Shown here: positions 1-64,000 of the stretch, piece by piece | Numbering within the stretch: position 1 is the first letter of the stretch | Layout of the letters: the number at the start of each line of letters is the position of its first letter | NCBI GenBank assembly: GCA_019973155.2 | Contig: BPQB01000031.1 | Span: forward strand, 310,001-374,000 | Length of the DNA: 64,000 bases | Direction of reading: 5' to 3' | Source: Phanerochaete sordida | Taxonomy: Eukaryota; Basidiomycota; Agaricomycetes; Polyporales; Phanerochaetaceae | Made by a program: the position numbers and the translations under genes | The notes under the pieces: generated by a model | Told to the model about the DNA's origin: nothing | The model's database searches: none | Seen by the model: the letters and a program-made list of their open reading frames with translations, nothing else

Positions 1-394
1 ATAGCAGGCCTCTTAAATAACGATGTGTGCTGTGCGACGTAGCTCATCGATCATCACGGACCATTGATTGGTTACAACGACCTCCTGCAGGGTGTTTAAG
101 GGAGTCTGAGAGCTGATAGAGCGGTGCGATGGGATACGGACAGCAGCTGGCGACGACCTATCAGGATGCTTCGCGTTACGATGGTCAGCCTACATGACGG
201 ACAGCACGAAAAGGCAGTTCAGCTTCTACATTCAGCAAAAGACGTGATGAGGTTGCCAATTTTGGACGCGGAATACCCGCGCGAGAGGTCGAGAGAGAAG
301 TCTGACGACACGACCATCGCCTCCATCTCGCAACGCCAACAAGATGCGGTTCCGGTGTGTACATACGATGGCTGAAGACGCGACGGTGGGCAAA
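1..394. other. Left flank, no supported gene
   Basis: I see no gene in this stretch. The last part shows weak similarity, in inverse orientation, to the bases downstream of the glycerol kinase gene around 27.65-27.82 kb, so it may be the fading end of the inverted duplication that carries the kinase fragment at 395-1640. Confidence 0.4.
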
Positions 395-1640
395 TATAAG
401 TTCGCGTTACCACGGCAGCATCCCCCGCCTGTGACAACGTCTGACGACGGCTGCGGCATCGCTGTCCATGGTAGTCCCAGTGGTATAGGTAAGGTATACA
501 CCTCATGAACCTAAAATACAAGCACCTCAAAGCACATCGCCTCATAAAAATACACGTCTTTCACATTCACTTTTCACCCGCGCGCACCCTAATCGTCGCT
601 TGCCGCCCACCCGCGACACCTCTCGACCGCGCGCTGCCATCCGGCCCACTTCTTGTCGCGGTACTCCTTCGTCGTGGTGGGCTTGAAGCTCGTGCTGCCC
701 GCGGTGTTGACCTCGTGCAGCGTCTCGGGGCGCGCGATGTCCCAGCCAAACAGCTTGACCGCGCTCCCCGCGAGCAGCGCGCTCCCGAGCGCGGTGCTCT
801 CGCGCATCTCGGGCCGCACGATCTCGCACCCGCCGAGGTCCGCGAGCACCTGCATCACCATGTCGCCGTTCGTCATCCCGCCGTCGACCTTCATCTGCGG
901 GAGGTCGACGCCCGAGTCGAGCTTCATCGCCTCCGCGACCGCGCGCGTCATGAACGCGTTCGCCTCGAGCGTCGCGCGCGCGACGTGCGACGGCGTCGTG
1001 TACGAGGACATGCCTGGCGCGCGAGTGAGCACGAAAAATGACATGGAACGACTGAGTGCGTGCGCACCGATGATCATGCCCGTCGCGGACGGGTCCCAGT
1101 ACGGCGCGAAGAGGCCGCCGAAGGCGGTCACGAAGTACAGGCCGCCGGTGTCGGGCACCTTGGCGGCGAGCGTGTTGACGTCCGCCGCGGACTGGACCAT
1201 GAACATCGAGTCGCGGAGCCACTTGATGGCGCTGCCCGCGACACCGACTGCGCGCGAACGTCAGCACTACGCGAAGAGCAGCATGCGGGGACACGCACTG
1301 GAGCCCTCGAGGCAGTACACGGGCTTGCCGTTCGGGCCGTTCTGGTACGCGACGGTGCTGAGCAGCCCGGCCTTGCTCTCGACGACCTCCTCGCCGGTGC
1401 AGAAGAGGAGGAACGCGCCGGTGCCGTACGTGCACTTGGCCTCGCCCTGGCGGAGGCACTTGTTGCCGACGAGCGCGGCCTGCTGGTCGCCCGCGAGGCC
1501 CGCGATGGGCACGCCCTTGAGCGCGCCGTACGCGATGTGCGCGTAGACCTCGGACGAGGACGCGAGCTTCGGCAGGATGCTGTCCTTCAGCCCGAAGAAC
1601 TTGAGCAGCACGGGGTCCCACTGCAGCGAGCGCAGCAAGA
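395..1640 (-). pseudogene. Partial inverted copy of glycerol kinase (3' three fifths plus 3' flank)
   Basis: The minus strand repeats the end of the complete glycerol kinase gene at 25635-27489. Coding similarity starts abruptly near 1637 (SLQWDPVLL) and runs to the stop at 589-591; about 190 bases of 3' flank are copied too. Both introns of the copied part are kept, so this is a DNA-level duplication and not a retrocopy. The three exons are open. The general-base motif AGDQQAAL, the FGGY-family motif GGLFAPYWD and the VDGGMTNGD nucleotide-site motif are kept. Exons are much closer to the parent than introns are, with only a few residue changes (for example VLLKFF for VLLEFF, and AVKLFG for AVRLFG). 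The N-terminal ATP-binding half is missing. The open frame continues upstream to about 1752 but has no in-frame ATG there, so a functional kinase is not expected. Confidence 0.9.
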
Positions 1641-1736
1641 TTCTTTCGACGCGGTCGACTTGGCAACGATATTCATGTCTGCCTCGCAGTTCGTGGATTA
1701 GATTTTGTACGCCCGCCAGACCAGTTTCCGTTCTCT

Positions 1737-1748
1737 GCTTACATAAGC
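1737..1748. promoter_or_regulatory. Palindrome GCTTACATAAGC upstream of MYND-1
   Basis: Perfect match to the family palindrome GCTTAnnTAAGC, 159 bases before the MYND-1 start codon. The leader between it and the ATG is clearly related to those of MYND-7 and MYND-8. It sits about 100 bases from the glycerol-kinase fragment junction. Confidence 0.75.
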
Positions 1749-1907
1749 ACACCGTATGTCACGGAAATTGTTTTGTAGGCGCTAAACGACGGTTGGCTCT
1801 CGCCCTGCTACTCGGTTCGTCCTACACCATCGTCCGCGGTGAGCTGTGAGAATTTTGGTATTATCAAATGCTCACGAGCACCATTTACGTGACAGGGACT
1901 TGCTATC

Positions 1908-3755
1908 ATGCTCGCGCTTTGGCACAAGCTCTTCCCAGGCGACTTTTCCCAGGGCCCGTCGGCGCCGCCATCACGGGACGAAATGCAAGATCGTGTCTCT
2001 CAGGTGCCTAATCTATGGAAGGAGCTCATGCACGAGCTGTACGCCGACGACTTAGACCCCTACTCTATATGGGCACCTGCGACGACCCTCACAGAGGCCG
2101 TGAAATCTGCGCCCGAGGCGGCCTGGCGCACGGCTTTGACATCAGGCCTCAGGACTTGTCTTCGCCTTGGAGCAGCTGATCCGTAGCAGATATTTGTGTG
2201 GCTTTACGCAAGAGCAGCTTGTTTCAGCTCAAGATTCTAGAAAAGTGGTATGTCTCTTATTCATGGATATGTTGGGAGTGATTTAGCTGTCTTGTTCGTC
2301 GCAGGGGCGCTGCGCCCTGATGCTAGACTTGTTCGTGGCATGCGCCGGCCGCGTACTCGCAAGCGAACAACACGGCGAAGTCGCAATACTACTTGACATG
2401 CTCCAGGGTACGATTGTGGGGGTCTTCACCAAACTATGGGACGTCAGGGATCCCTTCCTCATAACGCAGCCCGAAAACTCTGCCAGCAATCCCAATAATC
2501 CCCCTGGTTTGCTGAATTATCTTTATGGTCTGCATGTTACACTCCATAATCTCGGGCATCTCGTCACGCAGACCTTGAGAAAGCACAGGTGCGTGCATAC
2601 TTCTCATCAGGTACACTGTCAATGATCCATATCCTCTAGAGATATCGATTTCATAGATTCCCATATACCTCACGTCTCCCTCGTCACCTGGCTGCATAGC
2701 CCCGTTTCCAGAATCCGTGCGACTGCCCTTTCGACTGTAGGAATGCTCCACGATCCGAGCCATCCGTCGCGGGACCACTTGTGGATCGAATTTTTCTGTT
2801 CCGCCGACCTTGGCTACGCCGGAGACGTGCAGATAGCCCAGGGCATCATACGGGACCTTGCCGATGAAACGGTTGTCGACGATAGCCTGGCTGACGTCTT
2901 GATCCTCATGGGAGAGTGGAAGAATATGTACGCTGGTGCTCGCGATTCTCTGCCTCTGGAGCCTCGGCTCTCCCCGTACTGCATGGCCGCTGTCCGCCGT
3001 CAGTTGTGCCAAGGAATAAGCACGGAACCCAGAGCATCGATCGCCATGGTCGGTGTCGCTTTCAAGAACCTGAAGTGTGTCCGCAGCCCGTGACTGCTAC
3101 TGCCTCGAGATCGCTCATGTTGCTGTAGGGCCGGCTCTCTCGCCTCCAGCAGGCAGTGCTTCGACTTTCTCGGCCTGTTCTCCCTATATTTAAGACTACA
3201 CATGCACTTGCACAACGACGCCACACCCCGTACGTCCGTGCTGCCCCCACCCCTATAATCGCACTGACACACTAGCACCGCGCAGCGGTGCTCAACAGCT
3301 ACATCCACTGGTTTATCCAGCAGCTCAAACAGCTCGACAAAGACAACCGCCCGAAGTCCGCCGCGCTGCGCAGGCACACGCTCGAGGAATGGCAGGTCGT
3401 CGACGGCGAGATCGCGCGGCGGCAGCTCGCCCACAAAAACGACGAGTGGCGCCGCGTCGCGCGGGCGTGGCAGGTCGCGCGAACACACCTGCTGCCGGAG
3501 TCAGGCGAGCCGCATTGGACGCCCTTCGGTGCGTTGGAGCGCTGCGCATAGGAGGAGTGCCTCTGCAGCAGGCACAAGCCCGCGCATCGCATGCGCCTTT
3601 GCAAAGGCTGCGAGCTAGTCGTGTACTGCGGCGAGCGGTGTCAGAGGAGGTGCGTACTAGAAACCATGGTCGGCGTGCTTGCGATGCTGACACGAAAACG
3701 TGTGCATAGCGATTGGGAAGAACATCGGCTGTGCTGCCGCAGAGCGGTGCGGTGA
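1908..3755 (+). pseudogene. MYND-1: broken member of the solenoid/MYND family (MYND-7/8 type)
   Basis: The six-exon family structure can be followed from the ATG (MLALWHKLFPGDF) to the stop at 3753-3755, but the frame is broken twice. In exon 1 the frame changes between about 2140 and 2165: the part before encodes APEAAWRTAL and the part after encodes YLCGFTQEQLVSAQ in another frame. In exon 5 the conserved Trp of the zinc finger (CAWEEC in its relative) is TAG at 3549-3551. Downstream of the stop the finger is otherwise complete (CSRHKPAHRMRLCKGC, YCGERCQRR), and exon 6 gives the short form DWEEHRLCC also found in MYND-8. A product ending at either lesion would lack the finger, so this is most likely a recent pseudogene. 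Confidence 0.85.
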
Positions 3756-3884
3756 AGCTGGCGTGGCGCTTGCTATTCCAAAGTATCACAGCTTGCGCTG
3801 GAATATATCGCTTCAGAAGTGTTGCTTTGTGCTTTGCCAGATGACCCCGCGTCGAACCAGGGTCGTCGTCGATCCTTTGTTCTC

Positions 3885-3896
3885 GCTTACCTAAGC
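3885..3896. promoter_or_regulatory. Palindrome GCTTACCTAAGC upstream of MYND-2
   Basis: Perfect family palindrome, 192 bases before the MYND-2 ATG at 4089. The rest of the 3756-4088 spacer holds only this leader. Confidence 0.75.
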
Positions 3897-4088
3897 ATGC
3901 TGGACCCAGGTTTGCTCCCAGACGCTGATGCATCCGCTCGTGCTTCAACTCCCAGGTGGTGCCACTGCTGCCTTTGTGCGTCGTGCGAGGCGACACCCAA
4001 CCTTCCAGTAAGTGTTCTCGGCACCTCGCTCCCTGCCTCGTCTCATGGTTGTCGTAGGAGCAAGGCCCGCTGCGTCTAAATAGTCGCA

Positions 4089-5948
4089 ATGCTCGAACAT
4101 TGGTTCGAGCTCTTCCCAGACGCCGATTCTATCCTTGCGCTCAGAGGCCTGCCCGGTGATGAAATGGAAGAGCGGATCCGCCAGCTTCCGACGTCGTGGA
4201 CATGCCTCCTACACGAGATATGCACTGCAGACACTCAGTGTCCCGCCGAAGAGGGCACAATCTTCACGCTATTTCGAGTGCTCGGACGCGTCGTAGAACT
4301 CGCTCCTGAAGACGCGTGGTGTGCTGCATGGAACGCTAGATTTCTCCCGGTCCTCGCGGAGCTGATGGATGCCGACTTCGTCTTTGGCTACTCTCAATGG
4401 GCACTCGTATCGAAGGGCCATTTGAAAACGGCGAGCTTTTCTTCTTCTCGCTTGCTCCTGCAGCTGATATTATCCTCGTCCTATTTAAGGAGCGCATCAC
4501 CTGCATACTCCAGCTGTTTTTGACCTGCGCTAAGCGAGTGGTCACAGATGCTCGCGCACCGGAAGTGACGGCGCTGCTCGACATCCTTCAAGGCACAATC
4601 CTCGGAGTCTTTGGAAAATTATGGGATATCAGAGCCAACTTCCTGACAGGCGAGTACCTGCACGACCCCAATGTCTTGTACGATAATTCGTCAGATCCAT
4701 ACATCATGATGGATGAGTTGTACGACATCCTCAACACTCTGGGCTACTTCATCGCAGAGACGCTCATGAAGCACAGGTATTCCGTTCAGCCACTGACATC
4801 AATACTGGTCGCTGACGCATATTGTTAGAACAATCAATCTCCTCGAAACTCGACTCCCTGCGGTCTTTCTCGTGATCTGGATCTACGCCGAAGACGCGCC
4901 CATCCGGTTCCAAGGCCTCGCCAACATGAGGCACGTCGTTCTCGCGGCCGACGTAAACTTCGATCCCTGGCCGCCTTTCCTCACGGAATCGGCCACAGGC
5001 TGCACATGCGACGCAATAATTACGATGACCATGGTACGGGATTTCGCAGACGAAAACCTCGTCGATGCACATTTGCGGGACCTCGTACAGTTCCTGTCGG
5101 TTTGGAGAGATGTCTGCGGCAGCAATGCAACTGTGCTGTCGTCACTCGAGCCCCGGCTTTCCCCCTCTTGTCTTGCAGCTGCGCGGCGTCAGCTTTGTCG
5201 AGGAAACGCATCAGATACCGCGGGCTTCATCTTCATAGCGACGACAATCTGCGACAACTTGAGGTCGGGCTACTTTGCTCTCAACATCCATGTCTCTCCT
5301 CGCTCATCCTGTCTAGCCAAGGATTCCAGATTTCTGGAACGCAGTGCTACGCATTCCTCGACCTGTTTTGCCATTATATCACCCTCTGTATGCAAAGGAA
5401 CAACGCACGCCCTCCAGGTACGCCCAGCACCGCTTGCGGACCATCATCGCTGATACGCAAATAGAGAACCTCATAAAATACGTGCAATGGTACGGGTCTC
5501 AGCTAGCCGACCAGAGAGACAGGCTCGCAGACGACAGCAGACCCAAGTCTCTCGTGCTGCGGCGGCACGCGCTCCAATCCTGGGCGTCTGTCGCCGACGA
5601 GCTGCGAATGCGGGATCTTCCACGTCGAGACCCTGCCTGGTATCCATTCGCGGAGTTGTGGATGTCAATCAAAAGACTCCTCCCGTCGCTGGCTCGGGAA
5701 CCGCCCTATGTTCCGTTTGCAGTGCTCGAACGCTGCGCCTGGGATCAGTGTCTCTGCAGCAGGCACAAGCCCGCGCACCGCATGCGCATCTGCAAGGGCT
5801 GCGAGCGGGTCGTGTACTGCGGGAAACGGTGTCAGAAAAGGTGCGTTGTTTTCCCTGAGGCGGGTGTCTAGCTCTGAAGTGACTCTGCGCGGCCAGCGAC
5901 TGGGAGAGTGGTGGGCATAGGGAACGCTGTCGCAGGGTGGGACAATGA
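4089..5948 (+). CDS. MYND-2: solenoid/MYND zinc-finger protein, 522 aa, intact
   Basis: I could place every exon: 4089-4406, 4490-4776, 4829-5263, 5317-5417, 5465-5840 and 5897-5948. They join in frame to 522 codons plus stop, with intron phases 0, 2, 2, 1, 2. This is the reference structure for the family. Exon 1 begins MLEHWFELFPDAD, a segment rich in spaced Trp. Exons 2 and 3 are helical and Leu-rich, with the family motifs LLDILQGTILGVFGKLWD and LAAARRQLCRG. Exon 4 is a short linker (GTQCYAFLDLFCHY). Exon 5 carries RPKSLVLRRH, then the MYND finger (CAWDQCLC, CKGCERVVYCGKRCQKR), and exon 6 closes it with DWESGGHRERC. MYND fingers usually mediate protein-protein contacts with proline-rich partners. 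No SET or other catalytic domain is visible. Target and pathway are unknown. Confidence 0.85.
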
Positions 5949-6141
5949 ATATTTACAGTATTTCGTGAAGTTGAGTTGAAGATGGGCCGTCACTAATCAC
6001 AGATCGCCAATGACTCCGTGCAGAAATTCGACACGCGTACCTGGCCTGAATCCTGATAACTCAAGCCCTCAGGCATCAACGTTGTTCCCTGTCGAGCATA
6101 TGCATGCGAGCTCAATATTTGTTGGTCGTTCCGAAGTCCTT

Positions 6142-6153
6142 GCTTACCTAATC
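6142..6153. promoter_or_regulatory. Palindrome (one mismatch, GCTTACCTAATC) upstream of MYND-3
   Basis: Family palindrome with one changed base in the right half-site, 213 bases before the ATG. MYND-4 has exactly the same variant, as expected for recent duplicates. A leader intron is likely between about 6234 and 6312 (GTGAGT donor). Confidence 0.65.
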
Positions 6154-6366
6154 ACGCGAGACACACTAGTACTGCGGGCGCCAACGGATTTGCTCTTGCC
6201 TCTGCACCTCGTCGTAGCGGCAGTTGTTTTGGTGAGTTGTGAGAAGGTTTCTTACACGTAGCCCTGCAGATTCCGCCGCTGACGCGTCTCTTCTCGCTCT
6301 GCTCGTTTCCAAGACGCGTGACATCAGGGCCTGCGGCGATCTCAGCGCGATCTCCGAGTCGTCAGG

Positions 6367-8238
6367 ATGCTCGAGCACTGGGCCGAGCTCTTCCCAGACA
6401 TATCGTTCTGCACACTGCGGGGCGACCCATTGCCCGACGACGTGATGCGAGAACGTCTTCTACGGGCACCCCGTTCCTGGGCTCAGCTTCTGCGCGAACT
6501 TTGCGTTGCCGCGTGCCCCGACGCCAAAGACAACCACCTCGGGATATTACTTGTCGACCTGACCAACGCCATCGGGAGGGCTTCTGATGACGTCTGGAAC
6601 GCGTCTTGGGAGGCCGGTATCCTGGTGGTGTGGGCGGAGATGATGCGCGATGGGTTTATCTGTGGTTTCACCCGAGATCAGCTCGTCTCGCCGTCACCAC
6701 ACAGCGATAGGAGATGGGTAGGCTTGCTTTCATTTTGCACGAGATATTAGGTGCTGATTTTTATCCGGTACTATGCATCCTACAGGCGCACATTCTTCGC
6801 ATGCTACACTTGTTTTTGGCATGTATCGGACAAGTGGCCCTCGTCGGCTATCCGCAGGCAGACGAACAATTACTGGGCATCCTTCAAGATACTGTCCTGG
6901 CAACTTATTCCAACCTTTGGGACATCAAAGACTCTCTCCGAATCGGAGAATCCCCAAGTGGTAGTCTCAGGGTTCCGCTGTCAGGCATTGCAACCTTACG
7001 GGTGGGCGATACCGATGATTTATATTATGCTTTAGGCCAGTTGGGCCGCCAGGCAGCTGCCATGCTTCAGAGACAGAGGCGAGTTCTCTGCACTGATTCA
7101 TACCGTCTCGCTAACGGCTTGGCATCATACAGGTCTCTGAAGCCCCTCGAGACTCGCATTCCGCACATCTTTCTCTTTATTTGGATTCGAGCTGCTTCGC
7201 CGAGCGTCCGGGCGCAGGCTCTCAACCACCTGAGTATTATAGACGACCCAGAGATCGATGTGTGGCCTCCCTTTCTTGCCGACGCGCTGAGCGGCTGCAT
7301 CGACGGGAAAGATGTCTTGGGCGCAATCAAACGGGATCTTGAGGACGAAGGCACCGTTGACACCGCTCTAAATGACGTGTTTCTCCTCTTCCTCGCGTGG
7401 CACACCTTCCGCGCCGATGCGAGGTTGGATTCGTCCGAGAGACAGATCATGCTGTGCTGTCTTGCGGCCGGTCGGCGGCAGCTATGCCGCGGCGACGAAG
7501 CGATGGGAGAGGAATCCACCGACGCAGCGCTGGAGACATTCGCACAAGGGCTGTAAGCTGTTGGTCGTTAATGGCCATTACCTCCAAGCCTTCTCACGTC
7601 CGTATCTTAGACAGCGCAGGATGGAAACCTCCCAGAGGCACCTCTTCGCTTTCCTCAATCTGCTCTGCCATTTCATCATGCTTCAGTTTCCAAAGAACGA
7701 GGAGTCTCCTCCGGGTACGTCTCTCGCCTACCAACACTGTCAAATCTCCTGACACCCCATTCAGCGGAAGTGAAGGAGCACATAGAGCGTATTCTCCCGC
7801 ATCTGGCCAGCATGTCCCGCGACAACCGCCCAAAGACGGTCGCGCTGCGGCGGCACACTCTGGCTGCCTGGCAATCCGTCGCGGACGAAGTGAGGCGTCG
7901 CCAGCTCCCGCGTCGGCACCCTGCCTGGCGAGCCTTCGCGCAGCTCTGGACTTCTGTCAAAGCGCTCCTTCCAGCGGCGCTTGAAGACGAGCAGTCGGCT
8001 CAATTCGGGATGCTGGAACGCTGCGCGTGGTCCGAGTGCCTCTGCAGTAGGTATAAGCCCGCGCACAAGATGCGGCTCTGCCAGGGCTGCGAACGCGCTG
8101 CGTACTGCGGGGAGCGCTGTCAAAGGAAGTAGGTGTCGAAGTTCTCTACGTTCGCATGCGATGCTGACCTGACCTTGGACTCGTAGCGACTGGGATAAAG
8201 GTGGCCACAGACAGCGCTGCTGCAGGGTAGCGCGATAA
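6367..8238 (+). CDS. MYND-3: solenoid/MYND zinc-finger protein, inverted near-copy of MYND-4
   Basis: Starts MLEHWAELFPDISF and ends DWDKGGHRQRCCRVAR. The zinc finger reads CAWSECLC, CQGCERAAYCGERCQRK. Exons 2-6 align almost residue for residue with MYND-4 on the opposite strand 20 kb away, and the leaders match as well. At the second intron the donor that is GT in MYND-4 is GC here (exon end QRQR). The 54-base intron is open in frame, so the protein stays readable whether it is spliced as a GC-AG intron or retained. All other introns have normal borders. It is the last family member before the housekeeping island. Function unknown; MYND fingers are known protein-interaction modules. Confidence 0.82.
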
Positions 8239-8776
8239 CCCCCAAGAGCTGCGACAGAGCCGCTGACAGCTTGCTGAGAATTTAAGTGATAGCGCGTACA
8301 GCTCAAGACGAAATATACTTCAGAGTGTCATGCATACGGGCCAGCAGGGCTACATTACCTCGGGAAACCTCGTATTTCTAGCTGTACCATGGCTTGCGAT
8401 GTCGCTATTCCGGTTAAAAGGCGGGCATAGATATGTACCTCTGTTAAAGGCGACCTCGTCTTGACGGACCTTGATTATCACTTAATCCCGGGCCCTCTGC
8501 ATCACCCTCGCGCTGTATCATATAATAATGTCAGGTCAGATCGACTGCAGGAGAGTAAGCTTGTGGGCGAGAGACATTGTATATTGATCTTGGTGGTTGA
8601 GAAGTAGCAGACCTGTCGGACAAGAGCAAGTCGGGTACCACGTGGCGAATTTCCTGAAGTAATTTCGACGCGATTTCCCCGGGCGCTGCTTGACCTTATC
8701 CTCGACGTGATTGGTCTCCTCCGTACCTCAGGCTCCTTTCGACCCGTCTGCCTTCCGTTCGAACTCGTCGTCGATT
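8239..8776. other. Spacer between the left MYND array and the island
   Basis: No gene seen. The first bases are the 3' end of MYND-3. The remainder is ordinary spacer and the likely promoter of the next gene. Confidence 0.5.
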
Positions 8777-10564
8777 ATGGCGCAGAGTAACAGCAGCGCA
8801 CATGCGCCCGCCCTGCCTACGCTGAAGCCGTCGGTCTCGCAGGCACTCTGGGGGCACTTGCGTCAAATGAACGTCCCGCCCGCACTCAAAAGTGTCGCAG
8901 CAAGTACGTCGGCGATGACACCAATCACACCCGTCGACAAGACGGGGACGTCGATGCGCATGCTCCTGCACGATACGCAGGCGACCTTGGAGAAGTTCAG
9001 CGGACATATCGAGAAGCTCGCAGGCCGGGTCGATGACGCGAAACGCGAAGTCACGACGGCACACAAGGTGTTTCAGCATGGTCACGAGAAGATGCTCGAG
9101 GATAATGCTGCTCTGCGTGAGTTTTCGTACGCATATACCTGACTTACTTGCGTTGTATGCATGCTATGGCAGTACCTGAGAATGGAGTGTATATCAGCGC
9201 ATACGCTGACATATATTCAGTGAATCGCTGTCAAACAGAGATTCAGAGGTCATTGGGCAAGCCCGCACAGGCCACTGCTCTAGACCAAATGCGTCAGAAG
9301 CTTGCAACGCTCGATGGTAAAGTGGACGCTTTGGATCGCCGGGTGGACGCTCTGCACATGGTGAGCACGCTTCAAGTCAAGGCGAAGACCTGTTACTGAC
9401 TACTCGAGCATATAGTTGAACCAGACGCAGCTGAAAGCACTCCATGCAATTCAAGACCAGCAGGTTCAGCTACTCACCGCCCTTGCACCAGTCCTACCGC
9501 TTCTCCGTACCATACCGCTGCATATCGACGCCGCGAAGGCCGATGTCAAGCAGACTGTCCGTGACGCGTCGGACTCATCTGTTCACCTCATTTCCGCTGC
9601 ATATATGCGCCAATCTCGTCGAGACTACACGCCCGACAGTCGCCGCAAGGTGTGCAACAATCCGCGCAAGAGACGGAAAACAGATGACCGTCCTCTGGGC
9701 AGCTCGGACGACGTCTCAGAATCTTTCTCAGGCAGCATGAGCACACTCTCACCGCTATCACTGTCTCCGGCGAATTCTACAATGTCCAACGCTTCTTTGC
9801 AAGCGCGGTCTCCTTTGCCATTGCCGACATCCGACTGCAGGTCGCCAATTCTTGATCAGCCTTCCAGAGACCATCGATCCGCGCAAAGGGTTCTGACGAC
9901 GCCATCTGACGCCGCGGACGCCCTGCTGACTACCGACGGATCCCACTTTGATATTCCCAGTTCTGGACCTGCGACCTGCGCTCCGCCTACGACGCCCGTT
10001 AGACGCGACAGCTTGTCTGCGCTGGACATGCTAGCGCAACCGGGGACCCCGCCTCTCTGCCCGCGATCTGCGTCTCGAGCCCTTGTTCTTTCTTCTCCAA
10101 AGACATCATTCTCAGGAACCGTTGCTGCCGCAGCGCCAGCGCCCCGGGCGCCCTCTGTGTCAGCATTGCCCGCGCCTTCTGGCGCACAGTCGGACCTGGA
10201 CATTGTCTCCTCAGACCCTCTCGATACCGAAGCAGAGATCCGACAGCCGTCGCTTCCCGAGGCGAACACCCGCGGAGAGACGGATCCCGGACTCTGGACG
10301 GCGAGTGTTCCCACCGCGAGCGCAATGCGGGCCAGCGTCGCCCCGGTCCCGCATGACGGCGCAGTCGGCAGCGCGGTCGGCAGCCCGTCGAGACCGATGA
10401 GCCTCAAAGACCGACGTGCCCGCGGATTGCTGTCTCATCATGACACGGTGAGTTCGCTGAGATGGTGGTTTGTGATGACCGGAACTCTAATCCTTTTGCA
10501 GTGGAACGAAGGGAAACGGTTCATTTTGTTCCAAGATGAGGACGAGGAGGACTGGGACAGCTGA
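8777..10564 (+). CDS. Unrecognised coiled-coil protein with nuclear signal and acidic C-terminus, 524 aa
   Basis: Four exons (8777-9116, 9221-9360, 9416-10447, 10502-10564) join exactly in frame to 524 codons. The start is the ATG of MAQSNSSAHAP; the open frame runs further upstream but has no ATG there. Residues of about 60-200 are heptad-like (MRQKLATLDGKVDALDRRVD) and suggest coiled coil. After this comes a basic stretch NPRKRRKTDD, a likely nuclear localisation signal, then a long low-complexity region rich in Ser, Pro and Ala. The last exon encodes GKRFILFQDEDEEDWDS, an unusual acidic tail that looks conserved in style. I do not recognise the family. The layout would fit a chromatin or meiotic scaffold protein, but that is only a guess. 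It converges with NUP85; only 140 bases separate the stops. Confidence 0.75.
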
Positions 10565-10704
10565 GGAAGGGGCTCCTTGTCGTCGTGTAGAAACAGGCTC
10601 AACCGTCGCAACGAAGTGTATTGACACTCCTGACATTGATGAAGGCAGAACGTGTGGCAGAACTGGCGAAGCACGAGACAAAGCGAGAACAAGAACACGA
10701 GTAC

Positions 10705-13413
10705 CTAATACACAGAGTTCGTTTCCACACGACCCCCGACGCCGATGACCCCACATCGCGCGTAGTATTTTGCGAGCACTAGCCGAACAACTTGCAACCG
10801 CTGCAGTGCACCTTTTTCGTCTTTGCTTCTTGTTGTCCGCGCGAGTGCCGACAGATAGTCGGAGCCGGAGCCCTGCGCGGATCTGGTGCAAACCTCCTCG
10901 AGGCGGCGCAGCAGCAGGCACGCGTCTTCGCTTGAGAACAACATCTCGTCTGCGGAATCAAAACATGCTCGCGTGAGCCGACATCGCCGTGCACTGAGCG
11001 CAAAGCACGCACCATTCTGCAGGAGGTCCACCGCCTCCGAGAGCACCACGGCCCACCACGCCTTGGGTGCGATGTCGTCTCGGAGCATGGCGACGACGTC
11101 GTACGCGGCCTCGTGGAGCTCGCCGCTGAGCCGCCGCTGATGAAACTCAGCGAGGCGCACGGCAAACATCAGCCTATAGACAAACACGCCGCTCGCGATC
11201 GATTCCTGTTGCGCGCGGAGTGTCTGCAGCGACGGCGCGATGTTTGCGACGAGGCGCGCGAAGTCGGCCGAACCTGCAGACGCGCGTCAGCGGGGATGCG
11301 ACGGGCGAGCGCGGGAGAGCTTACCCTGTGCGAAGTACTCCTCGAGCACGCAGTCGACGATGCGCCCGAGCCCAGGCCAGTCCTCTGCGGAAGTTGCGTA
11401 GGCCACCGCGAGACCGAACTCCTTCTGGTCGAGGAAGCCGCGCGCGGCGATCTGCTCACAGGTGAGAAGAGGATACCGGAAGGCGGTGTGCACCTTGTAC
11501 TCACCCTGCAAACCGCCCTACGCGCGCCCTCGCGCTGGTGCTCGTAGCAGGACGTGTTCACGTCCTTCAGCACGCCCGCGAGGTCGCCAGCGCGAATCTT
11601 GGCGGTGTCATCCCCATCGGCATCTTCGAGTCCACGCGACAGGCGGTGCAGCTGGAGCGGTACTCGCACTAGCACCTCATCCGCCATTTCTTTACCAATG
11701 TCGCCACAGCTACAAAGGTAGTCGACAGTAAGGCGCCACAGCCCCGGGTCCGTGTGAAGATACTCTGTGTATGCCAGGATATACCATTCACGGAGAGTCA
11801 GCCCCGAACTGAGGCAAATTATTGTCAACCGTTGTCAGGCACTACGGGAGAGGAAGGGGACTTACTCAAACACATCATGGTCTATCAACCGGATGGCTTC
11901 CATGACATCGGCGAGGTGGGCTGAGAGCCATGGGTCCAGTTGATGCGCTTCGCTCAACGCCTGTTGCGGCTTGCCTAGGAACAGTGATGAGTGTATTGAG
12001 TCTTCGAGGTTGGTAGGGTCAGGCGGCATCTCGTCAAGGATGTCGACCACGATGTCCCTGTAGCTGCCGCGTGAACGACCTTGTATTGCATAAGGAAAAG
12101 TCTTACTGACGGTAGTTCATGTCTGCGCAGCCGAGGGTCCACGAAAATTGCCCAAGCGGTGCAGACCTCCTTCCAGTCTGCGCCTAGCTCCGCACATACG
12201 CGCTTGAGCACTTCGCCGCGACCTTCTAGCACGCCGACGACGTCGCTAAGTCTGTCCCACCAGTTGTCGAAACCATCATCGCGCGCGTCTTCGGGAATAC
12301 GATCCAAGTCGATGCGTAGGGTCTTCACCTTGTCTTTCCACCGTCGAGCTGCCAGAGCGAAGTCCTTCTCTGCGTTAAACTGATTGAGACGGGGTAGGTT
12401 GCTCAGAAGCGGGGACAGATTCTGCGAAAGCCGCCGCAGGTAGTCCGAAGGATGGCTTTGGGCGAGGACATCCAAAAAGAATGCAGTCGCTCTCGACAGG
12501 CCGCGTAGAGTCGCTCTAGAAGTGAACATGAGTATACAACGGTAGAGAGCTGGTTTGTCACATACCGCGTCAGATATGGCCAGAATGTCTCGTCCTCCCA
12601 AGGTTTGTCCAGTTTGCTGAGGTGGTCGCCCTCTTCGGTGGACGGTTCGATATAGTTGATGTTCAGCCACTCCATGAGGTCATCGCCACAAGGTGCTTCT
12701 TCCATTCCAACCTCAGGAATGTAAAGTACAGTGAATAGTGACCAACAGGTCGCTAGCTGGCGGTAGTGGTCGCCATCGTATTGGAGAGGCTCCGCCTGTG
12801 GTAGTTCACGCTGAGATATCGGATGAGCACGAGGATTACGCAGCCCAGCCGTCTGTACTCACAGAGCAGTATGCCCAGCACTCCTTGCAGAAATTGTCAT
12901 AGTCTATCGCCAGCTTGCGGAGCTTCTGCAGGAAGTCATCATCCTCCCTTCGGGCGCCACAGGTAAGCGGGCGGACACTGAGCACGATGTTTACACGCAC
13001 TTTCCGAGTTTTCCTGGGGTCTTCTGGCTGACAAGATGTTGCACAGCGGCAAAGATGATGGAGACATCCGAGATAAACTGGACAACGCGTTCAGTTGGAT
13101 GACGGGACCTGTGGCAATTCACGTACAGTCCTACGCTCCGACAGTGGTGGTTTCTGGTCTAGAGCGAAATAGACCGGCTGGGCTCCCGAAGGCTTGGCTT
13201 TCAGCAGACTTGGCTCTGCCTTTCGGAAGTTAGGGGAGCCTTAGTCTCGGCGTGTTCGCGTCGAGTACGCACATTGTTCGTGGGGAATACCGCGACCGAG
13301 TCGTCTCGTGGCGAGAAGGCAAGCGCAAGGGTCCTCCCGGAGGCTTTGAATCCTTCAGCGCTGCCTTGCTCAAACAAAGGCGGAGAAAGCTGGACAGAGC
13401 AGTATCCAGGCAT
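10705..13413 (-). CDS. NUP85: Nucleoporin Nup85 (Y-complex scaffold)
   Basis: A multi-exon gene on the minus strand. The C-terminal part carries the clearest marks: AEFHQRRLSGELHEAA, then KAWWAVVLSEAVDLLQN, then LLFSSEDACLLLRRLEEV, which line up with the end of animal and fungal Nup85. Further exons read KPWEDETFWPYLTRY, NLEDSIHSSLFLGKPQQAL and LTLREWYILAYTEYL. A first exon starting MPGYCSVQLSPPLFEQG and containing LALAFSPRDDSVAVFP fits the N-terminal beta segment that docks into Seh1 in this family. The next parts, QPVYFALDQKPPLSERRT and ISDVSIIFAAVQHLV, also fit. Nup85 is an alpha-helical scaffold of the Nup84/Nup107-160 complex of nuclear pores. The exact join of the first two exons is not settled; the rest of the chain is good. 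Confidence 0.82.
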
Positions 13414-14255
13414 TGCGCGGGGGTGGAGGTGTCGAGACGGAGGGAGGCGCAGACCAACTCCAGGGCTCTGTCACGCACCGCGGGCCAATGCGTGTGACAT
13501 TGCACGTGATTTGTTGTGACACAGTCACGCATGGCAGAGCCGCAGTTTGGGTTCAGCGTTGGTTGCAGGTTGTCGACGTCCGTCATACAGCAAAAGCCTG
13601 GTGTAGCGCTATTTCGAATTCTTGTCCATTCAAAACTGCGTGCGGATAAATTGTGCGAACATAAATATGCACGCTTACGGCCACCAGCTTCATTTAGGTA
13701 AATACATCTCCGTAATTCGACGCTGGTCACTGATTGTCTACCTGTTCAGGAACAAACACGGCCGAGGCTTAGACGGCCTGACGAGAGGCTTGGTTGATTC
13801 CAGCACCCTGAGCCTCTATCCCGCTGGCTCCGCCCAGACTATGTGTTCTCGGGGCTTGGGCGTGAGCCTTGTGCTCGCATCGGTTGTCAAATGTTGCAGC
13901 CTATGCTGCATATTACGGCTGTACGGTAAGTCGTTCTATATGCAGTGCATGCGATTGGATATCGCGATGTTCTCACTGCTCAGCTCAATGATTCTGTTGT
14001 ATCCCCTGCCTGTCAGTCGCACGCTCATATCGGTCGCGAGCACAATCGCAGCTTCGCAGATCCAAGAAATAAGTCGTGTAATATACGAAAGGTACTAAAC
14101 GCAGGTATACTACAGGTCGATCTACATCAATATGCTACAGGAAATAGTCGAAGTGTGCACATAGAAGGCAAGAATGCAAACGCTGTCCGTGGTGACAAAT
14201 AACCTGACGAGGTCTATGGATACACAGGGATGATCGGAGAAGAGCTGCTAAGCCT
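13414..14255. other. No supported gene
   Basis: Upstream of NUP85. A 158-codon open frame (13622-14098, +) has no family resemblance, ordinary composition and no intron signals, so I do not call it. This stretch is less GC-rich than the surrounding genes. Confidence 0.4.
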
Positions 14256-14580
14256 TCAGCAGTTGCCACACTTGGTCGGGACTTGCATCATAGCTCCTTG
14301 CACGTCCTGGTCGTGCCTATACTGCTTCAGTACTCGATGGTGGCGAAAAAGTAGGTTGGACTCACTTGCGCGAGCAAGTCCTACCACAATCGTGGGGCGC
14401 ACGGGGATGATTTGGGCTCGACGTGCAGGAAGGGTTATTGCAGTACAACTATCGCAAGCGGTGAGCACCTCGTCAAATTCTGCTTGTGAGCATTGCTTAC
14501 ATGCTCCCTCTTGGTAGTAGTATGCCCACAAACGTGGAATTGGGGGACTATGATGGAGCCGCACATTGTGTAATTGCTTG
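14256..14580 (-). pseudogene. Small Cys-rich candidate, frameshifted
   Basis: On the minus strand an ATG gives MCGSIIVPQFHVCGH, a start typical of small basidiomycete orphan proteins with a Cys/His-rich head. The same frame then fails. A second frame overlapping by a few bases continues with ACKQCSQAEFDE and TACDSCT, two CxxC pairs, and ends near 14256. A one-base shift around 14520 would join them into a zinc-binding-looking protein of about 100 residues. Either this is a decayed gene or the match is chance. Confidence 0.3.
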
Positions 14581-14659
14581 GGAGATACGGGTGTCGAGAC
14601 TCGAGAAGGTAGGATGTTGCTGATGTTGTCTCCAGGACCTGCACCCTCGCTCATATACC

Positions 14660-15915
14660 CCTTCTAACGCTCTCGAGCAGGGCGGTGTCGATATGACAGC
14701 GCGCGCACGACTTGGGGTACTACCTGGACAGCGGCGCGCCACCGCACAGGCATGTGGACGGCCCAGCTCGCATCCAATGTTTACACCATCGGAGTAATCT
14801 GCGATGGGCTGCTCGGACTCAGCTGCTCCGAAATCGACGGTGCGCTTCCGCCAGGACAACTATCGCCTTCGATCGAGGTCGAGGGAACCTAGTATGGCGC
14901 CCCCTGCACCGAATGTCGCCGGCGATGTGACACGGCCCTGCATACGATCTCAGCCCACGAGCGGACTTTTCTGCGGATTGAGGCTCGTGCGATCTGATGA
15001 TCACCCTTAGAACGCTCTGCGACCTGCCGATGATGTCGACGACGGCCCATGGCCATTGAGATGGCACCCATCATCGACCGTCAAACTCCCCAGCGGACGT
15101 GATGCATCGACGAAGCGTCGTCGCGTCCACCGTGCCCACCGGCCCTACCCTGAGCCCGCGGCTCGATGTGCAGCTCATACAGTCTCACCTCGAACCCCCT
15201 GGGCTTCGTGAAGATCGCATGGCTGCCCCTGCGGCCGCTAGCTCCGCAGAAGGGGCCTCGTTGTCCCAGGCCTCGAGGTATGTTCGGCGGTGCCACTAGC
15301 GGTGCAACGGTGGCGCTTAACTTCGTCGTCTAACGGCCTCTCAGCTGGTCCGCGCCGCCGCAGGTTATACGCCATTTTCTACGATTTACTTCTATTTCGC
15401 TCCGTCTGAACCTGTTGAATCGGGTAGCAGACGTGATCCAGTCCGGCCGCCCGATATGCTGCTGTACGTACGACAGGCGCTTGGCGCCGCTCGTGCCTGT
15501 ATGCCGCAGCATTCTGAACCGTCTGTAGTGCCTGAAGCGACCACTCTCGAGCAATTATACGTCATGTTATCACGCTCGAGCCTGTGCGATGTGGTTACTA
15601 TCAGCTCGATGGGGATTAATGGAAAGGCAGCACTGCGGTCCAAATATCCCTGTGGCTAAACGCATGGTACCACAGGCCCACGCTCAGGCATATCATCACA
15701 ACTCGATGTTTTACCCGCAGCGCACACATGGGGCACTCAAATGTCCGCGCCGGGCCTGAAGCGGTCGCAGCGCGCAGTCCGAACTGAGGTCGCCAGGATA
15801 GCGACAGGTCCGCAGGAGCGCCCGAGAACAAGGCGGCAGGGGGCGCGCGGTGACGGCGTCGGGCGCGCCACGCGATAGATGATTTTCGCAACCGGGACAA
15901 CGGGCCAAGTCTATC
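14660..15915. other. No supported gene
   Basis: Open frames here are short and overlap on both strands. One segment at about 15540-15605 (+), LEQLYVMLSRSSLCDVV, faintly recalls the end of Pif1-like helicases, which are often left behind by mobile elements, but there is no flanking support. Confidence 0.35.
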
Positions 15916-17358
15916 TTAGTCGCTATCACCCGCGCCCCGGCGCGCGCCTGGCGCGGGCGACGCCTGCGCCTCTCCGCGACGTTTCGCCCCGCCGCCGCGG
16001 GCGCGCGCGAGCCAGACCTCGACGGGACTTCCGCCCGCGCCGCGCCGCTCGCCGACGCGCTCGAACGCGACGCCGACGCCCGCGGCAAGCTCCCAGAGCG
16101 TGCGCTCGGCGGCGTCGCGCTCCTTGTAGCCGAGGAGCACGAGCGGCGGCGGGCGCGGCGGCTGCGGATCGCCGATCGCGAGCACGGCCGCGAGCGTGCG
16201 CACGAGGGCGGGGAACGACGCGGTGTTGTAGGTGACGTCCGCCATGCTGGAAGTCGGCAGCTGGTGAGCGCGCGTCGACGGAACGGATGGCAACACCCAC
16301 AGGATCACGTCGAAGCCGGAGCCTATCGCGGCTACCCGGGATGGCAGTTCTTGTTCGTCCCAGTCGAGCACGGCCGCTTCCGGGGTGGCGGCGGCGTTGC
16401 GAAACAGCGCTTTGTTCGCTGCGATGTTTTCTTCGAGCAGAGGCATCGCTGAGGCTGCATTCTTTGGTCAACGCACGGGCGGTGGAGAAATGGAGATATC
16501 GGTCCGTACCGAGGTCGGTCGTGATGATGCAACCGCTGGGTTCGGCACCTTGTCTGCTGGATCGGAGGGCACCAAGGGCCAGTGATACGATGCCTGTGCC
16601 CGCGCCTGCAGTTCCCATGTCAGACAGTACTGGAGATGCAGGCCTTTGCACTCACCCAGCTCCAAGACTTGACAGTCCTGCGCGGTCAAAGCCACCCGCA
16701 GTTCCGAGACGAGCGGAGAGGCACTTGTGTCAACAGTTCCTTGGAAGAGACCTGTGACCCAGGAGCTAAGACCTATGCCGCTATCCCAGACTTTCTGAGG
16801 CTCGTGAACTTAGGCGGTGGTTCTAGTGGCAGCGCGCCTCACCTTGTCGAGGTCGAACGACGTCTGCTCCTTGACTGACAGGAACGCCTGCTCGCCTGTA
16901 TCGCTGCAGACGCGGTAGACTCGTTCCACGCGCTCCTGCTTCGCCGGACCCGCGCCGCGCCGCGAGCTGAAAGCTATCGGCATGGACAGCACCGGGAGGG
17001 GCCTCTCGCCAGTGGCGTCCGCGGCGAGGTTCGCGATATACGGCACCCCCTGGCTGTGCGCGGTCAGCACCAGGCGGTACGTCTGCCCGTCGCGTGCGGC
17101 CTGCGGGGGTGGCACGGGCACTTCGCGGTACGCGTTAGCCTCGCGCCAAGTCGTGAGCTTGACGGGCCGCGGGATGTGTATCGGGTGCTGTGGGGCACCG
17201 CCCGCCGGTGAGGCGGGCAGCCAGCTGTAGTAGATGTCCTGCGCCTCCGTGAACAGCTCCGTGCGCAGGTCGTTCGCAACCTGGGGCGTGATCGCCACAG
17301 GCACGCCTGGCGGGACCTGGTACGGCGGCGGCCTGAGGAAGGAGATGTAGAAGAACAT
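15916..17358 (-). CDS. Class I protein lysine methyltransferase (METTL21/Methyltransf_16 type)
   Basis: Start at the ATG of MFFYISFLRPPP, stop at 15916-15918, with at least four introns. The first exon (about 170 residues) is a fungal N-terminal extension (VKEQTSFDLDK at its end). Then comes KVWDSGIGLSSWV, the substrate-side motif before the fold; VLELGAGTGIVSLALG, the SAM-binding glycine loop; CIITTDL, the acidic end of strand 2; LLEENIAAN; LDWDE; and FDVIL joined across an intron to MADVTYNTASFPALV, the post-motif that replaces the DxxY-type site. The C-terminus is a GC-rich low-complexity tail. The family methylates single lysines in elongation factors and chaperones in the cytosol; the substrate here is not deducible. 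It shares a 225 bp divergent promoter with the rhomboid gene. Confidence 0.85.
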
Positions 17359-17582
17359 CCTGCGTGGTTTTCGGAGAGTCAGAGGCCGTGTACCCGCACT
17401 CCATATGCAGCCAACGCAGCCAAAAGTGTCCGCTCACCTTGAGGGTTAGGCTGAGATTCGCGCTGCGCCTCGGGGCCCTCGAGGTCGGTAAGCGCGCGTC
17501 GGTGGAAGATTGTGGACGGTGGGCGCCTACACGGCATGCCTCTGTCGGGCTCGCAGCGGCGCGCAGCCGAACTCGCGGCGTC
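17359..17582. promoter_or_regulatory. Divergent promoter of methyltransferase and rhomboid protease
   Basis: The two start codons face away from each other with 224 bases between them, so both promoters must lie here. No specific site is recognised, and the MYND palindrome is absent. Confidence 0.5.
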
Positions 17583-19200
17583 ATGCTTTGGACTCTGCGC
17601 TCACCATCCGCCCGACACCTCCAGCCATGCCTCGCCCGCCCGTTCTCCTTCACACCTAACTCACGGCTGCCGCGCGTCGTGCGCGGCGCAGCGAAGGAGC
17701 TCCCGACGGCGGCGACCTTCCGCGAGCAGGTGGCACGGTCCGCGGGGCCCAAGTCGTTCGCGCAGGAGATCCAGCCGCCGACCGTGCGCGGGCAGATAAT
17801 CGTGCGTGCCGCCACATCGGGCTCGCGTGAGCTGTGCTGACACGCCAGCGCACAGTTCTTCTTGGTCGGCTCCTTCGCGGTCTACACGCTAGCGGCGGAG
17901 CAGTGCAATGCGGAGACGGCGAAGTGGGCGAGGAAGCTGTCCGAGAGCTCGCTCATCTGGCGCGTGCGAGAGCCCACGAGCGATGAGCTGCGGAGGGTCA
18001 AGCGGCTGGAACTCGGAAAGGTACGCCTGTCGCGACGTCCCTATCCGCACTAGGCTCATCCTTCGCAGAAACTCCAAGCAGGCCTCCAAAGCTTAAAGGA
18101 CATTTCCGAGAACTGGTCGCAGACGATGCGCAGCCTCGCGGTTTGGTCCTACATACAAGTGTTTCAGCCGATTCTCGATGCAGGCGACGGAAAGCGAACA
18201 TGTTGGGCCATTGGAGGTGTGAACACGCTTGTGTGGGCGGCGTGGCAGGTTCCAAAGTTCAGGCCGTTCATGAGCAAACACTTCACACACAACCCGCTGT
18301 CTGGTCTGTCGTACACGCTTCTCACAAGCATGTTCAGGTGAGCGCGATTCGGGTCCACAATCTGCCAAATGTTTGACACTGCGCGTCCTCCCAAGCCATC
18401 GGAGTTTCTTGCACTTGCTACTCAACTGCATGGCCCTAGCCAGCTTCGGTAAGGCTGCAACTATCTTCTGTGACCGACCAAAGTCTGATGAGCCTGCTGG
18501 CTCTTTCCTTCAGGCAGTGCAGCTTCTGTTCATCTTACGAAAGAGCAAGCGAAGAACCCGCACGGGCTGCAAGAAGCCGACGTCACATGGCATTTCTTAG
18601 CGTTCTACATGTCTGGTAAGCCTACCCGCTTGCTTCTATGTTCTGCCCGTTCCTGACAAGCTTCGCGTACAGCCGGGCTCTTTTCTGGGTTGACGTCGCA
18701 TGTCATGGCCTCGAAGCTCCTATACCCCAGAATGGTCGCGCGACTAACCGCGAAAGCGAAGCCAGCGGATGCCGCCGCAGCAACCAAGGCGGCGGAGGGT
18801 GCCGCTGAGGCGTCGGAGAGGATTCTCCCGTCCCTGGGTGCTTCTGGCGCGATATACGGCGCGGTGACACTCACCGCCCTCGCGTTTCCGCACACGGAGA
18901 TCGCCCTCATGATCCCTCCATCCTTCCCCATACCGATCCAGTGGGGCGTCGGCGGCCTTGTCGCGCTGGACGTGCTCGGCGCCATCCGCGGCTGGAGGTA
19001 TGTTCCTGCACCTTTTCGGCTCTGCACAGATGTCTCAACGCTAGTCCTCCTTTAGATTCTTCGACCACTGGGCGCACCTGGGCGGCGCCGCCTTCGGTGT
19101 ATGGTACTACAACTATGGTCCGGATATGTGGAACGCCGTTCGTGCGACACACGTCGCCGTCCAGAAGGTCCAACATCCTCCAAGCCCGAAGAAAGACTAG
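17583..19200 (+). CDS. PCP1: Mitochondrial rhomboid protease (PARL/Pcp1 type)
   Basis: Seven exons. The N-terminus (MLWTLRSPSARHLQPCLARP) is Arg-rich without acidic residues, as in a mitochondrial targeting sequence. Membrane segments follow: FFLVGSFAVYTLA, TCWAIGGVNTLVWAAWQV, then HRSFLHLLLNCMALASFG with the conserved His/Asn, WHFLAFYMSAGLFSG, and ILPSLGASGAIYGAV with the catalytic Ser in GASG. The gene ends with HWAHLGGAAFGVWYY, which carries the catalytic His. This order and the extra N-terminal helix match the inner-membrane rhomboids that process Mgm1/OPA1 and related proteins. Introns are 50-65 bases with normal borders. The protein ends VQHPPSPKKD. Confidence 0.9.
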
Positions 19201-21205
19201 CGCGTCCCTGTCTCTATCTGGACACTGTTGTTGCTCGTACGAACCCCAGCTCATCTCCATTCGTTCACCCATGATCATCAGCCCTTTCACTTTACCAGTT
19301 CGATAAAGTACGCCTTCTAGCTCAGACTAGGCTCCCGCCGCGATGTGTTGCCCAATGTCAGAAAATTTACAACACGCGATATGTCTTCGGAGTTCCGACA
19401 GAGCTACCCACGATTCTCCGCGGAGGTTCCGCCCGTCCGTCGCGCAGCGTGACACCCTGACGTGCGCGCCGTCGCTGCCGGCGCAGTCGCCCCAGCATCT
19501 CGACGATGTGAAGATCATGCATGGCGGGACGCTGTCAAGATCGGCAGGCGGCACGCCCCGGGCTGATCCCGTGCGGCACGCATGCATGATAGCCTGTCGG
19601 CCCACCCGACGGACGTGCCCAGGGCGCGCCGCGCGCCGCATCGCGCCCGCGGTGGCGCGGCGCGACCCCGCGACGCCGCCGGCGCGCGATCTCGACAGCG
19701 TCCGATCGTAAGGACCGCAATCGGGCGCGGCGCGCAGCGGCAGCACCGAGGGCACGCCACGCGCGCCGCTCAGTCGCGGCGCCCCTGCGCGGCGCGAGGG
19801 CTGCCCTGCGGCGGCGGGCACGCGGTGCGCCGCCTGCGCCTCAGGCGAGCCCCCGGCCTTGCGCGCGCCGTGCGGGCTTCCCGCGCGAGATCCGAGCACC
19901 GCGAAACGCCACGAAGAGCTGCGCCACAGCACGCCGCCGTGGCTCGCGGCGTGCGCGCGGGCCATCGCCGGGGCGGCGGCATGTGCTCGCGCGCTGTCTC
20001 GGCGTGGGGGACGCGTGAGTTCTGGGGCTGAGGTTGTCGCGAATTCTGGCGGGTGGGGAGCGGGACTCTGCCTGTGCGGTGCTCCTGAGGCGAACTGGTA
20101 TGCGAGCATGTGCAGGGCTTTGTCAGGCTCTGGCATGTGTTGTGGGTGCCTGTCGATGCACACCGCCCGCGAGGCCTCGGTGATCAAAGCAGCCTGCGCC
20201 GGGATGCTCACGTAAGCATCCTAGCCCAGGCACTCGCCCGATAAGGCAGGTCTTCAATTACGCGCTCAGCTCTGGCCGACGATGGGTTCTTTTCGTCATG
20301 ATCTCGTCATGATTCTGGGTGAAAAGACCCTGCCCGAGGGGGGCCAACGATGTTCATAAATTGTCAGCACGGAAACAGGGTATTTGAGCTGGAAATGTTT
20401 GCACAGATTTGTGAACATCTAGTCAATCAACTTCGCTACTTACTCTGATACACTTGCTTGCTGATGGGATAAGCCGTGAATACTTATTTTGGTAAGCAAC
20501 GATTGCTTACTCTACTAGACGGAGGGTTACTGAAAATTTCAAATCATACCAACCATCAGCTTAACGTCGTCCAGCACAGTGAGATGTTGCTCGCCGCGAC
20601 CTCACCTAGATCTTACAACAGCTTACACCGTGCCGTCAGGATAAAGTCAGACCTAGACACATGTTTCTGCCCATAACATCCAGATCCCAGGAAATGTCGA
20701 GGAGATTGACCTGATGTTCCTATCACTCGGGCGCGGACTCAGGAAGAAACTGACCGTCACTGACGAGAGACAGCATCTTTCATCCTTATCGAGGGCAAAA
20801 CTACCCGCGTTCCTGGCCCAGTTCCCGCGGCGTGGCGCCCGACGCGCGCGAGAATGCTTGGCAGCCGAACGTTTGCAATCCGCGGCTGGGCTGCGCAGGC
20901 CGTCGCCGCCTCTCTCCTCCTGCCTCTGCGCTGTCGCCGCCGCCGTCGTACAGGCAAGCTACACGACGCCCGGGCCGACCACCAGAGACGCGCCGGAACC
21001 GCCGACGAACGGTGCGTCGTCGTTTCGGTGGTGCCGCTGACGCGGGAGTCGCGGACTGACTCGGTTTGTCTCGCAGGCGTACGGGGCCGTTGGACGCGTC
21101 GATCTCGGGCTTCGTTGGACGGAACCCTCTATACGGCGTCGAGTGGCCGTCGAGGCCGACGACGACTGCGGCATCTTCGTTTCGAACTCTCACCAGCCCC
21201 CCGCC
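19201..21205. other. GC-rich spacer, no supported gene
   Basis: From 19.3 to 20.2 kb both strands are open over long distances because of extreme GC content; a 294-codon minus-strand frame has no recognisable motif. Between 20.85 and 21.2 kb a plus-strand reading (TTPGPTTRDAPEPPTN, an apparent intron at 21007-21077, then LDASISGFVGRNPLYGVEW) is protein-like and could be an exon pair of a small gene just before the aspartic protease, but it has no clear start. 20.2-20.8 kb is AT-richer spacer. Confidence 0.35.
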
Positions 21206-23416
21206 ATGCTCCGAGGGCTGCCTGAGATAGTTGCACTCCTTGCATTCCTGACATCCGTCGCACAGTGTGCTGGCATCCCCACATCGAACGTTCATGCTCC
21301 TGGGACGCATGTGGCCCTCCAACGACGTCCCAGCCCCGCCCGGAATACCAGCGAATGGAGTGCATGGGCCCTCGCTCAGAGACTGTCCCTCGAGGCGAAG
21401 TATGCCGTTGGAGCGAACTCAAAGCACGACAGGAGAGCGAGCGGTACCAACCTGTGAGCGTTATGACAGGGCCCGTCTCAGCCTGTCCATACTGATGCGA
21501 ATATCGGTCGGCAGCATCAGCAACCAGAACACGGACTCCAGGTACGTAGAACCTCGTTACTTGACGGACCTCGATGTGCCGGACGCGTACTCACCATAAT
21601 TTACAGCTACTTCGGATCTATCGCCGTTGGGACACCGCCGACATCGTATAATGTCATCCTCGACACCGGCTCCGCGTGCGTGGTAGCCCCTTATGCCCGC
21701 TCCGTTCTCTACGGAATTGCCAACTGACTCCGACGTATCTGCAGGGACCTCTGGCTGGCGTCCGAAGATGCGCGAGACAGCCTCCCTGAAGACACGCTGA
21801 CATTTGATCCAACCCGTACGCCCTCCCCTCGAGTTTTCGTTTCGCTATTCTAATCCATCGCTCTTGCATCACACGACCCATCCCTGTCTCGAACCTCGTT
21901 GTGCACCGCCAACCATCTGCGGCCTCGCAACAACCTCCGGGCGCCTGTACCACCCGCACGCGGTCGCTTATTCGCCGCACCGCCTCGCCTTCCTACTCAC
22001 CGCCTATTGTCTGCGCACTGAACCCAATTCCCCGCCACCGACCCGGCACCTGTACGCTCCGGGTCCGCTCAACGTGTCCTGACATGCCCCGCATGCGCTC
22101 GGGACCGCGACCCCGCCCACGCGGCTAACCCCCACCTGCGTTCCGTCCCGCACGCGCACACGCGGCCAGGGTCCTCGTCGTACGCCCCGCTGAACGCGTC
22201 CTTCAGCATCGCATACGGCAGCGGCTCCGCCGCGGGCGTGCTCGGGCGCGACACCGTGCAGTTCGCAGGCTTCGAGGTCACGGACCAGGTCTTCGGTGCG
22301 CCTCCCGCCTCCCTCCCGCTCCCAGCACTCACCCCGCGCAGGCGTCGTCGCGGACGTGAGCCCGACGCTGCTCGACACGCCCGTCTCGGGCCTGCTCGGC
22401 CTCGCGTTCGGCGGCATCGCGCGCAGCGGCGCCCAGCCGCTCTGGCAGGCGCTCCTCGCGGCCGGCGCGCTCGACGCGCCGCTCCTCGGCGTGCACCTCA
22501 CGCGCTTCGTGAACGCGTCCGACGCGCGCGCCGTCGCGCCTGGCGGCGCCCTCGCGCTCGGCGCGCTCAACGCGAGCCTCTACGCCGGCGCGGTCGACTA
22601 CCAGCCCGTCCCCGGCGGCGCGCGCGGGTACTGGACGCTCGAGATGGCCGGTGCGTGCGGCGGTCCGTGCGGCGCGGACGGGTGCTGACGCGCGTGTGCA
22701 GGCGTGAGCGTGCAGGGCAGCCCGCTCGACCTCGCGTCCGACGCCGTCGCGCTCGCGGCGATCGACACGGGCACGACGCTCGTCGGCGGGCCCGCGGACG
22801 TCGTCGCGCAGCTGTACGCCGCGATTCCCGGCAGCGCGCCCGGCACGGGCAACTACGCGGGCTACTGGACGTACCGTGCGTGCCGCCTTTCTCCCCGCGC
22901 GTCCGCGACGCTGACGAGTGTGACAGCGTGCGCGACGGAGGTGCACGTCGCGCTGCGCTTCGGCGCGAGCAACGTCTCCTGGCCCGTCGCGCCCGCGGAC
23001 TTCCGGCTGCTGCAGGCGGACGCCAGCACGTGCGTCGGCGCGTTCTTCGCGCTCAGCGCGCGGAGCACGGCGGGCGGCGGCTCGCCGAGCTGGATCGTCG
23101 GCGACACGTTCCTCGTGCGCGCCCTCCCCTCCCCGCCCTGCGCGTGCTGCCGCTGATCACGACGTGTCTGTAGAAGAACGTGTACACGGCCTTCCGCGCG
23201 GCGCCGCCCGCGGTCGGCTTTGCGCAGCTGTCTGCCGCCGCCCTCGCGATGAACGGCGTGTCGGGCGCGCCGCCGACGCCGACGCTGAACGCGCCCGAGG
23301 TGACGGCGAGTGGGCTTGCGAGCGGCGCGGATAGGCTGCGGGTCGAGTGGTTCCCGATGCTCTTTGCTGGCGCGATGGCAGGGCTGAGGCTCTCTGGATG
23401 GTGGTGGCTATGGTGA
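21206..23416 (+). CDS. Secreted aspartic protease (pepsin family A1), probably GPI-anchored
   Basis: Start at MLRGLPEIVALLAFLTSVAQC, a typical signal peptide, followed by a propeptide and a basic end (KHDRRASG). The mature part begins YFGSIAVGTPP. The first catalytic Asp is in ILDTGSADLWLA, which is formed only after an intron in the Ala codon is removed. The flap Tyr is in SIAYGSGSAAGVLGRDT. The second catalytic Asp is in AAIDTGTTLVGG. The last exon follows GDTFL and reads KNVYTAFR, then a Ser/Ala-rich stretch and a hydrophobic end (MLFAGAMAGLRLSGWWWLW) that fits a GPI-attachment signal. At least seven exons, very GC-rich. The enzyme would act outside the cell or at the wall. A decayed copy of its last two exons lies just downstream. 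Confidence 0.88.
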
Positions 23417-23510
23417 GCTACGGACATGACCCCTCGATAAATCTCCTTCTTGCATACACATTCTCGAACGGCCCCACATATAGACGATATAGACGATAGA
23501 CTTTCCCATT

Positions 23511-23600
23511 CATAGACTTCTAGACAATTTCACCAGTGCTAAATTATGCATACTGTACTGTATTGTAGCATGCTACCTCTACACTATTCGTCCATGCCTC
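23511..23600 (+). repeat. Direct repeat, copy 1 (downstream of the aspartic protease)
   Basis: About 90 bases starting CATAGACT and ending CATGCCTC, with an identical core CATACTGTACTGTATTGTA. Copy 2 is at 24235-24329. Each copy lies the same way downstream of an aspartic-protease tail, so together they mark a tandem duplication. Confidence 0.7.
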
Positions 23601-23688
23601 CTTGAATAACTCGCTCTCCCCATGCACATATCGAGAAAAATACTGTGAAGGAGATGAGCGGCGACTCGGACCCAGCTCCTCGCTTTCC

Positions 23689-23830
23689 CCAGTGCTCCTC
23701 ATGCCCACCCTCCTCTCAGTCCCTGGGTATATGCACTCACATCTTCTGACCCCGCGATACCTGACACGCTCGCAGCCTTGGCAGAGCCGCAGCTTGTGCG
23801 CAGGGCGCAGTGCTCTTGCACACCGAGCCG
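23689..23830 (-). pseudogene. Scrap of a MYND zinc finger
   Basis: The minus strand still reads PAHKLRLCQGCERV, followed by a decayed YCGERCQRR (YRGVRR), a short intron-like gap, and an exon 6 relic in which the Trp of DWEEGGH is a stop and the last Cys is changed. It is the end of a MYND family gene stranded in the island about 4.3 kb from the nearest array member, with the protease relic starting directly next to it. Confidence 0.7.
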
Positions 23831-23835
23831 CACGC

Positions 23836-24116
23836 GCTCTCAGGCTGGCTCGCCGACCTACGTCGTCAGCGCGACGTCCCTCTTCCGTGGCTCGCACCCC
23901 CACGCCCCGCTCACGCTGCAGAAGGTGCATAAAAACATGTACAGTCTCCCTTGCGGACGCGCCCCCAGTCATCTCCAGTCGGCGCAGCTCTCCGACGTGC
24001 CGAATGCCCCGCCGGTGCTGGACGCACACGGGGCGACCGCGCGTGGATTTGCGAGCGGCGCGGACGCGCTGCTGCTCGCCGGGGAAATGGCAGCGCGACT
24101 CTCGGGGCGTCCATAA
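23836..24116 (+). pseudogene. Decayed C-terminal fragment of an aspartic protease
   Basis: GSPTYVVSATSLF corresponds to GSPSWIVGDTFL of the intact protease. After an intron-like gap ending CTGCAG it continues KVHKNMYS (for KNVYTAFR), SAQLS (for FAQLS) and ARGFASGADALLL (for ASGLASGADRLRV), then stops at 24114-24116. The rest of the gene is absent. It is a relic of a duplicated protease. Confidence 0.75.
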
Positions 24117-24234
24117 TGAAATCGGCGCGGATCTACGGACGTAGTTTCTCGAGGAAAATTGAGTGCAGGAGGGTTTCCTGCACGCACGTCCTCGGATTTG
24201 CACCTGGACGGTGCAGACGATGGACGCTCTGCTT

Positions 24235-24329
24235 CATAGACTATTAGACAGTCTCGCAAGCGGTAGTAATACATACTGTACTGTATTGTAGCAATATTCG
24301 GCCTCGACGTAGTATCTGTACATGCCTCG
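24235..24329 (+). repeat. Direct repeat, copy 2 (downstream of the protease relic)
   Basis: Pairs with 23511-23600. The shared core CATACTGTACTGTATTGTA is identical and the flanks are diverged. Confidence 0.7.
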
Positions 24330-25634
24330 CGAGCTCTCCTGCGAGCGAGCGTCGCGCTTCGGGCGCTCCGGCCGATCGTCTTACAGGCCAACTCTCCGTC
24401 AGCTCGGAGGAGTGTTGCCATGGACGCGCCTGGCCGCGCACGCCAGTCATCCTCGCGCGCCGTGGGCTAACCCCAGCTAACCCCACGGAGAAACCTGCGA
24501 CGCGTGACGTCACGCGCAAGCGAGCGTCGCGCTTCGCTATCGCGCGAGGGATCGCTCGGACATCGCACCCGGCGGACGAAGTTCAGGCTGAAAGCGCGGG
24601 CCTCTGCCAAGGACGCGTCGCCGGCGGCGTGGCTCCGCGCGCAGGGTGGGACGCGGGCGGGGCATGCAGTGCGACGTGCGGCTCGGCACGTCATGGCCCT
24701 GTCATGGCGTGTGTAAGCGCGGCGCCGGGTGTTTGCTTTCGCAGCGTCTTCTGGCGTCGACGATACGACGGGGCGCACGGATGGAGCTGAGCGGAGGCCG
24801 GGAGGGGGAAGGGGAAGGGGAAGGGCAGGGCGTGACGGGGTGGCGACGTGCTGCACTTGGCGTGTGCGAGACCCCGTGGGCGCGGGAGGACGCGCAGCGT
24901 GGGACGGCACAGCCGCGGCCTGGCTGCGCGGGGGTCAGGCCCAGGGCCCGGACGCCTGCGAGGTCAGTTGATGTGCGCGTCGAGCGTGGCCCGCAGCGGT
25001 GTCTCCTGTGCGCCGTCGATCGTCGTGCCCGAAGCGTCTGCTCCGGGGTGGCGGGGTCTCAGATCGCCTGCCCCGCGGGGTACAACAGGGGTCACGCGAG
25101 GCGGTCGCGCAGGCGATCGCGTCGTGGGTTCCTGGGCCGTGCACCCACACCGAGGTGCCGACGTGAAAGGAGAGCGGGGCAGGAGGCGAAGGTCAGAGTG
25201 AGGCTTCGAAGATGGTTCTTCGCAGAACATGACGAGTTTTGAATTCACTGGGCCTTCCTGCAGTCCTTCTGCGGCTTCTCTTTCTGCCATAACCACCGCA
25301 AACGAGCTCGCCGTCGCCGACGACCCCCCTGAAGCGAAATATCGAGCACATTGGGATGCCCTGATCGTGGTCTCGAGCAGGTTTCAAGGATGCGCGCCTA
25401 GCGCCGGACGCAGCGAAACGGAAGGGGTCCGGAAGCGCAGGGCGGGCGGGCCGGGGATAATCTGACCTTTGCCCCCTCGTCACATAGGAGGCATATGATA
25501 GTGGACATCCCATCGCCCTCGAGCTTGGTCACAAGGCCCCGGACGGACCCCTGTTTGACGCACGCCGTCGCGTTAAAAGGGCGGCCGCTGCCCCGCACGC
25601 AGCGAGCCATCTCTCCCCCTCCTCCTCCGAAACC
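24330..25634. other. GC-rich spacer before glycerol kinase
   Basis: No gene supported; long open frames on both strands reflect composition. It contains a run of G-tracts at 24800-24830 (GGGA and GGGGAA units, six tracts of three or more G) that could form a G-quadruplex. The last few hundred bases should hold the glycerol kinase promoter. Confidence 0.45.
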
Positions 25635-27489
25635 ATGGCCTCTACCCTCCGACATGGCGAGTTTGTCGGCTCGCTCGACTGCGGCACGACGTGCGTGGGC
25701 CTCCGTATCTCCTCTGGGACACCCGCGCTGACACACCGGCAGCTCGACGCGGTTCATGATCTTCGACCGCTACGCCAACGTCATCGCCTCGCACCAGATC
25801 GAGTTCCCGCAGTACTACCCGCAGCCCGGATGGCACGAGCACGACGCCGAGCAGATCATGGAGAGCTGCGACGCGTGCATCGACCAGGCGTGCGTCGAGC
25901 TCGAGAAGCTCGGCTGGACGAAGCAGAGCGTCAAGGTCATCGGTGCGTCACCTGCCTCCTCCGCGCCCACGCCCGCCAACGCTATCACCAGGCATCACGA
26001 ACCAGCGTGAGACCACGGTCGCGTGGAGCCGCAAGACCGGCGCGCCCGTCAGCCGCGCGATCGTCTGGGACGACATCCGCGTCAAGAACCTCGTCACGCA
26101 GTTCGAGAACCAGGCGAAGACGCAGGGCGTGCAGTACGAGGGCAAGGTCCACAAGGGCGAGGACGGCCTCGTCGCCCTCCGCAAGCTGTGCGCTCCGCGT
26201 CCTCCTCGGCGGCCCTGACTGACGCTGTCTGCACAGGACCGGCCTCCCGATCTCGACGTACTTCTCCGCGCTCAAGATCCGCTGGATGATCGACCACTGG
26301 CCGGACGTCAAGAGCGCGTACGACGCGGACGACCTGCTCTTCGGCACCGTCGAGTCCTGGATCACGTACCGCCTCTCCGGCGGCGCGCACGGCGGCGTGC
26401 ACGTCAGCGACGTCACGAACGCGTCGCGCACGCTCCTCCTCAACCTCCGCTCGCTGCAGTGGGACCCCGTGCTGCTCGAGTTCTTCGGCCTCAAGGCGAG
26501 CATCCTGCCCAAGCTCGCGTCCTCGTCCGAGGTCTACGCGCACATCGCGTACGGCGCGCTCAAGGGCGTGCCCATCGCGGGCCTCGCGGGCGACCAGCAG
26601 GCCGCGCTCGTCGGGAACAAGTGCCTCCGCCAGGGCGAGGCCAAGTGCACGTACGGCACCGGCGCGTTCCTCCTCTTCTGCACCGGCGAGGACGTCGTCG
26701 AGAGCAAGGCCGGGCTGCTCAGCACCGTCGCGTACCAGAACGGCCCGAACGGCAAGCCCGTGTACTGCCTCGAGGGCTCCAGTGCGTGTCCCTTTATGCT
26801 CTTGTGGGTGCAGTGCTGATGTCGTTCTGCAGTCGGTGTCGCGGGCAGCGCCATCAAGTGGCTCCGCGACTCGATGTTCATGGTCCAGTCCGCGGCGGAC
26901 GTCAACACGCTCGCCGCCAAGGTGCCCGACACCGGCGGCCTGTACTTCGTGACGGCCTTCGGCGGGCTCTTCGCGCCGTACTGGGACCCGTCCGCGACGG
27001 GCATGATCATCGGTGCGCACGCACCCAGTCGTTCCACGTCATTTTCGTGCTCACCCGCTCGCAGGCATGTCCTCGTACACGACGCCGTCGCACGTCGCGC
27101 GCGCGACGCTCGAGGCGAACGCGTTCATGACGCGCGCGGTGGCCGAGGCGATGAAGCTCGACTCGGGCGTCGACCTCCCGCAGATGAAGGTCGACGGCGG
27201 GATGACGAACGGCGACATGGTGATGCAGGTGCTCGCGGACCTCGGCGGGTGCGAGATCGTGCGGCCCGAGATGCGCGAGAGCACCGCGCTCGGCAGCGCG
27301 CTGCTCGCGGGGAGCGCCGTGCGCCTGTTCGGCTGGGACATCGCGCGCCCCGAGACGCTGCACGAGGTCAACACCGCGGGCAGCACGAGCTTCAAGCCGA
27401 CCACGACGAAGGAGTACCGCGACAAGAAGTGGGCCGGGTGGCAGCGCGCGGTCGAGAGGTGTCGCGGGTGGGCGGCGAGCGACGACTAG
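25635..27489 (+). CDS. GUT1: Glycerol kinase, 533 aa
   Basis: Six exons (25635-25690, 25743-25942, 25992-26187, 26237-26781, 26833-27012, 27065-27489) join exactly to 533 codons, the usual length. It phosphorylates glycerol with ATP to glycerol 3-phosphate in the cytosol. Visible motifs: [15 protein letters not shown] (phosphate-binding loop, formed across intron 1), [24 protein letters not shown], the catalytic Asp in [35 protein letters not shown] (FGGY-family signature) and [11 protein letters not shown] near the nucleotide site. Codons are almost all C- or G-ending, unlike the neighbouring MYND genes, which suggests high expression. The last three exons plus 3' flank are repeated inverted at 395-1640. 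Its 3' end faces MYND-4. Confidence 0.97.
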
Positions 27490-28023
27490 GGTGCGCGCGG
27501 GTGAAAAGCGAATGTGAAAGACTTGGTGTATTTTTATATTGTGCTTTGAGGTGCCTGTATTCTAGGTTCATGAGGTGTATACCTTGCCCTATACCACTGG
27601 GACTACCATGGACAGAGACCTCAGGCTGTGAGGCCGGGGATGCTGTAGCAGCGCGAACTCGTCGCTGCCAGTCGTCTGCAGCACCGTGGCGTCTGTAGTC
27701 ATGGTATGCGCAGGCCGGCGTTCGTGTCGTTCAAGGTCTTCTTTGGAACCCTCGACGCGCGCATATTGTCGTCCCTCAGGCACATGTAGGCCGACCACCG
27801 GCCGCGCAGCTAGCCTCTGCAGCGCGCCACGCGACGTGATGGTTGGCCATATCTACCGCCCTGACTGAGATGTTGAACCTCGAGATATCACGCCTGGGCA
27901 GAAACTTCGAAGGAATCGAAGGAGTACTGAGTCATATGTCGGTATCGTATGTGTGTTCGCACTGAATCAACGCTGATTACTTCGTTCTTCTTGCAACTCC
28001 AGTATTATAGCACGACGCTCACA
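27490..28023. other. Spacer between glycerol kinase and MYND-4
   Basis: The first 160 or so bases are duplicated with the kinase fragment near 395-590. No gene seen in the remainder. The two genes are convergent, so this holds both 3' ends. Confidence 0.5.
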
Positions 28024-29884
28024 TTATCGCGACACCCTGCAGCAACGCTGTCTATGGCCACCTCTATCCCAGTCGCTGCGAGTCCAAGCTCAGGTCAGTA
28101 TCGCATGCGAACGTAGAGAACACCGCCACCTACTTCCTTTGACAGCGCTCCCCGCAATACACAACGCGTTCGCAGCCCTGGCAGAGCCGCATCCTGTGCG
28201 CGGGCTTGTACCTGCTGCACAGGCACTCGTCCCACGCGCAGCGTTCCAGCATCCCGAACTGCGCCGGCTGCTCAGCTTGGGGCGCCGCTGGAAGGAGTGC
28301 TTTGACGGAGGTCCAGAGCTGCACGAAGGCTCGCCATGCAGGGAGCTGGCGACGCCTCGCTTCGTCCGTGACGGATTGCCAGGCGGCCAGAGTGTGCCGC
28401 CGCAGCGCGACCGTCTTCGGGCGGTTGTCGCGGGGAATGCTGGCCAGATGCGGGAGGATACGCTCTATGTACTCCGTTACTTGCGCTGGATGGGGTGTCA
28501 GGAGATTGTGACAGTCGTGGTAGGCGAGAGGCGTACCTGGAGGAGACTCCTCGTTCTTTGGAAACTGGAGCATGATGAAATGGCAGAGCAGATCGAGGAA
28601 CGCGAAGAAGTGCCTCTGGGAGGTTTCCATCCCGCGCTGTCTAAGATATGGACATGAGAGGGCTTGGAGGCAATAGCCATGAGCGAGCGATAACGTACAG
28701 CCCTTGTGCGAATGCCTCCAACGCTGTGTCGATGGATATCTCTTCGCTCGCTTCGCCGCCGCGGCATATCTGGCGCCGGGCGGCAGCGAGACAGTACAAA
28801 ACGATCTGTCTCTCGGACGAATCCAGCCTCGCAGCGGCGCGGAAACTGTTCCATGCGAAAAAGAGGAGAAAGACGTCGTTCAGATAGGTGTCAACGATGC
28901 CTTCGTCCGCGAGATCCCGTCTGATCGCGCCCAAAACATATGTCCCGTCGGTGCAGCCGCTCAGCGCGTCGCCCAGGAAAGCAGGCCACACGTCGGTATC
29001 TGGGTCGTCTATGCCATTCAAGTGGTCGAGAGCTAGCGCCCGGAGGCGCGGAGAGGCAGCATGGATCCAGATGAAGAGGAACAGGTGGGGTATACGAGTC
29101 TCAAGGGGCGTGATGGACCTGTGTCAGGCCATGTGATCAGCGAAGCGATATGGATGAGAGTGGAAAATTCACCTATGTTTCTGAAGCATGCCTTCTGCGA
29201 AGCGGCCGACCTTGCCAAGAGTGTAGTATAAATTATCGGTGTTGCCTACCCGCAGGGCTGCAATGCCCGATTTTGAAGCCCTGGTGCTGCCACTTGGGTA
29301 TTCGCCGATTCGAAGAGAATCTTTGATGTCCCAAAGATTGGAATAAGCTCTCAGGATAGTATCTTGAAGGACGTCTAGTAACTGTTCGTCTGCCTGCGGA
29401 TGACTGACGAGAGTCACTTGTCCAGTACATGCCAAAAACAACTGCAGCATGCCGAGAATGCGCGCCTGAGGGTCGCGACGTACCCGTTGCATATCAGCAC
29501 CAAATAGTCTGTGCGGAACGGAAGCAGGCCTACCCATCGCCTGTCGCTGTGTGTTGACGTCGAGACGAGCTGCTCTCGGGTGAAACCGCAGATAAACTCG
29601 CCACGCATTATTTCCGCCCAGACTAGCAAAATACCGGCCTCCCAAGCCGCGTGCCAGACGCCCTCATAAGCTTTTCCTATGGCGTCGGTGAGCTCCGCGA
29701 ATAATATCCCGGTTTGGTCATGCTCGGTGTCGGGATAAGCGGCCATGCAAAGTTCGCGCATGAGCTGAGCCCAAGAACCAGGTGTCTGTAAAAGGCGTTC
29801 TCGCATCAACCCATCGGGCAACGGTTCGTCCCGCAGCGTGCAGGATTGCACATCCGGGAAGAGCTCAGCCCAGTGCTTGAGCAT
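28024..29884 (-). CDS. MYND-4: solenoid/MYND zinc-finger protein, inverted near-copy of MYND-3
   Basis: ATG of MLKHWAELFPDVQS to DWDRGGHRQRCCRVSR. All six exons are open with normal splice sites. Exon 3 has RRDLADEGIVDTYLNDV and LAAARRQICRG. Exon 5 has RPKTVALRRHTLAAWQSV and the finger CAWDECLC, CQGCERVVYCGERCQRK. Compared with MYND-3 it lacks four residues (RRHP) in exon 5 and keeps GT at the second intron donor. It is the first member of the right array. A leader intron (GTGAGT donor) precedes the start codon. Confidence 0.83.
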
Positions 29885-30079
29885 CCTGACGAGATCGCGG
29901 CGCGCCCGGATGTCGCGCGTCTGGAAAACGGGGAAACCGAAGCGAGGCGCGTCAGCGACGGTATTTTGAGGATACGTGAAATACACCTTCTCACAACTCA
30001 CCAGAGCAATTTTCGCAAGGACGAGGTGCAGAGGTAAGAGCAAATCCGCTGGCGCCCGCAGTACTGGTATGTCTCGCGT

Positions 30080-30091
30080 GATTAGGTAAGC
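30080..30091. promoter_or_regulatory. Palindrome (one mismatch, GATTAGGTAAGC) upstream of MYND-4
   Basis: Reverse complement of the MYND-3 variant, 195 bases before the MYND-4 ATG. Surrounding bases match the MYND-3 promoter over more than 100 positions. Confidence 0.65.
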
Positions 30092-30261
30092 AAGTCTGTC
30101 TTCGGAACCAGGAACGACCAACAAATATTGAGCTCGCATGCTCGGCGAGCGATGACATCGACAGTTCGAATCATCAGGCCTCCAGGTTCCAGGACAGGCA
30201 GGCGTCTTAAATTTCTCTACGGGGTCGTTGGCGACGCCGCAACTTCACGGTACATAAATAT

Positions 30262-32140
30262 TTATTGTGCAACTCTCCGGCAGTGCTCCCTATGCCCCCC
30301 GCGCCCCCAATCGCTGACGGCACACCGTCGCTTCAGAGTTGAAATACGTCTCAGGTAAAGAAGAACTCACCTCTTCTGACATCGCTCCCCACAGTACACG
30401 ACCCACTCGCAGCCCTTGCAGGTACGCATGCGATGCGCGGGCTTGTACACGCTGCAGAGGCACTCGCGCCACGCGCAGCGCTCTAGTAGCCCAACCGGTG
30501 GCGTACGCCCTTCTCCAATCGACTTGCCAAGGATTGCTTCAACGGAGGACCACTGCTTCATGAAGACACGCCACGGCCTGGAACGGACCCGTCGCGCGAG
30601 CATGCGGCTCTGCAACTGTTCTCCGACGGTCTTCCAAGCCGCATGGACGCGGCACCGCGCTGCGACTGCCTTCGGGCGGTGTTCCCCAGAAAAGCTGGGT
30701 GCATGCTCGAGGGCCCAACGTAGGAACGCATTCACGTGTTCTTCCTCGTAGATTAGGGTGGTTACTTATAAGGGTCGGGAGCACGACATACCCTGAGGGG
30801 ATAGATTATCTTTCGGGAGCTCGAGAGTGACGCAGTGGCAGAGCAGATCCAGGAATCCATATCCTCGCAGTGCGGGGATGTACGTGTCATCGCTGGATAG
30901 CCGATGTAAGAAGCATTGCAGGAGATGCGGCACGCTGTAAGCGGATGACAACATACCATGTCTGCGTTATAAAAGCCATCAGCCCGGCGTCGACGATGTT
31001 CTCGATATCTGAACCCCGGCATAATTGGCGACGGGCGGCCGCCAGCACGCCCGGTGCTAGCCGTCCTTCGGATGATCCCTCTTCTGCTACGTTTTTGTAC
31101 ACTGACGCGCGGTACCATGTGGAAATAAAGGCGAATACTTCGCCCAAGGCAATGTCAACGACGCCTTCGTTCTTGAGGTCCCGAACCACGGCATCAATAG
31201 CGTGTTTACCGTCGGTGCAACCATCTAGCGCGCTGTCCAGAAAGTCTGCCCATAGGTCGGTATCGTTCTCATAATCTGTCAGAATGCACAGATGGGAAAG
31301 AGCCCTCGCTCGAAGATTCTCCGAAGTTGCGTGGATCCAGACAAGGAAGAATACGTGAGCAATGCGAGTGTCAAGAATCTGGATGGATCTGATGATGTCA
31401 AAGTTATTGAAGTACCGAATACAAAAGCATATGATGTCACTTACCTGTGTCTCCGAAGCTGGGACACTATCAAGGGTCCCAGAACAGTGAGGGTATCGAA
31501 CAGAATATTTAGCGACTCTTCCCATTCAGCTTGAACGCCTTCGTTTACTGTACTGCCGACAGATCCACGCACTGTAATCACGTCCTTGACACCCCAGAGG
31601 TTGGCAAAGATTCCGAAAATTGTGGTCTCGAAGGTGTCCAGCAGTTGTGCGACTTCTTGCGGATGATCGCCCTCGAACGCTCATGTACCGCACATATCAT
31701 ACAAGCGCATCATATGGCAGATGTAATGCTACAGATGCGCAATAGAATCACCGCATTAGCTCTACGAACATTGAATATCACGGAGTAAAGCTCACCAGTC
31801 CGATAACGCTTTGCGCCGAGACGTGTAACTCCCTGCAGAAAACATGCGCAAATTCGCGGCGTATCGCCTCTGCCACGGCACTAAGCATGCCCTCCTGGCA
31901 CGCACTGTGCCATACTGCATCAGGGGCGTTTGTGACCGCGTCCACGAGCACAGCGAGTCGCAGATGGACCTCCTGTACCTTGTCCTGGGCCGCGTACTCA
32001 GTGACGCAGAGCTCGCGTGTGAGGCGCGGCCAGGCGCTAGGCACCTCGAAGGAGCGTTGGCGCATCGGTATGTCGGGCGTAGACCTCTGCCCAAGACTGG
32101 AGAGCAGCCTCGCGGGAAAGACCTCGGCCCAGTGGCTCAT
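30262..32140 (-). pseudogene. MYND-5: family member with a stop in exon 2
   Basis: The start MSHWAEVFPARLL is one residue shorter than usual. Exon 2 begins in the expected phase 0 but meets TGA at 31681-31683 before FEGDHPQEVAQLLDTFE; related members have a sense codon here, and CGA to TGA would explain it. The rest is open: exon 3 (TRIAHVFFLVWIH, LAAARRQLCRG), linker, and finger CAWRECLC, CKGCEWVVYCGERCQKR, DWGRGGHREHC. With no other lesion this is either a very recent pseudogene or needs an unusual splice of exon 2. Its exon 2 and exon 3 are among the most divergent of the family. Confidence 0.7.
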
Positions 32141-32348
32141 CTTGATCCTTGACGGAGTCCGGAAGGGCAGCCAGATGCCTCTGCGTCCAAGCGCTGCATC
32201 GTTCAGCGTCAGAGGGTCTCGAAGTTCACCACTGCTGAAGCTGCACGTCTAGTGCTCACCAACGCTGGTACGGTAGGATTCGGGCACGAGAGGACTGGTT
32301 CAAGCCGTCAACGTGAGGCCGTCGGCGCTCCATTGCCTCGTGTGGTTT

Positions 32349-32360
32349 GCTGATGTAAGC
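32349..32360. promoter_or_regulatory. Palindrome (one mismatch, GCTGATGTAAGC) upstream of MYND-5
   Basis: One base off the consensus, 208 bases before the MYND-5 ATG. The 32141-32613 spacer holds this promoter and the 3' end of MYND-6. Confidence 0.6.
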
Positions 32361-32613
32361 AAAGGGCTGGAAGCCAGTGCGAGCCCCCTCTCGTGGCCAG
32401 CACGGTTGCACGGCGGAAGATATTCTAGCTGGACATGCATCGCGCGTCTTCGACGGCTTGGAATGGGCGGGTCTCGTCACACGCAGCAGATACCTGCTCT
32501 AGACCGCGCAAAAAAGCCTAACTCCCTTCTGAATCTCATATGCCTGCTCTCCTCCTTCAAAGTACAAATGATAAGCAGAGAGTGAGGATGGTCGCCGATC
32601 GCCTGACACGATG

Positions 32614-34467
32614 TTAAGCAGTCCGCTGGCAGCGCTCCTTGTGCCCGCCCTTCTCCCAGTCGCTGGAAACGCACCATCGCGTCAGAGCTATACGCAGGCC
32701 GGGAATACAGGCACTCACTTCCTCTGGCAACGCTCGCCGCAGTACATGACCCTTTCACATCCCTTGCAGATCCGCTTGCAATGCGCGGGCTTGTGCACGC
32801 TGCAAAGGCACTCGTCCCACGCACAGCGCTCGAGCGCCCCGAACGGCGCATGGTACGGCTCGCGAGGTGCCGGCCAGGCCACATGTTCTTGGAGCGCGTA
32901 CCACAGCTGCGTGAACTCAAGCCAAGTCGCGCTCCTGTGCGCGAGCTGGCCATTTCGCGCGATCTCGTCGGTGACGGCCTGCCACGCGCGGAGCGTGTGC
33001 AGGCGCATCGCGGCGGTCTTCGGCCGGCTGTCCGTGGCGCGGTTGTCCATCTGCTGCAGCACATAGGCTGTGTACTGGTTTAAATTTGCTGGATAAGGTG
33101 TCAGATTGATTTCGTAGGTGAGGAGTTATACGTACATAGGTGGCGGACGTCCTGTTGTTGCACGCAACACATGATGTAGTCGCATAGTGAGTCGAGGGAG
33201 GCATAGCATTGTCGCCCGTGGACTTCGAGGCTGAGGCTAAACAGATGATTAGCATGCATGCAGAATGTGCGATATATAGACTGCTGGAATCAGAGGCCAG
33301 CTGGGCGTACCTTAGGTTCACGAAGACTTCGGACGCGATATCCAAATATATTTCCGTGTCCTCGCCATCTCCGCGGCATCGCTGACGTCGGAGGGCCGAG
33401 AGACAGGACGGGGCCAGCCCAGTTTCGGAACCCAAGCTCAGCCCAGCACTAATGCTGAACCTGTGCCAGATCGACAAAAAGGACACGACGGTCCACAGCC
33501 GATCGTCCACACCATATCGTTCGTCCGCCAGGTCCCGAATAATCGCGCTTGTGACATGTTTGTCAGTCAGAGGGCCGCCCAAAGCGTCGGCAAAAACTCA
33601 GGCCAGAAGCCCTGATCGATGTCGTCGGCGTCGACCATGGTTTTGACGTTGGCTAGGCCCTCAGAGTATGTGAGTGGGTGCACACCATGTATCCATGTGA
33701 CGAAAGAGACGTGAGGAATTCGGGTTTCAGAAAGCCGGATTGTCCTGAGGGATTGTGATGTCAGTGATGTTCATGTCTGTGATGAACTGAGGTGTACCTA
33801 TGCTCTTTGAGCCCGTCCACCGTCAACCGGCCCAGAGCGTTGAGAGTGTCGTAGAGCTCATCGAGCTCGAGGAGCAGTGACTTCGTGCCTTTTCTCTCAA
33901 TCCTAGAGAAGCGGCAGACCAGGAACGAGTCCTTCAACGTCCACAGTTTGGCGTAGGCTGCGATTATACTGTCTTCCAGAACGTCCAGCGCCTGTGTCAT
34001 TTCTTCTTCGCGAGCGTCTTCGAAGACCCGGTTGATGAATGTGAGGAATAGACACAAGATGCAATAAATGTGAGGCTGAGGGAAAGACAAATCAGCTGTA
34101 GCCGCTGGTCGATTTGACAAGGAAGGCTTTCCATCTTCGCTGCGCCTTCCGTCGACACGAGCAGTTCTCGCGTAAAGCCGCAGAAAAAATCTGCGTTGAT
34201 GAGCTCCTGGAATACGCCCAGAAGGCCGGTGTTCCAAGCAGTGTGCCAGACGTTCTCCGGAGCGCGTCCCAAAATCTGTTTGAGCGCCACAAACAGCTTC
34301 CATACCGCGCGGCCTTCTGAGTCTTCTGCAGCGTAGAACTCGCGTATGAGGCGTGCCCAAAATTTTGGAGCGCGGAGAAGCCGTTCTTCTACAAAATGCA
34401 CGGACACGCCTTCAGACGCGTCGAGGAAGTCGACGCTAGGGAAGAGCTTGGACCAATGCTCCAGCAT
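32614..34467 (-). pseudogene. MYND-6: family member with frameshift and damaged splice donor
   Basis: Starts MLEHWSKLFPSVDF. At the end of exon 1 (STEGAAKM) the donor dinucleotide at 34130-34131 reads GA instead of GT. In exon 3 one base is missing in the A-run at 33591-33597 (minus strand: GAGTTTTTG, then CCGACG), so PHVSFVTWIHG and GGPLTDKHVTSAIIRDL lie in different frames. The remaining exons are open: LDSLCDYIMCCVQQ, RPKTAAMRLHTLRAWQAV, finger CAWDECLC, CKGCERVMYCGERCQRK, DWEKGGHKERC. In the finger the usual HRMR is HCKR. Two independent lesions make a working gene unlikely. Confidence 0.78.
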
Positions 34468-34684
34468 CCTGGCTCCGAGGTTACCGGTTAAAGCGCGCTT
34501 CACCCTGCAAGACAGATAGCGCAGAACGCACGGCGTAATTAATAATGTAGGATGAGAGCACCGTCTCTCAGAACTGCAGTACTCACGACGGAAAGCGTCG
34601 CGGCGCGTGGGCGGTATCGACGTCGTGGCAAGGGACAAGGCACCGGCGCTTGAATAAGTTTCCGCGCGTCGGGCGGTCCAGCGG

Positions 34685-34696
34685 GCTTAGGTAAGC
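34685..34696. promoter_or_regulatory. Palindrome GCTTAGGTAAGC upstream of MYND-6
   Basis: Perfect family palindrome, 217 bases before the MYND-6 ATG. Between them a leader intron is apparent (donor GTGAGTACTG, acceptor CTTGCAG just before the coding start region). Confidence 0.75.
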
Positions 34697-34847
34697 TCGT
34701 TCAAGGCACGACCAGCTACGACCAGGTGGTCTCGAGAGTCGTTCGGCACTAAATATTTTAATTATGAAAAGATAACAGCGTAACCTTGGCAATATCTGAA
34801 GACAACAGACAGCAGTCCGGCCAAGCGACGCGGCCGACAAGCTATCG

Positions 34848-36688
34848 TCACGTTTCTCTGCGGCAGCGAGATCGATGGCCGCCATCCTCCCAGTCACTAC
34901 CCACACGACCGAGTCGCGTCAGCGTCGCCGGTCCTGTAAAAATTCGACGCGCACCTTCTCTGACACCGCTTGCCGCAATAGACGACACGTTCGCAGCCCC
35001 TGCAGACGCGCATGCGGTGCGCGGGCTTGTGCCTGCTACAGAGGCACTCGCCCCACGCACAGCGCTCAAACGCACCAAACGGCGTCCACTGCACCTCACC
35101 TGGCTCCGGAAGCAGGTGCCCGTGAACCACTTGCCACGCCCGCGCGAAGCGTAGCCACCCGTCGCTTCTGCGCGCGAGCTGCCGCCGCGCGATCTCATCG
35201 CTGATGGCCTGCCATTCCTGGAGCGTGTGCCGGCGCATGGCAGCAGATTTCGGGCGGACGTCCTTTCCGAGCCTATGGAGCTGCTGTAGGATCCAGTGAG
35301 TGTAAGTGTTGAGCAGCGCTGCGCGGGACGTTAGGTCATTTTTTGACAGTGGGAGCGGCACACGTACGTGGTGCAGCGTCGTTGAACATTTGCATGTAGA
35401 GCTTCAGAAAGCGGCATAACAGGTCAAGAAAAGCATAGCACTGCCTGCTGGACGTCAGGGAGCCGGGCCTAGTACTGCATCAACGATCATGGGAGTATGG
35501 TGGTCATGGTCGCGGACGCACCTCAAGTTCCTTAAAACTGCAGTGGTCGTGGCGATGGACCCGGTCGGTTCTGCCCTGTTCCCCTGGCAGAGCTGACGGC
35601 GAGCGGCGCCCAAACAGTACGACGCGAACCGCGGCTCCAGGGGCAAGGACTCTCGGGCACCGGCATACATGTCTTGCCACTCCCCAAAGAAGTTCAGAAC
35701 CTCAGCTAGACGGTCATCGACAACTGTTTCCTCGCCAAGGTCTCGTAGAATGCCCTGAGCGACCTGTTCGTCACCGACAAAGCCAAGGTCGGCCGAGCAA
35801 AAGAACTCGACCCATGGGGGATCCCGCAATGGCTGTTGCTGATCGCTTAGCAGCCCTAGGGTTGAGAGTGCGGCTGCACGAACTTTCGCAACCGGGCTGT
35901 GCAGCCAGATGACAAGGGAGATATGAGGTATGTGGGAATTTATGAAGTCAAAGTTTCTGTGGAGCATCGGTTATATAAAGGTGACTTGAAGGCAGATATA
36001 CACGTGCCTGTGCTCGCTCAGTACAGTAATCATGAGATCACCGAGCTTATCGAGGGTAACATGCAGACCATAGAGGTAATTCATCGGATGGTTAGACGAA
36101 TTGTTGCGAGCGTCGACAGAGCTTGCCGGCTGCGCGATAAGGAAGGGATCCCTGACGTCCCAGAGTTTGACGAAGACCCCTACGACCGTGTCTTGGAGTA
36201 TGTTCAACAGCACTGAGACTTCTTCCTGATGCTTGCTTGAAAGAACACGTTCTGCGCACGCTAGGAACAAGTCCAGCATAAGAGCACAACGCCCCTGTGG
36301 TCGCAAAAAATAGCTGGTCAAGTCTGAATATATTTACGAGCGAAGAGATACCCACCACTCTTCTGGGATTTTGAGCTGTAACAAGCTGCTCGTGCGTAAA
36401 TCCGCACAAATAGCTGTTTCGGATTCCCTGCTCCAAGACGGCGACAAACCCGGACCTCCAAGCCGTGCGCCAGGCCGCCTCGGGTGCCTGTTTCACGGCC
36501 TCCGCAAGGGTCGTAGCGGGTGTCCAGATAGAGTCGGGATCGAAATCGCCGGTGTACAGCTCGCGCATAAGCTGCGTCCATAGGTCTGGCACCTGCAAGA
36601 CACGGTCCAGCATATCGTCCCGTGATAGCGGTGCCAACGGTCCCTGGGAAAAGTCGCCCGGGAAGAGCTTATCCCAAAGCGCAAGCAT
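34848..36688 (-). CDS. MYND-7: solenoid/MYND zinc-finger protein, intact
   Basis: ATG of MLALWDKLFPGDFSQ to DWEDGGHRSRCRRET. All exons are open: YLCGFTHEQLVTAQ ends exon 1; MLDLFLACAERVL and LQDTVVGVFVKLWD are in exon 2; SHIPHISLVIWLHSP and GAARRQLCQG are in exon 3; the linker is SRQCYAFLDLLCRF; the finger is CAWGECLC, CRGCERVVYCGKRCQRR. Closest relatives are MYND-8 next to it and MYND-1 across the island; the three share a distinctive exon 1 (DPYSIWAPATTL type) and leader. The frame also runs upstream of the ATG, but the family start is at MLALW. Confidence 0.83.
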
Positions 36689-36850
36689 GCCGGCGAGGTG
36701 CCCTGTCATTTGCATCCTAATCTTTAGCACTATCCGAGACCAAAATGCGCACAACTCGCCTTCAACGTCAGTGAAGGACAAACTATGTAGTTGTGGCGAG
36801 AACCAACCTGCGTTTGACGCCTACAAAACCATTTCGACGAAATGTGGCGT

Positions 36851-36862
36851 GCTTATGTAAGC
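36851..36862. promoter_or_regulatory. Palindrome GCTTATGTAAGC upstream of MYND-7
   Basis: Perfect match, 162 bases before the MYND-7 ATG. Confidence 0.75.
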
Positions 36863-37035
36863 AGAGCAGAGGACGGAACCCGGTCTCGAGGGCTAGCCTG
36901 TAAAATACGATACATGGACACACTCACGACCTCTCACCCCGCTGTCAAGCCGACTGCGTTGCATAAATTAAAGTAGCATTGCCTATATTCTAGTACAAGC
37001 TGAGAGCTCTCAAAGTAGCGATCGCTGCGCTAGCT

Positions 37036-38877
37036 TCACCGCGCCACTCTGCGGCAGCGCAGCCGATGCTCCTCCCAATCGCTACACACGCGTTCATAAG
37101 TCAACATCATACTCCCCTCGGCCATGATATTTGATACGCACCTCCTCTGACACCGCGCTCCGCAGTAGACGACCAGCTCGCAGCCTTTACAGAGGCGCAT
37201 GCGATGCGCGGGCTTGTGCCTGCTGCAGAGGCACTCCTCCCACGCGCAGCGCTCTAAAGCACCGAACGGCGTCCACTGCGCCTCGCCGGGCTCCGGAGTC
37301 AGGTACGTCCGCACGACTTGCCATGTCCGTACGAAGCGGCGCCAGTCGTCGCTTCTGCGCGCGAGCTGCCGCCGCGCGATTTCGTCGCTGATGACCTGCG
37401 ATTCCTGGAGCGTGTGCCTGCGCATGGCAGCAGATTTCGGGCGGACGCCCTTCCCGAGCCTATGAAGCTGCTGGAGGCCCCAGTGGATAAAGGTGTTGAG
37501 CAGCGCTGCGCAGTGTCAGTACGTCAGTGCGGTCTCGGGTGAAGGGCAGCGGCGGGCGTACGGGGTGGGGTGTCGTTATACAAGTCCATGTGGAGCCTCA
37601 GATATCGGCAGAACAGGTCGAGAAAGTTGTAACATTGCTTGCTGGAGGTGAGAGAGCCGGTCCTACAGCAAAATCAGCGATCTCGGAGCGGTAGTGGTCA
37701 CGGGACGTAGACACACCCTAGATTCTTGAAAACTGTGGTAGCCATGGCGATAGATCCTCTGGTTTCCGTGCTCCTACCCTGGCACAGCTGACGGCGAACA
37801 GCGGCCATGCTGTACGGAGCAAACCGCCGCTCCAAGGGCAAGGAATCTCGAGCACCGGCGTACATATTCTGCCACTCCACCATAAGGATCACGACGTCAG
37901 TCAGGCTGCCGTCGACAATCGTTTCGTCGGAAAGGTCTCGTATGAGGCCTCGAGCGATCTGTTCGTCGCCGGAATAGCCAAGGTCGGCAGAGCAAAAGAA
38001 TTCGGTCCACAGGTCCCGCGACGGATGTCTCGGATCGTTGAGCAATCCCAGTGTCGAGAGGGCGCCCTCACGAATTTCTGGAGCCGGACTATGTAGCCAT
38101 ATGGCGAGGGAGACGTGAGGTATGTGGGAGCCTATGAAGTCGATTTCTCTGGAGGGCAATGGTTCATTTAGAACTGAACATGATGAGGAGCATGCACGCA
38201 CCTGTGTTCTCTCAGAGTCTTTGTCGCGTCATGACCGAGAGCATCGAGCGTGGCATGTAGATCATAAAGGTGATTGACTGGACTAAGGGACTTATCGTTG
38301 CCCTTTGCGGAGTTTTCGGGAAGCGCGATGAGGAAGGGGTCCCTGACGTCCCATAGCTTTACGAAGATTCCTACAATGGTATCTTGAAGCACGTCCAGTA
38401 TCATTGTAACATCTTCTTTTTGCTCGCTCGCGAGAATACGGCCGTTGCATGCCACGAATAAGTCCAGCATGAGAGTACAGCGCCCCTGTGACGGAAAAGA
38501 GCTGATTCATTCCAGGTATTTACGAGCATCGAGGAGAGACGTACCACTCTTCTCGGATCTTGAGCTGTAAGGAGCTGCTCCTGTGTATAACCACATAGGT
38601 AGCTGCTTCCGATCAGCTGCGCCAAGGCGACGACAAAGCCTGAGTTCAAAGCCGTGCACCAGGTCGCCTGGGACGAAAATCGTACAGCCAACATGAGGGT
38701 CGTCGCAGGTGCCCATATAGAGTAGGGGTCTAAATCATCGGTGTACAGCTCGCGCATGAGCTGCGTCCATAAATCGGGCATCTGAATGATACGGTCCCTC
38801 ATGTTGTCCGGTGATAGCGGTACCGACGGTGTCTGGGAAAAGTCGCCCGGGAAGAGCTCACGCCAAAGCGCAAGCAT
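37036..38877 (-). CDS. MYND-8: solenoid/MYND zinc-finger protein with short finger end, intact
   Basis: ATG of MLALWRELFPGDFSQ to DWEEHRLRCRRVAR. The six exons are open. Exon 3 reads GSHIPHVSLAIWLHSP and AAVRRQLCQG. Exon 5 reads RPKSAAMRRHTLQESQV and CAWEECLC, CKGCELVVYCGARCQRR. Exon 6 lacks the two glycines seen in most relatives, so the last zinc ligands are spaced W-x2-H-x3-C, as in the classical MYND domain; only MYND-1 shares this. Tandem neighbour of MYND-7. Confidence 0.83.
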
Positions 38878-39047
38878 CTTGGCGATGTCAAAGCGTGCCC
38901 TGTTGCCTCAATCCTTGCTCGTGAGCATTTTAATAGACAGAAATTCTCCCAGCTCACCGCAGACGATAGCGTAGGACAAGCCGAGTAGTTGTGGTGAGAG
39001 CCAGCCTGCGCTGGGCGCCTGTAAAACAATTTCCATGAATGCGGCGT

Positions 39048-39059
39048 GCTTATGTAAGC
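39048..39059. promoter_or_regulatory. Palindrome GCTTATGTAAGC upstream of MYND-8
   Basis: Perfect match, 170 bases before the MYND-8 ATG. The bases beyond it (39060-39190) resemble, strand for strand, the reverse complement of 1640-1736, next to the glycerol-kinase fragment. Confidence 0.75.
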
Positions 39060-39115
39060 AGAAGACCGAAACTGGTCTGGCGGGTTAAGTTGGCCTACAG
39101 AATGTGATCCACGAA

Positions 39116-39341
39116 CTACAAGGCGAGAACGGATCTTGCTGCCAAGTCGACTGCGTTGACGAAATACAGGGGCCTTGCTGTGTGCCAATTGAGTCGGAAA
39201 AGAGTTATCCTATTGGCCGGCGGAACCGGCCTCAAAATATTCGACAGTCGTCGTGACCCGGACAGCATCCGCCAAACCAGACGGACCTGGTCTGAGCGGT
39301 TCACGTGCTAATCAGGTAAGACGCAACAGCGTCGCAAGATC
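39116..39341 (+). repeat. 3' flank shared by MYND-9 and MYND-12, copy 1
   Basis: About 225 bases beyond the MYND-9 stop that match 46384-46633 in patches (CTTGCTGTGTGCCA, GACAGCATCCGC, GTAAGACGCAAC). They mark the boundary of the block duplication. Confidence 0.65.
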
Positions 39342-41227
39342 CTACTGCGCCACCACACGACAGCGCTCTCGATGCCCACCCTGCTCCCAATCGCTAGAAT
39401 CCATCCACGCATCAGCGTGATCGCACGGCACCACGAGACGTATCACACACCTCTTCTGGCACCGCTTGCCACAATACACAACCTGCTCGCATCCCCTGCA
39501 CGAGCGCAGCTTATGCGCTGGCTTGTGCCGGCTACAAAGACACTCGCGCCACGCACACCGCTCGAACGCGCCGAACGGAGCGCGGACTACGTCGCCCACG
39601 GCAGGGGCGGGCCACAGGTGCCCCTGAAGGACGAACCAGAACTGCGCGAACTGCATCCATGCGATGCTTCGGTGCACGAGCCGTCGGCGCTGCATCGCGT
39701 CGGTGACAGCTTGCCACGCCGCCTGCGTGTGCGCGCGCAGCGCGAGCGTCTTAGGACTGTTGTCCTTCGCACGGTGGTGAATGCGCTTGAGGAGCCAGTC
39801 CATGTGTTTCTCGAAATACGCTGGGCGGAGTATTAGTACGACCAGGCGAAGGGTATGGTGGCGCACGTACGTGGAGGGCGCGCGTCGTTCTGTTGGATTG
39901 ACAGCGAGACATACTCGCAAAGTAGGTCCACGAGATCATAGTATTGCCTTCCGTGGATCTCAAGTTCCAGTCTGCATCGATCGAATGAGAATCCCTTCAG
40001 AGAATAACATATTTCGACGTGTCGATAACCTTACTCTAAGTTGTCGAAGACGCCTGACATGATGTCGATGAATGTTTCGGGGTTTGTGTTGTCCTCTCGG
40101 CATAGTTGACGACGGGCGGCCGCCAAACAGTATGGCGCCAGCTTTTCCTCATCGGCAAGATTCATCCCAATATCGACGAACGTGTTACTCCATATCTTGA
40201 GGAAAGATACCACGTTTGCGAGCGCGAGGCCAGTGACCTCTTCCTCAGCAAGGTCGCGGATGATGGCGTCCGTGACGTGTTTACATCTGGTCGAGCCGCC
40301 GAGCGCGCTCGCCAAAAAATCAGGGAACATATCCGTTACTTCATCTGCATCGTAGACTGTGCGCATCATGCAGGCGAGACCGCACATTCGAGTGCTTGTG
40401 TAAGGCGCGTGGACCCAGGTGACCAAGAGAACGTCGGGAATATGACTCTTGAAAATGTCGATGGATCTGAGACCGTTCGTATCACCAGCATGACGAAGTG
40501 AGGGAATAGCTGTTACTTACCTGTGCTCCTGGAGCTTTTTGAACGTGAGATAACCCAGCTCACGCAGAGTGTTGTACACGGAGTCCAGCCTGTCTTCCCA
40601 GAGCCCGCCAAACCCGGGACGTAGGTCCATAATTTCGCCTTCGGCAGCGGTGTACTCTGCTATGAGAAAAGAGTCCTTGGTGTCCCACAGGGCAGCGAAC
40701 ACTTTAAGGACCGTGTCTTGCAGGACGTCGAGCACCTGGGCAACTTCTTGAGGACAATCTCCAGCGATCATCCGCTGGGTGCACGTCAAAAGTAAGCCAA
40801 GCATGTGGTTGACGCGATCCTGGAGACAAAAACAAACATGGACGATCAGCGGTAGGTATGTTGTACCACACGTTGAAGGGCTCACAAAGCAGTCGTCGCG
40901 ATCTTCTGCGACCAGCTGCTCGCGCGTGAAGCCACACAAAAAGCCGCGGTCTATCGCTTCCGCCAAAACCAGCAGAAAGCCCGCCTCCCAGGCTTTGGAC
41001 CAGGTGGCCATAGGGGCATCGCGTACGGCATCTCCGAAGTCTTGGAACCAGCCCCATGCGTCGACGTCGTAGTCATCGGCCTCCGTCGCGCAAAGCTCGC
41101 ATAAGAGCTGGGGCCAGGACGCGGCGACCTGGTGGAAGCGCTCAACGAATGACGTCCTGGTGGTCGACGCGTCCTGTGACGCGTCGGAGGCGTCGTCAGG
41201 GAAGAGCTCGAGCCAGTGTTTCAGCAT
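39342..41227 (-). CDS. MYND-9: solenoid/MYND zinc-finger protein, pair of MYND-12
   Basis: ATG of MLKHWLELFPDDASDAS to DWEQGGHRERCRVVAQ. Exon 1 is rich in acidic residues. Intron 1 is short and in frame. Exon 2 has LQDTVLKVFAALWDTKDSF; exon 3 SHIPDVLLVTWVHAP and LAAARRQLCRE; exon 4 LEIHGRQYYDLVDLLCEYV; exon 5 KHMDWLLKRIHHRAKDN, RPKT changed to SPKT, and the finger CAWRECLC, CRGCEQVVYCGKRCQKR. No lesions. First gene of the three-gene block (MYND-9, -10, -11) that is repeated as MYND-12, -13 and -15. Confidence 0.84.
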
Positions 41228-41422
41228 TGGTGGCGACGTTGCAGTATGGTTCGAAGGTCTTCTGCTGCACACCATGAAAGGACGGACGACATCAGAAAAC
41301 AGCAGAACGTACGCTATAAGGGACACGCTCACCGTGTGCGATGTCGATGTGGTAGAGGCTGGTGAACAAAAGGCGAAATCCAACATGCACGCCTGCCACA
41401 AAGTCGTCTCGCGGGGTGGCGT

Positions 41423-41434
41423 GCTTAAGTAAGC
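41423..41434. promoter_or_regulatory. Palindrome GCTTAAGTAAGC upstream of MYND-9
   Basis: Perfect match, 195 bases before the MYND-9 ATG. A leader with an ATG (MLDFAFC) and a likely GTGAGC...GTGCAG intron lies between. Confidence 0.75.
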
Positions 41435-41581
41435 AACAGCTTCCAGGATGTGGCAAAGGCCAATATTGTCCTGCCCGTAGCTCGAGCCTGAGGCCTGGGA
41501 GGTTCTGCGGGCCGGGTTCTATAGGGTATTGCATTCAAGCGTACGGAGAATATGACCAGTCTGCAAAGGCTTGTATGCAGC

Positions 41582-43471
41582 CTAGCGGGAAGTCGCTCGC
41601 ATTCTGCACCTGGTCCTATGTCCGCCCTTTTCCCAGTCACTGGTAGCATAGCGTCGCGTCAGAGATATGGGGACGTCGAGCGACTAGTCGCACACCTTTT
41701 CTGGCACCTCCCACCACAGTACACGACCCGCTCGCAGCCCTTACACGTGCGCATGCGGTGCGCGGGCTTGTGCCTGCTGCACAGGCACTCAGACCACGCA
41801 CAGCGCTCGAGGAGCCCAAACGCAGGCTGCATCCCATCACTCCTCTCGAGGGCATCCTCCGGACCGATACGCACACGCATCGCGTCCCAAAGCCGTGCGC
41901 ACCGCACCCATTCCGTGCCCTCGCGGTGCGCGAGCTCGGCCGCGACAGCGCGCCACGCCGCGAGCGTCCGCGTGCGCATCGCGACGCGCTTCGGGCTCAA
42001 GAGCGCGGGCGGTGCGGGGAGCGCACTGAGGGCCCACTCGACGATACCCCCAATGAGCACTGCGAGGGCGTCAGCGCAACGCGGTCAGTGTCGTGGGGCA
42101 CGCACCAGGAACAGCCAGCACGGCGTCGGGGGCGCCCTGGATGCGGCACAGAGCGTAGTGCGCGAAGAGGTCGAGGAACGCAGGGACCTGGCGCGCGGAG
42201 AGCGGCAGGCCGGTGCTGAGATGCGGGCAATCAGATGGGGCGGTTTTGCGAGTGTGGGTTGGGCCACGCACCAGAAGCTCTTAAAGATCTTGGCTGCGAC
42301 GCTCGCGAACATGAAGCCGGCAGGCGTATCGCTCTCGCCGCGGCACAGCTGGCGGCGCGCGGCCGCGAGACCGTACGAGGCCAGTCGCACGTCTGGGGGA
42401 AGCGCTTCTGCGGCAATGAGGTGCGCGTTCTGCCACAGAGATAGTAGTGTCAGGACGTTGCTGAGGTGAGCGTCTACGACGGCTTCGTCTGCAAAGTCCC
42501 TGAGTAGAGCGGAGACGATCACCTCATCGTCACAACAGTCGTCCACTGCAGCCGCTGAGCGAAAGATCGCGGGCCACGGGTCATTTTCGGACGTATATGG
42601 AAATGAAGCCAGATGAGCCAAGTTGAAGACGGCATCTGAGTGAACGGACGGCTTCGTGCTCCAGATCCATATAATCAGAAATATTTGCGGGATGCGAGAG
42701 TCTGCAAGTGCGATCGTTCTGTAGATGCCAGTGTCGTCAGTAGCCATCCTTATGAGCGCCGATGAGGTTTGAAAATGGCTGAGACAAACCTATGCTCGTG
42801 CAGCAGGTCTGCAGTCAGGCGGCCCAGCATATTGAGCGTACCGAACAAGGCGTCCACTTCGTAGAACGGCATCGTCGAGTCGTCATCGTCTTCGAGGTCG
42901 ATAAACTCGCTGATGAGAAATGGGCTTCCAATTTCCAAAAGTTTGACGAACACGCCAACGATTGTGTCTTGGAGGATATGAAGGAGTTGCGCGGTCTCGT
43001 CCGGACGTGCGCCATCTCTCGCTCGTTTAGCACATATGAAAAATACGCTGAGCACACAGTTGACGTGTTCCTAATGTAGTACGTTTGACCTGTTAGCTAC
43101 GAGCATCACAACACGCAGTAAATACATACGACGTAGTCCGCGGCATGGTCCGAAACGAGTTCCTCTCGGGTAAATCCGCAAAGAAATTCACTGCGAACTA
43201 CCACTGCTGACGCTAGCATGAGCCCCGCCTGCCATGCCGAGCGCCATACAGCGTCTGGTGCGTCCTGGATCGTTTCCTCAAGCACAGCGAACAGCATGCC
43301 TACAAGCACGAAGTCTTCGTCTTTGTCGGGCACGCAGACCTCGCACAAGAGCCGTGGCCAAGACTCAGGATGTCGACAAAGGCGTGCGTATATGGCGTCC
43401 GCTGATAGTCGCCGCAGAGCACGCGGGGAGCTCTCTGGCTCTGGGAAGAGCTCGAGCCAGCGCTCCAGCAT
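41582..43471 (-). CDS. MYND-10: solenoid/MYND zinc-finger protein, pair of MYND-13
   Basis: ATG of MLERWLELFPEPESS to DWEKGGHRTRCRMRATSR. Exon 2: CAKRARDGARPDETAQLL and LQDTIVGVFVKLLE. Exon 3: DSRIPQIFLIIWIWS, LLRDFADEAVVDAHLSNV, LAAARRQLCRG. Linker: ARQVPAFLDLFAHYAL. Exon 5: in place of RPKT it reads SPKRVAMRTRTLAAW, then CAWSECLC, CKGCERVVYCGGRCQKR. All splice sites are normal. Relatives are MYND-13, the broken MYND-14 and, more distantly, MYND-17. Confidence 0.84.
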
Positions 43472-43683
43472 GTTCTGGCAGTCGTCGCCGTCGCGCCCCT
43501 ACAACGCCGCCTGGAGCTGAGTGTCGACTATATGCGGCGTTTTGATTCATGAATGGACAAACAAAGAGGAGTAGCTGCATAAAAACTCACTAGGGGTTGT
43601 GTCGAGGCTCCAGACCGAGGGATGGACGTCGAGGCAGGAGACAAGCGTGCTGAGCGCTTATGAAGCGCGTTGCGATCCCGCGT

Positions 43684-43695
43684 GCTGAGATAAGC
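43684..43695. promoter_or_regulatory. Palindrome (one mismatch, GCTGAGATAAGC) upstream of MYND-10
   Basis: 212 bases before the MYND-10 ATG. The whole leader (43560-43750) matches the MYND-13 leader. Confidence 0.6.
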
Positions 43696-43759
43696 ATCTG
43701 CAGATTGAGTGACATATCTGCCTACTTGCAAACCTCCAGGCTTCCTCCTCGCTCGCTCA

Positions 43760-44288
43760 AACAGCAGCCCTACTGAGGGTAGAATGTCCCAAACTTGTCA
43801 CAATTTTAATAATGCGCGATGGTTTGAACGAATTAGGGTACTGGTGCATAGATCATCGATGAGGCTAGAGCCAAACTGAGGGCCAGCGTAGGCCAGCGTC
43901 GCGCGATGGCGAAAGCCAGCGTGCTAGCGTGCCACACCTGTTTACTAACTTCTCGACGGGGAAAGCTTGGATATGTGCAGATCATATCCTGGGAAGGGAA
44001 GACGACACGACCAGCCTTCCTACTGAGTTTCTCTGCGATGAGAGAGACCGCGTGGGGTGACCATCCCTCAAACGAATTAGATCCGTCTCAAATGCAGTGT
44101 TGTACCAGAAAAATGACGCGACCGATTGATTTCCAGGACATGCGATCTACTTCGCTTAATTATTAATTTATTAGAGGTACACATAGATAGTCGCCGTCTG
44201 TAACGCGCAGTTGCTCTGATTCGTGCCTGCTACCAGCGACAATGGCAAGCTTGGTAGAACTCTGAACTTTGGGCAGACCGCTAATTAC
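43760..44288. other. Extra spacer between MYND-10 promoter and MYND-11, no gene seen
   Basis: About 530 AT-richer bases that other inter-member spacers lack. No open frame with family resemblance. It could be decayed remains of an inserted sequence. Confidence 0.35.
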
Positions 44289-46158
44289 TTATGGCGTCAA
44301 CCTCAAGCAGCTCTGTCTGTGCTCGCCCTCGGTCCAGTCTCTAGGCACGCGCTTTCGTGTAAGCACTACGCGCAGGACAAGCTACCCACCACGCACCGTT
44401 TCTGACAGTCCCTCCCGCAATACGCGACGAGCCCGCAGCCTGCACACACGCGCATCCGGTGTGCCGGCGCGGCGACGCTGCAGAGACACGCAGACCATCC
44501 ACAGCGCACGAGTGGCGCGAATGCGCCGACGCTCGACACGCCGGGCTCCGGCTCGACGAGGCGGCGCACGGTTTCGCACTTGCGCACGAACGTGCGCCAG
44601 TCGGTGTCGCGCTGGGCAACGCGCCGGCGCGCGAGCTCGTCCGTGAGAGTGAGCCATGCGCTGTACACGCGCTGGCGCAGCGCGACGGTCTTCGGCCGCA
44701 CACAGGGGGTGTGTGCGCGTAGCTTCTTCAGGATCCAGTCCAGGTAACCGTTCAGTATCTCTGCGAGACGCTTTAGTGTTGCGCACTGTGTGCGGCCGAA
44801 GGAAACTCACCTGGTGTCCGCCGCTCCGGCAGCTCAAGGCAGGCCATAGTATATTTGCAGAATAGGTCAAGCAATCCGTAGCATTGTCTGGGGGAGAGAG
44901 CCGGCTCTCCTTTGCTGGAAAAGGATGTCAGGAGAGAATCACGTAGATAATATATGAGGGCATACTTCAGGCTCATAAGTGCTGCCGTCATGACTTCCAG
45001 AAACCCCTCTACGCCTGTATGACGTCCTCTGCATAACTGGCGTCGCGCAACACCTATGCAGTATCCAGCAAGTTTGGGCTCCCAAGGGACTGCGGCGCCG
45101 AGCAGCCGTCTTTCTTGCCATACAGAGAGAAGGTACAGAGTAGTTGACAACTGTTTGTCGACAACGGATTCGTTCTCAAGATCCCGCAATATTGCATGGG
45201 TAAAGGCGCGCTCGGTGACGTCGCCTGGCGATGATGGCAAAGTGCTGAAAAGCTGGCTCCAGACGCTGGAAGGAGAGGCCTGGGCTCCGATGATGCGTTC
45301 CAAATGGGACAATGTGCCTGAGCGCACGGACGCATCCGAGTTGTAGATCCAATTCAGAAGGAACATATGCGGGATGTACGACTCAACCAGCTGTATTGCT
45401 CTGTTACCACTCAGAGTATTAATGAGATCGACAGGCATCGCTGCAGAGTACAACGTACCTATGATGGGCTCTCATCGCCTCCAAAATACAGCGCCCCGAT
45501 GCTGTCAGAATATTCAGCAGCACATCCACCCCATTGTGGGTCAGATACGCGGCAAAGCTAGTGTTGCCAGAGGTAGACTCGCGCAGGCCTGCCTCTCCTA
45601 CCAGGAAAGGATCTCGGATGTCCCAAAGCTTGACGTAGACTCCGATGATAGTATCTTCGAAGACATCCAGCATTTGCGCGACCTCTTCTGGGCTGTCATC
45701 GTGGATGATGCGTTCGACACATGCGAAGAACAACTCCATGATGCTTATTGTGTGGACTCGCTGGTACCGAGAGATCAGATTGGGCACCTTCGCAACAAAA
45801 TCGACCGATCACCCACCGCACCTCGCGCGCCTTCTGGCGTAATCAGTTGTGCACGGGAATACCCGCACACGAAGCCATCGCCGAGCGACGCCACCAGGCA
45901 GGGGACGAGGCCTGCGGCACATGCCTCGCGCCGAACCGCGCGAGGCGCCTCGCGGACGGCCTCGGACAGCGCGGCAAATCGCTTCCATGTGAGCTCGGCG
46001 TCGCGGTCGTCGCGATTGCGGATCTCGCACACTTCGCGCGCGAGGTGCGGCCAGGTCCCGGGGAAGCTGTGCAGACGCGCCAGCACGGCATCGCGCGATA
46101 GCCCATCCCATCGGTAGGGAGAGTCGTCGGGGAAGATGTGTTTCCACTGCACGAGCAT
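44289..46158 (-). CDS. MYND-11: solenoid/MYND zinc-finger protein of the PYRWDGL type, pair of MYND-15
   Basis: ATG of MLVQWKHIFPDDSPYRWDG to DWTEGEHRQSCLRLTP. Exon 2: FACVERIIHDDSPEEVAQ and KLWDIRDPFLVGE. Exon 3: ESYIPHMFLLNWIYN and IGVARRQLCRG. Exon 5: RPKTVALRQRVYSAWLTL and a divergent finger: CGWSACLCSVAAPAHRMR then CAGCGLVAYCGRDCQKR. The basic HK of most members is replaced by AA, and KGCE by AGCG. All ligand positions are kept, so the domain should fold, but its surface differs. MYND-15 and the partial MYND-20 are its relatives. All exons open. Confidence 0.83.
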
Positions 46159-46360
46159 CTAGTTGCACTTGTCGCGACGCGGTCTGCTAGCGGTCAGTGG
46201 CTGCGAAGGCTGCTCGTAGCACCAATGATACGGCAGATGCGTTAGAAATGTTGATGCCAGTGCGAATTATGTGTGCGGAACCTACCCAGAGTATGTGGTT
46301 TGAGATCAGCTTGCAGATGCGTGAGCTTTGCAGCTTGCAATGGCATGCTTGGGGCGTGCG

Positions 46361-46372
46361 GCTTACACGTGC
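46361..46372. promoter_or_regulatory. Possible half-site upstream of MYND-11
   Basis: GCTTACACGTGC keeps only the left half of the palindrome, 202 bases before the MYND-11 ATG, the normal distance. The right half is replaced by a CACGTG-containing sequence. Tentative. Confidence 0.25.
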
Positions 46373-46383
46373 GGCGCTAACAA

Positions 46384-46633
46384 AATATATATCACGTGAA
46401 GTACGAGGCGCGTACGAGCGCGAAGTCTATCGCGTGGAAGGATTTCGGGAGTCTTGCTGTGTGCCAGCTGAGTCGGAGCAGAGATATACGATTATTGACT
46501 GCAGGAACCAGGCAGGAACCAGCGTTAGGGTATTCAGTACTGTCGAGACCTGGACAGCATCCGCTAAACCAGGTATACCTATTCTGAGCGGTTGATATGC
46601 TAAACAAGTAAGACGCAACGGGCTCGCAAGCTC
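46384..46633 (+). repeat. 3' flank shared by MYND-9 and MYND-12, copy 2
   Basis: Counterpart of 39116-39341, in the same orientation, 7.29 kb away. Confidence 0.65.
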
Positions 46634-48514
46634 CTACTGCCTCACTACGCGACAGCGCTCTCGATGCCCACCCAGCTCCCAATCGCTAGAACGTAACCCT
46701 GCATCAGCATCGCACGCGCACCACCAGACGCACTACGCACCTCTTCTGGCACCGCTTGCCACAATACACAACCTGCCCGCATCCCCTGCACGAGCGCAGC
46801 TTGTGCGCGGGCTTGTGCAGGCTGCAGAAACATTCGCGCCACGCGCACCGCTCGAACACGCCGAAGGGCGCGCGGACCACGTCGCCCGCGGCAGGGGCAG
46901 GCCAGAGGTGCCCCCGGAGTACGAACCAGAGCTGCGCGAACTGCATCCACGCAGTACTCCGGTGCGCGAGCCGCCGGCCCTGCATCGCGTCGGTGACGGC
47001 CTGCCACGCCGCCTGCGTGTGTGCGCGCAGGGCGACGGTCTTGGGACGGTGGTCCTTCGCGCGGTGGTGAATGCGCTTGAGGAGCCAATCCATGTGTTTC
47101 TCGAATTTCGCTGGGTAGAGTGTCAGGAGGATTGAGCGAAGGGGAGGGTGGTGTGCGTACGTGGAGGTCGTGCGTCGTTCTGTTGGATGGAGAGCGAGAC
47201 GTACTGGCAAAGGAGGTCCACGAGATCGTAATATTGCCTTCCGTGGACCTCAAGTTTCAACCTGTATCAATGGAATGAGACTCTCTTCAGAGAATAGCAT
47301 ATATCGATGTTCCGATGACCTTACCCCAAGTTGTCGAAGACACCTGACATGATATCGATGAATGTCTCGGGGTCTGTGTTGTCCCCTCGGCATAGCTGAC
47401 GACGGGCGGCCGCTAGACAGTAAGGAACGAGCCTTTTCTCCTCACCAAGATTCATCCCAGCATTGACGAACAGGTCGTTCCATATCTCGAGGAAAGAGAC
47501 CACGTTTGCGAGCGCGAGGCCAGTGACCTCTTCATTGGCAAGGTCGCGGATGATGGCGTCCGTGACATGCTGATCGCTGGTCGAGCCGCCGAGCGCGTCC
47601 GTCAGGAAATCAGGGAACATATCCGTCACTTCATCCGCAGAGTCGTAGACTGCGCGGATCATGCAGGCGAGACCCAGCGATCGAGTGCCTGTGTAAGGCC
47701 CGTGGATCCAGATAACCAGAAGGACGTCGGGAATGTGACTCTTGAGAATGTCGATCGATCTGAGACCGTTCTTATCACCAGGATGACGGAATATGAGGAT
47801 AGCTGGTATTTACCTGTGCTCCTGGAGCGTTTTGATTGTGAGATAACCCAGCTCACGCAGAGTGTTGTACGTGGTGTCCAGCTTGTCTTCCCACAGTCCG
47901 CAAAGCCCAGGGCGTAGCTCCATGACCTCGCCATCGGAAGCGGTGTATTCTGCAATGAGAAAAGAGTCTTTGGTGTCCCACAGTGCGGCGAACACTTTGA
48001 TAACCGTGTCTTGCAGGACGTCCAACAGTTGAGCGAGTTCCTGAGGACGATCGTCGGCGACCACCCGTTTGACGCACGCCAGAAGTAAGCTAATCATGAG
48101 GTAAACACGATCCTGAAAGTGAAATAACACATAAGATCAGTGGTAAGCATATTGTGCATAAAAGGAACGACTCGCAAAAGAATCGTCGCGATCCCTCGCG
48201 ACAAGCTGCTCGCGCGTGAACCCGCACAAAAAGCAGCGGCCGATCGCTTCTGCCAACACGAGAAGGAAACCCGCCTCCCAGGCTTTGGACCAAGCGGTTC
48301 CAGGGGCATCGCGGACGGCGTCTTCGAAGTCTTGGAACCAGCCCCAAGTATCGTCATTGTCATTGTCCTGAGTCGCGCAAAGCTCGCGTAGCAGCTGGGG
48401 CCAGGAGGCTGAGACCTGGTAGAGGCGTTCAACGAAAGGCTGCTCGGGAACAGACGTGTCCTTTGACGCGTCGGACGCGTCGTCAGGGAAGAGTTCGAGC
48501 CAGTGCTTGAGCAT
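46634..48514 (-). CDS. MYND-12: solenoid/MYND zinc-finger protein, pair of MYND-9
   Basis: ATG of MLKHWLELFPDDASDAS to DWELGGHRERCRVVRQ. Nearly the same as MYND-9 in every exon: LLACVKRVVADDRPQEL, LQDTVIKVFAALWDTKDSF, LAAARRQLCRGDNTDPE, YYDLVDLLCQYVSL, KHMDWLLKRIHHRAKDH. The finger is CAWRECFCSLHKPAHKLR, CRGCGQVVYCGKRCQKR, with Leu to Phe after the first half. No lesions. Leads the second copy of the three-gene block. Confidence 0.84.
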
Positions 48515-48704
48515 GTTGGGCCGATATCGCAATGCAACCAGACACCCTTTTGCTGCTTTGCGAGACATAGCGCACAGCGTCAGCAAAAATCAGAATACAT
48601 GCTGCCAGTGTAAGACTCACTGGAGGAAAGGGTAGAGGGAAGTAACCAAGAGGCAAGAGCCAACATGCGCGCCTGCAAAATCGCTTCACGGGTGATGTGG
48701 CGTG

Positions 48705-48716
48705 CTTAGGTAAGCG
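48705..48716. promoter_or_regulatory. Palindrome GCTTAGGTAAGC upstream of MYND-12
   Basis: Perfect match, 190 bases before the MYND-12 ATG. The leader resembles that of MYND-9. Confidence 0.75.
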
Positions 48717-48885
48717 AAGGTCTCGAGGTAGGAAATCTCTTGCCACATGTGGCACAAGATATTATTTTCCTGCGCGTGAATCGAGGAGAATTGAAGAGGT
48801 ATCGCCGTACAAAAGATGATGAAGTGTCTCATTTTGGCGTACGAAGAAAGTAGTCCATTCGCAAAGGCTTGGGTCCAACCGGATG

Positions 48886-50753
48886 TCATGTAGGTCTCTG
48901 GCGACACCGAGCCTTATGCTCGCCCTTTTCCCAGTCGCTGGTAAGACGGCGTCGCTTCAGAGGTATACATACTTCAAGGTACCAGCGCCCCACCTTCTCT
49001 GGCATCTCTCGCCGCAGTACACAACCTGCTCACAGCGCTTACACATGCGCATGCGGTGCGCAGGTTCATGCCTGCTGCACAAGCATTCCGCCCACGCGCA
49101 CCGCTTGAGCGGCCGAAACGCAAAATGCATGTCTTCTACCACTAGCGTGCACTCAGGGCCAATGAGCTCGCGCGCGTCGACCCACAACCGCGCGAATCGC
49201 GCCCAATCTGCGCCCTCGCGACATGCGAGGGTCTCCGCGACGGCGCGCCACGCCTCGAGCGTGTGCGTGCGCATCGCAGCGCGCTGTCTGCTCAGCGAGG
49301 CGGGCGGCGCGGAGAGCGTGCGCAGAGCCCACTGAAGTATGCTGGTGAGAAGTGCTGCGGGCGATGTCAGCACGGGGTGGCACGGTGAGCGTGGCGGAGG
49401 ACGTGCCGGGGACGACCGGTACGGCGTCCGGGTCGTCCTGCATACGGCGCAGGGCGTACTCCGCTAAGAGTTCGAGAAGCACGAGGACCTGACGCGCGGA
49501 GATCGGCAGGCCGGCGCTGAGAGAGTGCGGGTTAGAAGGGGCAAGGGGATAGGACCGGGCAGGCATACACACCAGAGGTTGCTGAAGATCAGGGATGCGA
49601 TGTTCGCGGTTTCAAAGCTGGCGTCGCATACGCAGAGGCACAGCTGGCGGCGCATCGCAGCTAAGCAATATGAGGCCAGTCGGATGTCTGGGGGAAGTAC
49701 TACATCGGTCAGAATGCACGCATTCTGCCATAGGGATAGCACGATCAGGACGTCGCTCAGATGCTTGTTTACGACGGCTTCATCTGCGAGGTCCCGGAGC
49801 AGAGCGGTGATGATCTCGTCGTCGTTACCGAAGCAGTCATCCACTGCCGCTGGGCGGAAGACTGCGGGCCAGGGGTCGGTTTCCTCTGTGTACGGAAATC
49901 CAGCTAGCTGTCCTAGGTTAGAGAGGGCGTCGAAGCGGAGGAACTGATCCGAGCTCCAAATCCATATGAGCAGAAATATTTGAGGAATGCAGGAGTCGGC
50001 GGGTACAATTGTTCTGCAAATATAAATGCCGTCAGTGGGTATTATCGTGAGGCCCGAAGCAGGGGGAGATGGCTAGGAAATACCCATGCTGGTGCAGTAA
50101 ATCTGCAGTCAAGCGCCCCAGAGCATTGAGTGCATTGAATACGGTGTCCGCCTCGTAGAACGGCTCTGTTGAGTCGCCACCCTCGATGAACTCGCTGAGG
50201 AGAAATTCGCCTCTGGTGTCCCAGAGCTTGACGAAGGTGTCTAAAGCGGTACTTTGCAGAAGTTGAAGTAGCTGCGCGATCTCGTCCGGGCGTCCACCAT
50301 CGCTCGCTCGTTTGGCACATATAGCAAGCATGCTGAGCACGTTGTAGACGTGCTCCTGAGTGTGCGGATTGGCGCGTCAAATATTGGCTGTGCAACGTGT
50401 AGAACACTAACCATCCAATTCATGCCATCACCCGAGACGAGCTGCTCTCGGGCAAGCCCGCAGAGAAACTCGCTGCCGACCGCCTCTGCCGATACAACCA
50501 TGAGACCTGTCTGCCACGCCGTGCGCCATAATGCATCGGGGGCGTCTTGGATGGCATCCTCGAGCGCCAAGAACAGCGTGCATACAAGCTCGGAGTCCTC
50601 GTCTTCGTCGGGTATACACACCTCGCGCAAGAGTCGCGGCCAAAGCGCAGGCCTCCGACGAATCCGGGCACGTATGACATGTGTTGGCAATCGCCACAAT
50701 GCGCGCGGAGAGCTGTCTGGCTCCGGGAAGAGTTTGAGCCAGTGCATTAGCAT
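48886..50753 (-). CDS. MYND-13: solenoid/MYND zinc-finger protein, pair of MYND-10
   Basis: ATG of MLMHWLKLFPEPDSS to DWEKGEHKARCRQRPT. Exon 2: CAKRASDGGRPDEIAQLL. Exon 3: IPQIFLLIWIWS, LLRDLADEAVVNKHLSDV. The usual RRQLCRG is RRQLCLC. Linker: ARQVLVLLELLAEYAL. Exon 5 lacks RPKT (SRQRAAMRTHTLEAW). Finger: CAWAECLCSRHEPAHRMR, CKRCEQVVYCGERCQRR, with Gly to Arg in the second CxxC. All exons open. Confidence 0.83.
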
Positions 50754-50966
50754 TTTCGGCGAGTCGTCGCGGGGCTGCAGCGTTTGCTGAAGCTGGTTAC
50801 TATATGCGGCATTTTAGACCATCAGAAGACAGCAAACGACGAAGATTTACATAGATACTCACGAGGGGCGATATCCAGGCCTAGGTACTAAGGAGTGAAT
50901 ATTGACGAATGTCGAGGTAGGAGACAAACGTGCTCAGCGCTTATAAAACGCGTCGCCATCTGGCGT

Positions 50967-50978
50967 GCTGAGATAATT
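50967..50978. promoter_or_regulatory. Decayed palindrome (GCTGAGATAATT) upstream of MYND-13
   Basis: Aligned with the MYND-10 site but with both half-sites altered, 213 bases before the ATG. Confidence 0.4.
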
Positions 50979-51171
50979 ATATAGCACCTGCAGATTGAGT
51001 AACATACCTTCCTACTTGCATACCTCCCCCCTCGCTTGTCCAAATCAAAGTATTGCTGAGCATGAGCGTTTCGGGGTGGAAATATCTGTTAACGTAGCGC
51101 GATGGATTGAGGGAATAGTAAAGTACATTCCGCCGCGAGCCGTTCAAATACTACACCACTTTGCGGCCAGT

Positions 51172-51936
51172 ACAGCTATGTCTACGCCCACCGCTCTCCC
51201 AGTCACTACAAGCGTGGACATTCATCAGCATTCTGCAAACACAAGAAGATATACCACGCACCTTCTCTGGCAGCGTTCGCCGCAGTACACAACGCGCCCG
51301 CACCTCTTTCACATACCCATATTATGCGCAGACTTGTACCTGCTGCACAGACACTTCTCCCGCTCGCGAAAGCGTTCGTAAGTCTATTGTTGATAAATGG
51401 GTCCCTGACCTCCCACAGCTTGGTGAAGACGCCGTCGACCGTGTTTTGTAGGACGTCCAGCAGCTGCGCAGCCTCGTCTGAACGCTTTTCTTCACACGCC
51501 CGCAAGGCAGATGTCAAGAGCGCGCCCAGAGCATTGCTAACGTGCTCCTGAACTGGAACAGCTGTTGCATTAGTCAGGAGGCCATGCACGCCAAGGGAAG
51601 ACCTACACTTCTGCTCACGGCCTCCGGCGAAGCGAGCCCTTCGCGGAAGGACCTGCACCTGCTGTCAGAAAGCTCTGCCGAGATCAGCGCGAACCCTGCC
51701 TACCACTATAGGCGCCATACAGCTTCCGGCGTGCTGCACGCCGTGTGCTCGAGCGCGACGGACAGCAGTCCTGCAAGGGCGCTGTCGTCGTCGTCCGTCG
51801 GCGCTGAGCCCACGCAGCAGTTTCGGCCAAGATGCAGGATGGCGGAAGAGGACCGAGTATACGTCGTCGCTCGACAGCCACCGCAGGGCGCAGGGCGAGC
51901 TCTCTGGCTCTGGGAAGATCTCGAGCCAGCGCGTAG
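51172..51936 (-). pseudogene. MYND-14: MYND-10/13-type gene with large internal deletion
   Basis: The exon 1 remnant reads RWLEIFPEPESSPCALRW without a start codon, then shifts frame (SALAGLLSVALEHTA). Exon 2 reads SDEAAQLLDVLQNTVDGVFTKLWEVRDPFI and then jumps directly to the zinc finger (REREKCLC, SAHN in place of PAHR, then TGA in place of Cys, KRCGRVVYCGERCQ). Everything from late exon 2 to mid exon 5, roughly 1 kb, is missing. Exon 6 has DWESGGRRHSC, with the zinc-ligand His changed to Arg. It lies where the repeated block has an extra copy. Confidence 0.88.
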
Positions 51937-52253
51937 TAGCTCAAGACTCGGTCTTAGAGCGCCGCTGAGAGCTGTCCAACGACTGTTCACTGTATGCGGA
52001 GTCAAATGTATTTATTTAGCATCTCTGTATAAGCACTCACAGTCAAAGGCTGGCAAGGGTTGGATGTCGAGACAAGAAACCCACGTGTCTGGCGAGGGCT
52101 TGTTCGCGATGGGAAACACTGATAAGCGTGTTCCGGTAAACAGATTTAGCCACTTGTCTCCTGAGTAGCGGACCCCTTCTTCGCCACTGGGGGAAGTCTC
52201 GCAAAACCATTAGAATAATCGCAAGCTGCCACTGTGCTGGACATGAAGCTGTG

Positions 52254-54136
52254 CTACCGCGAGAGTTTCTGACAGCGGTGTCTGTGCCCGCCCTCGTTCC
52301 AGTCACTAGACACACGCCTTTGTGTCAGCACCACACGCTCGCGAAGCAGCCCGCCACGCACCGCTCCTGGCATTCCCTTCCGCAGTACGCGACGGACCCG
52401 CAGCCCGTACACACGCGCATCCGGTGCGCAGGCGCGGCCACGCTGCAGAGACATGCGGCCCAGGCACAGCGCGCGAGTGGCGCGAACGCGCCGACGCCCG
52501 ATGCGCCAGGCTCCGGCTCGATGAGGCGGCGAACAGTCTCGCAGCGCCGCACGAACGCGCGCCAGTCTGCGTCACGCTGCGCTAGTCCGCGGTGCGCAAG
52601 CTCGTCCGTGAGCGCAACCCATGCGCTGTGTGCGTGCAGGCGCAGCGCGACGGTCCTGGGCCGCGCGTCGGCTATGCGCGCACGCATCTGCTCGAGGATC
52701 CAGCCCAGGTAGCCGTTGAGCATCTCTGTAGGACGCGTCAGTGCTGCGCTGCTGGCACGGCTAGAGGAGACATGCCTGGTGTCCGGCCCAAGGGTCGCTC
52801 GAGCCGAGCCGCGGCAAACCTGCAGAACAATTCCAGAAGGCCGTAACATTGTTTGAGGGAAAGGGTCGCTCCTAGGCTGCACGTAACAGTCAGTGATGCC
52901 CATGGTGTGTACAGCGAACATCGGCGTACACAATGCTCATGAGGACTGCTTCCATGATGTCGGGGAATCTTTCCGAGTCAGTATGGTCGCCTCTGCATAG
53001 CTGGCGCCGTGCAGCTCCAATGCAATATCCAGCGAGCTTTGGCTCTGAAAAGACCGCGCCGTCGAGGAGCCAGTTTTCTTGCCATACGTTGAGAATGGAT
53101 AGCGTGTTCGATAGATGCTTGTCGACCACACATTCGTCCGCCAAATCCCGTAGTATCGCCCCTGTGACGACGGACTCGGTGATGATACCTGGCTGTGATA
53201 GCAAGGAGGCGAAGAGCTGCTTCCAAGTCGCGGGGCGCGCTGTGTTCTCTTCATTGACGAGCCCCAGATGGGACAGTGCATGGGCGCGCGTAAGTCGCTC
53301 CAAGCCATAGAGCCAAGCGAGAAAGAATATATGTGCGACGCGCGACTCGACCAGCTGGATCGCTCTATGGACACCTGGGCCATCAGTCAAATTCACAGGT
53401 AATGCAGCATAGCTGGATCAGGCGCACCTATGATCCCTCAACTTTTCCGCAATCCAGCGGCCCAGCGTTGCCAGGTTATTCAGCATCAGATCCATCCTAG
53501 AGCGCGCTATTTTTTCCACGAAATTGGTGTTTTCAGGGGCGTCTTTACGCTCACTCAGCTCTCCAATCAGGAAAGGATACCTGATGTCCCAAAGCTTGAT
53601 ATACACTCCGATAAGAGTATCTTGGAAGATGTCGAGCATCTGTTCGACCTCTTCACGGTCGTCGTCGTGGAAAACGCGTGCAACACACGCCAAGAAAGCT
53701 TCCACCATGTAGATTATATGTTCTCGCTGTCACCCCAGAATAACATAAGCCATTAAGACACCAAAGTGGACAGCCCACGTACTGCGTCGCGCGGGGAGAT
53801 ATCTGGGGTTCCAGGCCAGATCAGCTCCGCACTGGTGTACCCGCCCACTAAGTTACTGCCCAGCGATCCCGCGAGGCAGCGCACAAGACCCGCCGCCCAC
53901 GCCTCGTGCCAGACTTCCCGCGGTGCAGTGCGCACGACCTCTTTGAGCGTGACAAACCGCTGCCACATGAGCTCGGCGTCGTGGCGGGTGCGGCCGCGGA
54001 CCTCGCACGCCTCGAGCGCGAGGTCCGGCCAGGCACCGGGGAAGCGGTACAGGCGTTCTTGCACGGCATCTTTGGATAGCTCTTCCCATCTGTAGGGAGA
54101 CTCGTCGGGGAAGATGTGATGCCAGCGCGTGAGCAT
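52254..54136 (-). CDS. MYND-15: solenoid/MYND zinc-finger protein of the PYRWDGL type, pair of MYND-11
   Basis: ATG of MLTRWHHIFPDESPYRWEE to DWNEGGHRHRCQKLSR. Exon 2: VEAFLACVARVFHDDDREE, KLWDIRYPFLIGE. Exon 3: ESRVAHIFFLAWLYG, LRDLADECVVDKHLSNTL, IGAARRQLCRG. Exon 5: RPRTVALRLHAHSAWVAL. Finger: CAWAACLCSVAAPAHRMR, CTGCGSVAYCGRECQER, with the same AA replacement as MYND-11. All exons open. Divergent from MYND-16; the two share one promoter palindrome. Confidence 0.83.
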
Positions 54137-54363
54137 ATGAGCGCAGTCGTAGCGCGATTTGCGGCTGCTGAGACTGTGCCGTTGGCAAAGCCAAATTGTG
54201 TTAGAATGGGCAAAGAATGGGCTGTTGGCACCAGTCATGTTTGCGGGGCTTAGTGAGACTACGTGGCTTAGAACAGACCTGCGACAGCTTCAGCTTCAGC
54301 TCGAGGTGGGACGCGTCCAACGCGTGCTGCGTGCCCGGCCTGCGCGAATATTGTAGGCGCTGA

Positions 54364-54375
54364 GCTTACATAAGC
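54364..54375. promoter_or_regulatory. Palindrome GCTTACATAAGC shared by divergent MYND-15 and MYND-16
   Basis: Perfect match in the 415-base space between two start codons pointing away from each other, 227 bases from MYND-15 and 176 from MYND-16. A single symmetric site at the normal distance from both genes suggests it works in both directions. Confidence 0.75.
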
Positions 54376-54551
54376 GAACGTTTCGACGTTTTCAGCGACG
54401 TCCATGTTGTCGCCACACCCAAACCAGTACGTGGCGACGTTCATTTTCTTTTGTACTACTGCTAGATTTTTGCTCTTTCTATGTCTTCTTGCGTGGCTCT
54501 GTTCACCTGACGCGATACTTATACGTGCTTTAGCTTCCTCTCCAGCGCAGA

Positions 54552-56401
54552 ATGCTCGAGCATTGGCTCGAGCTCTTTCCAGACATCGGCTCGCTCGCCG
54601 CGCTCGAATGCCTTCCAATGGAGGACGTCGAAGGACGCGTGCACCAACATCCTACCTCCTGGCCGCGCCTTCTGCGGGAGCTTTGCGCTGCAGACGACGA
54701 AGATCTGTGCGGCGTATTAGGCATGATGTACGCCGCGCTCTGTGACGCCATGCATAGCGCCTCGGAAGCAGTTTGGTGTTCAGCATGGGACGCTGGACTT
54801 CTTCCTTGTCTCGAGGGGCTTATGAGCGACGAGTTTATCTGCGGCTCCAGCCGAGAGCTGTTGAGTTCGGCGCCACATAGGAGAACAGTTGTGAGGGTCT
54901 CCTTCTCGCCTGCGGAGCAGCTATCTCTGATGTAACGCGAAGGAGCGCATCAGCGACTTGCTGAATATATTCACAGTATGCGCTTCTCGCGTATTCAGGG
55001 AGGCTCGTGAGCAAGAAGTCACGCAGATGCTCGGCGTTCTCCAAGGCACGGTCGTCAGACTATACACAAGACTGTGGACAGTCCGCGATCCATTTCTGCT
55101 CGGCAAAAGTGACGACTTCAACGAAGACAGCGCAGCCTCGTATCAGGGCGCAGCGGGAATGGACGATGAGCTCGATGAGCTGTACGTTGCCCTCAATCTG
55201 CTGGGCAGGCTCACGGTAGACAGCCTAAGGGAGCATAGGTTCGCATTATAGGCCATATCGAGCTGCAGTGTTGGCTCATACAAGCACCCGCAGGACTATC
55301 AAGCTGCTGCAGTCTCGAATACCTCACGTCGTCTTTTTCACTTGGATCCACAGCGCAGACTCCCGCACACGAGCCGAGGCCCTCGCGAACGTTGGAGTAC
55401 TCAGTCTCGCCGACAGCACAGACCGCGACCCGTGGCGCGAGTTTTTCGGCGATGTGCTCGGCGGCGGTCTCCGCCACGAACACGTCACGGACGCGATCGT
55501 ACGGGACCTAGGGGACAGCGAATCTGTCGACGAGAGTCTGACGAGCGTGCTGTGCTTCCTGTCCGTCTGGCACAAATTCAACATCAGCGCTAGGCGAAGC
55601 CTGTCGTCCAACGCGCTGCTCGCGCCGTACTGCCTCGCAGCCATGCGCCGCCAGCTGTGCCGTGGTATCGACGAGGACCCCAAGGTGCATGTGAGCGTGG
55701 CCTCGGAAGTCTTCATGAACCTGTAGTGCGTTCGAATCGTTCCCGACGTACGCGCACCCCGCCAACTCCTGCTGATTTTTGCCCCTAGTTTCGGGCTAGA
55801 AGTCCGCGGACGCCAATTCTACGCCTTCATCGACGCACTCTGCGTCTACATCACGCTCTCGATCCAACAAGAACCTGCCGGCCCTCCCAGTGAGACCTCC
55901 CCTCCTATCCCGGCCGCGCAGCCAGACTGACTCCATCCCAGCGAACCTCACAACAATCCTCACGTGGGCACTGCGCCAACACCGCGCCACTGACGACCGG
56001 CCAAAGACCGTCGCGCTAAGACATGCCTCGCTCGCCGCGTGGAACGCTGTCGCGGAGGCGATGGCGCAGCGCTCGCTCGCGCGGCGCCCCGCGTGGTCCA
56101 GCGTCGTGCGGCTCTGGGGCACGCTCCGCGCGCGCATGCTCCCTGCGCCGACTGTTCCGCGCGTGCTGGCGTGGGGGTCGGAGCGCTGTGCTTGGGAGGC
56201 GTGCCTGTGTAGTAGGCATAAGCCCGCGCATCGCATGCGAGTGTGCAAGGGGTGCGGGTGGGTAGCGTATTGCGGGGAGAGGTGTCAGAAGAGGTGCGTG
56301 CTGAGTTTTGTCGTGTGTATATGGTGTTGAGGAGGCGGTGTGGTTCCAGGGACTGGGAGGAAGGTGGGCACCGGACGCGATGTCGCAGACGACCGGCTTG
56401 A
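54552..56401 (+). CDS. MYND-16: solenoid/MYND zinc-finger protein, relative of MYND-18/19
   Basis: ATG of MLEHWLELFPDIGSLAAL to DWEEGGHRTRCRRRPA. Exon 2: ERISDLLNIFTVCASRVF, RLWTVRDPFLLGK. Exon 3: QSRIPHVVFFTWIHSA, VRDLGDSESVDESLTSV, LAAMRRQLCRG, ending MNL plus a split Tyr codon. Linker: VRGRQFYAFIDALCVYI. Exon 5: RPKTVALRHASLAAWNAV, finger CAWEACLC, CKGCGWVAYCGERCQKR. Six exons, all open; borders normal. Confidence 0.84.
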
Positions 56402-56749
56402 TGTCCTGTAATCTGCACGCACGAACGACGTGTTCGAATCCCTCGCTCGCTACTCATCTACGCTTGCGCTAAGACTCTACTACGAATTTGCACGGCGGTG
56501 AAGGGTTATCTCCAGAGCTAAAAGCACTGTTATCATACTGCACCCATATAAGGCCACAACGCCAACTTCACAACGACGCACTTTGCAAGCGCTGAACGCG
56601 TTTGATCATTCACCACGATATCTAGCCCTTGAAACCCTCCTGCTGTAAGCTCTGATATCATGACCGTGTCTGTTTGGATTCAAGCGTCGCCGATTTAGGT
56701 ACATAGGCGGTACTCAGCTACAAACAGACCTCAAGACACGTGTCGTGCG
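56402..56749. other. MYND-16/MYND-17 spacer
   Basis: No gene. Unlike other spacers it has no clear palindrome: only CTGCTGTAAGC at 56640-56650 and a faint TTTAGGTACAT near 56694. MYND-17 may therefore be regulated differently. Confidence 0.45.
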
Positions 56750-58609
56750 ATGCCACTCACCCATTGGCTTGCACTCTTCCCTGAGTCGGAAGGCTGCCCT
56801 CAGGGGTTACCCCGACTGTCGACTGAAGATATATACACCACTCTCTGCCAGCATCCCGCAACCTGGCCGCAGCTGCTGCGCGAGGTTTGCATCGCCAGCG
56901 ACACCGAAGTCTGCGTCAGATTCACTCTATTCGCCGCGCTCGAGGACGCTGTCGGGAGGGCGCCGCAGAATGTGTGGCGTGCTGCATGGCTAGCAGGCTT
57001 CGTACGAGTATCGGCGCACATAGTCGACGACGCGTTCCTGTGCGGATTTGACCGAGGAAAATTCAATGCTCCGGGCACCACGGTCATGATAGTACGTCTT
57101 ATATCTGTGTGGAGGTCTACCTGGCGATTGACCCTGCAATACCGCGCATGCAGAGGCATATCGCCTTGATGTCCGGTATATTTCTGGCATGCACATCCCG
57201 AATTTGCGACAGTCAGCAACCAGAAGAGGTCTCCGAGCTGCTGGACGTCGTGCAAGATACCGTCTATGGCATCTTTACGAAGCTATGGGAGATAAAGGAC
57301 CCATTTCTCATCAGCCAGTATACCGACACTGAGGACAGCAACATGAAAGAGCCGCGCTTTGAGCTCGACAACCTGCTCGATATACTGAGTACGTTGGGGT
57401 ACCTGATTGCTGACCAGCTGAAGGAGTACAGGTATGTAACAGCCGCCATCTGAGGAGCCTCACGCGTACGAACATTAATGACATCTTTGACTCTGACCTG
57501 CAGAACGTTCGCGTTACACGAATCCCGCATTCCACACATTTTATTGCTGGTCTGGATCTGGAGCTCACAGCAGCCAGTCCGCTCGCATGCTCTCACCAAC
57601 CTATGGCAGCTGATGACGATCAAGGACTTCGATGACGATCTGTGGCCCGCGATCCTTCGATCTGCGGTAGTGGGTTGCTGTGCCGAAGACGAGGTCATGG
57701 CTGCTATACTCCGAGATCTCGCGGATGAAGCCATCTTGGACCATGACTTGGTCGAAGTCACAGTCCTGTTGCTGACATGGCAGAATTCGCGCCTGCAATT
57801 TGGGCAGTCTTTGGTCACAGACCGCCGGCTAGCGCCGTACTGTCTGGCGGCGGTTCGTCGTCAACTGTGCCGAGGAGGTAACCCCCTTGCGGCAAAAGGA
57901 GGCTTCTATAGCGTAGCAATGGGAGTCTTCTCAGTTCTGATGTCTGTCTACTTTCCGTGTACGCATTACTCTCATGCTGACGTTCGCCTTTTAGACTAGG
58001 TCATGAGATCCCAAGCCGCCTGTGCTACGGATTTTTCGACATATTCTGCCACTACATCCTCCTTCAAATAAGCGAAGACAGTCTAAGCCTCACTAACATC
58101 AGTGAGTCACTCCATGTCCTACCTGCAGCGCACTGATGCCACACGCAGAGACTCTCACCGCCATCCTCGCCTGGGGAGTCCAGCAGCTCCGCACGCTTCG
58201 CGCCTCTGACGCACGCCCCAAGACCACAGTGATGCGCGCGCACACGCTTGTGGCATGGCAGACCGTCGCTAATGCGCTCGCGCACGGAGATATTGCGTGT
58301 CAGCGGTTTGCGCGGGCATGGGACGTGGCGCGCATACACCTCGAACCTGCGCGTGCCACGGAGGAGCTGAGGGAGCCCGTGTTTGGGGTGCTCGAGCGGT
58401 GCGCGTGGGCCAGGTGTCTTTGCAGCAGACACCCGCCTGCGCACAAGATGCGGCTGTGCAAAGGCTGTGAGATCGCCGTGTATTGTGGGGAGAGGTGCCA
58501 GAAGAGGTATTTCATCGTCGCCTTTCTGTGCATCCAATACTGACACATGAGGTCGTGCCTTCATTGCAGTGACTGGAAAGCGGGTGAGCACAGCAGACGC
58601 TGCCGTTGA
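56750..58609 (+). CDS. MYND-17: solenoid/MYND zinc-finger protein, distant MYND-10/13 relative
   Basis: ATG of MPLTHWLALFPESEGCPQG to DWKAGEHSRRCR; the C-terminus is the shortest of the family. Exon 2: RHIALMSGIFLACTSRIC, VQDTVYGIFTKLWEIKDPF. Exon 3: ESRIPHILLLVWIWSS, LRDLADEAILDHDLVEV, LAAVRRQLCRG. Linker: RLCYGFFDIFCHYIL. Exon 5: RPKTTVMRAHTLVAWQTV, finger CAWARCLCSRHPPAHKMR, CKGCEIAVYCGERCQKR. All exons open. Convergent with MYND-18. Confidence 0.83.
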
Positions 58610-59069
58610 AGGAGGACTGTTTAATGCCTTACCGTTCGTACAACCGGGCTTCGTGGGCTGTGCATGGTGTTTGAACGACGTTATGCGAACGTTTGTACCC
58701 CCGATCGTGAGGATAAAATACGATTTAAGCTAGTTCACCGGTATGAATGTCGACCCTCCACCCTATGTAACTAAATGTACATGTACGTTCTACTTCTGTT
58801 ATATCAAGATGTACGCCTCTCAAAATTGGTACAACGCGCAAGCTTACCCCCGCGCGTAAGCCAGGCGCAGCAGACTCAGAGACGTTGGCGAGACTTCGCA
58901 GAAGGATGACAAGTGTTGCGTAGGCTTGACACACGACAGAGCAGGAAGACGGCACGCCGTAGCTGTTCAAATCGCACACAAATCTGCGATCTGAGTGTGA
59001 TTTCGTCCTCGCCGAGTGTTACAAAGAGAAGGTTCTCAGGGGCCCGTTCGACGAGCCTGTGGGTGGATG
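58610..59069. other. Convergent 3' spacer between MYND-17 and MYND-18
   Basis: No gene seen. AT-richer, and should hold both polyadenylation regions. Confidence 0.45.
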
Positions 59070-60945
59070 TCAGGCAGCTCGCCCGAGACACCGCGTTCTG
59101 TGCCCACCATCCTCCCAATCTCTACATGGCGAGAGTTACATGAGTACCATGCATACTCCACACAGTCAGCCACGTACCTCTCTAGGCACCGCGTCCCACA
59201 GTAGAAGGCCTGTTCACACCCTTTGCACATCCGCATGCGGTGCGCAGGCTTATGCCTGCTGCAGAGGCACTCGCGCCACGCGCAGCGTTCGAACGGCGCG
59301 AACGGCGCGTAGACGGGGGCAGGGGGCGCCGGGAGCATCTTCGTGCGGATCGCGGACCAGAGCCGTACGAGACCAGACCACTGAGGGTGTTTCTCCAGCT
59401 GGTGGCGAGCCATCGCATCTGCGGCAGCCTGCCACGCGGTGAGTGAAGCGCGCCGCAGCGCGACTGTCTTTGGCCGGCTGTCTTTGGCGCGGTTGGCAAT
59501 GTGCTGGAGGTACCAGTCGGTGATTTTCATGATGTTGGCTGGGGGCAGCGTTACCGGGTCAATATCGAAGTGGAGAATTTGGGGGCGTACCATCAAGGCC
59601 GGTGGTGTTGTCCTCAATCGAAAACATGATCCAGTCGCAGAGCGAGTCGAAAAATGCGTAGCATTGGCGTCCGCGTATCTCTAGCCCAGTGCTATGATAT
59701 ACGAGTAAATGAGAATTCGTGGCGAGAGCAGTACACAATCCAAGATAGAAATTGAACGCACTAGAAGTTCCTGAAGACCCATGGCGCTACGCTTTGCAGA
59801 AATAGGCCCAGTTCCTGACGATTACCGCGACATTGCTGACGACGCATAGCCGCAAGGCAATAAGCGGCAAGGAGCGTGTTGAACGGCAGGTTCTTCTCCA
59901 CATTATTGGTGAAATCATGCCGGACCGACAGAAAGCCTAGCACGTTCTTGAGTTCTCTGTCGACTGTGTCTTCGTCTGCAAGGTCCCGCACAATCGCGTT
60001 TGCAATGTGCTCGTTGCTGAGACAACCGCCAAGCGCGCCCGTAAAGAAGTCCATCCACGGATCGCACTCTGTGTCGTCGACATATTCTACGATCCACAAA
60101 CTCACAAGGGCACGGGAGCGTGTCTCCGGGTTCACGCCGTAGACCCAGTTAAGGAGAATGATATGGGGAAAACGAGTTTCAAGGCTGTTAAATTTCCTGC
60201 AGGTGCTTCTCTCAGCAGAGATATGTTACATAACGGGTGAGATATACCTGTCACTGTCCTTGAGGGTCTCGGCTGCGAGCTTGGCCAGCGCGCTGAGCGT
60301 TAAGTGCAGGATGTCAAGCATATTTGCGGCAACGCTTGAGGAGGACGTGGCCATGTCTCCTTCCGAGTCTGCGCACTTTCCAGTTAGAAAAGAGTCTCGG
60401 ATGCTCCACAGCCTCGCATAGAGGCCTATGACTGTATCCTGCATGACATCCAGCACCTGTGCAACTTCCTGCTCACGAGCATCTCGTATAGCACGGTCAG
60501 CGCACACCGTGAACAGGCTCAGTGTACGGCAAATGCTATACTTGGGACGTGCCGAGGGATAGATGAATCGCTGCCACCGCACGCATATGGAAAATGCACT
60601 CACAATTGTCGGTGCGGCTCGACTGGAGACCAATAGCTTCCGGCTGAATCCGCAAACAAAGTTGTCGCTCATCAGTTGTTTGAAGGTACTGAGGAGGCCA
60701 GTATTCCACCCGGATCGCCAAATTGCTTCGGGGGCGCGACGCAGAGCCGTGCCAAATTCAGAGTGCAGTGTTTGTATCTAGCCGACGTCCGCATCGGCGT
60801 GGTCTGGGGTGGATAGCTCGCATATGAGTTGCGTCCAGAGCTCAGGGTGTCGCAGGATTCGTTCTCCGATATAGTTTTCCGATAGTTTCGCTTGCTCGGC
60901 GAGCGAGGTGCAGTCTGGGAACAGCTTCGACCAGTGCTCGAACAT
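59070..60945 (-). pseudogene. MYND-18: family member with a stop in exon 1
   Basis: ATG of MFEHWSKLFPDCTSL. After PDHADADVG the frame meets TAG at 60778-60780 and then continues IQTLHSEFGTALRRAPEAIW in the same frame, so the stop is a point change in an otherwise open gene. Exons 2-6 are open: LFTVCADRAIRDAREQEVAQ, ETRFPHIILLNWVYG, LAAMRRQQCRG, RGRQCYAFFDSLCDWI, RPKTVALRRASLTAWQAA, finger CAWRECLC, CKGCEQAFYCGTRC, then LER where nearly all others have the near-invariant QKR/QRR, DWEDGGHRTRC. Probably a young pseudogene; a downstream ATG could give an N-terminally shortened product. Confidence 0.75.
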
Positions 60946-61137
60946 TATTGGGTTGATGAAGTTGAGATGCGTCGACGTAGCGCGTTGCCTGGACGAATGG
61001 ACGAAGGAGGTGGGTAAGTTAACCCAGAGAAGACCACAGGGATAAGAACCAATATCCGACTCTCACCCGTTTCTTAGCTCACGAGAGCAAATGTGGCAGC
61101 ATGGACGATGGGACGTTGGGAAATCGCACTTGCGCTC

Positions 61138-61149
61138 GCTTATGTAAGC
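61138..61149. promoter_or_regulatory. Palindrome GCTTATGTAAGC upstream of MYND-18
   Basis: Perfect match, 192 bases before the ATG. The rest of 60946-61524 is spacer without a gene. Confidence 0.75.
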
Positions 61150-61524
61150 ACCACGTGCAAATATCCTTGTGGCAGTCTCACTGCCGCCTGGCTGAGTATA
61201 TTCTAAACTATGCTGAAAAGTCGGTGCTGGAGAAAATGTCAAGGCACGTGCGCGCGGCCGTGTTCGCGCGAATTTTAACAACAGCCTGCAGCTTCATTGT
61301 GTGCAATTCTGCCTTCCCTCGACGGACCGTGACATCGCACTTCGGCACCAGCCGTGAAGCAGGTCTTGCTATCGCGCAGCCATTCGCCGCGCTTGTCTGA
61401 CGCAGAAAGGCGCAGAACCTCCACACCAATGTCACCTCAAACTCATAGCGAAAATGGATGGAGAACTCAGAACGGGACGTTCCACAAACGTTCGTCGTAC
61501 GCCGACATTGCCTAAACAAGACAT

Positions 61525-63383
61525 TCAAGTGTGTTGTCTATCACATCGCGTCCTGTGTCCGCCCTCCTCCCAGTCCCTAAATGTATAATGCCGCATCAGC
61601 ATCCTATACACGCGAAGAAACCTAGAACATACTTCTTCTGACATCTCTCCCCGCAGTAGAACACTCGTTCGCACCCCTTGCACATCCGCATGCGATGCGC
61701 AGGTTTATGCCTGCTGCAGAGGCACTCGTGCCACGCGCACCGCTCGAACGGCGCAAACGGCGTGCATGTCGGCTGCGTGGGTGCCGGGAGCATGCTCGCG
61801 CGGAGCATAGGCCATAGCCGCGCGACGCCGGCCCACGCGGGACGCTGCGCGAGCCGGTGGTGCACAATCGCGTCCGCGACGGCCTGCCATGCCGCGAGCG
61901 AGGCATGCCGCAGCGCGACGGTCTTCGGCCGGTCGTCTGTGGAGCGGTGGGGGATCTGGAGGAAGGCCCAGTCGAGATGTTCGTCAATGTTGGCTGGGCA
62001 GAGTCAGCTGGGTCACGTTTCGTGAGGGTGAGTGCTCACCCGGTGGTCGAGCGGCGCCATCTTGTATTGAGGCCATGATGTGGTCGCAAATAGCGTCGAC
62101 GAGGGCGTAGCACTGGCGGCCGCGTATTTCTAACCCAAGCCTGTGGTCGCGATATCAGCCAAGGTTTTCTGGATACCGAGTCATCGTTCTTGAGCCGAAC
62201 GTACCACATATTCATGAACACTTCTGACGCCACTCTCCAGAGCATAACAGAGTGCTCATCGCTGCCGCGGCACTGCTGGCGGCGCATCGCCGCGAGGCAG
62301 TTTGGCGCTAGCAGTGTATAGGAAGAGAGACTCCGCCCTCCGTCGAGGACAAATTCATGCCAGATGGACAAGAAACATAGAACGTTCTTCAGGCTACTGT
62401 CGACGGTATCGCCCGCCGCGAGGTCCCGCGCTATTGCGTTTGTGACGTCTTCGTCGCTGAGACAGCCGCCGACCACGCCGGAGAGGAACTTCTTCCAGAG
62501 TTTTCGGCTTGCGGGGCCGGACCAATTGATCATTGCAATGTTCGACAGCCCTTTAGACTGTGTGCGCGGATCTGTGCTGTAAACCCAAGTGAAGAGTGCG
62601 ACATGGGGAATCCGAGACCGGAGGAGCTCGGGGATTTCCCTGGAAAACCTAGCATCAGAAAAAATCTTCTCTACAATGAGCAGAACGTACATAGCACCCT
62701 TTAGGTTTTCCACCGTAAGCCTGCCTAGAGAGTTGAGAACGTCATGCAGTTCACAGAGTTCACGTTCGTCTACTGTCACGTTTGTGTATGGCACCGCGCT
62801 GTTTTCCACAAATATAGAACGCCGCCCGAGTAGGAAGGAGTCGCGAACAGTCCAGAACCTTGCGTAGAGTCCGACAACGGTATCCAGTAGTGCAGTGAGT
62901 ATCTGCCCGACCTCCCAAGTCCGATCATCTTTGAACACGCGGGTGGCACATATCGAAAAGAGGTTCAGTAAATTAGCGACACGCTCCTTCAACCGCGAAA
63001 ACATACGTTAGCAATCATTTCTCCCTGGATTAAAATAAATTCCTCACTGTTTTTCTTCCGTCATTTCTGGAAACGAGCTGTTTTCTGCTAAAGCCGCAAC
63101 AGTACTTGTCGTTCATCATCTCTTCGAGAACCTTGAGAAGCCCGGCATCCCAGGCAGAGTACCAGATGTCCTGTGAAGCGCAATGCATAGCATTGCAGAG
63201 TACAGCGTACAGCGTGCGTACAGCGCCGTCCGGATCCTTGTCTGTGGTGCATAGCTCCCGTGCGAGGGACGGCCAGGAAGCTGGAAGTCGGTGCAGTTGT
63301 TCCTTGATTTCTTCCTCGGGCAGGCTTGCCACAGCGTCGAGCGAGTCGCAGCGCGGAAAGAGCTGGTGCCAGTAATCGAGCAT
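61525..63383 (-). CDS. MYND-19: solenoid/MYND zinc-finger protein
   Basis: ATG of MLDYWHQLFPRCDSL to DWEEGGHRTRCDRQHT. Exon 2: ERVANLLNLFSICATRVF, FWTVRDSFLLGR. The second intron is unusual: the EHR end of exon 2 is replaced by LKGA, and a 42-base in-frame gap with GT-AG ends can be removed or kept. Exon 3: RSRIPHVALFTWVYST, ARDLAAGDTVDSSLKNV, LAAMRRQQCRG. Exon 5: RPKTVALRHASLAAWQAV, finger CAWHECLC, CKGCERVFYCGERCQKK. No stop seen. Close to MYND-18 and MYND-16. Confidence 0.8.
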
Positions 63384-63631
63384 TCTAGCCAGTCAAAACG
63401 ACCGCGTGGGGCGCGTCTGGAACTAGTCGAAGTGTTGCGTCGCTTTGGCGAGTGTCACTACTCGCTAGCAAAGCGAGGTCGGGCGAGGCAGATAGAGTAA
63501 AAATCTGGTATAGCAGAATCGTCGTCGCTTCAGCAATACTTCCAAAACATGTCTGAAGCTCACCAACGCCAGGACGGTCACATACGCGAACGACGCTGAG
63601 ACGGGAACTATTCAGACGCGCCAGCGTGGCC

Positions 63632-63643
63632 GCTTACGTAAGC
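63632..63643. promoter_or_regulatory. Palindrome GCTTACGTAAGC shared by divergent MYND-19 and MYND-20
   Basis: Fully symmetric 12-mer between two diverging starts, 248 bases from MYND-19 and 170 from MYND-20. Confidence 0.75.
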
Positions 63644-63813
63644 TCCGCGCTTAAATTATCCCTGCAGAAGCCGTGCGCGTTGGTCGCGTCCAACACGATG
63701 CCGGAACTGTAAGCACTTCAGTTCGCCACATATACTTCGTTAGTCAAGTGCATACACCTCACTGCAATGATATAAACACTCTGCCTTTGTCTTCTAGGCC
63801 GTAAATGCTCCAA

Positions 63814-64000
63814 ATGCTCCTGCGATGGGATAACATCTTTCCCGACGGCTATCCATACCGATGGGATGGCCTATCCCAGGATGTTGTAGAAGGATGTCTG
63901 TGTCGCTTTTCAGAGGCATGGCCGCACCTCGCACGTGAGGTGTGCAAGCTCCGCGGCCGCGACCCCCACGACGCTGAGCTCACGTGGAGGCGGCCCACTT
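63814..64000 (+). CDS. MYND-20: start of a further family member (PYRWDGL type), cut by window end
   Basis: Reads MLLRWDNIFPDGYPYRWDG, then EAWPHLAREVCKLRGRD and DAELTW, open to the last base. It matches exon 1 of MYND-11 and MYND-15. An in-frame ATG three codons upstream (63805) is an alternative start; the family pattern favours 63814. The rest lies beyond the window. Confidence 0.8.
   Translation, partial: MLLRWDNIFPDGYPYRWDGLSQDVVEGCLCRFSEAWPHLAREVCKLRGRDPHDAELTWRRPT

Follow-up and report, generated by a model that had tools for sequence, protein, structure and literature searches.

A tandem array of six-exon genes encoding MYND-finger proteins with a predicted ARM/HEAT-type solenoid in Phanerochaete sordida

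High numbers of MYND domains in Agaricomycetes are already published. One survey gives a count of 41 in a column for seven Agaricomycetes, which we read as a mean, versus 1 to 26 in the other basidiomycetes tabled (PMC4469406 Table 3), and another reports 25 MYND gene models in Moniliophthora perniciosa (PMC2644716). MYND genes are likewise numerous in the tandem array considered here, but the published figures are domain counts without architecture and are silent on what the genes are. What does such an expansion encode, and what might its copies do? To one expansion, in Phanerochaete sordida, we contribute an anatomy, in which the gene structure is fixed, 460 unannotated residues receive a predicted fold, and the finger is distinctive. 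The window, meaning the whole 64-kb stretch of DNA that was analyzed, is contig C31:310001-374000, from a 222-contig assembly totaling 40,844,352 bases, and all coordinates below are relative to it. Deposited proteins identical to the window models belong to P. sordida and carry PsYK624 locus tags. The YK-624 genome paper, on a wild isolate, describes a short-read assembly made with SPAdes and predicts 17,108 genes (PMC8530024).

Copies were found by homology searches on six-frame translations, in which one exon series recurs many times. Genes were modeled with a splice-aware aligner, using one copy as the reference in pass 1 and a profile of copies in the final pass; because the modeled copies themselves supplied that profile, it is biased towards the shared exon layout. 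In the final pass, all 18 near-complete window copies resolve into six exons, with introns in phases 0,2,2,1,2, and the single-copy reference gave the same phases in 15 of the 18 (exceptions, c13, c17, and c18). Profile scores were 1369 to 1611 for the window copies versus -52 to 26 for 16 control stretches, 14 drawn from the island of other genes described below and 2 antisense to copies. Twenty of 21 deposited proteins retrieved match the models, and 11 of these 20 are identical across the entire model. The first-pass annotation had described twenty six-exon loci that are frequently broken; the array, the six exons, and the frequent breakage hold, and the count is corrected to 18 near-complete copies (14 intact and 4 broken) plus 3 remnants.

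The array begins on the plus strand with c01 (1908 to 3752), broken by a frameshift and a stop, followed by two intact copies, c02 (4089 to 5945; a structure-modeled member whose gene model equals deposited protein P0001) and c03 (6367 to 8235; identical to deposited P0003). Intron 2 of c03 (7079 to 7132) fits a GC-AG rather than a GT-AG pair, and P0003 is identical to this model. The array is discontinuous: the 19.8 kb from c03 to c04, at approximately 8.2 to 28.0 kb, hold other genes, including those for Nup85, a lysine methyltransferase, an aspartic protease, and a glycerol kinase, together with a finger fragment on the minus strand (23739 to 23828). An FGGY glycerol-kinase-type fragment adjoining c01 (462 to 1635, minus strand) matches a segment of the glycerol kinase gene lying beside c04 (26445 to 27615, plus strand) in inverted orientation, with 95.0% identity over 1,179 aligned bases; judged from sequence, the pair likely represents rearrangement breakpoints.

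Beyond the island, the minus strand carries c04 (28027 to 29884; intact, with c03 as its nearest copy), c05 (30265 to 32140; broken by a stop), c06 (32617 to 34467; broken by a frameshift), and the intact c07 (34851 to 36688) and c08 (37039 to 38877; identical to deposited P0018). Six intact minus-strand copies assigned to clades follow: c09 (clade B, 39345 to 41227; identical to deposited P0005), c10 (clade C, 41591 to 43471; entire model contained in deposited P0006), c11 (clade D, 44295 to 46158; entire model contained in deposited P0009), c12 (clade B, 46637 to 48514; nearest copy, c09), c13 (clade C, 48895 to 50753), and c15 (clade D, 52257 to 54136; entire model contained in deposited P0002). 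Between c13 and c15 lies the minus-strand remnant c14 (51264 to 51934), with parts of exons 1, 2, and 5; it is seemingly a mosaic, its head being nearest to c10 (72%) and its finger piece to the copy d20 (81%, 105 bases). On the plus strand are the intact c16 (54552 to 56392) and c17 (56756 to 58606), the model of the latter starting at profile position 2 with an in-frame Met codon directly upstream. The minus strand then carries c18 (59073 to 60945; broken by a stop) and the intact c19 (61537 to 63383), and a plus-strand head fragment from exon 1 (63814 to 63993), nearest to c15 and c11, is the last piece in the window. Adjacent copies are spaced 336 to 591 bases apart, except across the island, in gaps flanking remnants, and between c10 and c11.

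The array continues past 64 kb towards the contig end (94457), with 7 more intact copies and fragments; the final 3 kb of the contig contains no telomere repeat. Six exons with the same phases recur in all 7 right-flank copies and in 5 of 9 distant loci, and the frame is open across all six exons in 21 of the 25 array copies. Genome-wide, at least 56 loci match the finger, namely 38 on C31 (25 of them in the array), 11 on C16, 5 on C2, and 2 on C14; this count is pooled from three protein queries against the genome and excludes three weaker matches on C30/C32. The genome also holds a second MYND family, represented by five examined loci on C2 (L001 to L005) that are intronless, span 337 to 373 codons, and resemble the array family in the finger only. 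Two duplications in the flanks lie outside the family exons, one pairing -29998 to -28318 with -14877 to -13184 (81% over 1.7 kb) and the other pairing 76731 to 77717 with 82887 to 83878 (79% over 1.0 kb).

The encoded proteins combine a constant part with a variable one. Among the 21 intact copies, whole-protein pairwise identity has a median of 0.38 (range, 0.32 to 0.81), and the mean is 0.69 in the finger versus 0.35 to 0.38 in every other part. MYND fingers bind zinc through seven Cys and one His. In the array family, eight Cys and two His are invariant in all 34 models, broken and distant copies included, which is one extra Cys and one extra His relative to a typical finger, with zinc ligation by each only putative. 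The match to zf-MYND (PF01753) is weak but consistent by sequence score: weak since the score of c16, 20.3 bits, falls below the 22.7-bit cut-off and the precomputed assignment is present in only 7 of 21 deposited proteins, and consistent since all 8 proteins searched match at an E value of ≤1 (best, 2e-6).

The N-terminal 460 or so residues match no Pfam family in the same 8 proteins. The head was proposed to be Trp-rich, and Trp 5, 37, 75, and 79 are indeed invariant in 8 aligned proteins. AlphaFold models of two distant members predict a single ARM/HEAT-type alpha-solenoid over residues 1 to 465 or so, a superhelical stack of helical repeats as in ARM/HEAT proteins. Of the 8 proteins searched for Pfam repeat signatures, one has a single HEAT match (E value, 0.037) and none has an ARM match; NCBIfam gave three weak matches, each in a single member, which we take as chance. 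The first-pass annotation had divided this part into two helical segments and a linker, a division that gives way to one continuous solenoid in the predicted models. Its description of the family as undescribed is upheld as far as Pfam families for the N-terminal part go and is weakened by the predicted fold.

Strong support was obtained for 17 of the 31 inner branches in a tree built from 34 proteins. Leaving out remnant c14, the clades run B C D B C D from c09 to c15, an order that is weak evidence alone, since 6 of 90 label orders repeat likewise. In the flank, the order C B A' is mirrored on the opposite strand relative to A B C at c08 to c10, and both patterns fit block duplication. The dS values of the presumed block pairs are unequal (c09-c12, 0.46; c10-c13, 0.91; c11-c15, 0.83), so a single block-duplication event would require later conversion. 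The six-exon design was copied locally, probably partly in blocks. The nearest copy is the same across three gene parts for 11 of the 21 copies. Exons 5 and 6 carry fewer synonymous differences than exons 1 to 4 in 6 of 15 pairs (one-sided P < 0.02); the deficit is not significant in the other 9 and is reversed in four, most strongly in c08-d20 (P = 0.99). These sequence patterns make gene conversion of the 3′ end possible.

Purifying selection acts on the closest pairs, and signs of an arms race are absent. The comparison of dN/dS per segment among paralogs, a check proposed beforehand, gave 0.24 to 0.35 in the 14 closest pairs (pairwise NG86), with 0.73 as the highest finite segment value; positive selection was not found by this method, in which pair averages can mask single selected sites. 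The presence of intact, broken, and remnant copies, together with the order of head, helical part, and MYND finger, agrees with the earlier description of a birth-and-death tandem family.

Taken as a whole, the array probably encodes intracellular adaptor proteins, in a family that evolves by tandem birth and death. An adaptor set is the simplest reading because many copies have been maintained, each coupling a conserved small interaction domain to a solenoid that varies. We infer that the solenoid would bind different target proteins or peptides and that the near-constant finger would dock every copy onto one common partner; variable target binding with shared docking would make the array a repertoire whose input varies while its output stays fixed. 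Mub1/SamB is a fungal MYND protein termed an E3 ligase adaptor (PMC12505449; also PMC3567142 and PMC9434175). By analogy with yeast Mub1, our tentative guess at the most likely shared partner is a Ubr/Rad6-type ubiquitin ligase, in which case the copies would be substrate adaptors. We also venture, more as speculation, a fungal modular receptor or adaptor repertoire with F-box/NLR-like logic, in which variable ARM-type solenoids and a constant MYND output of ten Cys and His would be multiplied through duplication in tandem and in blocks; the repertoire might be confined to Phanerochaete or to a wider white-rot group. Transformation of P. sordida YK-624 has been established according to its genome paper (PMC8530024); with this anatomy and an array in such a strain, function becomes directly testable, for example by asking whether the proteins serve as ubiquitin-ligase adaptors or in recognition.

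The main rival to the adaptor reading is that the proteins are transcriptional or developmental co-regulators, with the finger recruiting corepressors and different copies active at different stages. The MYND fingers of ETO, BS69, and DEAF1 recruit corepressors, and the solved structures nearest to the array finger by sequence are those of DEAF1 and ETO-type fingers (E values, 0.0038 to 0.035). A Ganoderma lucidum study reports expression of 50 MYND genes, and of the 13 that differ in expression, 10 have their peak in primordia or fruiting bodies (PMC9386254), but these genes may belong to a MYND family other than that of the array. A DNA-binding domain is absent from all 8 proteins searched in Pfam, and we regard this rival as possible but doubtful. 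A repertoire for non-self recognition or defense, close to the "recognition or conflict" role first suggested, would fit the tandem arrangement, block duplication, and strong mutual divergence of the copies (the median identity given above), as well as the pseudogenes and remnants among them. In a study of a Rhizoctonia solani subpopulation, the MUB1-RAD6-UBR2 complex is the sole GO term over-represented in genes under sweeps, owing to three MYND-finger genes (PMC13113206); we take this term as automatic annotation, not function. Purifying selection in the closest pairs and the absence of NACHT and NB-ARC from the 8 proteins (Pfam) speak against such a role, and recognition is an unlikely reading. 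Membership among NLR/STAND receptors was rejected on the same Pfam absence.

Neutral tandem amplification, with chance retention of copies that mostly have little function, could account for the broken copies and remnants in the window, but the proportion of array copies with an open frame and the purifying selection noted above leave it quite improbable. Assembly from short reads with SPAdes, together with the wild origin of the isolate, might also raise the suspicion of an assembly or haplotype artefact. The closest intact pair, however, has 81% protein identity and a dS of 0.46, too distant for collapsed reads or alleles, and relatives are spread over four contigs; an artefact is accordingly scarcely credible, and haplotypes in particular were rejected as an explanation since the copies are too divergent.

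Among the matches listed by protein searches, every hit was from P. sordida (17 of 7,995, 2 of 7,997, and 13 of 235 candidates scored), but the first step of these searches is word-based and the search that scored 2 of 7,997 missed known paralogues, so absence in other species is no evidence of restriction to P. sordida. Among the literature matches listed, in a search covering few subscription papers, no title concerned a solenoid-MYND architecture or fungal tandem MYND arrays.

Several known systems share parts of this design. With SMYD proteins, the array family has the MYND finger in common; the SET domain of SMYD matches none of the 8 proteins (Pfam), so SMYD membership was rejected, in agreement with the earlier observation of no SET motif. 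APC, beta-catenin, Ric-8, importin alpha, and Vac8 are ARM/HEAT proteins whose fold resembles that predicted for residues 1 to 465 or so in the two modeled members, but identity in the structural alignments is only 4 to 11%. The claim that no named family has such an architecture stands insofar as the N-terminal part has no Pfam family, and it is weakened in that a MYND finger at the C-terminus also follows a solenoid in ZMYND10 and an ARM-like helical region in Mub1/SamB. The nearest known logic in fungi to the solenoid-MYND array appears, by analogy, to be that of Mub1: both are fungal, with a MYND finger C-terminal to a helical region, predicted as a solenoid in the array family, a likeness of layout. 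They differ in number, as Mub1 is a single gene in yeasts, whereas P. sordida has a large tandem family.
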